47,004 bases of DNA from Gemmatimonadota bacterium. GTDB lineage: Bacteria; Gemmatimonadota; Gemmatimonadetes; Gemmatimonadales; GWC2-71-9. Made by a program: the position numbers and the translations under genes. The stretch covers positions 1 to 47,004 of the forward strand of contig QHVB01000038.1 in assembly GCA_003222195.1 (NCBI GenBank). Direction: 5' to 3'. Shown here piece by piece: positions 1-47,004 of the stretch (positions are counted from its first letter, which is position 1; every line of letters starts with the position of its first letter). The notes below the pieces were generated by a model. It saw only the letters and a program-made list of their open reading frames with translations. It was not told the DNA's origin and did no database searches.

Positions 1-207
1 TCCTCGCAGATTCCGCCCGAATTCTCGGCGAATCTGCTCAATGCGCGCTGCGGTGTGATCGTGATCTGGACCAAGGTGGGGGAGGACACTGAAGGGCCGC
101 CGCCTAGTTCGGGGGAGGCGGCGGTTTCTCTGTATTCTCGCCCCCCCCAAAGACACCGAGGAATCGCGCAGCCAGAAACGCCGTGGATGTCAGCAGCCCC
201 GCCATGA
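1..207 (+). CDS. 3' end of a probable carboxypeptidase-regulatory/plug-domain protein (partial)
   Basis: An open frame enters from the left edge in frame 1 and stops at 205-207. Residues about 13-25 read LNARCGVIVIWTK, which I recognise from memory as the usual C-terminal block of carboxypeptidase-regulatory-like/TonB-plug-like proteins of Gemmatimonadota. After this block the frame runs on for about 43 low-complexity residues and overlaps the convergent lipoprotein gene by roughly 100 bases, so the true end may be disputed. The N-terminal part lies outside the window and function cannot be tested here. Confidence 0.45.
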   Translation, partial: SSQIPPEFSANLLNARCGVIVIWTKVGEDTEGPPPSSGEAAVSLYSRPPQRHRGIAQPETPWMSAAPP

Positions 208-553
208 TCCAGCTGCGTCCCTTACTGAAGCGTCGTTCGGTTGCCTGACTGAGCGCCGAGCGGGGAAAGCGGACCTGCTCGCGATTCCAGGCCACCGACT
301 GGCCGTTCCGGTAGTCCACGCGGAGCAGGCGCAGGTCCCACGACGTCGCATCGGCGCCGGCGACGACGCCTTCAACCTCGGTTGCGCCCGATCCAATCGC
401 ATTGCCCATGGCGAGCACGCCGGTATCCGTCACCACGGCCACGATTCGGGTCTCGGGAGCGGGAATCGGCGTCGCGAGCGGCGTCTGCGTGAAGCACGCA
501 GCCAGCAGACAGACCGATCCGAGAGCAGGCAGATGCGCGACAGTCAATCGCAT
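104..553 (-). CDS. Small lipoprotein following susD (module 1)
   Basis: A 149-residue predicted lipoprotein. From the chosen ATG at 553 the N-terminus is a signal peptide ending in a lipobox (LLAAC, Cys20). An upstream TTG/GTG start in the same frame would add 12 residues but spoils the signal peptide. The mature part has a short beta-rich domain, then an ERRFSKGR motif, a hydrophobic helix (about residues 120-138) and a Gly/Pro-rich tail. It is a clear sister of the protein at 8558-9004 (shared ERR-x-SK-x-R followed by a hydrophobic helix), which also follows a SusC-SusD pair. A hairpin at 589-623 separates it from susD. Function is unknown; an accessory role for the uptake pair is inference. 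Confidence 0.7.
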   Translation of the reverse strand: MRLTVAHLPALGSVCLLAACFTQTPLATPIPAPETRIVAVVTDTGVLAMGNAIGSGATEVEGVVAGADATSWDLRLLRVDYRNGQSVAWNREQVRFPRSALSQATERRFSKGRSWIMAGLLTSTAFLAARFLGVFGGGENTEKPPPPPN

Positions 554-588
554 GGGTTGATTCTGCACGGGGGACCGTGGAGAACACA

Positions 589-623
589 AGGGACAACCGG
601 CAAGACTCGCACCGGTTGTCCCT
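589..623 (-). terminator. Hairpin between susD and lipoprotein gene
   Basis: A perfect 12-base inverted repeat (AGGGACAACCGG at 589-600 and its complement at 612-623) with an 11-base loop lies between the susD stop at 651 and the lipoprotein start at 553. On the minus strand the stem is followed by TTGTGTT, only a weak U-tract, so it may be an attenuator or an RNA-processing/stability element rather than a full terminator. Confidence 0.55.
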
Positions 624-650
624 CGTGCGTGTTAAGCCCCTACGATCGGA

Positions 651-2135
651 TCAGGGGCAAGCGTTCGGGTCGTCCCAATTTCGAACGGGAGACGATCCGG
701 TTGTGCCGGTCGGGTACGCCGAAGGCAGCGGAATATTCGCGTTCGCCGTACGCTCCGCCGAGCCGTACGGCAGGCGGCCAATGACCTCGGGGTTCGAGCC
801 GTTGGGAGTGAGCGTCGGAACGCAGGTCCGCTTGTAATCCGACCACGTCTCGATGTTCTGGTACAAGGCGATGTACTTCTCGGTCATGACGTCATTGAAC
901 GTGGGCGCGCCCAGCGCCGGCAAACCGACCGCCGCACGCACGGCGTTGACGTTCGCGGCGCCGCCCGCCGAGTCACCAGTTGCGAGCCGGGCCTCGGCGA
1001 GAATGAACTGATTCTCCGCCCACGTTACCAGCGGCTGGCGGAACGTAAACTGCCGCCGCACCAAGGTGTTGACGACCGAAGGCGCGCAGGCGGCCGGGGG
1101 CGCGGGACATCCGGCCGGCCGGACCGTCACGTTGTTCCGATCCGCGCCGACGAACTGACCCTGCGCATTGATATCGAAATAATTCCGCAGGCGCACCGTA
1201 TCGTTGCGCGCCTTGAGGATCGAGACGAGTGTGTTCCCCGCCACGACATCCTGTCGCGATAGGAGGAACTCGGCCCAAATGTTTGCATCCAGGTCCTGGA
1301 CGCTCCCGTGGAACGTGCGGAAATCACCGGGCGCTTGTCCGTGAATCGCCTGCTGCTGCGCGGTCGCGCCCGAGGGCGCCTCGTTAATACCGAGCTGCGC
1401 TTCCGCGAGCGCGGCGGCATACTCGGACACTCCGAGACGCTCCACCTGATGCAGATGAAACCGCGCCTTCAACGTATGTGCGGCGCGGATCCAGCGCCCA
1501 AGCTGCGTGGCGCGCGAGACCGCGGTTGCGCAGTAGATCACATCACCTTCGGACGGCGAGCAGTTCCCCGTCGCGCCTGCCGCTGCGGCTGTGAGCGCGG
1601 TGATGCCCTCATCGAGTCGCGCCTGTACCGCCGCGTAAATGCTCTGTTGGCTATCGAGCTTGGGAGACTCGACCCCGGGGGTCAGCGCCTCGCTGTAGGG
1701 CAAATCGCCCCATACCGAGGCGGCCGTTCCCATCATCAGCCCTTCCAGGACTTTGGCAATTCCCAGCATGATGTTGTCGCCGGCAGTCTGGGCGGCTGCT
1801 TCGACCTGCCGAATTCCAAACAAGCCACCGCCGGTATAAAAGCCGGCCATCTGGCCTGAGATGTCGCTTTCACCGACGAGATACGCCGTGCACCACTGCA
1901 ACTGCTGGTTATTGCTGCCGATCAGCTGCTGCGTAAAGATCGACGCGCACCGGGCAACCTGCCCCTCGAGGCGCGTCGCCATGTTGGCTTCAACCGAGAC
2001 CAGAACCTGTATCGGCGTGGCCACCAGGGGGTTGTTCGGGTTCTCCGTCAACCCCGGCCCATTCAGGAAGTCACTACATCCCCCGGCCAGCAGCGCCAGC
2101 GCGAGGACCGCTCCAGCTTTTTTCGACGAGTTCAT
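651..2135 (-). CDS. SusD/RagB-family outer-membrane lipoprotein (module 1)
   Basis: A 494-residue SusD-like surface lipoprotein, the glycan or nutrient-binding lid of a SusC transporter. A signal peptide ends in a lipobox at Cys20 (LAGGC), followed by the NPNNP-type segment typical of SusD relatives in this phylum. Helical TPR-like repeats follow, and near the C-terminus come the family's ENQFILAEARLATGD helix and an EKYIALYQNIETWSDYKRT segment. It starts 18 bases after the susC stop with a GAGGGA ribosome site, so the two are co-transcribed. No sugar enzyme lies beside this pair, so its substrate cannot be inferred. Length is normal for the family. Confidence 0.9.
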   Translation of the reverse strand: MNSSKKAGAVLALALLAGGCSDFLNGPGLTENPNNPLVATPIQVLVSVEANMATRLEGQVARCASIFTQQLIGSNNQQLQWCTAYLVGESDISGQMAGFYTGGGLFGIRQVEAAAQTAGDNIMLGIAKVLEGLMMGTAASVWGDLPYSEALTPGVESPKLDSQQSIYAAVQARLDEGITALTAAAAGATGNCSPSEGDVIYCATAVSRATQLGRWIRAAHTLKARFHLHQVERLGVSEYAAALAEAQLGINEAPSGATAQQQAIHGQAPGDFRTFHGSVQDLDANIWAEFLLSRQDVVAGNTLVSILKARNDTVRLRNYFDINAQGQFVGADRNNVTVRPAGCPAPPAACAPSVVNTLVRRQFTFRQPLVTWAENQFILAEARLATGDSAGGAANVNAVRAAVGLPALGAPTFNDVMTEKYIALYQNIETWSDYKRTCVPTLTPNGSNPEVIGRLPYGSAERTANANIPLPSAYPTGTTGSSPVRNWDDPNACP

Positions 2136-2153
2136 CGCAATCCCTCGCGTCGG

Positions 2154-5100
2154 TTAGTGGTAGAAGGTGAGCTGCATGATCCAGGAATGCGCGAGCGGCG
2201 CATTGAACCAGTCGATGCCTCGGTTCGCGTTCTGCGCCCCACCCAAGTTGACTTCAGGATCGTAGCCCGAGTAATGGCTCCACAGCTTCAGGTTGCGGGC
2301 CGAGATCTTGGCGTCCAGCTGCCGCAGCCCGCCGATCCGGTTGACCCAGCGGCCCCGGAACGAGTAACTGAGCGAGACCTCACGCAGCCGGGTGAACGTG
2401 CCGTCTTCGAGCCGCGTGGTGATGGGTCCCCCGGTGGCACCCTGGCCATTTCCGTTCGGGAATGCGGAGTTGCTGAACCAGCCTTCACCGATCACCACCG
2501 GCAGGTTCGCACCCGGGCCGACCACCGGCCCATCGAGCACGTCGCACGTCCTGTTGTAGCACGGGAAGTCCTTCCCGAAGGTCACGGTCGTACCGCGGAT
2601 TTCCGTGTCCTTATGCGTGCCGTACTGATCCATGGACGAGCGCGTCATGTTCAGCACGTCGCCGCCCTGACGATGATCGAGGAACCCCGTCAACTGGAAG
2701 CCTTTGTAGTTGATCGTCGCGGAAACACCCGCGGTCCAGTCCGGCCACGGATTCCCGAGCGCGCGCGTCGTGGGATCGGTGATCGGGAAGCCGTTCGGCG
2801 CGATGTACAGCGCGCCCACCGGCGCGCCCTGACAGGCGGCGCCAACGTCATACACGGTTCCTGCGAACAACACCGTCGTCAGGCCACGGCCGCAGCGCGC
2901 GAAGTCGGTCGAGCGCCAGACGCCGAGCGGATACCCGACCTGTGCGTTCGTCGTCTGACCGGCAAACGAGGAGCCAATACCGGTTTGGCAGCGCGCCCAC
3001 AGCGCTGCGTCCGTGCAGTTTGCCGCGGTCGGCAGCGGCTGTTTGCCATCCAGCTGGTCCTGCGTGACACCCAGCGAGGTCACGATGTTGCGGTTGCGCG
3101 CCCAGTTGCCGCTGAGCTGGATCGAGAAATCCGAGCGCTGCAGCACCTGGATATCGCTGGTCAATTCCCATCCTTTGTTGCTCAGCTCGCCCGCGTTGAC
3201 GTTGATGCTGGTGTAGCCGGTCGACGGCGCCAGCGGCACGTTGAAGATCACGTCTTTCGACTTGGCGTCGTAGCGCGTAACAGACACCGCAGCGCGCCCC
3301 CTGAGCAAGCTGAGGTCGACGCCGGTTTCCAGCTCGCGCACGCGCTCAGGCTTGATGTTGGGATTGCCCAGCGTGGCCGACTGGTACAGGCCCCCGATGC
3401 CATTGAGCGTCGTGCCCTGCAGCGACCCGGGGTTGAAATCGGCGAATTGGGCGGTGGTAAAGACGTTTTGCGTCGCGTACAACGGAGGCTGCTGGCCGCT
3501 TTCGCCGTAGGCCACCCGCAGTTTGCCGTACGAGATGTATTCCTGCGGCAAGTGAATCGCGTTGCCGAAACTCCAGGCGACGCTGGCACCGGGATACCAG
3601 GCGCGCTGATGCCCGACGCCGAATGCCGAGTTGGCGTCGTTGCGGATCCGGGCCTGCAGGAACACCTGGTTGTACAGATCGGCGCTGGCCTGCGCAAAGT
3701 ATCCCTCGATCCGCCGCCGGGTCTCGGCGTCGTTGGGGACGGTACGCGTCGTCGTGTTGGAGAGTTTGTACGGCGTCGGTGCGATCCACGTCTGCCCGGT
3801 CACATCAACTTGGCGGAAGTAGGTCTCATCCAGGTTCTGACCGACGGTCAGCGATCCATTGAAGTTAGGAGTGAACTCGTGCGTTCCGGTGGCGGTGAGG
3901 GTGTGATCGAACACGCGATCGTAGAACTGCCACCGCTCGATCGAGCCGCCATTCGTACCCGAGCTCGCTTGCCCGTAGGCATACGTGCGGTCGTCGGCGT
4001 TATAGTCCCCACCGAACGTCCAGTTCACCGTAAGCCAGGTGAGCGGTTTCCAGTTGGCGTTGATGTTGCCGAGATAGCGCCCCGTCTGGCCCTGCAGCTG
4101 ATCGTTGTAGAGGGCATAGAACGGATTGTCGAACCCCCGGCTGGTCGCGAAGGCGATCGGCCCCGGGTTGGGGAAGCGCCACGAGCGATGTAGGGCGGAG
4201 GGACCGCCCAGGTATTGCTGCGCATTGAAGTCAGGCGGCTGGCGCAGCGCGCTGATCCCGATGCCGTTGACGGAGTTGCCGCGGTCCGAGCCGCTGTTCG
4301 TCGTCTGCACCACCTGCACGCTGGCATTCAGCGTGAAGTTCTCGAACAGCGTGTGCGAGGCCGCCAGACGCGCGGTGTAGCGCTCGTACCGATCCTGATT
4401 GCTGACGATGAAGCCGTCCTGATTCAGCTCGCTCACCGACGCATAGAACGTGGTGCGCTCGTTGCCGCCCGAGATCGACAGGGCGTTGTCGATCGTGCGC
4501 CCAGTCTCGAACATCTCGGCGCCATGATCGAACGTCGGCGTGCCCGCCGCGATCGCCGGACCCCAGGAGAAGAAGTTGGAGTTGATCGAGCAGTTGACCG
4601 TCGCGCAGTTGCTGGACACGCCGCCCGAGCCGACGCCGTACGTGCGCTGCACCGGGACCGTGCGAACCGGATCGTCGAACGTGATCGTCGAACGCAGGTT
4701 ATAGGTCGTCGGTCCGGCGTGGCCGCGCTTGGTACGGAACTCGAGCGCGCCCGCCGAGCCCGCGCTCGCGCCGTAAATCGACGTCGATGCGGCACCCTTG
4801 AGCACGTCCACCGCTTCGATGTCGTCGGGGTTGATGTCGGCGGCGCGGTTGGTCGCCGGCGCACCGGACAACACCGCCTGGCCGCGCGTCGCATTGCTGA
4901 TCGGCACGCCGTCCAGGATGATCACCGGTTGGCTCGTCCCGAACGTCTTGGGGCCGCGGATCTGGATCGCCGTCGACGCGCCCGCGTCACCGCTGCCCTG
5001 ATTGGTCAGCACGTTCGGCACCTTGCCCGCCAGCGCCTGAACCACATTCTGCTCATTGCTGCGGGCAATCGTGCCGCTGTCGACGGTCGCGGTCGCCGTC

Positions 5101-5513
5101 GCTAACCGCTCGCGGCGCTCCTGCGTTCCGGCACCCGTCACGACGACGACGTCGAGGCGGAGCGGATCGGACGCGAGCTGGAAGTTCTGCTCGACCGTGG
5201 CGCCAGCCGTTACGGTGACGGTCCCGGTGCCCGCTCGGAATCCGATGAGACGCGCGCTCACTCTGACCTGTTGTCCCTGCGCGCGCGCGCCGGGCACGCT
5301 CAAGCGATACGTGCCGTCTGCGCCGGTCCAGCCGCCGACGCCGAACTCGACGATGGTGACATTGACGTCGCGCAGCGCTTCACCATTCGCGCCGGTCACT
5401 TTGCCAGTGATCGTCACTGGCTCTTGTGCAGCCGCTGCCGGCACGATCGCCAGCAGCAGCGCTACGATGAACGCCCAACCGAGAGGTCGGGATACTGACG
5501 GATCACGGGTCAT
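2154..5513 (-). CDS. SusC/RagA-family TonB-linked outer-membrane transporter (module 1)
   Basis: A 1119-residue TonB-dependent transporter. A signal peptide ends at about residue 29 (AAAQ), followed by a carboxypeptidase-regulatory-like beta domain (VTITGKVTGANGEALRDVNV), a plug domain with the VVVTGAGTQERRE and VQALAGKVPNV segments, and a long beta-barrel ending in the aromatic residue pattern MQLTFYH expected for assembly by the BAM machinery. It lacks an STN signalling domain, so regulation through a FecR/ECF circuit is not expected. The ATG at 5513 has an AAGGGG ribosome site. It is the first gene of a susC-susD-lipoprotein unit. The transported compound is unknown. Confidence 0.92.
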   Translation of the reverse strand: MTRDPSVSRPLGWAFIVALLLAIVPAAAAQEPVTITGKVTGANGEALRDVNVTIVEFGVGGWTGADGTYRLSVPGARAQGQQVRVSARLIGFRAGTGTVTVTAGATVEQNFQLASDPLRLDVVVVTGAGTQERRERLATATATVDSGTIARSNEQNVVQALAGKVPNVLTNQGSGDAGASTAIQIRGPKTFGTSQPVIILDGVPISNATRGQAVLSGAPATNRAADINPDDIEAVDVLKGAASTSIYGASAGSAGALEFRTKRGHAGPTTYNLRSTITFDDPVRTVPVQRTYGVGSGGVSSNCATVNCSINSNFFSWGPAIAAGTPTFDHGAEMFETGRTIDNALSISGGNERTTFYASVSELNQDGFIVSNQDRYERYTARLAASHTLFENFTLNASVQVVQTTNSGSDRGNSVNGIGISALRQPPDFNAQQYLGGPSALHRSWRFPNPGPIAFATSRGFDNPFYALYNDQLQGQTGRYLGNINANWKPLTWLTVNWTFGGDYNADDRTYAYGQASSGTNGGSIERWQFYDRVFDHTLTATGTHEFTPNFNGSLTVGQNLDETYFRQVDVTGQTWIAPTPYKLSNTTTRTVPNDAETRRRIEGYFAQASADLYNQVFLQARIRNDANSAFGVGHQRAWYPGASVAWSFGNAIHLPQEYISYGKLRVAYGESGQQPPLYATQNVFTTAQFADFNPGSLQGTTLNGIGGLYQSATLGNPNIKPERVRELETGVDLSLLRGRAAVSVTRYDAKSKDVIFNVPLAPSTGYTSINVNAGELSNKGWELTSDIQVLQRSDFSIQLSGNWARNRNIVTSLGVTQDQLDGKQPLPTAANCTDAALWARCQTGIGSSFAGQTTNAQVGYPLGVWRSTDFARCGRGLTTVLFAGTVYDVGAACQGAPVGALYIAPNGFPITDPTTRALGNPWPDWTAGVSATINYKGFQLTGFLDHRQGGDVLNMTRSSMDQYGTHKDTEIRGTTVTFGKDFPCYNRTCDVLDGPVVGPGANLPVVIGEGWFSNSAFPNGNGQGATGGPITTRLEDGTFTRLREVSLSYSFRGRWVNRIGGLRQLDAKISARNLKLWSHYSGYDPEVNLGGAQNANRGIDWFNAPLAHSWIMQLTFYH

Positions 5514-5889
5514 ACTCAGTCCCCTTGCGTGAAGAGAATCGTGAAGGATTTGTCTAGTGTCGGATCGCGTGTCTAGCGGAGAGGCTCAGTGCGGAGGAGA
5601 GGGGCTGTGCTGCTGGATTGACGAACAACACAGCGTATACAGCGACGGACGAAAAGTTCGCATGATAGTAACCCTCCCCGACCAAAGGAAAACAGACACT
5701 CCGGCAGCGCCCGGACGGGGCGTTGCTGCCGGTCGTACGACACTCATTTTCCTATGCGATCACCGCGCGAGACGCCCAACGGCTTTGGGCGAACGTCGAA
5801 CGCGGGACGGTTCAAAGAGGATTGCCTGTTGAATACTGAAAGCCGATTCACTGGTCCGCAAGAGCGCATTTTTTTCGTATGTTGATCGC
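5514..5889. other. Divergent intergenic region
   Basis: This 376-base gap separates the minus-strand susC from the plus-strand dsbA-like gene, so it must hold both promoters. I see no coding sequence. An imperfect hairpin (CCGGCAGC-GCCC pairing with GGGCGTTGCTGCCGG, 5701-5732) sits in the middle. A weak minus-strand promoter candidate is TTTTCC (plus-strand GGAAAA near 5690) with a TACTAT-like -10. A T-rich tract lies just before the dsbA-like start. None of these elements is firm. Confidence 0.5.
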
Positions 5890-6492
5890 GTGATACACTT
5901 CTTCCCGGTGGTGCTGAGTGTGCTGGCCCTGCAGGGCGACGACCCCCTGGCGGCCCGCACGAAGGGACGGGCCGACGCACCGGTAACCGTCTATGAGATG
6001 GCGGACTTCCAATGCCCAGCCTGCCGCATGTTCGCGATCACCGTGCTCCCGGCGCTGGACAGCGAGTATGTCAGAACCGGGAAGGTGCGCTGGGTCTTCA
6101 TCAACCTGCCGCTGACCAGCATCCACCCGAATGCGGTGGCGGCCGCCGAAGTCGCCATGTGCGCCGCCCGTCAGCGACGGTTCTGGCCGCTGCATGACGC
6201 GCTGTACCGCCAACAAGACCGCTGGGCCGCACTCGCGCAGCCCCGGGATACGCTTCTCGCGCTGGCTGAGCGGGCCGGTGTCAACCGCGCGAAGCTGCTC
6301 GCCTGTCTCAATGCCGGCGACGCCCGGAACGAGGTGGAGCTCGACGCCCAGCGTGCCGCCCGCGCCGGCGCCCGCGCCACCCCTTCCTTCTATATAGAAG
6401 GCGGCCTGCTCGAAGGGGCGCCGTACACGCCCGAACCGATGCGGCGGTTGCTCGACTCGATCTACGCGGTGCGCGTGCACGCGGCAAAGTGA
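5890..6492 (+). CDS. DsbA-like periplasmic thiol-disulfide oxidoreductase (thioredoxin fold)
   Basis: A 200-residue DsbA-family protein. The N-terminus (about 15 residues, FFPVVLSVLALQG) is a short signal peptide, from a GTG start; the only nearby ATG runs into a stop at once. The domain begins at GRADAPVTVYEMADFQ, and the redox motif is CPAC at Cys42/Cys45, the form found in the thioredoxin_4/DsbA group. The cis-proline loop is visible as ATPSFYIEGG. Its last codons overlap the start of waaA by four bases (GTGA), so the two are translationally coupled. A truncated relative is at 37671-38147. It probably forms or shuffles disulfides in envelope proteins; partner redox proteins are not in the window. 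Confidence 0.85.
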   Translation: MIHFFPVVLSVLALQGDDPLAARTKGRADAPVTVYEMADFQCPACRMFAITVLPALDSEYVRTGKVRWVFINLPLTSIHPNAVAAAEVAMCAARQRRFWPLHDALYRQQDRWAALAQPRDTLLALAERAGVNRAKLLACLNAGDARNEVELDAQRAARAGARATPSFYIEGGLLEGAPYTPEPMRRLLDSIYAVRVHAAK

Positions 6493-7790
6493 GCAAACCT
6501 TCGTTCCTGTACCGGCTGAGCGTGCACGTCGTCACGCGGGCGGCGCCGCTCGTGGCGCGCTTCGACAAGAAAGTGGCGCGAGGACTCGACGGGCGCCGCG
6601 GGTTGGCCGCCCGTGTTGCCGGATGGGCGGCCGCGCAACGCGATCCGAAACGGCCCCTGATCTGGATGCACGCACCATCGGTCGGTGAAGGACTCCAGGC
6701 GAAGCCGGTGCTCGAAACGCTGCGCGCCGAGCATCCCGACTGGCAGCTCGCCTTCACGTTCTTCTCGCCCTCAGCCGAGCGGCTCGCGAAGAATCTGCCG
6801 GTCGACATCGCGGACTATTTGCCCCTCGACCGGCCGTCCGAGGTGTCCGCGGTCCTCGATGCGCTGCAGCCGAACGCCCTGGTCTTCAGCAAGCTCGACG
6901 TGTGGCCGGAGCTCACGCTGGCCGCCGCGCGCCGCGGCGTAAAACTGGGGTTGATCTCCGCGACCGTCGCGCCGGAGAGCTCGCGCCTGCGGTGGCCGAC
7001 CCGCCAGTGGTCGGCGCCGGCGTACCGCGCGCTCGACCGGGTGGGCGCGATCAGTGAAGACGATGGCGAGCGCCTGGAGCTGCTGGGCGCGCGTCCCGAC
7101 ACCATCGCGGTCACGGGCGACACCCGCTACGACAGTGTCGCCGAGCGCGCGGCGCGCCTGGACAAGACGCGCGAGCCGCTCGCGCGCCTCGCCGCGACAT
7201 CCGCCGACGCGTTCACGATCGTGGCGGGTTCGACGTGGCCGTCAGATGAAGCGGTGCTCCTGCCGGCCTTCGCCGATCTGCTGCACCAGCTCCCGACGGC
7301 GCGCTTGCTGCTGGCGCCGCACGAGCCCAACCCTGATCACCTCGCCGGGATCGCCGAGCGCTTGCGGCATCTCAAGCTGCCCCGCCCCGTGCGTTTGTCC
7401 CAGCTCGAGCACGCGAAACCGGGGCCCGTGATCGTCGTCGATCGCGTCGGGATCCTCGCCGATCTCTACGCCCTGGGCGACGCGGCGTTCGTCGGCGGCG
7501 GGTTTCATCGCGCGGGCCTGCACTCGGTCCTCGAGCCGGCCGTGTTCGGCGTCCCAACCGTGTTCGGCCCACACTGGCGGATGAGCCGGGACGCGACGCT
7601 CTTGCTCGAGCAAGGCGGCGCCGTGGCTCTGCCGGCCGATGCACGCCACCCGCTACATTCGCAATGGCTCGTGTGGCATCACGACCCGGCGGCTCGGAAA
7701 AGCGCTGGGAAGGCCGCGAAACAGATGGTGGAAGATGGTCGCGGCGCCTCGGAGCGGACGACCGCGCTGGTGCGGGGGCTGGTCACCTGA
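6489..7790 (+). CDS. waaA: 3-deoxy-D-manno-octulosonic acid (Kdo) transferase
   Basis: Transfers Kdo from CMP-Kdo to lipid A precursors on the cytoplasmic side of the inner membrane, an early step of LPS core synthesis. The 433 residues match the family's usual length. The N-terminal half carries the WMHAPSVGEGLQA block (family HxxSVGE), then KLDVWPE and the GDTRYD motif. The C-terminal GT-B half has AGSTWPSDE and the nucleotide-binding block VGGGFHRAGLHSVLEP. The N-terminus is only weakly hydrophobic, so membrane anchoring is likely amphipathic. The GTG start overlaps the upstream dsbA-like gene by four bases. Its presence implies an LPS-type outer membrane. Confidence 0.93.
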   Translation: MSKPSFLYRLSVHVVTRAAPLVARFDKKVARGLDGRRGLAARVAGWAAAQRDPKRPLIWMHAPSVGEGLQAKPVLETLRAEHPDWQLAFTFFSPSAERLAKNLPVDIADYLPLDRPSEVSAVLDALQPNALVFSKLDVWPELTLAAARRGVKLGLISATVAPESSRLRWPTRQWSAPAYRALDRVGAISEDDGERLELLGARPDTIAVTGDTRYDSVAERAARLDKTREPLARLAATSADAFTIVAGSTWPSDEAVLLPAFADLLHQLPTARLLLAPHEPNPDHLAGIAERLRHLKLPRPVRLSQLEHAKPGPVIVVDRVGILADLYALGDAAFVGGGFHRAGLHSVLEPAVFGVPTVFGPHWRMSRDATLLLEQGGAVALPADARHPLHSQWLVWHHDPAARKSAGKAAKQMVEDGRGASERTTALVRGLVT

Positions 7791-7801
7791 CAGGAGCTCG
7801 C

Positions 7802-8185
7802 ATGGCCATACGCTTGCCGGTTCTGCTGCTGCTTGCCGCATTCATGACCGACACGGCATGTTCTCATCGGCGCCGTCCCGCCAGCCTGTCGGAGCCGCCC
7901 GCCGATGTCACGCTCCAGGTCACCAACCACAACTTCCTGGACGTCACGGTGTTCGTCCTGTACGACGGGCAACGCATGCGCATGGGCCTCGCGACGGGTT
8001 CGTCGACTCAGTCGTTTACGATTCCCGGACGCCTGGTCGCGCAGTCGCACGATATAATGCTGCTGGGGGACCCAATCGGCAGTAGCGAGCGCGTGCGCAC
8101 CCAGCTCTTCACGGTTCATCCGGGACAGCGGATCGAGTGGACACTCGAGACCGACCTGCGACAGTCCAGCGTGGGGGTCTACTGA
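7802..8185 (+). CDS. Small lipoprotein, first of a tandem pair
   Basis: A 127-residue predicted lipoprotein. The ATG at 7802 is chosen because it has an AGGAG ribosome site and gives a clean signal peptide ending in a lipobox at Cys20; the longer open frame upstream lies inside waaA. After a short Arg/Pro linker comes one beta domain (VTNHNFLDVTVFVLYDGQRMRMG) ending in IEWTLETDLRQSSVGVY. It is a close sister of the next gene. I do not recognise a named family. It starts 11 bases after waaA and is probably co-transcribed with it. An envelope role is inference. Confidence 0.75.
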   Translation: MAIRLPVLLLLAAFMTDTACSHRRRPASLSEPPADVTLQVTNHNFLDVTVFVLYDGQRMRMGLATGSSTQSFTIPGRLVAQSHDIMLLGDPIGSSERVRTQLFTVHPGQRIEWTLETDLRQSSVGVY

Positions 8186-8550
8186 CGAGACTCGGGCTCG
8201 GCACAGCCGTCATGGCGGTGATGCTCGCGTGCGGCGGCCGTTACCACTCAAAACCCGCGCCGCTCCCCGATATCCCGTTGAAAGTCACAAATCGCAATTG
8301 GCTCGACGTGACTGTTTACGTGTTACACGATGGACAGCGCACCCGCATCGGGACGGTCACGGCCTCCTCAGCCCAGGACTTTGTGCTCCCCGCAAGGTTG
8401 CTGGGGCAATTACACGAGCTCGCGTTGATAGGGGAAGCGATAGGCAGTAACGATGTCGCGCGTACCGAAACACTCACGATCCAGCCCGGACAGTACATCG
8501 AGTGGACATTGGAAACCGACTTGCGACGTTCGAGCGTGGGGGTGTACTGA
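8182..8550 (+). CDS. Small lipoprotein, second of a tandem pair (unusual start)
   Basis: A sister of the preceding lipoprotein: VTNRNWLDVTVYVLHDGQR aligns with its VTNHNFLDVTVFVLYDGQR, and the C-termini differ at one position in the last seventeen. The best start is a CTG at 8182 that overlaps the upstream stop as CTGA, lies downstream of a GGGGG tract, and yields a lipoprotein signal peptide with Cys17 (VMLAC). A GTG at 8137 is in frame but gives a long charged leader, and an ATG at 8212 leaves too short a signal. Function is unknown. The gene ends seven bases from the convergent lipoprotein gene at 8558. Confidence 0.72.
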   Translation: MTRLGLGTAVMAVMLACGGRYHSKPAPLPDIPLKVTNRNWLDVTVYVLHDGQRTRIGTVTASSAQDFVLPARLLGQLHELALIGEAIGSNDVARTETLTIQPGQYIEWTLETDLRRSSVGVY

Positions 8551-8557
8551 ATTTCGT

Positions 8558-9004
8558 CTAGCGTGGTTGTCCTCCGCCGCCCCCGCTGCCCGATCCGGCT
8601 GCCCAAGTCGCCAGTGCCGCGACTGTCGCGACGAGACCTACCACGGAGCCGCCAGCGAGGAGTGCAACGCGCGATTTGGAGAGGCGCCGTTCTTGCACTG
8701 TAGCGACGTACTCGCGACGCAGAGTCACGGCCTCGCCCTTCCATGTCAAGACTTGGCCATGCCGCTGCTCCACCGATTCGACCGAAAGCGCAAAGACCTG
8801 GGGATCGGCGGTAATCAGCCGGCCGCGCACGTTCCCGACATCCGGACCCAGATAACCCCAGAAGTGGCTAGTCCCGGAGTCCGTGAGCATCACCTGCATA
8901 TATGTCCCCGGTCTCGGGGCAGGAGTGTCCAGCGGCTGGTAGTAATAGCACCCTGTAGCCGAAATCAGGAGGCACATCAGGACGCAACTTCGGGCCCATC
9001 GCAT
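8558..9004 (-). CDS. Small lipoprotein following susD (module 2)
   Basis: A 148-residue predicted lipoprotein. The ATG at 9004 is chosen over a GTG at 9022 because a GAGGAG site precedes it at good spacing. A lipobox ends at Cys19 (ISATGC). The mature part has a small beta-rich domain (residues about 30-105), an ERRLSKSR motif, a long hydrophobic helix and a Gly-rich tail. The same motif order is found in the protein at 104-553, and both genes follow a susC-susD pair, so this is a conserved third member of the module. No known domain is recognised. A strong hairpin at 9061-9096 lies between it and susD. Confidence 0.75.
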   Translation of the reverse strand: MRWARSCVLMCLLISATGCYYYQPLDTPAPRPGTYMQVMLTDSGTSHFWGYLGPDVGNVRGRLITADPQVFALSVESVEQRHGQVLTWKGEAVTLRREYVATVQERRLSKSRVALLAGGSVVGLVATVAALATWAAGSGSGGGGGQPR

Positions 9005-9060
9005 GCTAGTAAGTCTCCTCACTAATAATGAAGGAGTCGCATCCTTTGAGCCCCACCTCC

Positions 9061-9096
9061 GGAGGAGCGAGCCGCGGCTGCGCAGCCCGCTCCTCC
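9061..9096 (-). terminator. Strong hairpin between susD and lipoprotein gene
   Basis: A 9-base perfect stem (GGAGGAGCG at 9061-9069 with its complement at 9088-9096) encloses an inner perfect palindrome (GGCTGCGCAGCC, 9076-9087). It lies between the susD stop at 9119 and the lipoprotein start at 9004. There is no U-tract, so partial termination or mRNA stabilisation is as likely as full termination. Its position matches the hairpin at 589-623. Confidence 0.5.
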
Positions 9097-9118
9097 GCGA
9101 CTGAGGCGCGCTGCCTGG

Positions 9119-10549
9119 CTACGGGCAGTCGGCCGGGTCGTTGGGGTTCCGGAAGCCGTTCGTAGCAACCTGCGTGGCCGGATCCGGAATATGGGAATTC
9201 ACGTTCATCTCGGTCCCGCCGTAATACAGGCGCCCGGGAATCTTGCCCCGCCAAATCGGGTTCACGCTGCCCGTGTTGAACGGCGTGAGGGCAGGACGGC
9301 AGGTTCGACGGTAGTCGTTCCACACCTCGATGTTTTGGAACAGCGTGATGTATTTCTCGGTCATGATCGAATCCAGCAGCGCGACGCCTACAATGCCGGC
9401 GAGCGGCGCGAGCGGGACAACCCCGCGCGCGTTATTCAGGTGCGTCAGGGCGGCGGCGTCGTTCCCCGTCTGGTTGTACGCCTCGGCCAGAATCAGCTCG
9501 TTCTCCTGGTAGCTAACGAGCGGCTGCTGGAACGATCCACAGCTGGACGACGTCGGGCACATCCGGAGGGACGTGTTCCCGCTGATCCCGTTCAGGGGCG
9601 ACACCGTGTTGCCGGGCTGTGCCACGTTCGGGTCGTCGCCACCGTAGGTGCCCAGGGCATTCTTGGCAAAGTACTGCGGTAACCGCGGATCCCCACGCGC
9701 GTTCATCCTGTCCACCAGCGCCTTGCCCGCCACGAGATCCTGGCCGAACGTCGTGGTCTGGAACTGATACCAGATGTTCCGTTCTGACGTCGCAGTACTG
9801 TGATAGGCGCGCAGATCCCCTGCGCGACTGCCGATGCCGGCTGTCGCTTCGGTGATCACGTTATTGTAGACGGTGGCCTTGTTCGCCGCCGCCTCCACCG
9901 TGTGCAACAGAAACCGTGCTTTGAGCGTGTGGGCTGCCGCAACCCATTTGACTTTGTCACCAGAGTACACCAGGTCATTGCCGAGCGGCCCGGTGCCGGC
10001 GCCGCCCAGATTGGTGATCGCCTGCGACAGCACCGATTGCACGGAATCGTAGACGACCATTTGACCGTCAAGGGTTGGCGTTGCACTGCCGCCCACCGCA
10101 TCCGTATACGGAACGTTGCCCCACAGGTCCGCAGCGACACCCATATCGAATGCTTCCCAAACCTGCGCGACGCCCAGGAAGACGTTGTCGCCTGCGGTGC
10201 GCTCGGCCGCTTCGATCTTGCGGAGATCGATGAGACCGCCGCCGGTGTAGACTTGGAACCAGTTACCGTCCCAGCTGAATTCGTTGACGACGTAGTGACC
10301 GAACTGATCGACGAACCGCCCGCCGACACCGGTGCATTGTTGCATCCACATGCACACCGTCATCGCGACGGAGTTTTCCTGCGACGTGAACATGTTCGTC
10401 TGCACACCGATAAAGAGCTGTTGGGCCGTCGCCTGGCTCGGATTGTTCGGGTCGCTGGACAGCTTGTCCCCGGTCAGCAGGTCACCGCAGCCGCTGGCCC
10501 CGAGCACGAGCGCCAGAGAGACGGCCGCGACTTTGATTGAGCGAGTCAT
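9119..10549 (-). CDS. SusD/RagB-family outer-membrane lipoprotein (module 2)
   Basis: A 476-residue SusD-like lipoprotein with a signal peptide ending at Cys21 (GASGC) and the DPNNPSQAT segment that matches the NPNNP region of the module 1 protein. The conserved C-terminal helices ENELILAEAYNQTGN and EKYITLFQNIEVWNDYRRT are clear. The start has a GAGGAGAT ribosome site and lies 17 bases after susC. It should cap the SusC barrel and bind its substrate. It is more like the module 1 SusD than the one at 31319-32971, suggesting an older duplication of the simple module. Substrate unknown. Confidence 0.9.
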   Translation of the reverse strand: MTRSIKVAAVSLALVLGASGCGDLLTGDKLSSDPNNPSQATAQQLFIGVQTNMFTSQENSVAMTVCMWMQQCTGVGGRFVDQFGHYVVNEFSWDGNWFQVYTGGGLIDLRKIEAAERTAGDNVFLGVAQVWEAFDMGVAADLWGNVPYTDAVGGSATPTLDGQMVVYDSVQSVLSQAITNLGGAGTGPLGNDLVYSGDKVKWVAAAHTLKARFLLHTVEAAANKATVYNNVITEATAGIGSRAGDLRAYHSTATSERNIWYQFQTTTFGQDLVAGKALVDRMNARGDPRLPQYFAKNALGTYGGDDPNVAQPGNTVSPLNGISGNTSLRMCPTSSSCGSFQQPLVSYQENELILAEAYNQTGNDAAALTHLNNARGVVPLAPLAGIVGVALLDSIMTEKYITLFQNIEVWNDYRRTCRPALTPFNTGSVNPIWRGKIPGRLYYGGTEMNVNSHIPDPATQVATNGFRNPNDPADCP

Positions 10550-10566
10550 GGGTCGATCTCCTCGGG

Positions 10567-13500
10567 CTAGCGGTTCAGGTTGACGGTGAACACGAACGAC
10601 CGCGTCTGCGGATTGCCGAAGTACTCCGATCCCTGAATCGGATCAGTGGATCCGCCGCCGCTCGTCTCCGGGTCGTACCCCGTCCACTTGGTCCAAGTCT
10701 TCAGGTTCCGGCCGGAGACACGCAGGTCGATGCTCGCCAGCCCGAGCGCTCTCTGGACCCAGGGCGCGTCCAGCGTGTAGGTGATCGAGATCTCGCGCAG
10801 CTTGACGTAGCCGTGCGGCTCGAGGCAGGCCTCCTCTACGCCCGTGAACGGGCAGGCTGCGTCGCTCTGCCGATACCAGTTCTCACCGATCGGCACGGCC
10901 GTCCCCGCCCCGGGGCCCACGACCGGCCCGTCGAACCAACCGCCCTGCCCAAACGTCTTCAGGTTGCCGGTGCAGCTTGAAGTGCAATCGGCCCGTTGCT
11001 CGGTGTCGATGTGCGTCCCATAGCTCCACAAAGCGCCCTTCACGTCGTTCGGCACCACGCCACCGTGCCGAATGTCGAGTAGCCCCGAAACCTGGAGCTT
11101 GCGGTAGCGGAACGCACTCCGCACGCTCCCTGTCCACCGAGGATTCGGGTTGGCGAGGATGCGCTGGTTCGGATCGGTGACTGGGAAGCCGGTCGCATCG
11201 ATGTAGAGCGCGCCCCGCGGAGCTCCCGCGCACGCCGTGCCGACCGCGCCGCCCAGGAGGGTCGGGTCGGATAGGCCGCAGTGGATATAGCCCGACGCCC
11301 GCGTCACGCCGATCTCTTCGCCGACCTGCGCGACCCCTGATCCGAAGAAGATGTACTGCGGGCCGTTCAAGGTGACGACGACGCCACGGTTGCGGGCCCA
11401 TTGCAGCCCGACCTCCCAGCCGTAGTCCGTCTTCTGGATCGGGCGCACGTTGAGCGTCGCCTCGATCCCGCGGTTCCGGAACTGGGCGGCATTGGTGTAC
11501 TGTGTGGAGTATCCCGTCGACGGCGCGAGCGGCGTCGGCAGAATCACATCCACGGTCTTGGAGTTGTAGTAGGTGAACGCGGCATCCGCGCGGTCGCGGA
11601 ACAGGCCGAGGTCGAACCCCGCTTCGAGCTCCTTGGAGCGTTCAGGCCGCAGTACGTCCGCCGGCTTCTGGCCGCCCGTAAGCAGCCCTCCGATCCCGTT
11701 CTGGGTGGGCGTCTCCCCCGTGCCCTGCGCAATCCCGCCGAAGATCTGCGAGAAATACGTCGCCGACGTCACATAGGGCGGTGGCTCCGTCCCCGCCTCG
11801 CCGTAGGCGACGCGTACCTTGCCGAACGTGAGCCACGGCCGCTCGCCCGTCAGCTTCGTGAACGTCCAGGCCACGCTACCCTTGGGGAACCATGCCCGCC
11901 GCGAGAGCCGCCCGAAGTTCGAGAAGCCGTCGTTGCGGATCGAGGCGTTGAGGTACAGCTGGTCGTACAAGTCGATCGTTCCCTGCCCGAAATACGACTC
12001 GCGGTGAATCACGACCTCGGCGTCGAGCGGGAGATCACGCGCGACGGTATTGGACAACTTGTACGGAGTCGGCGCTACGAGGCCGCGCCCGACCGCGAAC
12101 AGGTTGCGGTTGTTCTGGCTGCTCAGGTTCTGGCCGACCGTAACCGCCCCCGAAACATGCGGGTTGACGGTGTAGCTCGCGGTCGCCGTCAGGTTGTGAT
12201 CGATCTGATAATTGACGACCTTGCCCTCGATCACGCGCCCACCGTTGCACACATCGGAGGAGGAGATGGCGCATCCCTCGAGCCGCTCGTCATTCGCGTA
12301 GTCGGCGCCGAGCGTGTAGTTGAGCCTCAGCCATGAGGTGGCGAGATACTCCGCGCCGATATTGCCGAACACGCGGCCCACATTCGACGTGTTGACCTGC
12401 TCATTCAGGGCAAAGAAGGGGTTGTCGAACCCGCGGTCCGCCTCGAGGCTGCCGGCCGTGGGATGCTGGAACCGGTAGGACCGATGCTGGTGGAACACCG
12501 GGTCCAGGTACGGCAGGTTGTCGAACTCGGGCGGCGTGCGCAGCGCCGGGATCTGCACCGCGTTCACGTTGTTGCCGCGCTGAATGTAATGCCCACGCGT
12601 GTCGGCATAGGCCAGGTTCGCGTCGATCCTCAGCTGGTCCGACCACCTGTGCGAACCCTTGACCCGGATCGTGTTGCGGTTGAACCGGTCGTGATCACCC
12701 ACGAACATCCCGTTGTTGTCCAGATTTTCACCGGACAGATAGAAGGTGGTGCGGTCGTTTCCCCCGGAGATCGTCAACGCGTTCTCGACGACGTGGCCCG
12801 TCTCGTATAGCTCGTGAGAGTGGTCGAAGACGGGAGTGCCCGCTGGAAGCGCCGGGCCCCAGGAGCGCCGGCAGATACTGTTCCCCGGGTCATCGCAGGC
12901 GCCCCCCACCGACGTGTCGGCCTCAACGCCGAACCGACCCTGACCGAACTTCGTTTGCAGCCCGACAAAGTGGTTCACGTTGTCGAACGAGGCGGAGGAA
13001 CGAAGCGTGAAATGCGTCGCACCGGGGTGGCCGGACTTGGTCGTGATCAGGATGACGCCCTGCCCCGCACGGGCGCCGTAGATCGCCCCCGAAGCGGCGC
13101 CCTTCAGGATCTCCACCGACTCGATGTCGTTGGGGTTCAGGTCCATCGCCCGGTTCGTCACAACGGTGCCCTCGCCCGAGTAGCCGCCGTCGTGCGGATT
13201 GAAACTGGAGGTGGAGGTGGCAGAGTTGTCGATCGGCACGCCGTCCACCACGATGAGCGGCTGGTTATTTCCCACGACCGTGCGGATGCCGCGGATCTGG
13301 ATGAACGACGACGCGCCGGGGTCACCGGACTGTGCGCTGACGAAGACGTTCGGTGCCTTCGCCGCCAGAGCCTCGACGACATTCTGCTCGTTACTCTTGG
13401 AGATCTGGTCCGCGGACACGTTGTTGCGCACGCTTCCGAGTTTCTCGGTCGAAGTGGCCGTGCCCGCGCCCGTCACCACGATTTCCCCGAGCTGCAGCGG

Positions 13501-13833
13501 GTTGGGCAGTAACGCGAAGTCCTTCTCGATCACGCCAGCGCTTAGCGTCACCTGCAAGGTTGTGGGCTTGTACCCGAGCCGGCGCGCTGTGACCGTGAGC
13601 GTCTGGCCGGGCGTCGCGCGTGCACTCGGAATGACGATGGCATAGCGGCCATCCTCGCGCGTGCTCGCGCCCAGCCCGAGTGACGGAATGATGACTTCGG
13701 CATACCCGATCGGGTTGCCCCCGGCGAGGACACGGCCACTGAGGGTGACGGGCTCCTGCGCGGCCACCGGCGAAGGCAGCGACGCAGCCACACTAATTGT
13801 GAGGAAGAGAAACGACAATACAGAGAGACGCAT
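10567..13833 (-). CDS. SusC/RagA-family TonB-linked outer-membrane transporter (module 2)
   Basis: A 1088-residue TonB-dependent transporter. A signal peptide ends at about residue 25 (PVAAQ), then a carboxypeptidase-regulatory-like domain (VTLSGRVLAGGNPIGYAEV), a plug domain (GEIVVTGAGTATSTEK; VVEALAAKAPNVF) and a barrel ending in FVFTVNLNR. There is no STN domain. A GGAGGAG site precedes the ATG, and a promoter candidate lies at 13898-13926. The plug and barrel openings (EQNVVEALAAKAPNV against EQNVVQALAGKVPNV) show it is a paralogue of the SusC at 2154-5513. Transported compound unknown. Confidence 0.92.
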   Translation of the reverse strand: MRLSVLSFLFLTISVAASLPSPVAAQEPVTLSGRVLAGGNPIGYAEVIIPSLGLGASTREDGRYAIVIPSARATPGQTLTVTARRLGYKPTTLQVTLSAGVIEKDFALLPNPLQLGEIVVTGAGTATSTEKLGSVRNNVSADQISKSNEQNVVEALAAKAPNVFVSAQSGDPGASSFIQIRGIRTVVGNNQPLIVVDGVPIDNSATSTSSFNPHDGGYSGEGTVVTNRAMDLNPNDIESVEILKGAASGAIYGARAGQGVILITTKSGHPGATHFTLRSSASFDNVNHFVGLQTKFGQGRFGVEADTSVGGACDDPGNSICRRSWGPALPAGTPVFDHSHELYETGHVVENALTISGGNDRTTFYLSGENLDNNGMFVGDHDRFNRNTIRVKGSHRWSDQLRIDANLAYADTRGHYIQRGNNVNAVQIPALRTPPEFDNLPYLDPVFHQHRSYRFQHPTAGSLEADRGFDNPFFALNEQVNTSNVGRVFGNIGAEYLATSWLRLNYTLGADYANDERLEGCAISSSDVCNGGRVIEGKVVNYQIDHNLTATASYTVNPHVSGAVTVGQNLSSQNNRNLFAVGRGLVAPTPYKLSNTVARDLPLDAEVVIHRESYFGQGTIDLYDQLYLNASIRNDGFSNFGRLSRRAWFPKGSVAWTFTKLTGERPWLTFGKVRVAYGEAGTEPPPYVTSATYFSQIFGGIAQGTGETPTQNGIGGLLTGGQKPADVLRPERSKELEAGFDLGLFRDRADAAFTYYNSKTVDVILPTPLAPSTGYSTQYTNAAQFRNRGIEATLNVRPIQKTDYGWEVGLQWARNRGVVVTLNGPQYIFFGSGVAQVGEEIGVTRASGYIHCGLSDPTLLGGAVGTACAGAPRGALYIDATGFPVTDPNQRILANPNPRWTGSVRSAFRYRKLQVSGLLDIRHGGVVPNDVKGALWSYGTHIDTEQRADCTSSCTGNLKTFGQGGWFDGPVVGPGAGTAVPIGENWYRQSDAACPFTGVEEACLEPHGYVKLREISITYTLDAPWVQRALGLASIDLRVSGRNLKTWTKWTGYDPETSGGGSTDPIQGSEYFGNPQTRSFVFTVNLNR

Positions 13834-13897
13834 GACTCCTCCGAGGCGGACGGTTCACCTGCGGACCATCAACTTGCGCTCGGATATAGCACCGCCA

Positions 13898-13926
13898 AAA
13901 GTACCCCGCTAGAGCAAGCGTCTCAA
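13898..13926 (-). promoter_or_regulatory. Candidate sigma-70-type promoter for susC module 2
   Basis: On the minus strand TTGAGA (13926-13921) is followed after 17 bases by TACTTT (13903-13898), about 65 bases before the susC ATG. Spacing is ideal, the -35 box matches well and the -10 box moderately. It lies in the 100-base gap after the upstream lipoprotein gene. Confidence 0.4.
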
Positions 13927-13933
13927 AACGTGG

Positions 13934-14305
13934 CTAGCGGGGAACGACGACGCCCTCGAACGTGACCGAGCGGGGTGTGATGAGGCCTGCCGAGAGTACG
14001 GTCACGAGGAGATCCGGCCAGCGGGTGCGGACCTTGATGCGGAGGTTTGCGATTCGTGCCCCGGTGCCTGCCTGCCCGGCAAGCACGTCCTCCGCGTTGG
14101 GTCGGCCGGCCCCGGTGAGTCCCCACAGGAGAAAGACCGGATGCTTGGTGACGCGGAAGTGTGTTCCCTGCGGCGGAGCCGGCGCGGGCTCGGCGAGCGA
14201 GGTCGGGACGCCGAGCTCGGTCGCATCGAAGGTCAGGGCGCAGCCACTCACCGTGAGGGCCAGCGCCAGCGTCACGAGGCCCACGCGTATTGTCGAACGA
14301 ATCAC
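13934..14305 (-). CDS. Small lipoprotein of unknown function
   Basis: A 123-residue predicted lipoprotein from a GTG start with a GGGAGA ribosome site. The signal peptide ends at Cys22 (TVSGC). The mature part starts with a Pro/Ala-rich stretch, then a compact domain including HPVFLLWGLTGAGRP and a hydrophobic segment DLLVTVLSAGLITPRSVTFEGVV. The WGL-G segment and the late hydrophobic stretch resemble in outline the two susD-linked lipoproteins, but I cannot align them convincingly. It lies just upstream of susC module 2 on the same strand, downstream of a strong terminator. Function unknown. Confidence 0.7.
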   Translation of the reverse strand: MIRSTIRVGLVTLALALTVSGCALTFDATELGVPTSLAEPAPAPPQGTHFRVTKHPVFLLWGLTGAGRPNAEDVLAGQAGTGARIANLRIKVRTRWPDLLVTVLSAGLITPRSVTFEGVVVPR

Positions 14306-14324
14306 GAATCTCCCGGGGAAAAAA

Positions 14325-14355
14325 GGGCGCGCCGCCCCGTGGGTGCGGCGCGCCC
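14325..14355 (-). terminator. Rho-independent terminator
   Basis: A perfect 11-base G+C stem (GGGCGCGCCGC at 14325-14335, complement at 14345-14355) is followed on the minus strand by six T residues. It lies 16 bases after the stop of the outer-membrane protein gene at 14371 and is a textbook intrinsic terminator for it. Confidence 0.85.
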
Positions 14356-14370
14356 CAAAGCTACTGCGTC

Positions 14371-15021
14371 TTACATGCCGATGGGAGCCTTCAATGCGAC
14401 ATGCGCGCCGACCCCGATGATGCCGCGGGTCGCGCCCCCGAGCTTCTGGGAATCATACGCCAGGTGCAGCCCCATCATCCCGAAGCCGAGGTTCGCGCCG
14501 ATGACCCAGCCGAAATTCGACTGGGTGCTGAAGCCCGACGCCTTGTTCCAGCGCTCACCGAGGGAGAGGTACGGCTCGATGCTGAGGCCGGGTGTCGGCA
14601 CGTTCACGCTGATGCCGGCGCCGGCGACGACCATGGTGATCTTGGGCTGCGTTACGGTGCCCGAGGTCACGGCGCTGGCTGTGCCCGCGCCGAGTTGGAA
14701 GTTCATCGCCACGGGGATCAGACTGCCGCCGATCACCTTGAACTGTGCCGTCCCGCCCACGGACGTCGTGCTACTGCTGTATCCGTCCGGCTTCCAGTTC
14801 GACAGACCGGCCGTGACACTGATGTTGGCAAAGCCGACCGTGGCGCGCGCGCCGTACGCCGTGCCCTTGCCGCCGTTGGTGTTGGGGAAGCCCAGGTCTC
14901 CGTCGATCGTGACGCCCGTGCCTCCCTTCGGATTATTCCAGACGGGCATCCCCGCCCACTGAGCCACGGCAGGCGTCGCACCAAATGCGATCAGCGCCGC
15001 TATCGTCGCCATGCGCTTCAT
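14371..15021 (-). CDS. Outer-membrane beta-barrel-like secreted protein
   Basis: A 216-residue exported protein. The ATG at 15021 is chosen for its GGAGGAT ribosome site and for the signal peptide MATIAALIAFGATPAVAQ that follows. The mature chain is a series of alternating-polarity strands with Gly/Ser/Thr turns (ARATVGFANISVTAGLSNW; VAGAGISVNVPTPGLSIEP), as in small barrels. It ends in HVALKAPIGM without a terminal aromatic residue, so barrel insertion is not certain. First of five similar small envelope genes in a row; it has its own terminator. No specific family recognised. Confidence 0.7.
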   Translation of the reverse strand: MKRMATIAALIAFGATPAVAQWAGMPVWNNPKGGTGVTIDGDLGFPNTNGGKGTAYGARATVGFANISVTAGLSNWKPDGYSSSTTSVGGTAQFKVIGGSLIPVAMNFQLGAGTASAVTSGTVTQPKITMVVAGAGISVNVPTPGLSIEPYLSLGERWNKASGFSTQSNFGWVIGANLGFGMMGLHLAYDSQKLGGATRGIIGVGAHVALKAPIGM

Positions 15022-15091
15022 TCGTATCCTCCAGCAAGTCGTGAGGAGCCTACGGTAGGAAAACGGTTGCGCCAAGTCAATCTGTGTCTCG

Positions 15092-15703
15092 CTAATGCAC
15101 CCACACGGCGCTTATTGACACACCCTCCAGGTCGCCCAGCCCGGCACTGATCCGCGCATCGAAGCGCGGCGTCAGCCGAAAATCGGCGCCGAGGCCGAGA
15201 TCGAACTTGAAATGCGACGTGGTGCCGCTGCCGGCAATCAGGAATCCAGTGGGCTGCACATACGGTACGATGCTGATCTTGGAGTCTCGGGGATCCACGC
15301 GCCGGCCGAGTGACAGACCGATCGGCACGATCAGCGCCGAATTGCCGCTGGCAAACTGCCCGCCGACGCCGAGAATCAGCGCGCCGTCGAGTGGGAAATC
15401 CTCGGTATGTGTGACGACACGCTCGCGCGCTTCCACGCCGAGGAGCAGTTGCGAGTTGAGGTTGCCACCCGGGGTGAAAATTCCGCCGCGAAAGCCGAGA
15501 TCGAATTTTCCGCTCGACACGCGATACGCGCCTTCGAACGCGGTGCCACCGCCGTTGGGAAAACTCAACACGACGCCGATTTCCGAACGCCGGAACGCGC
15601 GATAGGGCGCATTGAAACTGGGTAACCCCGTCGCTTGTGCCGCGGCACTGGAGTAAAGACCGGCGCCAATGACCAGCAGACACAACACGCGAGTCCAACG
15701 CAT
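15092..15703 (-). CDS. Outer-membrane beta-barrel-like secreted protein
   Basis: A 203-residue exported protein. The ATG at 15703 has a GAGGAG ribosome site and opens a signal peptide cut near AAAQA (residues about 20-23); the longer open frame upstream is not coding. Strand-turn patterns run throughout (SEIGVVLSFPNGGG; GKFDLGFRGGIFTPGG; FKFDLGLGADFRLTPRFDARIS), ending in AVWVH. It resembles porin-like small barrels of unknown role. Upstream lie a perfect inverted repeat and a palindrome (15747-15823) belonging to the gene before it. Confidence 0.7.
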   Translation of the reverse strand: MRWTRVLCLLVIGAGLYSSAAAQATGLPSFNAPYRAFRRSEIGVVLSFPNGGGTAFEGAYRVSSGKFDLGFRGGIFTPGGNLNSQLLLGVEARERVVTHTEDFPLDGALILGVGGQFASGNSALIVPIGLSLGRRVDPRDSKISIVPYVQPTGFLIAGSGTTSHFKFDLGLGADFRLTPRFDARISAGLGDLEGVSISAVWVH

Positions 15704-15746
15704 TGCGAACTCCTCGAGACTGGGTGCGGAGGTTACCCGACGAACA

Positions 15747-15793
15747 GCGCGGCGTTCCGGAGCACGTCCTGTAAGGAACCCGGAACGCCGCGC
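15747..15793. repeat. Perfect inverted repeat
   Basis: Thirteen bases (GCGCGGCGTTCCG, 15747-15759) are repeated in inverted form at 15781-15793 with a 21-base loop. It lies between two minus-strand barrel genes, next to the palindrome at 15800-15823. It is probably a terminator or insulating hairpin; no U-tract follows. Confidence 0.6.
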
Positions 15794-15799
15794 ACATGG

Positions 15800-15823
15800 A
15801 GGGGCGCAGCATGCTGCGCCCCT
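15800..15823. repeat. Palindrome, copy 1 (terminator-like, repeated in the window)
   Basis: A perfect 24-base palindrome with half-site AGGGGCGCAGCA lies five bases after the stop of the gene at 15828. The same core is found again at 26021-26048 after the sigma-factor gene. Being a perfect palindrome without a loop it can act on both strands. Either a shared terminator type or a dispersed repeat element. Confidence 0.65.
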
Positions 15824-15827
15824 ACTA

Positions 15828-16397
15828 CTAGTGCCAGAGTGAAATGCCGACCCTGCCACCGATCGCGATGTAGTCAGCGAATGGTCCGAGCTTGGCACTG
15901 GACGACACCCATTGGAAACCCACTTCGTACCGCCAGGCTGCGCTTTCGTACGGCTTCCGCCAACCAATGCCGCCCTCGAGCTTCACTGCTGTCCCACTGC
16001 CAGCTCCGAGATCGCCCATCTGCAGCCCTGCACCGCCGGTGAAGTACATCCCGCGGCGGTGACCGCCTGGGGTGTTGGCGTAGAGCAGGTTTACCTGCGG
16101 GGTGAACAGATACGAAGTGTTTCCGCCCACGGTGTTGAACGTCAGACTGAGCCGCGGCTCCCACATCATTTTGCCCGAGCGGGGGACAAACCCGAAGCGG
16201 ACATCCACGGGCGTTTGAATCGACATGCCACCACTGACGTTGCTCGGCTTCACGTACGCAACGCCGAGATCGATCCCGAATTCGTGCTTCGCGCCCCCCA
16301 TGGCGGCGCTTGTCGTCGTCCTCCGCTGCGCCTGCGCGACTGTCGCGAGCGACAGCGCCAGCACCGCCACAACCAACCCGCCAAAGAGCTTCCGCAT
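15828..16397 (-). CDS. Outer-membrane beta-barrel protein, paralogue A
   Basis: A 189-residue exported protein from an ATG with a GGAGGT ribosome site. A signal peptide (MRKLFGGLVVAVLALSLATV) is cut near AQAQ. The mature part contains KHEFGIDLGVAYVKPS, a TPVDVRFGFVPRSGKMMWEPRLSL block and late strands ending VGISLWH, an aromatic-rich end typical of BAM substrates. It is a tandem paralogue of the next gene upstream (16479-17060), which shares KNEIGVDLGAAY and TPVDIRWGFLANGPLSFEPR. Role unknown. Confidence 0.78.
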   Translation of the reverse strand: MRKLFGGLVVAVLALSLATVAQAQRRTTTSAAMGGAKHEFGIDLGVAYVKPSNVSGGMSIQTPVDVRFGFVPRSGKMMWEPRLSLTFNTVGGNTSYLFTPQVNLLYANTPGGHRRGMYFTGGAGLQMGDLGAGSGTAVKLEGGIGWRKPYESAAWRYEVGFQWVSSSAKLGPFADYIAIGGRVGISLWH

Positions 16398-16428
16398 AGT
16401 CACGACCTCCAATTGGGGGTGGTAACAC

Positions 16429-16463
16429 CGATGGCCCGCCGGCCGGAGCCTGACGGGCCATCG
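16429..16463 (-). terminator. Terminator-like hairpin
   Basis: CGATGGCCCG (16429-16438) pairs with CGGGCCATCG (16454-16463). It lies 16 bases after the stop of the barrel gene at 16479 on the minus strand. No clear U-tract follows, so termination strength is uncertain. Its GGCCCG core resembles the hairpin at 17148-17181. Confidence 0.5.
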
Positions 16464-16478
16464 ATCACTGCTGCGAGC

Positions 16479-17060
16479 TTAACGCCAGAACGACATGCCG
16501 ACGCGGGCCCCGATGTTGAAGCTGCTCGGGATACCCTTGCCGCTGTTCTTGAAGTTGTAGCGGAGGAAACCCTCTAACCGCCAGGCGTTCGACTCAACCG
16601 GAATGCGCTTGCCGAGACCAGCGTTGAGCGAAAGCTGCGTGGCCGAGTTGCTCACACTGCCCGCCGACGCGCTCGCGATCGCCAGCCCGAGGCCGCCCGT
16701 GGCGTACATCCCTCGACGTGCGGTCGCATGGCTCATGCGATAGATCACGTTGAGATCTGGATCGAACGAGAGGACGTGACCACCTCCGCCGGTCAGCCAA
16801 TTGAACGTGAAGCGCGGCTCGAAGGACAGCGGGCCGTTAGCCAGGAATCCCCACCGGATGTCGACCGGTGTTCCAACGCCGAACGAGCCGCAGTTCGCAG
16901 TACAGCCGCTGCCGTAATGGCTATACGCTGCACCAAGATCGACGCCGATTTCGTTCTTCGGACCGCTGGCGGCGGCGACGCGGGTCCGTTGGGCCAGCGC
17001 GACGTGCGGGAGCGCCACCAGGGCGACTGCCGCCACCAGAGTACTCGTGAGCTTCCGCAT
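16479..17060 (-). CDS. Outer-membrane beta-barrel protein, paralogue B
   Basis: A 193-residue exported protein from an ATG with a GGAGGT site. The signal peptide (MRKLTSTLVAAVALVALPHV) is cut near ALAQ. It shares with the protein at 15828-16397 the MRKL opening, the KNEIGVDLGAAY strand, the TPVDIRWGF block and the final VGMSFW strand. The 5' leaders of the two genes are also alike, so they are a tandem duplication. A barrel of about eight strands fits the length. Role unknown. Confidence 0.78.
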   Translation of the reverse strand: MRKLTSTLVAAVALVALPHVALAQRTRVAAASGPKNEIGVDLGAAYSHYGSGCTANCGSFGVGTPVDIRWGFLANGPLSFEPRFTFNWLTGGGGHVLSFDPDLNVIYRMSHATARRGMYATGGLGLAIASASAGSVSNSATQLSLNAGLGKRIPVESNAWRLEGFLRYNFKNSGKGIPSSFNIGARVGMSFWR

Positions 17061-17147
17061 AACCAAGACCTCCAGTTGGGGTGGTAAAACCGCCACATCG
17101 TTAAGAACCACATGGGGTTCTGTCAACTAGGCGTCCCCTGAAAAGGC

Positions 17148-17181
17148 GACGGCCCGCCAGCTAGGATGCTGACGGGCCGTC
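17148..17181 (-). terminator. Rho-independent terminator
   Basis: GACGGCCCGCCAGC (17148-17161) pairs almost perfectly with GCTGACGGGCCGTC (17168-17181) around a 6-base loop. On the minus strand it is followed by GCCTTTT. It lies 45 bases after the stop of the barrel gene at 17227. Confidence 0.75.
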
Positions 17182-17226
17182 ATTTACGTTCGATCTAGTG
17201 ATACGGCTCACGCCGCAAAAGGTCGA

Positions 17227-17772
17227 TTATTTCCCGAAGCTCAGCCCGACCGTGATCGGCAGGAAGGTCAGCCTGCTCGTCCCGTCGGTGGCGACTGACG
17301 TGTACCGACTGCCCACCACGAGGCGCGTGCTGCTCGTGCCCATCTTGAAAGCGACGGCCGCACCACCACCGAAGCCCAGCTTGGACTGCTTGGGCGTGCC
17401 TCCGCCGAAATCCATGTTATAGAAACCGACGCCGGCCGTCAGCATGAAACGCGCAGGCGCGCTGGCGGGCTGCAAGGCATAAACAAAGGACGCCGTGCCA
17501 CCAATAATCTTGGTGTTGCCGGTGACGGGACTCTTGTGGGCTGTAGAGGAATACGACACGTCGCCCCTGACGCCGATGTTGCCTGTTCCCGGCAGCCAGT
17601 AAGTGGCGCCGACGCCGCCGACGAAGCCCATCTTGTCGGCAGTGTTGTAATCACTCACGGGCATCAGCAAACCTGCCTGCACGCCATAGCGCAGATGACC
17701 CTGCGCCATCGCGGTGCGGGTGGCGGTCACACACAGCGCCACCGCGAGCATTGCCAGTCCGAGCCGCTTCAT
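17227..17772 (-). CDS. Outer-membrane beta-barrel protein (OmpA/OmpW-like size)
   Basis: A 181-residue exported protein. The ATG has a GGAGG ribosome site. The signal peptide (MKRLGLAMLAVALCVTATRT) is cut at AMAQ. The mature part begins LRYGVQAGLLMPVSDYN and continues as alternating strands (GNIGVRGDVSYSSTAH; FMLTAGVGFYNMDFGGG), ending LPITVGLSFGK, as expected of an eight-stranded barrel of the outer-membrane protein beta-barrel group. It precedes a good terminator and is a single unit. The specific role is unknown. Confidence 0.8.
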   Translation of the reverse strand: MKRLGLAMLAVALCVTATRTAMAQGHLRYGVQAGLLMPVSDYNTADKMGFVGGVGATYWLPGTGNIGVRGDVSYSSTAHKSPVTGNTKIIGGTASFVYALQPASAPARFMLTAGVGFYNMDFGGGTPKQSKLGFGGGAAVAFKMGTSSTRLVVGSRYTSVATDGTSRLTFLPITVGLSFGK

Positions 17773-17856
17773 ACGTAGCCTCCGAGGGAAAAAGGGATTT
17801 TAGGTGTTTTAGGGCCTAGCAGACCGGCACCACTGTTGGAAAAAGGAACGCTAAAG

Positions 17857-18119
17857 TCAAGAGGCGACTGGGGCTGCGCTCCTCGCGACAATGCGCACAA
17901 CATCATACGCCACTTGAAGAAAGCCACCGGCAACCTGCAGCCTGGTCGTCCCGTGAGGGACGCCGGTGTGCATGATTTTGACAACCCCATGCCCCAGGAG
18001 GGTCATAAACGGCGCATGGCGGGGGAGAATCCCTACCAGGCCGTCATAGGCAGGCGCGACGACGGCTTCCGCATCGCCCTCGAACACCGCGCGCTCGGCG
18101 GAGATAACGGAGACGCGCA

Positions 18120-18120
<1 letters not shown>
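17857..18120 (-). CDS. atpC: ATP synthase F1 epsilon subunit, short form
   Basis: Part of the central stalk of F1Fo-ATP synthase, contacting gamma and the c-ring. The 87 residues cover only the N-terminal beta-sandwich (MRVSVISAERAVFEGDAEAVVAPAYDGLVGILP through LQVAGGFLQVAYDVVRIVA). The C-terminal helical hairpin, which in most bacteria makes the subunit about 130-140 residues and can inhibit ATP hydrolysis, is absent. Its ATG shares one base with the atpD stop (TAATG), so it is translationally coupled. Last gene of the F1 group. Confidence 0.9.
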
Positions 18121-22031
<3,911 letters not shown>

Positions 22032-22077
22032 TGAGAGTACCGTTTGGAGTTTGTGAAAAATATCACTAACTACGGGT

Positions 22078-22113
22078 CGCCGGAAGACGCCGAACATTCG
22101 GCGACCTCCGGCG
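22078..22113. terminator. Nested hairpin between regulator and atpA
   Basis: An outer stem CGCCGGA (22078-22084)/TCCGGCG (22107-22113) encloses an inner stem CGCCGAA (22088-22094)/TTCGGCG (22097-22103) with a 2-base loop. It lies in the 94-base gap between the AraC-like gene and atpA, so it may end regulator transcription or form part of the atpA leader. No U-tract directly follows. Confidence 0.5.
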
Positions 22114-22125
22114 TCCTTCGGAGTC

Positions 22126-22917
22126 TTAGGGTCGGGATCTCGTCCGGCCTCTCAGGAATCGAGTAAGCACGCCTCGAGGCCCCAGCTCTCGCAGCTCGAC
22201 CGGCGTTGCCCCGGCAACGCGCCGCGCCGCCCCCGCCAAATGGCTCGGCGACGCATAGCCGAGGATGCGAACGACGCCGCGAACCGTGTACCCCGGGTTG
22301 CCAAGCAGATCCGCGGCGCAAGCGGCGCGCGCCAGATCGATGACACGCTTCAGGTTCGGGGCTCCGCCAGCCCCGAATTCGCGCGACAGATGCTCGCGGG
22401 TCACGCGCAGCGCCGCGGCGACGTGGCCCGTCTTGATCGGCCTGCCTGCCCGGCGCAACACCTCTTCCCAGGCCGCGAGCTGTAACCGATCGGTCAGGCG
22501 CAGGAGCCGGGGCGCATCGGCAAGCGCCACACGCCGCGCGACCTGTGCGGTACGCGCGGCGATCCACTCGCCGGCGACGGCGTTGTCCACGCCTTCGACG
22601 AGCACGCCGGTGAAGCCGGCATCGCGGCAGGACGCGAGCAACGCGCCATCGTCCGGCCGCACCGCCGAGAGCGCATACATCGGGATGCGCGGAAAGGACG
22701 CTGGCAATGCCAACCCATCGCCATCACAATGGCGCACGTCGAGCACAACCGCGTCCACGAGCCGCTGTTCGAGGAGTTGTTTGACCGCCTGAACGCTGCG
22801 ACACAGGCGCACAGTGCCGCTGCCGCGCGGATAACCGCGCTTCACCGCCCGCCGCGCCTCCCGGCGGGGATGAAAGACCGGCACGACCGGATAGGCGCTC
22901 GCGGCGGCGGCCTTCAT
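22126..22917 (-). CDS. AraC-type helix-turn-helix regulator with receiver-like N-terminus
   Basis: A 263-residue protein. The C-terminal half (about 150-250) is an AraC-type double helix-turn-helix: [19 protein letters not shown] for the first unit and [32 protein letters not shown] for the second. The N-terminal 120 residues have a receiver-like alternation ([19 protein letters not shown], then an LVEGVDN end), and may be a degenerate response-regulator domain; an acceptor aspartate cannot be assigned safely. Its start overlaps the NUDIX stop by four bases (ATGA). Targets unknown; its position upstream of atpA is suggestive only. Confidence 0.75.
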
Positions 22918-23387
22918 GTTTGCACCAGCGCCTGCTGCATCTCCGCCGCCTGCCGCAGCACATCACGCGCATTGTCGTAGCTGATCGTTTGCTGCGCCTC
23001 CTCGAACGGCTGCCACACACACGCTGTGATCCCTTCGGCTCCCTCCGGGACTGGATCGCCGTGCCGCGATTCGAACAAGAAAAAGTGACAATACTTGTGG
23101 ATCGTCTTGCCGCGAAAGCGGAAATACCAATCGATCACCTTGATGGGCCCGTGGAGCACGAGATCCTGGAGTCCCGTCTCTTCCGTCACCTCACGCCGTG
23201 CGGCGTCCGCGGGCGGCTCAGCAGACTCGAGGTGTCCTTTGGGAAAGCCCCAGTTCTTGTACGAGTCGCGAATCAACAGAAAGCGCACTTGACCGTCGGG
23301 CCCCCGGCGGAAGACGACGCCGCCGGCGCTGGTTTCCCGCTGGGCGCGAGGCTGGGACTTTCGGCTCTTCGAGCGGCGGCGGGTCAT
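22914..23387 (-). CDS. NUDIX hydrolase
   Basis: A 157-residue NUDIX-fold pyrophosphohydrolase. The catalytic box is complete, from Gly51 to Leu73 (G-x5-E-x7-RE-V-x-EE-x-GL), and the SAGGVVFRRG opening strand is typical. The start at 23387 excludes 33 upstream codons that only translate the repeat at 23398-23503. A basic N-terminal tail (RRRSKSRKSQPRAQR) precedes the domain, and FPKGHLE is the pattern of the diadenosine-polyphosphate or nucleotide-cleaning subgroup; the substrate is not determined. It overlaps the regulator downstream by four bases. Confidence 0.9.
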   Translation of the reverse strand: MTRRRSKSRKSQPRAQRETSAGGVVFRRGPDGQVRFLLIRDSYKNWGFPKGHLESAEPPADAARREVTEETGLQDLVLHGPIKVIDWYFRFRGKTIHKYCHFFLFESRHGDPVPEGAEGITACVWQPFEEAQQTISYDNARDVLRQAAEMQQALVQT

Positions 23388-23397
23388 GCGATTGTCG

Positions 23398-23503
23398 ATT
23401 GCGGATTGCGGATTGCGGATTGGATCCGGCAAGCTCGAACCCCGAGACCAGGCACGAGATCCGCACTGAGAATCCGCAATCCGCAATCCGCAATCCGCAT
23501 TGG
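23398..23503. repeat. Inverted repeat of ATTGCGG heptamers, copy 1
   Basis: Three to four tandem ATTGCGG units (23398-23423) are matched by the complementary AATCCGC units at 23470-23503, with a loop of about 46 bases. It sits in the gap between the mlaD-like gene and the NUDIX gene. The same unit recurs at 27550-27626. Not CRISPR: units are 7 bases with no spacers. Confidence 0.75.
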
Positions 23504-23507
23504 TCTC

Positions 23508-24515
23508 TTAGAAGACGCTGAACGTGAAGTATTTCCGCGGATTTGCCTGAATGTCGGAGAGGAGCTGCCGCAGCTGAATCATCGTGAGCGTCGTCTCGCG
23601 ATACAGCGCCGAATCGGCCACCAGCAGCCCCAGCGTGCCGCTGCGGTTCGAGATCCGCGAGAAAATGGTGTCCGCGTTCTGAAGGACCCGCACGAGGCTC
23701 TCCTGGTTGCGGTTCGCTGCCGCCATAAGCTGGCGGAAATCTTGCGAGGCGCTGCGCAGATCGGTACTCGTCGCGGCGGTATTGTTGAGGATGGTGGCGA
23801 GCTGGCCCTGATTGGTCGCGGTATCCACGCGGCCGAGCGTCGCCTTGAGATCCGTCGCGGCGCGGGCCAGCGCGTCCGAGCCGTGCTGCAAGTTGGAGCC
23901 GACGTCGCCGATCACATCCGCCTGCTCGTTCGTCACGCGCGCCAGCCGATCGGCCACTTGCCCAAAATCGTGAATGGAACGCCGCAGATCCATGACCGCC
24001 TGAGAGTCGAACGCACTCTGCACGCGGGCGGCGACCGTCCCGATGTCGGTGGCGATACGGCTCGCCTGGGCCGTCAGCTGGCCGATATCGGGCAGGGTGG
24101 CACCGGGCCACTTCCCTCCCCCGACCGCCTGCGCTTCTTCGAGCGCCTGGCGAATGTTGGGATCGGCGGGCGGAGGCTCGCTGGAAATCAACGTCGCGGC
24201 CCACTCGCCGAACAACGACGCCGACGCGGCGATGACCGCGGGCTTCGCGGGTGGCGTCACGCCCGAATACATCTTGAGGTCCGCCTCCACCCAGTTGCCG
24301 GGCGCGAGCCGGATCGCCTCGATGCGTCCGACGCGCACGCCGCGCAGCACGACCGGGCTGCCGGCGCCGAGTCCGCCCACCGTACGGAAGCGTGCCGTGT
24401 ACACCGCCTCGGTCCGGCCGAGGTGCGCACCCGAGAGCCAGAGCGCCCCGCCCACGATCAACGCCAGCGCGGCGATGACGACGAGTCCGACGGCGAACTC
24501 GTTCTCGCGTTTCAC
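23508..24515 (-). CDS. mlaD: MlaD-family (MCE domain) lipid-transport protein
   Basis: A 335-residue periplasmic lipid-binding component of an Mla-type ABC transporter. One N-terminal membrane helix (about residues 8-28) is followed by a single MCE domain (about 36-110, with FRTVGGLGAGSPVVLRGVRVGRIEAI) and then a long helical region, which in MCE proteins forms a tunnel or coiled coil. The helical tail makes it longer than E. coli MlaD (about 180 residues) and closer to longer MCE proteins. Its ATG overlaps the ATPase stop by four bases. It likely moves phospholipids between inner and outer membranes; direction not shown. Confidence 0.88.
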   Translation of the reverse strand: MKRENEFAVGLVVIAALALIVGGALWLSGAHLGRTEAVYTARFRTVGGLGAGSPVVLRGVRVGRIEAIRLAPGNWVEADLKMYSGVTPPAKPAVIAASASLFGEWAATLISSEPPPADPNIRQALEEAQAVGGGKWPGATLPDIGQLTAQASRIATDIGTVAARVQSAFDSQAVMDLRRSIHDFGQVADRLARVTNEQADVIGDVGSNLQHGSDALARAATDLKATLGRVDTATNQGQLATILNNTAATSTDLRSASQDFRQLMAAANRNQESLVRVLQNADTIFSRISNRSGTLGLLVADSALYRETTLTMIQLRQLLSDIQANPRKYFTFSVF

Positions 24516-25237
24516 TCAGGGCGTCCCTCGATGAACTGCCGCACCACCGGATCCTCCGTCTCCTGAATCTCCGCGACGCTGCCCACCTGCCGGACACGTC
24601 CCTCGTACAGCATGGCGATCCGGTCACCGACCGTGTAGGCGCTGCGCATGTCGTGCGTCACGACCACGCCCGTCACGCGCAGGTGCTCGCGCGTGCGGAC
24701 CATGAGCCGGTCGATCACCGCGGACGTCACCGGATCGAGGCCCGTCGTCGGTTCGTCATACAGGATATAGCGCGGTCTGAGCGCGATCGCGCGGGCGATG
24801 CCGACCCGTTTGCGCATGCCGCCCGACAGCTCCGCAGGCATCCGATCACCCGTTCCCGACAGGTCCACGAGCGCCAGCGCCTCGCGCACCCGTTCCTGGA
24901 TCTCCTCCTCGTCCAGCCGGCGCCGCCGCAATCCCAGCTGGAGGTTCTCGGCCACGGTCATCGAGTCGAACAGCGCCGCGAACTGGAACACATAGCCGAT
25001 CCCGCGGCGCAGCAGCGTCAGTCCGTTCCGGTCGAGCGTGCTGACGGCCTGCCCGTCAACGATGACGTCGCCCGCATCCGGGTGCAACAGCCCGACGATG
25101 TGCTTCAACGCCACACTCTTGCCGGTACCGGAGTATCCAATGATGACCACCGTTTCCGCGTCGCGAATCTTCAGCGACAGGCCCTGCAGGACCTGCTTGT
25201 CGTCGAACGCCTTGTGCAGGTCCTGGAATTCGATCAC
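24512..25237 (-). CDS. mlaF: MlaF-like ABC transporter ATPase
   Basis: The cytoplasmic ATPase of the Mla-type transporter, 241 residues. Walker A is GYSGTGKS (34-41), the signature LSGGM (137-141) and Walker B ILYDEP (158-163), followed by the H-loop region VVVTHDMRSA. The GTG start at 25237 overlaps the permease stop as GTGA; the longer open frame upstream is a shadow of the permease gene. Coupled to mlaE upstream and mlaD downstream, so the three form one operon. Confidence 0.94.
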   Translation of the reverse strand: MIEFQDLHKAFDDKQVLQGLSLKIRDAETVVIIGYSGTGKSVALKHIVGLLHPDAGDVIVDGQAVSTLDRNGLTLLRRGIGYVFQFAALFDSMTVAENLQLGLRRRRLDEEEIQERVREALALVDLSGTGDRMPAELSGGMRKRVGIARAIALRPRYILYDEPTTGLDPVTSAVIDRLMVRTREHLRVTGVVVTHDMRSAYTVGDRIAMLYEGRVRQVGSVAEIQETEDPVVRQFIEGRPE

Positions 25238-25995
25238 AACAGCACCACGGCCCAGAACGCGTCGAGCACGAGAATGAAGATCGCCGAAAACACGACGGCG
25301 CGTGTCGTGCTCCGGCCGACGCCCTCCGCTCCGCCCCGCGTCGCGAGCCCCACGATGCAACCCACGAGCGCGATCGTAAATCCGAAGCTCGCGCTTTTCA
25401 GCAGGCCGAACCACACGTCCTTGAAGAGATAGAACAGCTTCAGGCCCTTGATGAAATCGGGCGTGGAGAGGTCGAGCAACGCCAGACTCGTCAGCCAGCC
25501 GGTGATGATGCCGGTCGCGATGGCGAACGACACGATGACCGGGAACATCAGCGTCGCCGCGAGCACGCGGGGCACGACGAGATAACTCTGCGGATCGTAG
25601 GCGAGCGTTTCGAGCGCGTCCACCTGTTCCGTCACTTTCATCGTACCAAGCTCGGCGGCCATGCTGGCGCCGACGCGGCCGGCGAGCGCGAGCCCGGTCA
25701 GCACCGGCCCCAGCTCCAGCATCATCGTCTTCCCGACGAGGGTGCCCACGAAATAGAGCGGCACGGCGCCGGTGAAGGTGTAGGAAGCCTGGAGAGCGAG
25801 CACGACGCCGGTGAAAGCGGCAATGAAGAGGGCGACCGGCAGGGAGTCGACGCCGATGCGCCGCATCTGGCCGATCAGCAACTGCGCCCAGACTCCTACA
25901 TCGGAGAGGGCGCGCCCCAGGTCCATCAAAAAGTGGCCAAACCGCCCGACGGCTTCGATCCCAGAGATGGAGCGGCGGCCAATAGCCTGAATCAC
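25234..25995 (-). CDS. mlaE: MlaE-like ABC transporter permease
   Basis: The inner-membrane permease of the Mla-type lipid transporter, 253 residues with about five to six membrane segments. The family blocks GPVLTGLALAGRVGASMAAELGTMKVTEQVDALETLAYDP and FPVIVSFAIATGIITGW are present. The start is GTG at 25995 without a good ribosome site; no closer start preserves the N-terminal helix. First gene of mlaE-mlaF-mlaD. No mlaB or mlaC neighbour is seen. The palindrome at 26021-26048 lies just upstream. Confidence 0.93.
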   Translation of the reverse strand: MIQAIGRRSISGIEAVGRFGHFLMDLGRALSDVGVWAQLLIGQMRRIGVDSLPVALFIAAFTGVVLALQASYTFTGAVPLYFVGTLVGKTMMLELGPVLTGLALAGRVGASMAAELGTMKVTEQVDALETLAYDPQSYLVVPRVLAATLMFPVIVSFAIATGIITGWLTSLALLDLSTPDFIKGLKLFYLFKDVWFGLLKSASFGFTIALVGCIVGLATRGGAEGVGRSTTRAVVFSAIFILVLDAFWAVVLL

Positions 25996-26020
25996 GGGGA
26001 GAAAAACTAGACCAAAAACA

Positions 26021-26048
26021 GTAGGGGCGCAGCATGCTGCGCCCCTAC
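26021..26048. repeat. Palindrome, copy 2 (terminator-like)
   Basis: A perfect 28-base palindrome whose central 24 bases are identical to the element at 15800-15823. It lies 20 bases after the sigma-factor stop and 26 bases before the mlaE-like start, so it likely ends sigma-factor transcription and insulates the mla operon. Confidence 0.65.
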
Positions 26049-26067
26049 GTCTTCACCGCCGGTCTGT

Positions 26068-27048
26068 CTATGCTGCGAAGCTGGCGAGTGCCTTGCCGAC
26101 GTCTCCATCGCGCAGGCGTTTCAGCGCGCGATCACGCAGCTGCCGGACGCGCTCCCGTGTGACGCCGAGCATGCCGCCGATCTCCTCGAGTGTGTGCTCG
26201 CGCCCACCATCGAGACCGAAATAGAGCCGCAGCACCTTCGCATCGCGCCGCTGCAGCGTATTCAGCGCCTGCTCGATCTCGTCGGACAGGAAGCGATCCA
26301 TCGCCTGATCTTCCGTGTCCGGTAGATCCTCGGCGATGAACCGCTCGATCAGCGAGCGATCCCCGTCGGGATCGAGCGGAGCATCGAGGCGGACGTCGCC
26401 CGTATTCAGCGCGGCGAGCGACTGCACGACCTCGAGCGACAGTTTGGTCGCGTCGGCGATCTCTTCGGGCGTCGGCTCGCGGCGCAGCGTCTGCCGCAGA
26501 TACTCCGCGGTCCGCACGATGCGCGACAGGTCCGCGGTCCGGTTCAGCGGCACGCGGACCGTGCGCCCCTGCCGCGCCAGCGCGGCGAGGATCGCCTGGC
26601 GGATCCACCACACGGCGTACGAAATGAACTTCACGCCCTGATCGGGATCGAACTTGCGCGCGGCGGTGAGCAGGCCGACGTTGCCCTCACCGATGAGATC
26701 GGTCAGCGGCAGTCCGCGGTTCTGATACTTCTTCGCGACCGAAATGACGAAGCGCAGGTTCCGCTTCACGAGCTCCTGCATCGCCTCCTGATCGCCGGCG
26801 CGGACTTTGCGCGCGAGCGCGATCTCCTCCTTCTGCGTCAGCAACGGAGTCTTGGAGACTTCGTGCAGATACTGATCGAGGATGTCGCGCTCGTGCTCGT
26901 GATGGCCGAGCCCCGTGAGCAGACCACGACGACGCCCGCGGCCGCGGCGCTTCGGCACCCGTCGTTCAGTCGTCGCGACGGGCGCGGCCTTCACCTTGGC
27001 CTTCGGAGCCGGAGCGGCGGCTTTTGTCTTCTTACGAGTGCGAGGCAT
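26068..27048 (-). CDS. RpoD-family RNA polymerase sigma factor (short)
   Basis: A 326-residue sigma-70 protein. After a basic Lys/Arg/Ala-rich N-terminus (1-42) come region 1.2 (DILDQYLHEVSKTPLLTQKEE, about 55-75), region 2 (RNLRFVISVAKKYQNRGLPLTDLIGEGN, then FISYAVWWIRQAILAAL at 141-157), region 3 and region 4 with the helix-turn-helix TLEEIGGMLGVTRERVRQLRDRALKRL. Region 1.1 is lacking, as in group 2 factors and in short primary factors of some phyla. Whether it is the housekeeping factor cannot be told from this window. It is transcribed away from the tRNA array. Confidence 0.93.
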   Translation of the reverse strand: MPRTRKKTKAAAPAPKAKVKAAPVATTERRVPKRRGRGRRRGLLTGLGHHEHERDILDQYLHEVSKTPLLTQKEEIALARKVRAGDQEAMQELVKRNLRFVISVAKKYQNRGLPLTDLIGEGNVGLLTAARKFDPDQGVKFISYAVWWIRQAILAALARQGRTVRVPLNRTADLSRIVRTAEYLRQTLRREPTPEEIADATKLSLEVVQSLAALNTGDVRLDAPLDPDGDRSLIERFIAEDLPDTEDQAMDRFLSDEIEQALNTLQRRDAKVLRLYFGLDGGREHTLEEIGGMLGVTRERVRQLRDRALKRLRDGDVGKALASFAA

Positions 27049-27121
27049 TGGTCGCCCTATTTTGGCTGTCTTTTAGTACGCAGAGGCTAGAAAAATGTTC
27101 ATAAAATAGGCGTGAAATCGC

Positions 27122-27150
27122 TTGACACCGCATGAACGCACCGATAAGAT
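27122..27150 (+). promoter_or_regulatory. Near-consensus sigma-70 promoter for the tRNA array
   Basis: TTGACA (27122-27127), a 17-base spacer and TAAGAT (27145-27150) lie about 50 bases upstream of tRNA-Ala. This is the strongest promoter sequence in the window and fits a stable-RNA operon. Confidence 0.8.
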
Positions 27151-27200
27151 GCCGTGTTCCCGTCTGGCGGTTGCAGCCATTTCGGGGGCGGCAATATAAG

Positions 27201-27273
27201 GGGGGCGTAGCTCAGTTGGGAGAGCGCGTGAATGGCATTCACGAGGTCAGGGGTTCGATCCCCCTCGCCTCCA
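27201..27273 (+). tRNA. tRNA-Ala(GGC)
   Basis: A 73-base cloverleaf with the anticodon GGC in stem CGTGA/TCACG, TTCGATC T-loop, and the G3:U70 acceptor pair that identifies alanine tRNA. The 3' CCA is not encoded. First of five tRNAs. Confidence 0.95.
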
Positions 27274-27368
27274 TTGAACGGCTGGTCGACGGGGATCGGG
27301 TCTCGGAAACAGACGCACCGCGGTCAACCGTATACAGGTGACCGGCTTAAGGTTAGATTTGGCGGCGC

Positions 27369-27441
27369 GCGGGAATAGCTCAGTTGGTAGAGCACAACCT
27401 TGCCAAGGTTGGGGTCGCGGGTTCGAGTCCCGTTTCCCGCT
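27369..27441 (+). tRNA. tRNA-Gly(GCC)
   Basis: A 73-base cloverleaf: acceptor GCGGGAA/TTCCCGC, anticodon stem CAACC/GGTTG with loop TTGCCAA (anticodon GCC), T-loop TTCGAGT. CCA is not encoded. Confidence 0.95.
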
Positions 27442-27470
27442 CTCCAAAGACGGCAGACGAATACAAGCGA

Positions 27471-27544
27471 CGCGGGGTGGAGCAGTCTGGTAGCTCGCCG
27501 GGCTCATAACCCGGAGGTCGTGGGTTCAAATCCCACCCCCGCTA
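27471..27544 (+). tRNA. Initiator tRNA-fMet(CAT)
   Basis: A 74-base cloverleaf with anticodon CAT. The three G:C pairs in the anticodon stem (GGG/CCC next to the loop) and the unpaired first acceptor position (C1 opposite U72) mark it as the initiator rather than elongator methionine tRNA. CCA is not encoded. Confidence 0.93.
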
Positions 27545-27549
27545 CTATC

Positions 27550-27626
27550 AATTGCGGATTGCGGATTTAAGGATTGCGGATTGAGCGCGTCAAAATCCGC
27601 AATCCAAAAATCCACAATCCGCAATT
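27550..27626. repeat. Inverted repeat of ATTGCGG heptamers, copy 2
   Basis: Tandem ATTGCGG units at 27550-27583 are matched by the complementary units at 27592-27626 with an 8-base loop; one interruption (TTAAG) breaks the period. It fills the gap between the fMet and Val tRNA genes, so it would be in the tRNA precursor transcript. Same unit as the repeat at 23398-23503. Confidence 0.75.
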
Positions 27627-27631
27627 CGTTA

Positions 27632-27705
27632 GGGCGGTTAGCTCAGTTGGTTAGAGCGCCACGTTGACATCGTGGAGGTCACTAGTTCGAGTCTAGTACC
27701 GCCCA
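27632..27705 (+). tRNA. tRNA-Val(GAC)
   Basis: A 74-base cloverleaf: acceptor GGGCGGT/ACCGCCC, anticodon stem CCACG/CGTGG with loop TTGACAT (anticodon GAC), T-loop TTCGAGT, discriminator A. CCA is not encoded. Confidence 0.95.
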
Positions 27706-27709
27706 TTGC

Positions 27710-27783
27710 GCGCCCATAGCTCAACTGGATAGAGCGCTTGACTACGGATCAAGAGGCTGGGAGTTCGAGTCTTCCTGGGCGCA
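27710..27783 (+). tRNA. tRNA-Arg(ACG)
   Basis: A 74-base cloverleaf: acceptor GCGCCCA/TGGGCGC, anticodon stem CTTGA/TCAAG with loop CTACGGA (anticodon ACG, read as ICG), discriminator A. It starts five bases after tRNA-Val. Its 3' half is overlapped on the other strand by the last codons of the DUF5107 gene. Confidence 0.95.
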
Positions 27784-29512
27784 TGGAATCATCCTCAAAC
27801 TCGCGGTACGCACCAAACCGCGCCAATCGATCTTCGCCGAGCTGAGACGGCACCGGCACGCACGGTTCGTGCAGTTTCTGGCAGAGCTCATTCCACAACA
27901 TCGTTCGTACGTAACGCTGGTGGATTTTCTGGAACGGGACGGATAGCAGAAGTTCTTTCGCCCTCTGCAATTCTCCTTTGTCGATCAGCAGCTGCACGCG
28001 TCGCTCGACGACCCGCTCGTCCTCGATTGGGTCCGCTTCATCCAGCCATCGCTCGCGTTCGGGGATCGTTTCGGCTCCCGCGCGGCGCAGCACGTCGTCG
28101 CGCTCCGCAACGATCTGCGGATGCGACTGCAACGTCGCTTCGCGAATCGAGCGGAAGGCCCGCCTGGCGCCCTCGACATCACCGTCGAGTCTGAGCAGCC
28201 TGGCGAAGAGCGCCTGAGCCACGCCCAGATTGCTCGCGGCAAGGACGCGCATCGCGTCCTCTTTTTGGCCCCGTCCTGCGAGCCAGGCACCATAATGGAA
28301 TCTCCACCGGTCGACCGTGGCGTTGGGCGCACTCCCAATCGCCCACTCAAAGGCCGCACCGAGACCTTCCATACCCGAAGGCGCCCACCGGCACTCATCT
28401 GCTTGAGGCGGCTCGCGTAATCCGCCCTTGGTCTTGTGTGCGCTCGCGAGATCCTTCCACACCCGGACTTCATCCTCACGGGCCCAATCGAAGAGCGGAA
28501 CCTCGCTGCTCGGTCTGAGCTGGATGTCGGGAACCGTTAGGGAGGGGATGTCGCGGGCTTCATCGGCCGGAATCCAGAACTCGACGTGCCATCGTGTCTC
28601 GTGGGGCTGGAGCATCAACTTCGTCGCCTGATCCTTGAGCGGCCCACCCTGGATCTCCACATACGCTCGCGTCGCCCACGCGCGGTCCTCCCCGACGCCA
28701 TAGCTCCACAACTTCATTCCGGGTGCCAGCGAGGCATCGGCAACGTGATAGAGTCCGGACCCCAGGGAGGGTGTAAAGGCACCAAATGCGTTTACGTCCT
28801 TTGTCTTCCAGAAAAAGCCCGTCATCTCCTCAATATCGGATTCGCACCTCGGACCGGAACGCCGCCAGTCGATGACGCGCAGCGAGGACGAATGGCTCAA
28901 CACCTCGCCGTCAGGAAAACAAAACTCCGTGTCCGGCGCCGACGGCAACGCGGCATTGGACCACGACATCCAGGGGTAGGCCGATGGTCCAGGATTGTGA
29001 AACACGGCGCGCTGTGTGAGAAAATCGTCACCGGGGCCGAGGGAGTATTCGACCGACCACTGCATGCCAAAGTGCAGCTCCCGCTCCCCGCAGGTCACAT
29101 AGACGCGTGATGTCGTACGATCGATCCGGGAGAGTACGGGCTCGTTCTGCGTGGGAGAATGAGAAATCGGAAAGCTGACCGCGATCCCGCCGGCGACAAA
29201 AGCGAATCGCGGTAATATCCGCACCGGCTTGATGACGTCCGGCGCGTACAGCACCTCTTTGCCTGAGCCCTTATGAATGAGGGATGTGACCCTACCGCCG
29301 AGATCAGGGCAGATGACTACTCGGAGTCGATCATTCTCCAACGCGATGAACCGGTACTGCTTCCGTACCGGTCGCGGCGAGGTTTCTACGTAGCTGACGT
29401 AGGGATAGACACCATCGGGATCGAATGCCGTCGGGACCGGACCAGCCGGCGTGAGTTTATGCGTGAGGACGTCACCCTGAAACTCAGTACAGATTACGGC
29501 GTTATCGCCCAA
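27749..29512 (-). CDS. DUF5107 (sugar-mutarotase-like) protein with C-terminal helical repeats
   Basis: A 587-residue protein without a signal peptide. The N-terminal half is a DUF5107 domain of the galactose-mutarotase/aldose-epimerase fold: YRFIALENDRLRVVICPDLGGRV, then VIKPVRILPRF and VAGGIAVSFPISHSP. The C-terminal half (about 400-560) is helical and TPR-like. The only usable start is a TTG at 29512 that overlaps the preceding gene by 11 bases. The last residues (GRLELPAS) are antisense translation of tRNA-Arg. Family members usually accompany carbohydrate-use genes; this one closes the sugar locus. Exact activity unknown. Confidence 0.85.
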   Translation of the reverse strand: MGDNAVICTEFQGDVLTHKLTPAGPVPTAFDPDGVYPYVSYVETSPRPVRKQYRFIALENDRLRVVICPDLGGRVTSLIHKGSGKEVLYAPDVIKPVRILPRFAFVAGGIAVSFPISHSPTQNEPVLSRIDRTTSRVYVTCGERELHFGMQWSVEYSLGPGDDFLTQRAVFHNPGPSAYPWMSWSNAALPSAPDTEFCFPDGEVLSHSSSLRVIDWRRSGPRCESDIEEMTGFFWKTKDVNAFGAFTPSLGSGLYHVADASLAPGMKLWSYGVGEDRAWATRAYVEIQGGPLKDQATKLMLQPHETRWHVEFWIPADEARDIPSLTVPDIQLRPSSEVPLFDWAREDEVRVWKDLASAHKTKGGLREPPQADECRWAPSGMEGLGAAFEWAIGSAPNATVDRWRFHYGAWLAGRGQKEDAMRVLAASNLGVAQALFARLLRLDGDVEGARRAFRSIREATLQSHPQIVAERDDVLRRAGAETIPERERWLDEADPIEDERVVERRVQLLIDKGELQRAKELLLSVPFQKIHQRYVRTMLWNELCQKLHEPCVPVPSQLGEDRLARFGAYREFEDDSMRPGRLELPAS

Positions 29513-31319
29513 GTCGGTCGCTCAACGCCTCCAGCATGCGCAGGCCTTTGTGGACGGCTTCCGTGATCCTCGACTGATCATAATTCCGTTTGCTGTAATC
29601 CGGATCGCCGACAAAGGTACGCAACAGAGCGTCCAGATCTCGCAGCTGGCGTCCCGACGCCCGAGCCTTCAGGATCTTGATCTTCTCATAGTCCACGATC
29701 CCTTCGCGCAGCTTCTCAAAGCGCACGCTGCTGCCCGCGCCCGGATAGACGAGAAACTCGTCTCCCGCGGGCCACAACGCGTGGCGGGCGTCACGCACCG
29801 GATCGGCCGGCCAGGCATCGTAGGCCCAGCGTAAGAAACCATCATATCCGTACGCCGCCGCATACCAACCGATGTACCGGCCTTCAATCGGCGGCGAAAA
29901 CACGAAGGTGTTGGGCTTTTGCGGTGTGCAGCACACGTAGTAGGTGGTTGTGGACCCTCGCGCGGAACGCGCCCTAAGCTCCTGCTGGCTCGGCTCACTG
30001 GTGATGATGGGAGAGTAATCGTCGAGCAGCGAGTCCAACTCCGTATGCCAGTTGCCGGCGTAGGTGATCTTCCATTTGGGAGAATGCGCCCTGATCACGC
30101 GGATCGCGGCGAGGGTGAGCGGCATTTCATTTTCGTTGATGCCGAGATAGGTGCGATCGAACCAGCCGCGCTGCTCCAGGTGGGCCTTGAGATCGTCGAG
30201 AAACACGCGCCACACCGCCGCGAATGTCGCGGAGTCGGGCGCCCATGTCTCGGAGACGTAGTTTCCAGAGCGCCCGTCGAGGTAGCGGAAGCGGTTCCCC
30301 CAGGGCAGCGGCGTATAGATCGTGATCGCTTTCGTCACGCCGACGGCGGTGGCCAGCTCAACGTACTGATCGAAGATGTTGTAATCGAATTTCCAAGTCC
30401 CATCAGCCCGCTTGGTCCATTCGATCATTGCCCCTTCGATCATGTAGGAATTGTCCGACCAGGGGGAATGAACGGCGTAGGTCGTGATGTACTTCCCGCC
30501 GGCATCCGCGTACAACTTGAGATGCCGCCGCAATAGTGCTTTGTGTTCTTCCGACCAGGGTTCGACGTGATAGTACCAGGCCACTACCCAGGGATTCTGC
30601 CATAAGTCCAATCTGAACTTCCAATCACCAGGAGGCGGCAAGGTTTGGTCTTGGACCGTGATTGCTACCCGCAGTGTCGCACGGCCTTTTTCAGAACTGA
30701 CGTCCACTGTTCCCCGGTACACGCCGGGTGACGTGCCCGCGGGAATGTCCAGCGACAGCCAGATCGGCCTGACGCTGTGCGCTGGCAGATCGAACCGTTG
30801 GAACGGCTCCAGCCGGTCCGGCATGAGATAGGGCGGGTTCGAATCCGTCGCGCCACAGCTGACCTCGTTAGCGCCGTAGGGGTAGTTCGAGACGACATAA
30901 CGGACCAGATAGACCTGCGCGTTGCGGCTCGCGAGCGTGGCGCCGTTCGCGTTGACGAGATCGCTTACGGCGACGCGTATCTGGTTCACGGTATCCGGTG
31001 ACCAAACCACCAGCTCCGCATTCAACCGTTCGCCTTTCCAGCCGGTGGCTTCCCACATCTGGGATTGCTGCGGCAGGTCCGGCACCTCGCTGCGGAAGTA
31101 TGCCTGGTCGGTGGAAGCGAACGAGACGTTGAGCGCCTTCGGTTGGAGCGCCCACCTTTGTGGATTGCTCGGCGCGTCGAACGTGTATTCCGGTTGAAAG
31201 TGGAACGGCGGAACACGGACTTTGGCAGGATCAAGGCGTGCGCGCTGGATTCCGTCCTGGCCCTGCACCTGGGCGGTGACCAAACACGAGAGGCAACAGG
31301 CCGTCAGGATGCGGCGCAT
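29502..31319 (-). CDS. GH123-like / DUF4091 putative glycosidase
   Basis: A 605-residue exported protein from an ATG sharing one base with the susD stop (TGATG). The signal peptide ends near QVQGQ (about residue 21). A beta-sandwich domain (about 45-225) precedes a catalytic-type TIM barrel (about 235-520) of the DUF4091/GH123 kind. GH123 enzymes remove terminal beta-N-acetylgalactosamine by substrate-assisted catalysis using an adjacent Asp-Glu pair. The matching spot here appears to be GINENEMP (Asn395-Glu396), with Asn where Asp is expected, so activity on an N-acetylated sugar is unproven. It probably acts in the periplasm on glycan brought in by SusCD. Confidence 0.78.
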   Translation of the reverse strand: MRRILTACCLSCLVTAQVQGQDGIQRARLDPAKVRVPPFHFQPEYTFDAPSNPQRWALQPKALNVSFASTDQAYFRSEVPDLPQQSQMWEATGWKGERLNAELVVWSPDTVNQIRVAVSDLVNANGATLASRNAQVYLVRYVVSNYPYGANEVSCGATDSNPPYLMPDRLEPFQRFDLPAHSVRPIWLSLDIPAGTSPGVYRGTVDVSSEKGRATLRVAITVQDQTLPPPGDWKFRLDLWQNPWVVAWYYHVEPWSEEHKALLRRHLKLYADAGGKYITTYAVHSPWSDNSYMIEGAMIEWTKRADGTWKFDYNIFDQYVELATAVGVTKAITIYTPLPWGNRFRYLDGRSGNYVSETWAPDSATFAAVWRVFLDDLKAHLEQRGWFDRTYLGINENEMPLTLAAIRVIRAHSPKWKITYAGNWHTELDSLLDDYSPIITSEPSQQELRARSARGSTTTYYVCCTPQKPNTFVFSPPIEGRYIGWYAAAYGYDGFLRWAYDAWPADPVRDARHALWPAGDEFLVYPGAGSSVRFEKLREGIVDYEKIKILKARASGRQLRDLDALLRTFVGDPDYSKRNYDQSRITEAVHKGLRMLEALSDRLGR

Positions 31320-32971
31320 CACCAGCCCGGGTTCTGAGTGAGCGTGCCGTGCGACAATTGAATCTGCTGCAACGGAATCGGATCGAGATAATGCTTCGGG
31401 ACGACGAATTGGCGTGAGGCCGCCGCCTCCGCGACTATGAAGCCGTTGGCATCGACCTGGATATCCGAACCAATCTGCAAGCCGGGATAGCGGGTTTGAT
31501 ATTCCGTGCCGACGAATTTGACGCCCCTGAGGGCCTGCGGCATCTCGGTTTCCGCCGTCTTCCAGCGCCGCAGGTCGTCACGCCGGTATCCCTCGAAGGC
31601 CAATTCCACGGTCCGTTCTCTCCGGATCTCCGTCAACATGTCCAACCCGTTGGCGGATACAAAGCCGTTGGTCAACGACGGCATGCCCGCCCGGGCACGC
31701 AGCAGATTGATCGTCCGGTTCAGGTCGGCGTCAGAGATCACACCGTCGCGCTCAAAGAGGGCCTCGGCGAGAATCAACAACACCTCGCCGTAGCGAAATT
31801 CCTTGAAGTCATACTCGCCGGCAAACTGCGTCGCCTCGACCGTTTCGTCCAAGAATTTGCGCAGCATGTAGCCGGTGCGGGTCGCGTTACTGCCGGAGAA
31901 ACCCGGAAAAACCGGCTGGAACCCGCTCTCCTGGAACACGTCGCTGCCCGGGACGACAAACGTCATCGCCATTCTGGGGTCGCGGTTCTGGAATTCACTC
32001 TTTAGCGAATCGTATCCCTTGAACAGCGGCGAGCTGGTGATGGGCAAGCCGTCCGTGGCCAGATACATGTCCGCCAGCTTCTTCGTGGGGATCATGTAAT
32101 TGAACCACAGCTCCCGAGTCCAATTGTGCGTGGCGCGGCCGGCGTAATAGCGCCGCGCCAAAATCACCTCCGGGCTGTCATCCCCTTGCAGGATGAACAA
32201 GTACTTGTAGCTCTGCGCGCCCTGGCCGGCATACAGTTGATACTCACCCGATGCGACGAGTTGGTCCGCGGCAGTGATCGCGGCCGTGAGCATCGCGGTG
32301 GGGCTCCCTTCCGCGTGGTACTTGAGCCACGTGGCCTGGTACAGCGCCGCCCGGGCCTTCAGCGCGAGTGCCGCGCCTTGGGTCACCCGGCCCATCTCGT
32401 CGGCGCCGAGCTGACTCTGCTTGAGGAGCTTCGGCACGGCGTTGTCCAAGTCAGCGAGGATGAAATCGATGATTTGTTGTTGGGTGGATCGCGCCGTGTA
32501 GACCTCTGGCGAGGTCACGTCGAGCACTTTGGTGATCAGCGGCACGCCGCCGTAGGTCTTCACCAGGTTCCAGTAGTGATACGCCCGGAAGAACAGCGCT
32601 TCACCGACCCAGCGATCGATCTGCGTTCCCAATCCGGATTCCGCGGCTTTCGTGAGCAAATAGTTGGTGGCGCGGATGCCTGCATAGGACTTATCCCACA
32701 AGTCGGAATTGGCAGCCGGCAGATACGACCCATTACTCACGGACGACATTTGCGTGCTACCGCTGCCGGTCGCAATATCCGAACTGATTTCGGTCCAGTT
32801 ATCGGCGCCTTGCAACCCGTAATAGAAATCATTGGCAGCGAGTCTGAACTGGTCTGGAGTCTTCCAGAACGAGGCGTCGGAGACCTGATCCTTCGGACCG
32901 AGAGTCAGGTCCTTGCAGCCCAGCGCCAGCATGAGGAGGGCGCCGGTATATGTGACAGTGAGCCGGTTCAT
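31319..32971 (-). CDS. SusD/RagB-family lipoprotein of the sugar locus
   Basis: A 550-residue SusD-like lipoprotein. The lipobox is at Cys19 (LALGC), followed by the DQVSDASFWKTPDQFRLAANDFYYGL opening that is classical for SusD. The RYGEVLLILAEALFE helix and the WKTAETEMPQALRGVKF end region are also typical. It differs markedly from the two SusDs in the left part of the window and is closer to the standard Bacteroidetes form. It follows susC by 14 bases and is coupled to the glycosidase-like gene, so it should capture the glycan at the cell surface. Confidence 0.93.
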   Translation of the reverse strand: MNRLTVTYTGALLMLALGCKDLTLGPKDQVSDASFWKTPDQFRLAANDFYYGLQGADNWTEISSDIATGSGSTQMSSVSNGSYLPAANSDLWDKSYAGIRATNYLLTKAAESGLGTQIDRWVGEALFFRAYHYWNLVKTYGGVPLITKVLDVTSPEVYTARSTQQQIIDFILADLDNAVPKLLKQSQLGADEMGRVTQGAALALKARAALYQATWLKYHAEGSPTAMLTAAITAADQLVASGEYQLYAGQGAQSYKYLFILQGDDSPEVILARRYYAGRATHNWTRELWFNYMIPTKKLADMYLATDGLPITSSPLFKGYDSLKSEFQNRDPRMAMTFVVPGSDVFQESGFQPVFPGFSGSNATRTGYMLRKFLDETVEATQFAGEYDFKEFRYGEVLLILAEALFERDGVISDADLNRTINLLRARAGMPSLTNGFVSANGLDMLTEIRRERTVELAFEGYRRDDLRRWKTAETEMPQALRGVKFVGTEYQTRYPGLQIGSDIQVDANGFIVAEAAASRQFVVPKHYLDPIPLQQIQLSHGTLTQNPGW

Positions 32972-32985
32972 GAATGGGCGCCCCG

Positions 32986-35900
32986 TTAGAAGGTGATATC
33001 CATGCCGAAGGAGTACAGCCGCTGGAATGGATAATTGAAGCCAAGCGCGGGCGATTCAGGATCCCAGCCGCCCTTCACGTTGTGCTTTTCCCAGAGGTCG
33101 AACCCGCTAAAATAGACTCTCGCTCGCGTCATTCTTGCCCGCGCGATCAGACGCTCGGGGAGGGAAAACCCGATCTGCAGGTTTTTCAGCCGCAGATAGG
33201 CCGCATTAGTCGCCTGTAACGTGGACGGCTGATAGTTCCAAAACCGGATGTTGCCATGCGTGAGTCGGGGATAGGGAGCGTTGGGACGATCTTCATTCCA
33301 TGTCTGGTTGTAGTAAAACAGCGGCGGTTGTCTCCACCAGTCGCTCCACGGCATCCGGTACTCGCCGTCCCTAAACAGTGTCCGTTTCCCGACACCCTGC
33401 ATGAAGATGCTCACATCGAGGCGCCGCCACTTCGCGTCGAGATTGAGGCCATACGTGTACCGCGGTGACGTGTTCCCCAGATAGACGACGTCCCCGTCTT
33501 TACCCGGGGTATCGCCGTACAAGCTGATTTTCCCGTCGCCGTTCACGTCCTTGTATCGCGCATCGCCGATCCCGATGTCGCTGGGGACGCCCGGGATTTT
33601 TTTGTAGGCATCGAGCTCCGCCTGGGTGCGGATCAGCCCATCGAACACGTAGCCGAAGTACGAACTGACCGGATAGCCTTCCCGGATGTAGTTCCAGCCC
33701 AAGTCGTAGGTGTCCTGCCCTCCGTAGTTCACGACCTTGTTCTTGGCATCACTGAGACTCGCTCGCGCAGAAACTTGAACGGCGCGAACGTGACCTTTCC
33801 ATCCCAATGATGTTTCGAAGCCCCAGGTCTTGACCCGGCCCGCATTCGAGTATGGCGGCACGGCACCCAGGATGCTGGGATAGGCAACGGGAACGAGCAT
33901 GTCGCGATTGTTCTTGATGAAATAGTCAAACGTGAAGTCGAGCTTCGAAGACAACAGGGTCGCGTCCACGCCCACGTTGCTCGTGGCGATCGTCTCCCAC
34001 GTCCTGTTCGTGGAAACCATGCCGGAGAGGTATGCCGATTGATCCTGTCTCCCCGCGCCGAAGGGATAATACGGATCATACGGCCACTGCCTGCCGATGG
34101 TGATCAGTTGGAGGTAGTCATAGAGACCGATGCCTTCCTGATTCCCGTTTTCTCCGTACGAGGCGCGTAGTTTCAGATTATCGAACAGGGCGAGGTGACG
34201 GCGCGCAAATGGCTCTTCGGAGACCCGCCAGGCGACCGACACACCGGGGAAGAACCCCCACCGTTTGTCGGGGGAGAAACGGGAGCTCCCATCGTAGCGG
34301 AGCGTGGCATCGAGGAGGTACTTGTTGCTGAAGCCATAACTCAAGCGGGAGAAGAGCGATCGGATCGCCCACTGCTCACCGCCGCCGCCGGTCGCCATGT
34401 TGCCGGTCGAGCCGAGATTGAGTCCCCACACGTCCTGGCTCGTAAAGTCGGATCTGCCGGCCTGGAACCAATCCAGGTCGTGGTCTTCGTGCGACACGCC
34501 CCCCATGAGCTCGACAGCGTGCCGCTCACCGAACGTCCTGCTGAACTCGGCATACCCGACGTAGTTTCTGTTGAGTGTGGTCCCATTGTACCGGGTTACC
34601 CAGTTCTGATCGGGATTCGCGATGGAATAGTAGGCGATGCTGCTGTCATCCCACCGGTATAACGGGGAAGACTTGCCGATGTCGGTGTTGTCCTCCGTCC
34701 GGTAATTGATGCCGGACTGGAGATTCAGCTTCAGTCCATCCAACGGCTCGACGATCAACTTGAAATTGGTATTGACACCGCGCGTGGCAAACGTGGCCGT
34801 CGCGGCTTCCTTGGCCTGCGCGACGGCGTTCCCCCACCCCCCTTGAGCAAAAAAGTGTTGACCACTCCGTGTATAAATGGGATGGTTGGGCATGCCGAAG
34901 ATCGCTTCCACGACGAGCCACGGACAGCTACACCACGACGCGTGGCTGAGGCCGCCGATGTCCGACCTGTCCTGATTGTCGAGCGACAGTTTTGACTCCA
35001 ACCGGATCCGCCTGGAAAAATCGTAGTCGTAATTCAGTCTGAGGTTATAGCGCCTGTTATTGTCGTTGGCATAGCGAATCACGCCATTCAGGTCGGAATA
35101 GCCCGCCGAGACGTAGTAGCTGGAATTCTGGCCTCCTCCGGAAACCGTCAGCGTGTGCTTCTGCTCAAATCCGTCTTCGAACACGGCTTTCCGCCAATCG
35201 GTGGACGTAAAAAAGAGCATCCACCCCGAACTGCCGTAGATCGGGTGCGGGATGGGATTGGGATCGCCCGCTTTTACCCGTGCCAGCAGGTCGGGCGTAT
35301 ACAACGGCGCCGCGCCGTTGTGGATATTCGCCTCATTATCCATGATCGCCATCTGATAGTTATTAGGAGTATCCATCATCCCAGTCAGTTTGGTGATCGC
35401 GGCGTTGGTGCTGTACGTAAACGTTGGCGCACCGCGCGCGCCTTTCTTGGTCGTTACAAGCAGGACTCCATCAGCCGCACGGGCTCCATAGATAGACGCG
35501 GCGGCATCCTTCAACACCGAGATGGTTTCGATGTCGGCGGGGTTTAACAGATCGAGGTTTCCCGGGATGCCATCGATCAACACGAGCGGAGAATTCCCTC
35601 CGCTGGAGGCGTACAACTGCTGCGGGTCTTTGGGAATGGATGAAACGCCCCGCAGATTGAGACTAAAGTCTTCGACTCCGGGTTGTCCCCCCGAGCGCTC
35701 CACCACCACTCCTGGAATGACGCCCTGAATGGCCGTGAGCGTGTTCGTGATCGGGCGAGATTCCAGCGCTTCCGAACCAATGGAAGCAACGGCTCCGGTG
35801 ACATTCTCCCTCGTCTTTTCACCGTAGCCCACGGCCACGACCGCCTCCAGCTCGATGGCCTGCGCCTTGAGCTGAAGGTTCACGATCGCCTGCTGCCCCT

Positions 35901-36537
35901 CCGCGACGACGACGGTGGTGTCGGCGGGCGTGTAGCCCAGCATCCGGGCCCGCAGCCGTTGCGTCCCCACCGGCACGCTGGCGATGACATAGTGGCCCGC
36001 GCTGTCGGTCTCGGTGGTGAGCCGCGTCCCGGCGACGCTCACGATAGCGCGCGCCAGAGGCTGGCTGTTCTCCGCCGCCGTGACCGTTCCGGCGATGGAA
36101 CCCAACTGCACGGCCGGCCCCTCGGGCCGTTTGACCAAGGTGGCACGGCCATCCGTCGTGAACACAATGTCCACGCCCGCGTCGAGCAGCACGTCCGTCA
36201 GTGCCGCCGCGACAGTAATGCGGTCCGCGCGCAGACTCACAGTGGCGTCGATCGGCAACACGTCGTCGGCGTATACCAGATTGAGTCTCGCTTGCCGGGA
36301 GATCTCTGCGAGCGCCTGCTTGAGCGGGACGCCGTCAAACGCGAGCGAGAGCGGTTGCCGCAACACCGCCGAGCGCTTGAGGTCAACCGGTACCGGCTCC
36401 GAGCGCTCCGCCATTGCCAGCAGGAATCGCGGGGCCCGGCTTGCGCCCGGGCTACTCGCGTATTGCGCAGCGGCGCCTGGCGGGAATAGCGCCAGCACCG
36501 TTGCCAGCATGAGCAGGAACAACGCAACGCGGTTCAT
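32986..36537 (-). CDS. SusC/RagA-family TonB-linked transporter with STN signalling domain
   Basis: A 1183-residue TonB-dependent transducer. A signal peptide (ends about residue 24) is followed by an STN domain (about 58-125: LKQALAEISRQARLNLVYADDVL), a carboxypeptidase-regulatory-like domain (about 148-225: GSIAGTVTAAENSQPLARAIVSV), a plug (VGYGEKTRENVTGAVASI) and a barrel ending RLYSFGMDITF. The STN domain is what contacts FecR-type sensors, and a fecR gene lies 33 bases upstream, so this transporter likely reports substrate to the ECF sigma factor at 40897-41499. GGGGAG ribosome site. Confidence 0.95.
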   Translation of the reverse strand: MNRVALFLLMLATVLALFPPGAAAQYASSPGASRAPRFLLAMAERSEPVPVDLKRSAVLRQPLSLAFDGVPLKQALAEISRQARLNLVYADDVLPIDATVSLRADRITVAAALTDVLLDAGVDIVFTTDGRATLVKRPEGPAVQLGSIAGTVTAAENSQPLARAIVSVAGTRLTTETDSAGHYVIASVPVGTQRLRARMLGYTPADTTVVVAEGQQAIVNLQLKAQAIELEAVVAVGYGEKTRENVTGAVASIGSEALESRPITNTLTAIQGVIPGVVVERSGGQPGVEDFSLNLRGVSSIPKDPQQLYASSGGNSPLVLIDGIPGNLDLLNPADIETISVLKDAAASIYGARAADGVLLVTTKKGARGAPTFTYSTNAAITKLTGMMDTPNNYQMAIMDNEANIHNGAAPLYTPDLLARVKAGDPNPIPHPIYGSSGWMLFFTSTDWRKAVFEDGFEQKHTLTVSGGGQNSSYYVSAGYSDLNGVIRYANDNNRRYNLRLNYDYDFSRRIRLESKLSLDNQDRSDIGGLSHASWCSCPWLVVEAIFGMPNHPIYTRSGQHFFAQGGWGNAVAQAKEAATATFATRGVNTNFKLIVEPLDGLKLNLQSGINYRTEDNTDIGKSSPLYRWDDSSIAYYSIANPDQNWVTRYNGTTLNRNYVGYAEFSRTFGERHAVELMGGVSHEDHDLDWFQAGRSDFTSQDVWGLNLGSTGNMATGGGGEQWAIRSLFSRLSYGFSNKYLLDATLRYDGSSRFSPDKRWGFFPGVSVAWRVSEEPFARRHLALFDNLKLRASYGENGNQEGIGLYDYLQLITIGRQWPYDPYYPFGAGRQDQSAYLSGMVSTNRTWETIATSNVGVDATLLSSKLDFTFDYFIKNNRDMLVPVAYPSILGAVPPYSNAGRVKTWGFETSLGWKGHVRAVQVSARASLSDAKNKVVNYGGQDTYDLGWNYIREGYPVSSYFGYVFDGLIRTQAELDAYKKIPGVPSDIGIGDARYKDVNGDGKISLYGDTPGKDGDVVYLGNTSPRYTYGLNLDAKWRRLDVSIFMQGVGKRTLFRDGEYRMPWSDWWRQPPLFYYNQTWNEDRPNAPYPRLTHGNIRFWNYQPSTLQATNAAYLRLKNLQIGFSLPERLIARARMTRARVYFSGFDLWEKHNVKGGWDPESPALGFNYPFQRLYSFGMDITF

Positions 36538-36570
36538 AGGCCTACTCCCCGAAAGCAGACGGCATGAGGG

Positions 36571-37581
36571 TTACCTACCGTTCTGAAGCACGAACACAGC
36601 CCCCCCTCCAGCGCCGCGGTCGACGCGCAGGCCGAGGGTCAACGCAATCCGTTGCAGGACCAGGTCGATCGGCTCGTTGGTGAATGTTGCCGTGAGCCGG
36701 CGTGCGGCCAGCGCGCTATCGGAGTCTCCCAGGCGGATCTCGACGTCGTACCACCGTCCGAGCGTGAGCACGACGTCACGCAAGGGCGCGCCGTCGAAGG
36801 CGAGAACGCCGCTGGTCCACGCCAGCTGGCGCGCGACGTCGATCCCGCGTCGCAACGTGACGCCGTTGTTGGCATCGAGCCGTCCCAAATCCCGGGCCTC
36901 GAGCACGAGTCCGGGTTGGGCATTAGGTGGAGCATCATGTGTGACCGCTGTCCGGGCCGTATCGGCCCGCCAAAACGCGACGCGCCCTTCGGCCACGACG
37001 ACCTCGGTTGCGTTCTGTTCGGAATACGCCCGTACCACGAACGCCGTCCCCAGATCTTCGGTGATGCTGCGCGCCGTGTGGACGCGGAATGGACGGCGCG
37101 TATCGAGGCTGACCTGGAAATACGCTTCGCCGTCGAGGTACACGTCGCGGTGGGCTTTGCCGTAGTCGGCTGTGTAACGAAGCCGGCTCTTGGGCGCGAC
37201 CGTGACCTGCGTGCCATCACGCAGGTGGATGACGGTCCGATGCCCGACCGCTGTGGCGACTTCACGCCACGCCGGCGCGCGCCCCAGCACGGCCCAGCCG
37301 CCGACTACCGCGACGACAACCGCCGCCGCGGCAATCACAGGCACCAGGAACCGCCGAGACGGGCGCAGCGATTTGCTCGCCTTCGCCCACGCCCCCTCAA
37401 CGTTGGCTTGCGGTACCGGCTCGGCGGTGACACGTCTGATGAGCCGGAGGTCTTCGAGCAGCGCGGCGTGCTCGGGGTCTGCTTCGAGCCACTCGCGCAC
37501 CGACTGGGCTTCCGCTGCCGACGCTTCGCCGGCGAGGTAGCGGTCTAGTAGGACATAGAGGCGGTCGTCATCGAGATGCAT
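36571..37581 (-). CDS. FecR-family anti-sigma factor/sensor
   Basis: A 336-residue single-pass inner-membrane protein that holds an ECF sigma factor until signalled by the STN domain of an outer-membrane transporter. The N-terminal cytoplasmic part (1-75, LDRYLAGEASAAEAQSVREWLE) is the sigma-binding domain. One membrane helix spans about 78-100. The FecR domain follows (about 105-205: VGHRTVIHLRDGTQVTVAPKSRLRY; DLGTAFVVRAY). The C-terminal segment (about 255-336) resembles the STN-like DUF4974 domain. Its sigma partner is not adjacent, being 3.3 kb upstream beyond two metabolic genes and an opposite-strand gene. Confidence 0.93.
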   Translation of the reverse strand: MHLDDDRLYVLLDRYLAGEASAAEAQSVREWLEADPEHAALLEDLRLIRRVTAEPVPQANVEGAWAKASKSLRPSRRFLVPVIAAAAVVVAVVGGWAVLGRAPAWREVATAVGHRTVIHLRDGTQVTVAPKSRLRYTADYGKAHRDVYLDGEAYFQVSLDTRRPFRVHTARSITEDLGTAFVVRAYSEQNATEVVVAEGRVAFWRADTARTAVTHDAPPNAQPGLVLEARDLGRLDANNGVTLRRGIDVARQLAWTSGVLAFDGAPLRDVVLTLGRWYDVEIRLGDSDSALAARRLTATFTNEPIDLVLQRIALTLGLRVDRGAGGGAVFVLQNGR

Positions 37582-37670
37582 ACCCTAATAACGGGCCAGT
37601 ACTGTCGCACCCCCAAGCCAAAAGTTGCCAAGACATCGGCATTCCAGAAGGTGGGTCTGACTCCGCTCCC

Positions 37671-38147
37671 GTGGCAATCGTCGAATTCACCGATCTGGAA
37701 TGTCCGGCCTGCCGCGGCTTTCAGCGTACCGTTAGCGATATCCTCCACGAACGGCCAAGTGATGTTCGCGTGGTCTATGTTCCGCATCCTCTTTCGTACC
37801 ATCGGTTCGCACTTGGTGCCGCACAAGGTGCGGAATGTGCTGCTGACGTCGACGCGCTCGGGAAGTGGCTCGATGTTGTCTTTTCAAAACAAGACTCCCT
37901 TGGTCTCAAGAGTTGGGGTGCTTACGCAGCGGAAGCCGGTATTCGCGACACAGCGCGCATCGCCGAATGTGCCAAACGCCGGGTCGCTGGTCCTCGCATA
38001 GATTCGGGCTTGGCGCTCGGAGCGAGGTTTGGTCTCGGCGGCACACCGGGAGTGTTGGTCAATGGATGGTTGTTTCCGGCACCTCCCACGCGAAGCCAAC
38101 TTGACGCTGCCATTGATGATTTGTTAGCGGGGCGCCAGCCCCGCTAG
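37671..38147 (+). pseudogene. DsbA-like thioredoxin-fold protein, 5'-truncated
   Basis: A 158-residue open frame with the DsbA-family redox motif CPAC (Cys11/Cys14) in FTDLECPACRGF and the cis-proline loop GGTPGVLVNGWLF. Homology starts before the first usable codon: the frame is open upstream and reads GGSDSAPVAIVEF, matching GRADAPVTVYEM of the complete relative at 5890-6492, but no signal peptide or standard start exists before the divergent fecR gene is reached. Such proteins work in the periplasm, so this copy looks like a truncated remnant. An internal GTG at 37671 could still give a cytoplasmic fragment. It is the only plus-strand gene inside the sugar locus. Confidence 0.6.
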
Positions 38148-38178
38148 CCCACCATTGCACCGCGGCACGATGACGTCC

Positions 38179-39957
38179 TCAGCCTCCACCAGCCTCCTGC
38201 TTCCCCCACATCCTCGGCACCAGGCGCAACAAGCCGAAGCCACTAGCCAGGAAGACCGCCGCCCACAGGATCGCCTGTGGCGTCCGCCCGTACAGCGCGC
38301 TGCCGGTGCCGAACAACGCGGCATAGATGAACGCACAGCCGAACACCCAGCCGAGCAGGGAATTGGGCAGGCTGTCCGGCGAGGAGGGCAGACCGGCCTC
38401 CTGGCGGATCGACTCCCAACCAGGTCCGGCCGGACGCACCAGCTTGTAGAAGGAGAGCAGCGTCGTTCGATCCGTCGGTGACGTGAGGTAGGCGACCGCC
38501 ACCCACACGACGGTCGTGATGGCGACCGTAAAGATGAGCGAGATGTGCCCCGGCAGCGCGTGGCCTGCCCTGGCGGCGATCGCGAATCCGAGCGCCAAGA
38601 GGAACGAGCTGACCATCGCGGCCACCTCGCACCACGCGTTGACGCGCCACCAGAACCAGCGCAGCAGGTAGATCAACCCGGTCCCGGCCCCGACTGAGAG
38701 GATCAGATCGAAGGCCTGCTTCGAGCTGCTCAGCGCATAGGTCGCGAGCGCGGCGACGATCATGAGCAGGGCCGTCGTGAGACGGCCCACGAGCACGTAA
38801 TGCTTTTCGCTCGCTCCTTTATTCAGGAAGCGGCGATAGAAATCGTGCACTAGGTAGGAGGTGCCCCAGTTGAGATGGGTTTCGATGGTCGAGCGGTAGG
38901 AGGCGAGCATACCGGCGATCATGAACCCCAGAAACGGCGCTGGCAGGAAGCGGTACATCGCCGGATACGCCATGTCGTTCCCGATAAGACTGGGATCGAT
39001 GTAGGGATAGGCCCGAGCGATGTCGGACAGATGCGGGTAAATCACGGTGGACGCAAGGGCAACGAGGATCCACGGCCATGGCCGCAACGCGTAGTGCATC
39101 GCGTTGAAGAGCAGCGTGCCCACCACCGCGTCCTTCTCCGTGCGAGAGGCGAGCATGCGCTGGGCGATGTAGCTCCCGCCCCCCGGCTCCGCGCCGGGAT
39201 ACCAGACAGACCACCACTGAATGGTCAGCGGAATGATCAACACCGACAGCGTAAGCCCCCAGTCGCCGAAATCGGGGATCAGCCGCAACCGCTTGGGGTC
39301 GATTTGGGCGATAAGGCCGGAGAGGCCGCCGACCTGCGGCTGGCTCAGCGCAAAATACGCGAGGGCGAAGGTCGCGGTCATGGTGATGCCGAATTGAATC
39401 GAGTCGGTGACCAGCACACCCCACAGCCCGGAGACCGACGCAAAGAACACCGTCACCACGCCCATGAGCAGCAGCGTTTTCTCGAGGGGCCAGCCGAGCA
39501 CGATGTTGGCGATCTTCGCGGCGGCGAGATTCACCGCCGCCATGATCACGCAGTTGAAGAACAGGCCGAGGTACACAGCGCGAAAACCACGCACGAAGCT
39601 CGCCGCCTTGCCCGAGTAGCGCAGCTCGTAGAACTCGAGATCGGTCAGCACGTTCGAACGACGCCAGAGGCGGGCGTAGAAGAACACCGTCAGCATCCCC
39701 GTCAGGAGGAACGACCACCACAGCCAGTTCTCCGCTACCCCGCTCTCGCGCACCATGTTGGTGACGAGGTTCGGGGTGTCGGTCGAAAACGTGGTGGCCA
39801 CCATCGAGACGCCGACCAGCCACCAGGGCGCGGCTCGGCCGGACGCGAAGAACTCCGTGGTGCTCTTGCTCGCGCGCCGGAAAAAGAAGAGAGCGGGCAG
39901 AAACGACACCGCGATCGAGATGATCACGACGGTCCAGTCAGCGATCGTCACGTGCAT
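38179..39957 (-). CDS. Sodium:solute symporter (SSS family)
   Basis: A 592-residue inner-membrane transporter with about 13-14 hydrophobic segments from TIADWTVVIISIAVSFLPALFF onward. Family blocks include EFFASGRAAPWWLVGVSMVATTFS near the N-terminus, where sodium and substrate bind, and FLGFMIAGMLASYRSTIETHLNWGTSYLVHDFYRRF. The ATG at 39957 is chosen because the 38 upstream codons of the open frame are hydrophilic and out of family. In sugar loci such symporters import monosaccharides released in the periplasm; here N-acetylhexosamine is the natural guess from the neighbours. Ends 31 bases from the convergent DsbA-like fragment. Confidence 0.92.
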   Translation of the reverse strand: MHVTIADWTVVIISIAVSFLPALFFFRRASKSTTEFFASGRAAPWWLVGVSMVATTFSTDTPNLVTNMVRESGVAENWLWWSFLLTGMLTVFFYARLWRRSNVLTDLEFYELRYSGKAASFVRGFRAVYLGLFFNCVIMAAVNLAAAKIANIVLGWPLEKTLLLMGVVTVFFASVSGLWGVLVTDSIQFGITMTATFALAYFALSQPQVGGLSGLIAQIDPKRLRLIPDFGDWGLTLSVLIIPLTIQWWSVWYPGAEPGGGSYIAQRMLASRTEKDAVVGTLLFNAMHYALRPWPWILVALASTVIYPHLSDIARAYPYIDPSLIGNDMAYPAMYRFLPAPFLGFMIAGMLASYRSTIETHLNWGTSYLVHDFYRRFLNKGASEKHYVLVGRLTTALLMIVAALATYALSSSKQAFDLILSVGAGTGLIYLLRWFWWRVNAWCEVAAMVSSFLLALGFAIAARAGHALPGHISLIFTVAITTVVWVAVAYLTSPTDRTTLLSFYKLVRPAGPGWESIRQEAGLPSSPDSLPNSLLGWVFGCAFIYAALFGTGSALYGRTPQAILWAAVFLASGFGLLRLVPRMWGKQEAGGG

Positions 39958-39997
39958 GGGTGCTCGTTGTCCGGAGAGGGAAACGGGTTGCGCAGTC

Positions 39998-40900
39998 TCA
40001 TGCGAGTCGCTCGAATCCGTCTTTGAGGTTCGCGGGGTACTGCCCGGCGTCCACGAGGCGCTGTAGCTCATTTCGTACGGTCATGTCGTCCGCGGAAAAC
40101 GTCATTCCAAACCAGCGCGCGCGCGTTCGCAGCACGCGAACACGCGTGTCGTTCGCCGCCAGCTGCGCACCCACTGCCTCACTCAACAGAAACTCGGCGC
40201 GAGGGTCCGCGCTCCGTGCCTCGAGGAAGGCTGCGAACTGCCGCTCGAGCATAGGCAACACGGCCGGCGTAAAGCCCCAGAGATTCATGGAAACGAGCTC
40301 GTCTCCATGGAGCGAAACCGCCTGCCCAGCCGTGGCGTGACCGGTGAACGCGACGCCGCGCGAAACGATGTCACCCACCTCGGTGAGCCGCGATAAGTAC
40401 CCACGTGCGTCCAGCTCCACAATCGCACGCGAAACGCCGCCATGCGCGGACATCGTCTCGCGCAGCGTGTAGCCGACCAGGGCATGTTCAGCGCCGCCCA
40501 GGAGGTGTTCGAACAACAATCGATATGCGTCCGCGCCGTAGAAGTCGTCCGCATTCATAACGGCAAACGGCCCCCGAGTCCCCCAAGCCGCGGCGAGGAC
40601 GGCGTGCCCAGTCCCCCACGGCTTCGCGCGGCGCGGCGCAGACGGCTCGACGGCCTGGTGCGCAAACACCACCTCGATACCGGTGCCGATGACGTCCGCC
40701 ACGTGGCGACGGAACAGCTCCTCGACTTCCTGGCGAATCACGAACATCACTCTGCGAAAGCCTGCACGCGCCGCGTCGTACACGCCGTAGTCGAGGAGCA
40801 CCTCGCCATTGGGGCCTACCGGGGCAAGCTGTTTGAGCCCGCCGTAGCGCGAACCGAGGCCCGCCGCGAGGACGACGAGTGTGAGGCGAGGTGTGGTTAT
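39998..40900 (-). CDS. Sugar nucleotidyltransferase (NTP_transferase family), non-standard start
   Basis: About 300 residues. The N-terminal nucleotide-binding motif is LAAGLGSRYGGLKQLAPVG, close to the LxxGxGxRxxxxxK pattern of sugar-1-phosphate nucleotidyltransferases. FAVMNADDFYGADAY carries the metal-binding aspartates, and GTGHAVLAA lines the pocket. Relatives sit beside NahK-type kinases and are thought to make UDP-sugars. There is no ATG, GTG, TTG or CTG between the sigma-factor reading frame and the motif; the best start is an ATA at 40900 overlapping the sigma-factor stop as ATAA, the same geometry as the ATGA/GTGA overlaps elsewhere in the window. Start is therefore uncertain, function fairly firm. 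Confidence 0.82.
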   Translation of the reverse strand: MTTPRLTLVVLAAGLGSRYGGLKQLAPVGPNGEVLLDYGVYDAARAGFRRVMFVIRQEVEELFRRHVADVIGTGIEVVFAHQAVEPSAPRRAKPWGTGHAVLAAAWGTRGPFAVMNADDFYGADAYRLLFEHLLGGAEHALVGYTLRETMSAHGGVSRAIVELDARGYLSRLTEVGDIVSRGVAFTGHATAGQAVSLHGDELVSMNLWGFTPAVLPMLERQFAAFLEARSADPRAEFLLSEAVGAQLAANDTRVRVLRTRARWFGMTFSADDMTVRNELQRLVDAGQYPANLKDGFERLA

Positions 40901-41499
40901 TGGGCTTGGCGGATTCGGTCGCGCAGGAACTTCAGGCCCCGGGCGAGTTGCGTCTCGACAGTCTTCTCGCTGATGGCCAGTCGGTGCGCGATCTCGGCGT
41001 AACTCAGACCATCGATCAACCGCAGTCTGCACACCGCGGATCGTTTGGGCGGGAGATCGGCGAGCGCGCGCTCCACTGCCGCGGCGAGCTCCGCCGCTTC
41101 CAGGTCGGGCTGGATGTCCGCTACCGTCACGAGTTGAGCGGTCCCGACCCTCCGCCGGCGCGCCACGGCGGCACGTTGGAGCCGGTCGAGTGCGGCGTTG
41201 CGGACGGCGAGATAGAGGTAGTTCCGCACGGCGCCGGCGGGCACCCAGTCGGCCCGGCCCCGCCAGATCCGGAAGAACACTTCCTGGACGGCGTCTTCGG
41301 CGTCCTGCTGCGAACGCAAGTAGCGAAATGCGAACGCGTAGAGGCGCTCCCAGTACCTGCGATAGAGCGCCTCGAACGCGTCCATATGCCCGGCGCGGAT
41401 GCGATCCGCCCATGCACGCTCGACGGCGTTGGTGCTGACGTCGTCGGAGCCGGTCTCGGGAAGCGGCTCGCTGGCGAAATGGGTCTTGGGTAACGACAT
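40897..41499 (-). CDS. ECF-type RNA polymerase sigma factor (FecI-like)
   Basis: A 200-residue ECF sigma factor. Region 2 spans about 38-80 (AFEALYRRYWERLYAFAFRYL, DAEDAVQEVFFRIW), region 4 about 145-198 (LPPKRSAVCRLRLIDGLSYAEIAHRLAISEKTVETQLARGL). No region 3 or 1, as expected. It likely partners with the FecR at 36571-37581 and the STN-bearing SusC, switching on the uptake genes when the glycan is present. Its stop codon overlaps the proposed ATA start of the nucleotidyltransferase. The ATG has only a weak ribosome site. Confidence 0.93.
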   Translation of the reverse strand: MSLPKTHFASEPLPETGSDDVSTNAVERAWADRIRAGHMDAFEALYRRYWERLYAFAFRYLRSQQDAEDAVQEVFFRIWRGRADWVPAGAVRNYLYLAVRNAALDRLQRAAVARRRRVGTAQLVTVADIQPDLEAAELAAAVERALADLPPKRSAVCRLRLIDGLSYAEIAHRLAISEKTVETQLARGLKFLRDRIRQAQ

Positions 41500-41564
41500 C
41501 GATAGTTACCGGGTGCGTCCGATAGCAATAGCGTGCGCGCAATTTCAACGCGCCGCAAGGTCCC

Positions 41565-42644
41565 TTAGATACCGGTGATGCGGCGACGCAACGGGCGCTC
41601 CTGCTCGAGCAGGGCAGCGAGCAGGGCCAATTGCGTACGACAACGGTCGAGATTATGCCCCGGACGGGCGATGCGATAGTACCGATCGCCTTCGAGATGG
41701 TCGATCAGGAAGCGGACCGCTTGCTCGAACACGATCACCTGCGCGGCTGGCACGAGCAGGTCCCGCTCGGGCGGCGTCAGGAGCTCTCGCATCGCGGCGA
41801 CGTAGCCGCGCGCGATGCTCTCGAACAACTCGGGCTCGAGGCGGACGCGGCTCGTGTCGCGTTCATCTTCGGCCGCGCGAGTCGCCATCGACCGCACGAG
41901 ATCGCCGAAGTCATAGAGCGCTAGCCCCGGCATGACGGTATCCAGATCTACCACGCAGAGTGGTTCGCCGGACGCCGCGTCGAACAGCACGTTGGCGAGC
42001 TTGGCGTCGTTATGCACCACTCGTTCCGGTACCGCACCAGCAGCCGCGGCCTGCACTAAAACCGCCGCGAGATCGCGATGGGCGCGAATCTCGGCGACTT
42101 CAGCACGCGCACCCGCCGCGCGGCCCGCCGCGTCGCGCTGGACGGCGCACTCGAACGATTCCAGCCGGCGCGGCGTGTCGTGAAAGTGCGGGATCGTCTC
42201 GTGCAGCCGCGGGCCCGGGAGATCCCCGAGCGCCCGCTGGAAGGCACCGAACGCGCGCGCGGCGTGCTCGGCGTCCGCAGCGGTGGCGATCGGCCGCGTC
42301 ACCGCGCCTTCGATGAAATCGTACAGCCGCCACACGTCGCCGTGCTCGTCCTGCAGGCACGCGTCTCCGCCTCGCGTCGGCACGAGTCGCAGTGGTCCCC
42401 CGACGTGCTGCGTCACGCGTTTCACGTTCTCCATCAACTCGGCGAGACTGGGAAAGACGTGGGCATTGAGCCGCTGGAGGAAGAACCGGATCGGCCGATC
42501 ACGCGGCGCCCGACCCGACACGATGTACGACGCGTTGATGTGACCGGCAGGTCCTGAGAACGGTTCGACCGTGGCGACGGCGGCACCGGTGGCGAACCGC
42601 GCAGCGACAGCGTGGAGGGACGCCGCTGCGGCGTCGAGACTCAT
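41565..42644 (-). CDS. nahK: N-acetylhexosamine 1-kinase (NahK-like)
   Basis: Predicted to phosphorylate GlcNAc or GalNAc at C1 using ATP, in the cytoplasm. The 359 residues from the ATG at 42644 equal the length of Bifidobacterium NahK as I recall it, with matching blocks along the whole protein: GHINASYIVSG, FFLQRLNAHVFPSLAELMENV, ETIPHFHDTPRRLESF, the catalytic HNDAKLANVLFD (Asp213) and the metal-binding VVDLDTVMPGLALYDFGD (Asp233). The aminoglycoside-kinase-like fold is shared with homoserine and choline kinases, but the ETIPHFHDTP block is specific. It starts eight bases after the TPR-barrel gene and lies beside a nucleotidyltransferase, the expected partner. Confidence 0.85.
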   Translation of the reverse strand: MSLDAAAASLHAVAARFATGAAVATVEPFSGPAGHINASYIVSGRAPRDRPIRFFLQRLNAHVFPSLAELMENVKRVTQHVGGPLRLVPTRGGDACLQDEHGDVWRLYDFIEGAVTRPIATAADAEHAARAFGAFQRALGDLPGPRLHETIPHFHDTPRRLESFECAVQRDAAGRAAGARAEVAEIRAHRDLAAVLVQAAAAGAVPERVVHNDAKLANVLFDAASGEPLCVVDLDTVMPGLALYDFGDLVRSMATRAAEDERDTSRVRLEPELFESIARGYVAAMRELLTPPERDLLVPAAQVIVFEQAVRFLIDHLEGDRYYRIARPGHNLDRCRTQLALLAALLEQERPLRRRITGI

Positions 42645-42651
42645 ACGCCCA

Positions 42652-44646
42652 TTAGCGCAATGCCCATTGTAGCGAGGTGGCCGCCGAGACGTAGCGCCAA
42701 CTCCCTGCGCTCGTCGCTGCCTCGTTCCCGGCGGCGTAGTCCTCGAGGCCAAGGTCGATTTTCAAATCGCATCCCGGTGCGAGCGGCAGCACGATCGATG
42801 AGTACAGGCTCAGGGCCCGCTGCCACGGCCCCAAACCAGCGCTGAACTTAGCGACGCGTTGCACTCCCGCGCCAACATCAAATGAGAAGAGAGCTCCATT
42901 GGGCGTCTCGAACTCGAGGTACGACCCCGCTTGCACGACCTGGGCGAGCCGCGGCGCGAAATAGCCCACCGTGTCCGGATGGTCGTAGCGGATCTGGTTG
43001 AACCGCGCCGACAGCTCCACGCTGGGCGCCGCGGCGAACGCGACGACGCCGGCGAGCGCCATCCTGTGATTCGTCTCGGTAGGATCGCTCAGCGACGCCG
43101 CGCGCGCGATGCCACGAAGCTTCACCACGCGGGCCACGGGCAACTCGAAGGTGCCGCGAAACTCGGTGCGCGCCGCGCGATTCGTCACGAGGCGCGGGGA
43201 AGCGTCCAGCACATTGCGCTGCAGGCGCAGGTCAAGAGCCGGTCCCAGCGGGAGCGGGCGCCAGCGCGCCCGCAACTGCCCCGTGGGCGTGCTGGTCGCG
43301 CGCGCGCCAGCGATCGCGTCCAGTGCCGTCACCCCCCCGGACGCCTCAACTTGCAGCACTGCCCGCGGTCGCCACGTCGCGCGCAGCCCGACGTCCGTGA
43401 GGGCAGTGGTCGTCACGCCATCGGCGACCCGCTCGTGACCCGCCGTCACTCCGAGCCGGAAGGGCGCTGACACAGTGAGTTCGGCGGCGCCGCCCAGCCG
43501 CAGTGTCGCGTTGCCGTCCGAGTCGTGGCTGCCGCTCACTTGCGGTCCGAGCGCGGGAGCCGCTGCGGCCTCAGCCAGCGCGAGCCGCCGGTCCGTCGTC
43601 TGATCGGGGACGATCGCTTGGGCACGTGCGAAGGCACGTGCCGCATCCGCCGGGCGGCCGGCGCGGGTCTGCTCACGGCCCAACTCGCGCCATGCCTCGA
43701 CATCCGTGCCGTGCGCGTCGAGCCACTGTTCGTACGCCGCAATGGCGGCGTCGGTCCGCCGCGCACGCGCGAGGACGCGCGCCCTTCCGACGACTGCGTC
43801 GCGTTCGCCGGGCGCAAGGCGCACGGCCTGGTCGTAGCAGCGCAGTGCGTCACCGTACCGCCCCGGCCCCCAGCGCGCCAAGACGGCACCGACCGCTATG
43901 TACCCCCACGGGTCTTCCGGTTCGAGCGCCACATAGCGCTGAAACAATCGCAGCGCCTCGGCACGGTCCGCCGAGAGCTGGGCGAGGCGGTAAATGGCGT
44001 GGGTATTCTCGGGGTCGACCGCGAGCACGGCCGCGTAGTGCCGTGAGGCGATGCTCGTGCTGCCCGCGGTGAACGCGGAGTCCGCTCGCGCGAGGGCTAC
44101 CGCGACGCGAGAGCGAACGGGGGGCCGATGTTGTGCCCGCGCGTTCCCGGGATGGCTCGCCGCTGCTGCTTCGAAGAGCAGCAGCGCGATGAGCGTCCGG
44201 GCCCGTCGCCGTTCACCGCCGGCGGCGGCCCGCGGCTCGATAGGCGCGGGCACGTCGCGCTCGCGCGGGGCGCGGGTGGACGCGCTGCCGCCCGAACCTG
44301 CCCGGCCGTGGATCCAGAACCGCAGCAGCTCCACCGCCGCCAGCACCGCGGCAAGCGTTCCGATCGAGAGGACGAGCGCGGCGATCCGGAGCACGTTGCT
44401 CGGAACCGAACCGAGGGCGAGTCGCGCCGGGTGTTGCGTGGCGTGGAGGGCAGCGCCGAGCAGGCGTCCCGTCAGGAACATTCCCACGATCATGCCGCCC
44501 GCGATCGCAAGTTGGCCGGCCACTATCCGCCAGCCGCCCGAGGCAAGGCCGCGTATCCGTCGGTACGCCTCCGACAGCGGCATCGCGAGCGCGCTCAGCA
44601 GGTAGAACATCCCGCCGATCCCGGTGCCCGGGAGCCCCACGGTCAT
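42652..44646 (-). CDS. Inner-membrane/TPR/outer-membrane-barrel fusion protein (polysaccharide export candidate)
   Basis: A 664-residue protein from the ATG at 44646. Segments in order: hydrophobic helices at about 11-24, 40-67 and 86-112, a charged Pro/Arg linker, a second signal-peptide-like stretch at about 147-172 (TLIALLLFEAAAASHPGNARAQ), TPR repeats (about 185-345, each with the A-x-x-x-Y or ALRCYDQAVRLAPGE pattern), and from about 365 alternating strands of an outer-membrane barrel like YaiO or the PgaA/BcsC export porins. A protein carrying both inner-membrane helices and an outer-membrane barrel is unusual; no standard internal start separates the parts. It is two bases from the glycosyltransferase stop, implying a joint role in making and exporting a polysaccharide. 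Confidence 0.75.
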   Translation of the reverse strand: MTVGLPGTGIGGMFYLLSALAMPLSEAYRRIRGLASGGWRIVAGQLAIAGGMIVGMFLTGRLLGAALHATQHPARLALGSVPSNVLRIAALVLSIGTLAAVLAAVELLRFWIHGRAGSGGSASTRAPRERDVPAPIEPRAAAGGERRRARTLIALLLFEAAAASHPGNARAQHRPPVRSRVAVALARADSAFTAGSTSIASRHYAAVLAVDPENTHAIYRLAQLSADRAEALRLFQRYVALEPEDPWGYIAVGAVLARWGPGRYGDALRCYDQAVRLAPGERDAVVGRARVLARARRTDAAIAAYEQWLDAHGTDVEAWRELGREQTRAGRPADAARAFARAQAIVPDQTTDRRLALAEAAAAPALGPQVSGSHDSDGNATLRLGGAAELTVSAPFRLGVTAGHERVADGVTTTALTDVGLRATWRPRAVLQVEASGGVTALDAIAGARATSTPTGQLRARWRPLPLGPALDLRLQRNVLDASPRLVTNRAARTEFRGTFELPVARVVKLRGIARAASLSDPTETNHRMALAGVVAFAAAPSVELSARFNQIRYDHPDTVGYFAPRLAQVVQAGSYLEFETPNGALFSFDVGAGVQRVAKFSAGLGPWQRALSLYSSIVLPLAPGCDLKIDLGLEDYAAGNEAATSAGSWRYVSAATSLQWALR

Positions 44647-44648
44647 CG

Positions 44649-45725
44649 TCAGTGTCCCTTCTCGTACACGTGCCAGGAGCGGCCGAGCACAAACTCCGCA
44701 CACGCCGCTTGCAGAAAGAAGAGCGCGTTGACGGTGCGCAGTACGAAGAACGCGGGGAGGCTTGCGAGCGCGCGCGGCACCTCCCGCCGCCGCGCCGCGC
44801 CCGCGAGTACCGGAACGAGCACGGCCGGCGCGTCGATCACGTAACCCAGCAAGATCCACGGACTCGCAAGCAGGACGGCCAGGATCGGCAGCAGCATCAG
44901 GTACACCACCGCCGCGATGGTCGCATCCCAGAGCGCTACTGCCACTGCCGAGCGCAGGTAGGGTACGCCGAGGAGACCGCGCCAGTGCAGCCGCACGTTC
45001 TGGAGGAAGCCGTGCGACCAGCGTCGCAGTTGCTTGCGCATGAGGGTGAAGGTGTGGGGCTCGATCGGGTAGCAGACTGCCTCAGGCACGAAGCGCACCT
45101 CGTTGCCTGTCTGGTAGAGGCTCCACGTCAGGTCCATGTCCTCGGCGAGGGTACGGTTGGACCAGCCGCCGTGATCTCGCAGGATCGCCGTGCGGTACAT
45201 CGAGAAGCATCCCGAAGAAATGAGTGGCTTGCCGTAATACTCCTGCACTCGCTTGTAGAATGTGAACGCGAACAAGTACTCGATGTAGCGCCCCCGCTCC
45301 CACACGCTGCGCACGCGCTGGGGCAATACGAATCCGCACGCCGCTGCGATGCCCGGGCGCTCGAACGCCAGCAACAGCCGCTCGAGGGCGTCAGGCGCGA
45401 GTACGGTGTCGGCGTCGATCGCGACCGTGAGGGCCGTGCGGACGTGGCGCAGCGCGAACGTCTGGGCGCCTGCCTTGGAGCCCGTGTTCCGCGGGGGGCG
45501 AACGACGGTGACCCCCAACGCACGCGCCACGTCGCCCGTGCCATCGGTGGAGCAATCGTCCACGACGATGATTTCGGAGGGGCGCTCGGTCTGGACCTGG
45601 AGGCTCCGGATCGTGTCGGCCACGCTCGCCGCCTCGTTGTAAGCGGGGACGATGACCGTCACGTCGCGCCCGGCAAAGGCCGGGCGAAGGGGAGGGCGGG
45701 GGCTGGCCGCAAGCTTGCGTCGCAT
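44649..45725 (-). CDS. Processive family-2 glycosyltransferase (PgaC/hyaluronan-synthase-like)
   Basis: A 358-residue membrane glycosyltransferase. The GT-A domain shows VTVIVPAYNEAASV (22-35), VDDCS (55-59), the DAD metal site (104-106), the catalytic-base region EDMDL (195-199) and QLRRW (232-236), the D,D,D,QxxRW set of processive polymerases of beta-linked sugars. About three membrane helices follow (residues 250-345). It lacks the N-terminal helices of PgaC. Between an epimerase gene and an export-barrel gene, it probably polymerises a UDP-hexose or UDP-N-acetylhexosamine into an extracellular polysaccharide. Sugar identity not determined. Confidence 0.88.
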   Translation of the reverse strand: MRRKLAASPRPPLRPAFAGRDVTVIVPAYNEAASVADTIRSLQVQTERPSEIIVVDDCSTDGTGDVARALGVTVVRPPRNTGSKAGAQTFALRHVRTALTVAIDADTVLAPDALERLLLAFERPGIAAACGFVLPQRVRSVWERGRYIEYLFAFTFYKRVQEYYGKPLISSGCFSMYRTAILRDHGGWSNRTLAEDMDLTWSLYQTGNEVRFVPEAVCYPIEPHTFTLMRKQLRRWSHGFLQNVRLHWRGLLGVPYLRSAVAVALWDATIAAVVYLMLLPILAVLLASPWILLGYVIDAPAVLVPVLAGAARRREVPRALASLPAFFVLRTVNALFFLQAACAEFVLGRSWHVYEKGH

Positions 45726-45802
45726 TGCGTAAAGAGGCGGAGGGGTGCTGCGACGTAACGCGGTGGGGTCTCAGCATGTAACAAGGTTTTTGGTTCACCG
45801 CG

Positions 45803-46726
45803 CTACGGCTTGCTCCACTCGACCACGCGCCGCACGCCATCTCGCAGGGCCACGGTCGGTTTCCAGTCCCACGTTCGTCGCGCCACAGCCGGATCGAGGC
45901 AGCTGTGTGCGATGTCGCCCGGTCGGTCCGCTGCGTAGGTGGGTTCCTGTGTGTATCGCGTCGCGGCTGCGACTTCGCGAAACAGCTCCAGGTCCGAGAC
46001 CTCGCGTCCCCATCCCAGATTCGCGATGACACCGGCGGGTCCCGACGCGGCCCGGATGATCGCCGCCACGACGTCGCCCACATAGATGTAGTCGCGCGTC
46101 TTGCTGCCGTCGCCGAAGATCGTCACCGGCTTACCCGCGAGCATCCGATCCGTGAAGATCGCGACGACACCGCCTTCGCCGTCGGACCGCTGCCGTGGTC
46201 CGTACACATTGGCGAATCGCAGCGCCGCGTATTCGATCAGCCCCCGCGCCTGGTATGCATGCAGGTAGTGCTCGAACGCGAGCTTGCTCGAACCGTAATC
46301 GGAAATCGGTCGCGTCGGGTGGGTCTCGGGAACTGGCAGGCGGTCGGGGGTGCCGTAGACGGCCGCCGACGACGCGTACACGACACGCCGCGCCCCGGCG
46401 GCGTGCGCCGCGCGCAGGACGTTCAGGCCGCCGAGCACATTGACTCGGGCATCGTAGTCCGGCTCCCGAATGGACCTGCCCACGTCCGTCTGCGCCGCGG
46501 CGTGGAACACGACGTCGGGTTTGAACGAGGCGACGACGTCGCGAAGCGACGGCCAGTCGCAGATGTCGATGCGTTGGAAACGCGCCCCGGAAGGAACATT
46601 GCTCGCCGAGCCGGTCGAGAGATCGTCGAGGACGCAGACGGTGTGGCCATCCGATACGAGGCGGTCGACGAGATGGGAACCGATGAAGCCTGCCCCACCC
46701 GTCACGAGGGCGCGCAACGCCGCCAA
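45803..46726 (-). CDS. NAD-dependent sugar-nucleotide epimerase/dehydratase (GalE-like, extended SDR)
   Basis: A 307-residue extended short-chain dehydrogenase. The cofactor motif TGGAGFIGSHL is at about 9-19, the DLSTG acidic end of strand 2 follows, the catalytic Ser and Tyr-x-x-x-Lys are in YASSAAVYG and DYGSSK, and RFANVYGPRQ is the substrate-binding block of UDP-sugar 4-epimerases. It is slightly shorter than E. coli GalE (338). The start is TTG at 46726 after an AGGGG-type site; a second TTG three codons on is possible. Likely interconverts UDP-Glc/UDP-Gal or their N-acetyl forms for the glycosyltransferase downstream. Confidence 0.88.
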   Translation of the reverse strand: MAALRALVTGGAGFIGSHLVDRLVSDGHTVCVLDDLSTGSASNVPSGARFQRIDICDWPSLRDVVASFKPDVVFHAAAQTDVGRSIREPDYDARVNVLGGLNVLRAAHAAGARRVVYASSAAVYGTPDRLPVPETHPTRPISDYGSSKLAFEHYLHAYQARGLIEYAALRFANVYGPRQRSDGEGGVVAIFTDRMLAGKPVTIFGDGSKTRDYIYVGDVVAAIIRAASGPAGVIANLGWGREVSDLELFREVAAATRYTQEPTYAADRPGDIAHSCLDPAVARRTWDWKPTVALRDGVRRVVEWSKP

Positions 46727-46792
46727 GGGTTCGTCCCCTTTCCTTCGGTTTCCTCCGCTTCTACCTTCCTTAGCACCTTAAGCTAGTAGATG

Positions 46793-46867
46793 CGGGGCGT
46801 AGCGCAGTCCGGTTAGCGCGCCTGGTTCGGGACCAGGAGGTCGGTGGTTCAAATCCACTCGCCCCGA
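46793..46867 (+). tRNA. tRNA-Pro(CGG)
   Basis: A 75-base cloverleaf: acceptor CGGGGCG/CGCCCCG with the C1:G72 pair typical of proline tRNA, anticodon stem CCTGG/CCAGG with loop TTCGGGA (anticodon CGG), T-loop TTCAAAT, discriminator A. CCA is not encoded. Its 3' end is duplicated downstream. Confidence 0.94.
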
Positions 46868-46992
46868 CTAAGATTCACAACGACTTAGCCTTGCGCTGGT
46901 CAGCCTGTTGCACCTGGAGTGGTTCAAATCCGTTCGCCGCGACTTGTAGCTACAAGGACTTAGCCCTCCAGTGTTGGACTCCGCTGCCATTG
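46843..46992 (+). repeat. Imperfect 75-base tandem duplication including the tRNA-Pro 3' end
   Basis: The sequence GGTTCAAATCC in the tRNA T-arm (46846) recurs exactly 75 bases later (46921), followed by CGTTCGCCGCGACT, a near copy of the tRNA 3' end. The match continues downstream (GACTTAGCC at 46882 and at 46957). The second copy lacks the 5' half of a tRNA and cannot fold as one. It may be an old attachment-site duplication or a decayed tandem tRNA. No other gene is seen from 46868 to the window end. Confidence 0.65.
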
Positions 46993-47004
46993 CTGCTGCC
47001 AGTT

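Follow-up and report, generated by a model that had tools for sequence, protein, structure and literature searches.

A SusCD-type PUL inserted at a tRNA array of a Gemmatimonadota bacterium, probably for GalNAc-containing glycans and with a predicted UDP-dependent branch

The window analysed here is an entire contig (C23; 47,004 bp) of a 3.5 Mb Gemmatimonadota genome in 95 contigs. Between two plus-strand tRNA genes it carries a run of minus-strand genes in the order epimerase, GT2 glycosyltransferase, TPR/barrel protein, NahK-type kinase, ECF sigma factor, sugar-1-phosphate nucleotidyltransferase (NTP), SSS symporter, a 0.6 kb gap, FecR, SusC, SusD, GH123 and DUF5107 protein (E-values or bit scores in brackets):

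27710..27783, plus strand, tRNA-Arg(acg) (ARAGORN), left boundary of the insert; adjoins tRNA-Pro(cgg) in five relatives
27749..29512, minus strand, DUF5107/TPR protein, BDI_1685-like (PF17128 1.8e-87, PF22256 9.4e-78; PDB 5CD6 1.6e-234)
29502..31322, minus strand, protein of the GH123 beta-N-acetylgalactosaminidase family (PF13320 2.2e-101, PF22680; PDB 5L7V 7.6e-130)
31319..32971, minus strand, SusD-like glycan-binding lipoprotein (PF07980 1.7e-45)
32986..36537, minus strand, SusC/RagA TonB-dependent transporter (TIGR04056, 776.6 bits, over the cut-off)
36571..37581, minus strand, FecR-type anti-sigma factor (PF04773, PF16344)
38179..39957, minus strand, SSS-family symporter (PF00474 2.4e-29); adjoins the NTP-NahK pair in relatives
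39998..40900, minus strand, NTP, 3PNN-like, with an apparent ATA start (PDB 3PNN 2.1e-63; PF00483 2.7e-7)
40897..41499, minus strand, ECF sigma factor (TIGR02985, 139 bits, over the cut-off)
41565..42644, minus strand, NahK-type N-acetylhexosamine 1-kinase (PDB 4OCU 5.1e-75; HND and DLDT motifs kept)
42652..44649, minus strand, protein with a membrane segment, TPR repeats and a predicted beta-barrel (TPR Pfams; AlphaFold2 model)
44649..45725, minus strand, GT2 glycosyltransferase, PgaC/IcaA-like but below the cut-off (PF00535 4.8e-32; TIGR03937, 119.9 bits versus 422.3)
45803..46726, minus strand, GalE-like short epimerase (PF01370 1.4e-66; PDB 7YS8, a UDP-glucose 4-epimerase, 1.8e-80)
46793..46868, plus strand, tRNA-Pro(cgg) (ARAGORN), right boundary of the insert

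Every gene named in a preliminary description of this DNA was found on the minus strand where it had been placed, by Pfam, NCBIfam or PDB matches. The ECF sigma factor, which that description had counted among the uptake genes, does belong to its family but lies between NahK and the NTP (40897-41499) rather than beside FecR. Three-frame translation of the interval between the SSS and FecR genes (37582..38178) gave no intact minus-strand gene. The organization is that of a SusCD-type PUL, with neighbouring SusC and SusD genes (TIGR04056 over its cut-off; PF07980) linked to a carbohydrate-active enzyme (GH123) and to regulators (ECF sigma, FecR). Homology of the GH123 protein to its family covers both domains (PF13320 and PF22680; PDB code 5L7V), and the catalytic Asp-Glu dyad is Asn-Glu in the window protein and in its two close relatives, L134 and L116.

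The run is a single insert of ∼19 kb between tRNA-Arg(acg) and tRNA-Pro(cgg) (27,784-46,792), a span equal to the locus delimited in the preliminary description. In five relatives (G255, G021, G110, G300 and G194) the two tRNA genes are only 5-103 bp apart, in the same array and with the same sigma gene alongside; in the window this sigma gene (26068-27048) is 86% identical to its counterpart in the L027 genome, a Gemmatimonadota MAG, and 63% identical to that of a second Gemmatimonadota MAG, the basis on which the genome is assigned to this phylum. The left junction is marked by the DUF5107 frame, since the homologous proteins of relatives (in L134, L136 and L170) finish with ...YREFE/A at the equivalent of ∼27795 and the window frame overruns this end, its last ∼13 residues being read-through of the antisense strand of tRNA-Arg. 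The right-hand junction, tRNA-Pro followed by the epimerase, is shared by the congener G137. No direct repeat of the tRNA-Arg 3′ end turned up when the right boundary was searched for one, and none of the insert's genes was recognisable as an integrase. The GC content is 0.60 in the PUL part and 0.70 in the GT2/TPR genes, but GC3 differs little (the SSS row of this comparison was computed out of frame), and the GC mosaic was therefore dropped as a sign of foreign origin.

In relatives, the same tRNA array holds other inserts between tRNA-Pro and tRNA-Arg(ccg) (L151:2017-4485 and L153:8379-9623), with one gene that is GH3-like and one that is serine-hydrolase-like as judged by eye. Two more SusC/SusD pairs lie to the left of the array in the window (651-5513 and 9119-13833). 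G300 contains a PUL fragment (L116) that is 99.8-100% identical to window positions 28673-32526, whereas its sigma/tRNA region is ∼93% identical and its tRNA site is empty; the fragment may reflect either recent transfer or misbinning.

The kinase matches NahK structures (PDB codes 4OCU, 4OCJ and 4WH1; E about 1e-75) over its full length, with the catalytic HND and DLDT motifs retained in the alignment to 4OCU. The only solved chain matched by the NTP is 3PNN. This gene has no ATG, GTG or TTG start nearby; its apparent ATA start at 40900 overlaps the stop of the sigma-factor gene (CAATAA), and the same apparent ATA start is seen in three species (window 40897-40900, L018:4226-4235 and L158:2256-2268). 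The epimerase adjoins NahK or the NTP in L018, L158, L078, L169, L171 and L172.

Homologous loci place most of these genes in one system. Two genomes of the same family, G110 and G232, carry a PUL with the order GH109-epimerase-NTP-SSS-FecR-SusC-SusD-GH123, with identities to the window of 76-77% (epimerase), 46-47% (NTP), 64-66% (FecR), 75-76% (SusC), 81% (SusD) and 70-84% (GH123). In G110 it continues with DUF5107 (68%) and ECF sigma (74%) genes, followed by a convergent galactokinase-family gene that exceeds the TIGR00131 cut-off. The G110 PUL is split over contigs C107 and C69, and that of G232 lies on C29 and C14, with its DUF5107/ECF end beyond the contig; the genomes compared are mostly draft assemblies, and contig ends cut several loci. 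The tRNA array of G110 is empty and its PUL is located elsewhere in the genome. In G194, GH123-DUF5107-ECF adjoin the same galactokinase-type kinase. The congeners G137 and G299 have the order epimerase-NahK-ECF-NTP, extended by SSS in G299, and the stop of the epimerase gene touches the probable start of NahK or overlaps with it, which assigns the epimerase to the sugar-activation branch. Because the PUL of G110 and G232 carries the epimerase, NTP and SSS genes, these belong to the uptake locus, and the epimerase is thus not part of a polysaccharide-synthesis half as had been suggested. The proposal that the NahK-type 1-kinase and the NTP connect with the uptake genes fared better: the genes appear to form one system, the likely product being a UDP-HexNAc. 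NahK evidently replaces the galactokinase-type kinase of the related PULs, to judge from these gene orders. It occurs together with GH123 in the window genome only, and GH109, present in the G110/G232 version, is absent from the window locus. Within this one pathway a swap of kinase family is seen at L134:8453-9694, L136:2757-3881 and L170:9614-10780, where a galactokinase-family gene stands in the place of NahK.

The GT2/TPR pair has a different distribution. The TPR protein probably starts at M71 (44649), where its gene overlaps the GT2 stop; the AlphaFold2 model of the protein shows TPR and beta strands, with the barrel at low confidence (mean pLDDT 60, four sequences). The two proteins resemble PgaC and PgaA of the Pga/Ica systems but fall far below both PgaABCD-type equivalog cut-offs (119.9 versus 422.3 bits for GT2 and 25.1 versus 366.65 bits for the TPR outer-membrane protein). 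The pair is found in G137, G075, G299, G298 and G012, on contigs without PUL genes, with GT2 identities of 75-86%, and NahK was not found in three of these (G075, G012 and G298). It is absent from the kinase operons of the congeners G137 and G299 (L018 and L158) and from the homologous PUL of G110 and G232, and neither gene occurs in any of 87 NTP- or NahK-anchored loci (E<1e-8). In the window the pair sits exactly between the epimerase and NahK, genes that meet directly in the congeners. The pair is independent of the PUL, and the simplest reading of these sequences is that it was inserted in the window's lineage and lies outside the core locus. Like gene content, gene order, conservation and the insertion at the tRNA genes, this independence is a direct observation. 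The case illustrates how the landing of an unrelated gene pair inside a mobile PUL, itself located at a tRNA array, can give the impression of a hybrid pathway.

We consider it likely that the locus is a SusCD-type PUL for GalNAc-containing glycans with a complete UDP-dependent branch; the substrate, the direction of the reactions and their cellular location are inferred. GH123 is a family of beta-N-acetylgalactosaminidases and GH109 one of alpha-N-acetylgalactosaminidases. A galacto-form sugar is favoured because the conserved 4-epimerase would be needed only for such a sugar and because these glycosidases belong to GalNAc-ase families. In the proposed scheme, FecR and the ECF sigma factor would sense the glycan, SusCD would import oligosaccharides, GH123 (with GH109 in relatives) would release GalNAc in the periplasm and the SSS symporter would carry it into the cytoplasm. 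NahK would then convert GalNAc to GalNAc-1-P, the NTP would form UDP-GalNAc and the 4-epimerase would yield UDP-GlcNAc, which would enter the common amino-sugar pool. From there it could be used for the cell wall or, via GlcNAc-1-P and GlcNAc-6-P, reach glycolysis through deaminases encoded elsewhere. Several observations count against this reading: NahK and GH123 were seen together in the window genome only, the catalytic Asp of GH123 is Asn in the window and its close relatives, no nagA above the cut-off was found, NahK of Bifidobacterium longum also accepts GlcNAc, and the substrate may instead be galactose, since the PUL of G110 is paired with a galactokinase-type enzyme.

The closest tested system is PUL BT4240-50 of Bacteroides thetaiotaomicron (PMC11992087). 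Both loci combine a NahK-type kinase with SusC/SusD, an ECF sigma/anti-sigma pair, an inner-membrane sugar transporter and a GalNAc-ase, so that a GalNAc kinase homologue, SusCD and an enzyme of a GalNAc-ase family stand in one locus in the window as well. GH109 is present in BT4240-50 and in the relatives' version of the PUL but missing from the window. In BT4240-50, by contrast, the transporter is of the MFS type, genes for GH2 and an M60 peptidase are present, neither an NTP nor an epimerase has been described, and the GT2/TPR pair is missing. BT4240 is a GalNAc 1-kinase that prefers this sugar to GlcNAc about 275-fold; the deletion mutant no longer grows on GalNAc, and its growth on chondroitin sulphate is cut by half (PMC11992087). 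A 1-kinase is therefore compatible with catabolism. The fate of GalNAc-1-P was left open by the B. thetaiotaomicron study (PMC11992087), and the present loci may offer a plausible complete answer in the form of an NTP and a 4-epimerase in one operon. PULs are widespread in Gemmatimonadota (PMC10469786). The lacto-N-biose/galacto-N-biose pathway of Bifidobacterium (NahK, GalT, GalE) likewise proceeds by 1-phosphorylation of a HexNAc and 4-epimerization of a UDP-sugar. It employs a GH112 phosphorylase, of which the annotated run has none, together with an enzyme of uridylyl exchange; the window, unlike it, has a predicted UTP-type nucleotidyltransferase and a SusCD system. The expectation that no described system shares this exact layout was borne out in the open-access literature, which yielded no account of the kinase-NTP-epimerase-SusCD combination or of a NahK-nucleotidyltransferase pair.

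Enzymes for the later steps were sought in the rest of the genome. The absence of nagA/nagB-type genes that had been reported holds within the run but not genome-wide, since two nagB-type (GlcN-6-P deaminase) genes lie outside the window: a NagB-PIG-L deacetylase fusion at L127:346-2238 (NF002557, 861 bits) and a NagB (TIGR00502, 331 bits). No nagA above the cut-off was found in the genome; the fusion is a possible stand-in for NagA, the deacetylation step then depending on its PIG-L part. A PF01182 match on C85 was rejected as nagB, being a 6-phosphogluconolactonase beside zwf.

Among other substrates, GlcNAc from chitin or peptidoglycan deserves mention, with the kinase and NTP acting mainly on GlcNAc and making UDP-GlcNAc directly. 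NahK of B. longum accepts both GalNAc and GlcNAc (PMC6264712) and a GH20 gene adjoins NahK in L042, but a 4-epimerase conserved in the operon would then be superfluous, the GH109 and GH123 enzymes are of GalNAc-ase families and BT4240 prefers GalNAc by the margin given above; we regard this as unlikely.

A second proposal, that of the preliminary description, routes freed N-acetylhexosamine into a UDP-sugar that the GT2 would polymerize, with export through the TPR barrel, instead of into glycolysis. It draws on the best NCBIfam model for the GT2 being the poly-GlcNAc synthase PgaC/IcaA (far below the cut-off), on the modelled TPR and beta strands of the partner, on the position of the pair within a same-strand run between the epimerase and NahK, and on UDP-GlcNAc as a plausible donor. 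The two halves are, however, never linked in any relative examined (G137 and G299 carry the kinase operon as well as the pair, but on different contigs); the pair is missing from the operons, PULs and 87 loci described above and is present in genomes without a detected NahK. Moreover, B. thetaiotaomicron requires the homologous kinase BT4240 to grow when GalNAc is the carbon source (PMC11992087), and GlcN-6-P deaminases are encoded outside the window. Such a route is distinctly unlikely, and we judge as similarly improbable a variant in which, in this species, the pair and the GalNAc locus share a transcript and UDP-GlcNAc from scavenged GalNAc is diverted to an exported polymer, an eating locus recently turned to coat-making.

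The NTP could alternatively be a GalY-type uridylyltransferase for Gal-1-P in a locus for galactose. Ravcheev and Thiele predicted galY (Amuc_0031), an NTP_transferase clustering with galE, as a replacement for GalT in galK+ galT- genomes (PMC5583593); the window NTP shares the family and the galE clustering, and galactokinase-family genes are neighbours in G110, G156, L027 and L028. The window genome nevertheless has a GalT-family gene (C18, 8.8e-43), leaving no GalT gap for the NTP to fill, and the kinase is NahK, of a HexNAc kinase family, beside glycosidases of GalNAc type; we hold a galactose locus to be very unlikely. Recycling of cell-wall sugars as by AmgK/MurU, which belong to the same broad families (APH kinase and nucleotidyltransferase), is scarcely credible, as the genes lie in a SusCD locus and the PDB matches at E<=0.001 are only NahK entries for the kinase and 3PNN for the NTP.

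The pairing of kinase and NTP on which the GalNAc reading builds extends well beyond this locus. In a phylum sample of 298 genomes NahK was found in eight and the NTP in 94; the NTP adjoins NahK in 8/8 other NahK-carrying genomes of the phylum (in G137 the NTP gene is truncated where its contig stops), and an SSS gene is close to NahK in every locus whose contig reaches far enough. Among 80 NTP-anchored loci from beyond the phylum sample, 18 contain NahK, usually adjacent, and seven have an adjacent SSS; the hosts of the NahK-bearing loci include Acidobacteria, Verrucomicrobia, Planctomycetes, Bacteroidetes, Firmicutes and a deltaproteobacterium. Neighbouring glycosidases (GH109 in L019-L021 and L026, GH20 beside NahK in L042, GH116 with a PIG-L deacetylase in L061) and the order epimerase-NTP-NahK in L078 point to a glycan-utilization context, and with the pairing recurring across many phyla one route could hold for a wide group. 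A Gfo/Idh neighbour in L044 gave no GH109 match and was not counted. In L023 (by similarity) and L024 (by Pfam) the NTP-NahK-SSS trio adjoins an M14 carboxypeptidase, which hints at a possible use of glycopeptides.

Follow-up and report, generated by a model that had tools for sequence, protein, structure and literature searches.

Machines of the bacterial cell envelope are usually assembled from separately made parts, which are sorted to each membrane. The locus described here raises the question whether a single gene can supply parts for both membranes. Within the window (the whole stretch of 47,004 nucleotides that was analysed, which is the entire contig C23 of a genome of 95 contigs that is 99.79% complete), an open frame starts at an ATG and runs on the minus strand from 44646 to 42652. 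It encodes a protein of 664 amino acids in which predicted membrane helices precede TPRs and a putative outer-membrane barrel. We consider it probable, at roughly 0.7, that this protein is one precursor from which signal peptidase produces two proteins, a partner in the inner membrane that is PgaD-like and a pore that is PgaA/BcsC-like.

Organisation of the fused gene and its partner

The preliminary description of this DNA had proposed a single frame with three membrane helices, an internal signal-like segment that runs to ARAQ, TPRs and a barrel. The open reading frame, hydropathy, Pfam matches and structure models all confirm this layout, the features of which are the following.

42652..44646, minus strand: fused gene, comprising inner-membrane helices, linker, internal signal peptide, TPRs and outer-membrane barrel; open frame; 14 of the 17 genomes with the helix domain have the fusion
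44554..44619, minus strand: first membrane helix region, residues 10-31 (hydropathy, model helices 10-19 and 21-31, conservation)
44419..44532, minus strand: second membrane helix, residues 39-76 (hydropathy, model)
44296..44400, minus strand: third membrane helix, residues 83-117 (hydropathy, model)
44200..44295, minus strand: Arg-rich linker of variable length, residues 118-149, predicted to be cytoplasmic (charge counts; dN/dS of 0.33-0.58 in six pairs; frame kept over 29-61 codons)
44134..44199, minus strand: internal signal peptide, residues 150-171, with a predicted signal peptidase I cut at A171/Q172 (site motif, conservation; R150 and Q172 shared by all ten complete fusions)
43561..44109, minus strand: TPR domain, residues 180-362, 12 helices or about six TPRs (Pfam TPR families; model pLDDT about 90)
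42655..43566, minus strand: outer-membrane barrel, residues 361-664, modelled with 16 strands (barrel folded alone; structure matches)
44649..45725, minus strand: partner gene, a GT2 synthase-type glycosyltransferase (Pfam PF00535, motifs DDCS/DADT/AED/QLRRW, NCBIfam, PDB, adjacency in 17 of 17 loci)

Hydropathy shows four peaks ahead of the TPRs, at residues 10-24, 46-60, 88-102 and 149-163. The AlphaFold model of the full chain likewise has helices at 10-31, 39-76, 83-117 and 144-162, followed by the twelve TPR helices (180-362) and then by strands; its pLDDT is below about 55 ahead of residue ~178. A GLPGTGIGGxFYLxSA stretch, spanning residues 4-9 and the first helix region (10-31), is conserved.

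The ATG of the fused gene lies only 2 nt past the end of the GT2 gene. The window GT2 protein carries DDCS at 56, DADT at 104, TLAEDMD at 192 and QLRRW at 232, and thus the complete motif set D, DxD, ED and QxxRW that marks processive GT2 enzymes. Its best NCBIfam profile is PgaC_IcaA, with a score below the cut-off, and among solved structures a PDB sequence search matched it best to the cellulose synthase BcsA (E 4.3e-11). The GT2 gene was found directly upstream of the helix domain in all 17 loci; when nine window genes were compared across the relative loci, no other was regularly kept beside it.

Inner-membrane part

The preliminary description had called the inner-membrane part PgaD-like in position. 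Position and topology agree with this; homology to PgaD was not found. In a Pfam search for a PgaD family match, the helix domains of the window protein and of the relative in genome G027 matched nothing up to an E of 10, that of the relative in G115 gave only DUF6215 at E 0.24, and a profile of the helix domain gave one chance-level match among PDB sequences (FlhB, E 4.6). It is the gene order that suggests that the helix domain may bind the GT2 enzyme as a PgaD-like partner.

Distribution of the fusion

Relatives were collected by a whole-protein search within the genus and by a profile of the helix domain in the family, a sample of the phylum, the order and the class, which are overlapping sets. 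Full-length fused relatives are present in 4 of the 10 genomes of the genus, the window's included. The helix domain was detected in 13 of 102 genomes of the family, in 14 of 395 sampled from the phylum, in 16 of 288 of the order and in 10 of 393 of the class. Pooled, these sets hold 17 distinct Gemmatimonadota genomes with the helix domain: 14 with the fusion, two in which the parts are split and one (G237) in which the contig ends before the join. The 14 in-frame fusions are spread over seven genera and three families. Ten are complete to the stop codon (G000, G008, G002, G001, G071, G064, G070, G066, G073 and G228) and four are cut later by N or contig ends, G061 by a run of N within the TPRs, with the barrel afterwards in another frame, and G075, G171 and G450 by a contig end after the signal peptide. 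In the split relatives the stop of one gene overlaps the start of the next, by 14 nt in G027 and 4 nt in G115.

A scan of wider genome contigs with the single protein returned no matches; an alignment-based scan returned at least ten loci among the matches listed. One of these, L087, was dropped because it matched over just 54 residues of TPR. The remaining nine correspond to G001, G002, G008, G061, G066, G070, G071, G073 and G075, all Gemmatimonadetes metagenome genomes, and were counted once.

Two variants of the domain layout were observed. In the closely related G002 (L039:6630-8375) and G001 (L040:7341-9092), about 64 residues of the TPR domain of the window protein are missing, which leaves some 133-135 residues from the cut site to the barrel. 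In G115 (L074:6594-7577) the barrel gene, with an apparent TTG start that overlaps the previous stop, encodes a signal peptide followed directly by the barrel, without TPRs.

The internal signal peptide

The internal segment of the window protein is R150-TLIALLLFEAAAASHPGNARA/Q172, where the slash marks the predicted cut and the hydrophobic stretch ends in HPGNARA/Q. Three AxA/Q-like sites occur in the protein, and only A171/Q172 has a strongly hydrophobic stretch just upstream (Kyte-Doolittle value over 10 residues of 2.44, versus 0.77 and -0.45 at the other two). The marks of a signal peptidase I substrate are all present, i.e. a positive n-region, a hydrophobic h-region and small residues at -3 and -1. 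R150 and Q172 do not vary among the ten complete fusions, of which the window protein is one, and residue 171 is A in nine and G in one; the stretch around them is otherwise poorly conserved, so the site looks like more than a chance occurrence. The signal peptide ends in [A/V/S/G]-x-[A/G] followed by Q in every one of the 14 fusions. A Q at +1 is also found in both split relatives, where the product of the barrel gene begins with an ordinary signal peptide (SKA/Q in G027, TRA/Q in G115). The unfused and more distant TPR-barrel proteins in L042, L043, L044 and L045 have, by eye, ordinary signal peptides that run to AQ, L041 being less clear. Among the N-termini of 25 other frames of the window, the signal peptides of the TonB-dependent receptors at 2154, 10567 and 32986 and of the protein at 17227 end in AAAQ, VAAQ, AAAQ and AMAQ, respectively. 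Counting against a precursor that is cut here, dN/dS of the signal-peptide stretch exceeds 1 in two of six close pairs.

Lysines and arginines were counted in 12 of the 14 fusions (G171 and G450 were not included, and for loop 2 G228 was left out as well, giving 11). They number 4-6 in loop 1, 1-2 in loop 2 and 3-11 in the linker. Since loop 1 and the linker hold most of the positive charges and loop 2 has few, we infer that the N-terminus lies outside, the linker inside and the end of the signal outside. The N-in/C-out orientation is the one that a signal peptide needs.

The same segment might also act as a fourth helix, which would tie the inner-membrane part to the pore in one uncut chain across both membranes. 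The conservation of the fusion in 14 genomes is what one would expect if covalent linkage mattered, but the signal-peptidase-I-like site with its Q at +1 has been kept in all 14 as well. Moreover, the parts are separate genes in two relatives, and because such split relatives exist, covalent linkage is not needed to keep the parts together. From the cut site to the DSDGN motif at the start of the barrel there are 133-203 residues in the ten complete fusions, mostly folded TPRs, and given the dimensions of the periplasm this seems too short to cross it. We regard a permanently uncut chain as unlikely, and similarly doubtful is a polypeptide, uncut or only partly cut, that spans both membranes with its helices beside the synthase, short TPRs and an export barrel; if this were true, synthesis and export would be covalently coupled.

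TPR domain and barrel

That the C-terminal part forms a barrel, on which the preliminary description depended, held up in the structure models. Folded alone, it has 16 strands at a middling mean pLDDT of 67 and is closest to PgaA, BcsC and PelB; the full-chain model has 15 strands, at moderate confidence. Foldseek with the barrel alone ranked PgaA (4y25, E 9.1e-5) first and PelB (9h80) second. With VIA-align, the four best matches were BcsC 9b8h (Z 16.7, rmsd 4.3, 272 aligned), PgaA 4y25 (Z 16.7, rmsd 4.6, 269 aligned), BcsC 9b8a (Z 16.0, rmsd 4.9, 275 aligned) and BcsC 6tzk (Z 15.6, rmsd 5.0, 275 aligned). The full-chain model matches BcsC over 568-613 columns. Two marks of the PgaA/BcsC-type exporters are therefore present, a modelled 16-strand barrel like those of the solved exporters and TPRs directly before the barrel, which are probably periplasmic. 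In profile searches, the PgaA export porin family (TIGR03939) scored 25.6 bits, with a cut-off of 366.65, and the barrel profile had no match among PDB sequences up to E 10.

The barrel might instead belong to a different 16-strand porin, or to a receptor, that carries TPRs and does not export polysaccharide; OprD-family porins come next in the VIA comparison (Z ~15), with other porins at Z 13-15. However, the first four VIA matches and the first two Foldseek ranks are all taken by polysaccharide exporters, BcsC is the sole protein with TPRs plus barrel in the 50 matches listed for the full chain, and a GT2 synthase-type gene adjoins in 17 of 17 loci. We judge such a porin or receptor improbable. 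Although the margin over the other porins is small, the order of the matches points, as do the TPRs and the neighbouring gene, to a barrel of the polysaccharide-exporter type, as judged by the best matches of the model.

One translation product or two

Between helix 3 and the cut site the linkers range from 29 to 61 codons, and the frame is kept in all 14 fusions. Linker dN/dS is 0.33 to 0.58 and below 1 in each of six close pairs, where the stretches are short and each single value is rough; as the ratio is below 1 in all six, we conclude that the linker is translated. An open linker frame was rejected as sole proof of translation: G+C-rich linkers are often open in other frames too, and stops occur in the +1 frame of 4 and in the +2 frame of 6 of the 14 fusions. 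The argument therefore rests on the keeping of the frame over many lengths.

The preliminary description had left two options, a fusion precursor that is cut or an unusual internal start. In the latter case, one frame would yield two proteins, the second from a start codon just ahead of the signal peptide. A GTG does lie 20 to 40 codons ahead of the site in some of the fused genes, in a few of them near a GAGG- or GGAGG-like stretch, and G070, G001 or G008 might conceivably make a very short signal peptide that begins at -17 or -18, or unusual start codons might be used. In six of the 14 fusions (G008, G001, G070, G066, G073 and G075), however, there is no ATG, GTG or TTG from -40 to -19 codons of the cut site, and in G066 and G073 there is none from -48 to the site. 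The sole candidate in the window linker is a GTG at -39 codons, without a Shine-Dalgarno-like stretch, and where relatives truly have two genes, the stop of the first overlaps the start of the second instead. Because a usable start is missing in these six, the internal start is disfavoured and was rejected as a general mechanism, though not for every genome. We hold it to be quite improbable, and the cut fusion precursor is the favoured option.

Origin of the fusion

In a tree of the GT2 proteins the split relative G027 is at the base and the fusion has a single origin, with weak support (61/72), which is compatible with the fusion having arisen once from an overlapping gene pair. That the two parts are really separate genes, as in G027 and G115 where they overlap, and were joined here by a sequencing or assembly error can be dismissed, because the relatives are mostly fused too, the identical in-frame join being present in 14 genomes (the window's included) on separate contigs as opposed to two split and one cut off, and the linker being under selection (dN/dS).

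Proposed mode of action

In the favoured reading, the precursor cut by signal peptidase, the locus would be a two-gene, three-part system for exopolysaccharide synthesis and export. The GT2 enzyme would build the polymer at the inner membrane. From the second gene one precursor would be made, the three N-terminal helices of which would stay in the inner membrane beside GT2, in the role that PgaD has for PgaC. Helix 3 would return the chain to the cytoplasm, and the Arg-rich segment with the hydrophobic stretch would then act as an ordinary signal peptide, N-in/C-out. Signal peptidase I would cut after A171, and the chain released from Q172 would insert into the outer membrane as a 16-strand barrel, its TPRs remaining periplasmic, as in PgaA and BcsC. 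The cleavage after A171, the 1:1 ratio of the products and the export function are deduced from these features, and the fusion may be a way to obtain equal amounts of both parts from one translation start.

Comparison with known systems

A close parallel is the PNAG system PgaC/PgaD/PgaA, which likewise has a GT2 synthase, a small inner-membrane partner and a protein with TPRs and a 16-strand barrel, PgaA 4y25 being the top Foldseek match of the barrel. Here, in contrast, a single open frame that contains an internal signal encodes both partner and pore, the PgaA profile is far below its cut-off and the PgaD family gives no match. In addition, a Pfam scan of the seven genes between 38179 and 46726 found no deacetylase among them. 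Exporters of the PgaA/BcsC type have an N-terminal signal peptide, as do the split relatives, whereas the signal of the window protein is at residues 150-171, after three helices. BcsC shares the TPRs and the barrel (Z 15.6-16.7); its only signal peptide is N-terminal, its TPRs are far more numerous, and no inner-membrane part is fused to it. PelB of the Pel exporter also resembles the barrel (Foldseek rank 2, Z 14.5), but the make-up of the Pel operon differs from this locus.

A precursor of comparable design is FbcH of Bradyrhizobium, the cytochrome b/c1 precursor, in which inner-membrane helices and an internal signal peptide are part of one chain that is cut by signal peptidase. Both products of FbcH remain in the inner membrane and the respiratory chain, whereas here one product would go to the outer membrane. 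The parts are thus of a known kind, that of a synthase-dependent exopolysaccharide system, and a membrane precursor cut by signal peptidase is a known principle as well; it is the exporter fusion crossing the envelope that we did not find described. A literature search for an inner- to outer-membrane exporter fusion returned no description. Subunit fusions in synthase-dependent exopolysaccharide operons include BcsZC, a periplasmic hydrolase with a pore, and BcsAB, two inner-membrane subunits (PMC7112194); the passages of that survey that bear on fusions name none between inner and outer membrane, and the word Gemmatimonad* is absent from its text.

The fusion appears to be a conserved case in which one precursor supplies a subunit for the inner membrane together with a pore for the outer one, and the two would then be held to a 1:1 ratio. 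With two genes, it would be a very small synthase-dependent exopolysaccharide system, and the cutting by signal peptidase inside a multi-helix membrane precursor becomes directly testable. The bacteria of this group live in soil, and they likely have a machine for the export of a sugar polymer with its inner and outer parts in one long protein. To our knowledge, the polymers of the Gemmatimonadota have been little studied.

Other genes of the window

Downstream of the fused gene (38179-42644, minus strand) Pfam identifies an APH-family phosphotransferase, an ECF sigma factor, a sugar nucleotidyltransferase-like protein and an SSF transporter, a set suggestive of sugar salvage. When 15 relative loci were compared, no relatives of these genes were found next to the fusion, except for weak matches in L075 to the sigma factor and to the upstream epimerase. 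At 27749-36537 (minus strand) a SusC/SusD-like pair is accompanied by a DUF5107 protein and a glycoside hydrolase of family GH123, which resembles a glycan-use locus, and two more pairs of a TonB-dependent receptor and a SusD-like protein are located at 651-5513 and 9119-13833, both on the minus strand.
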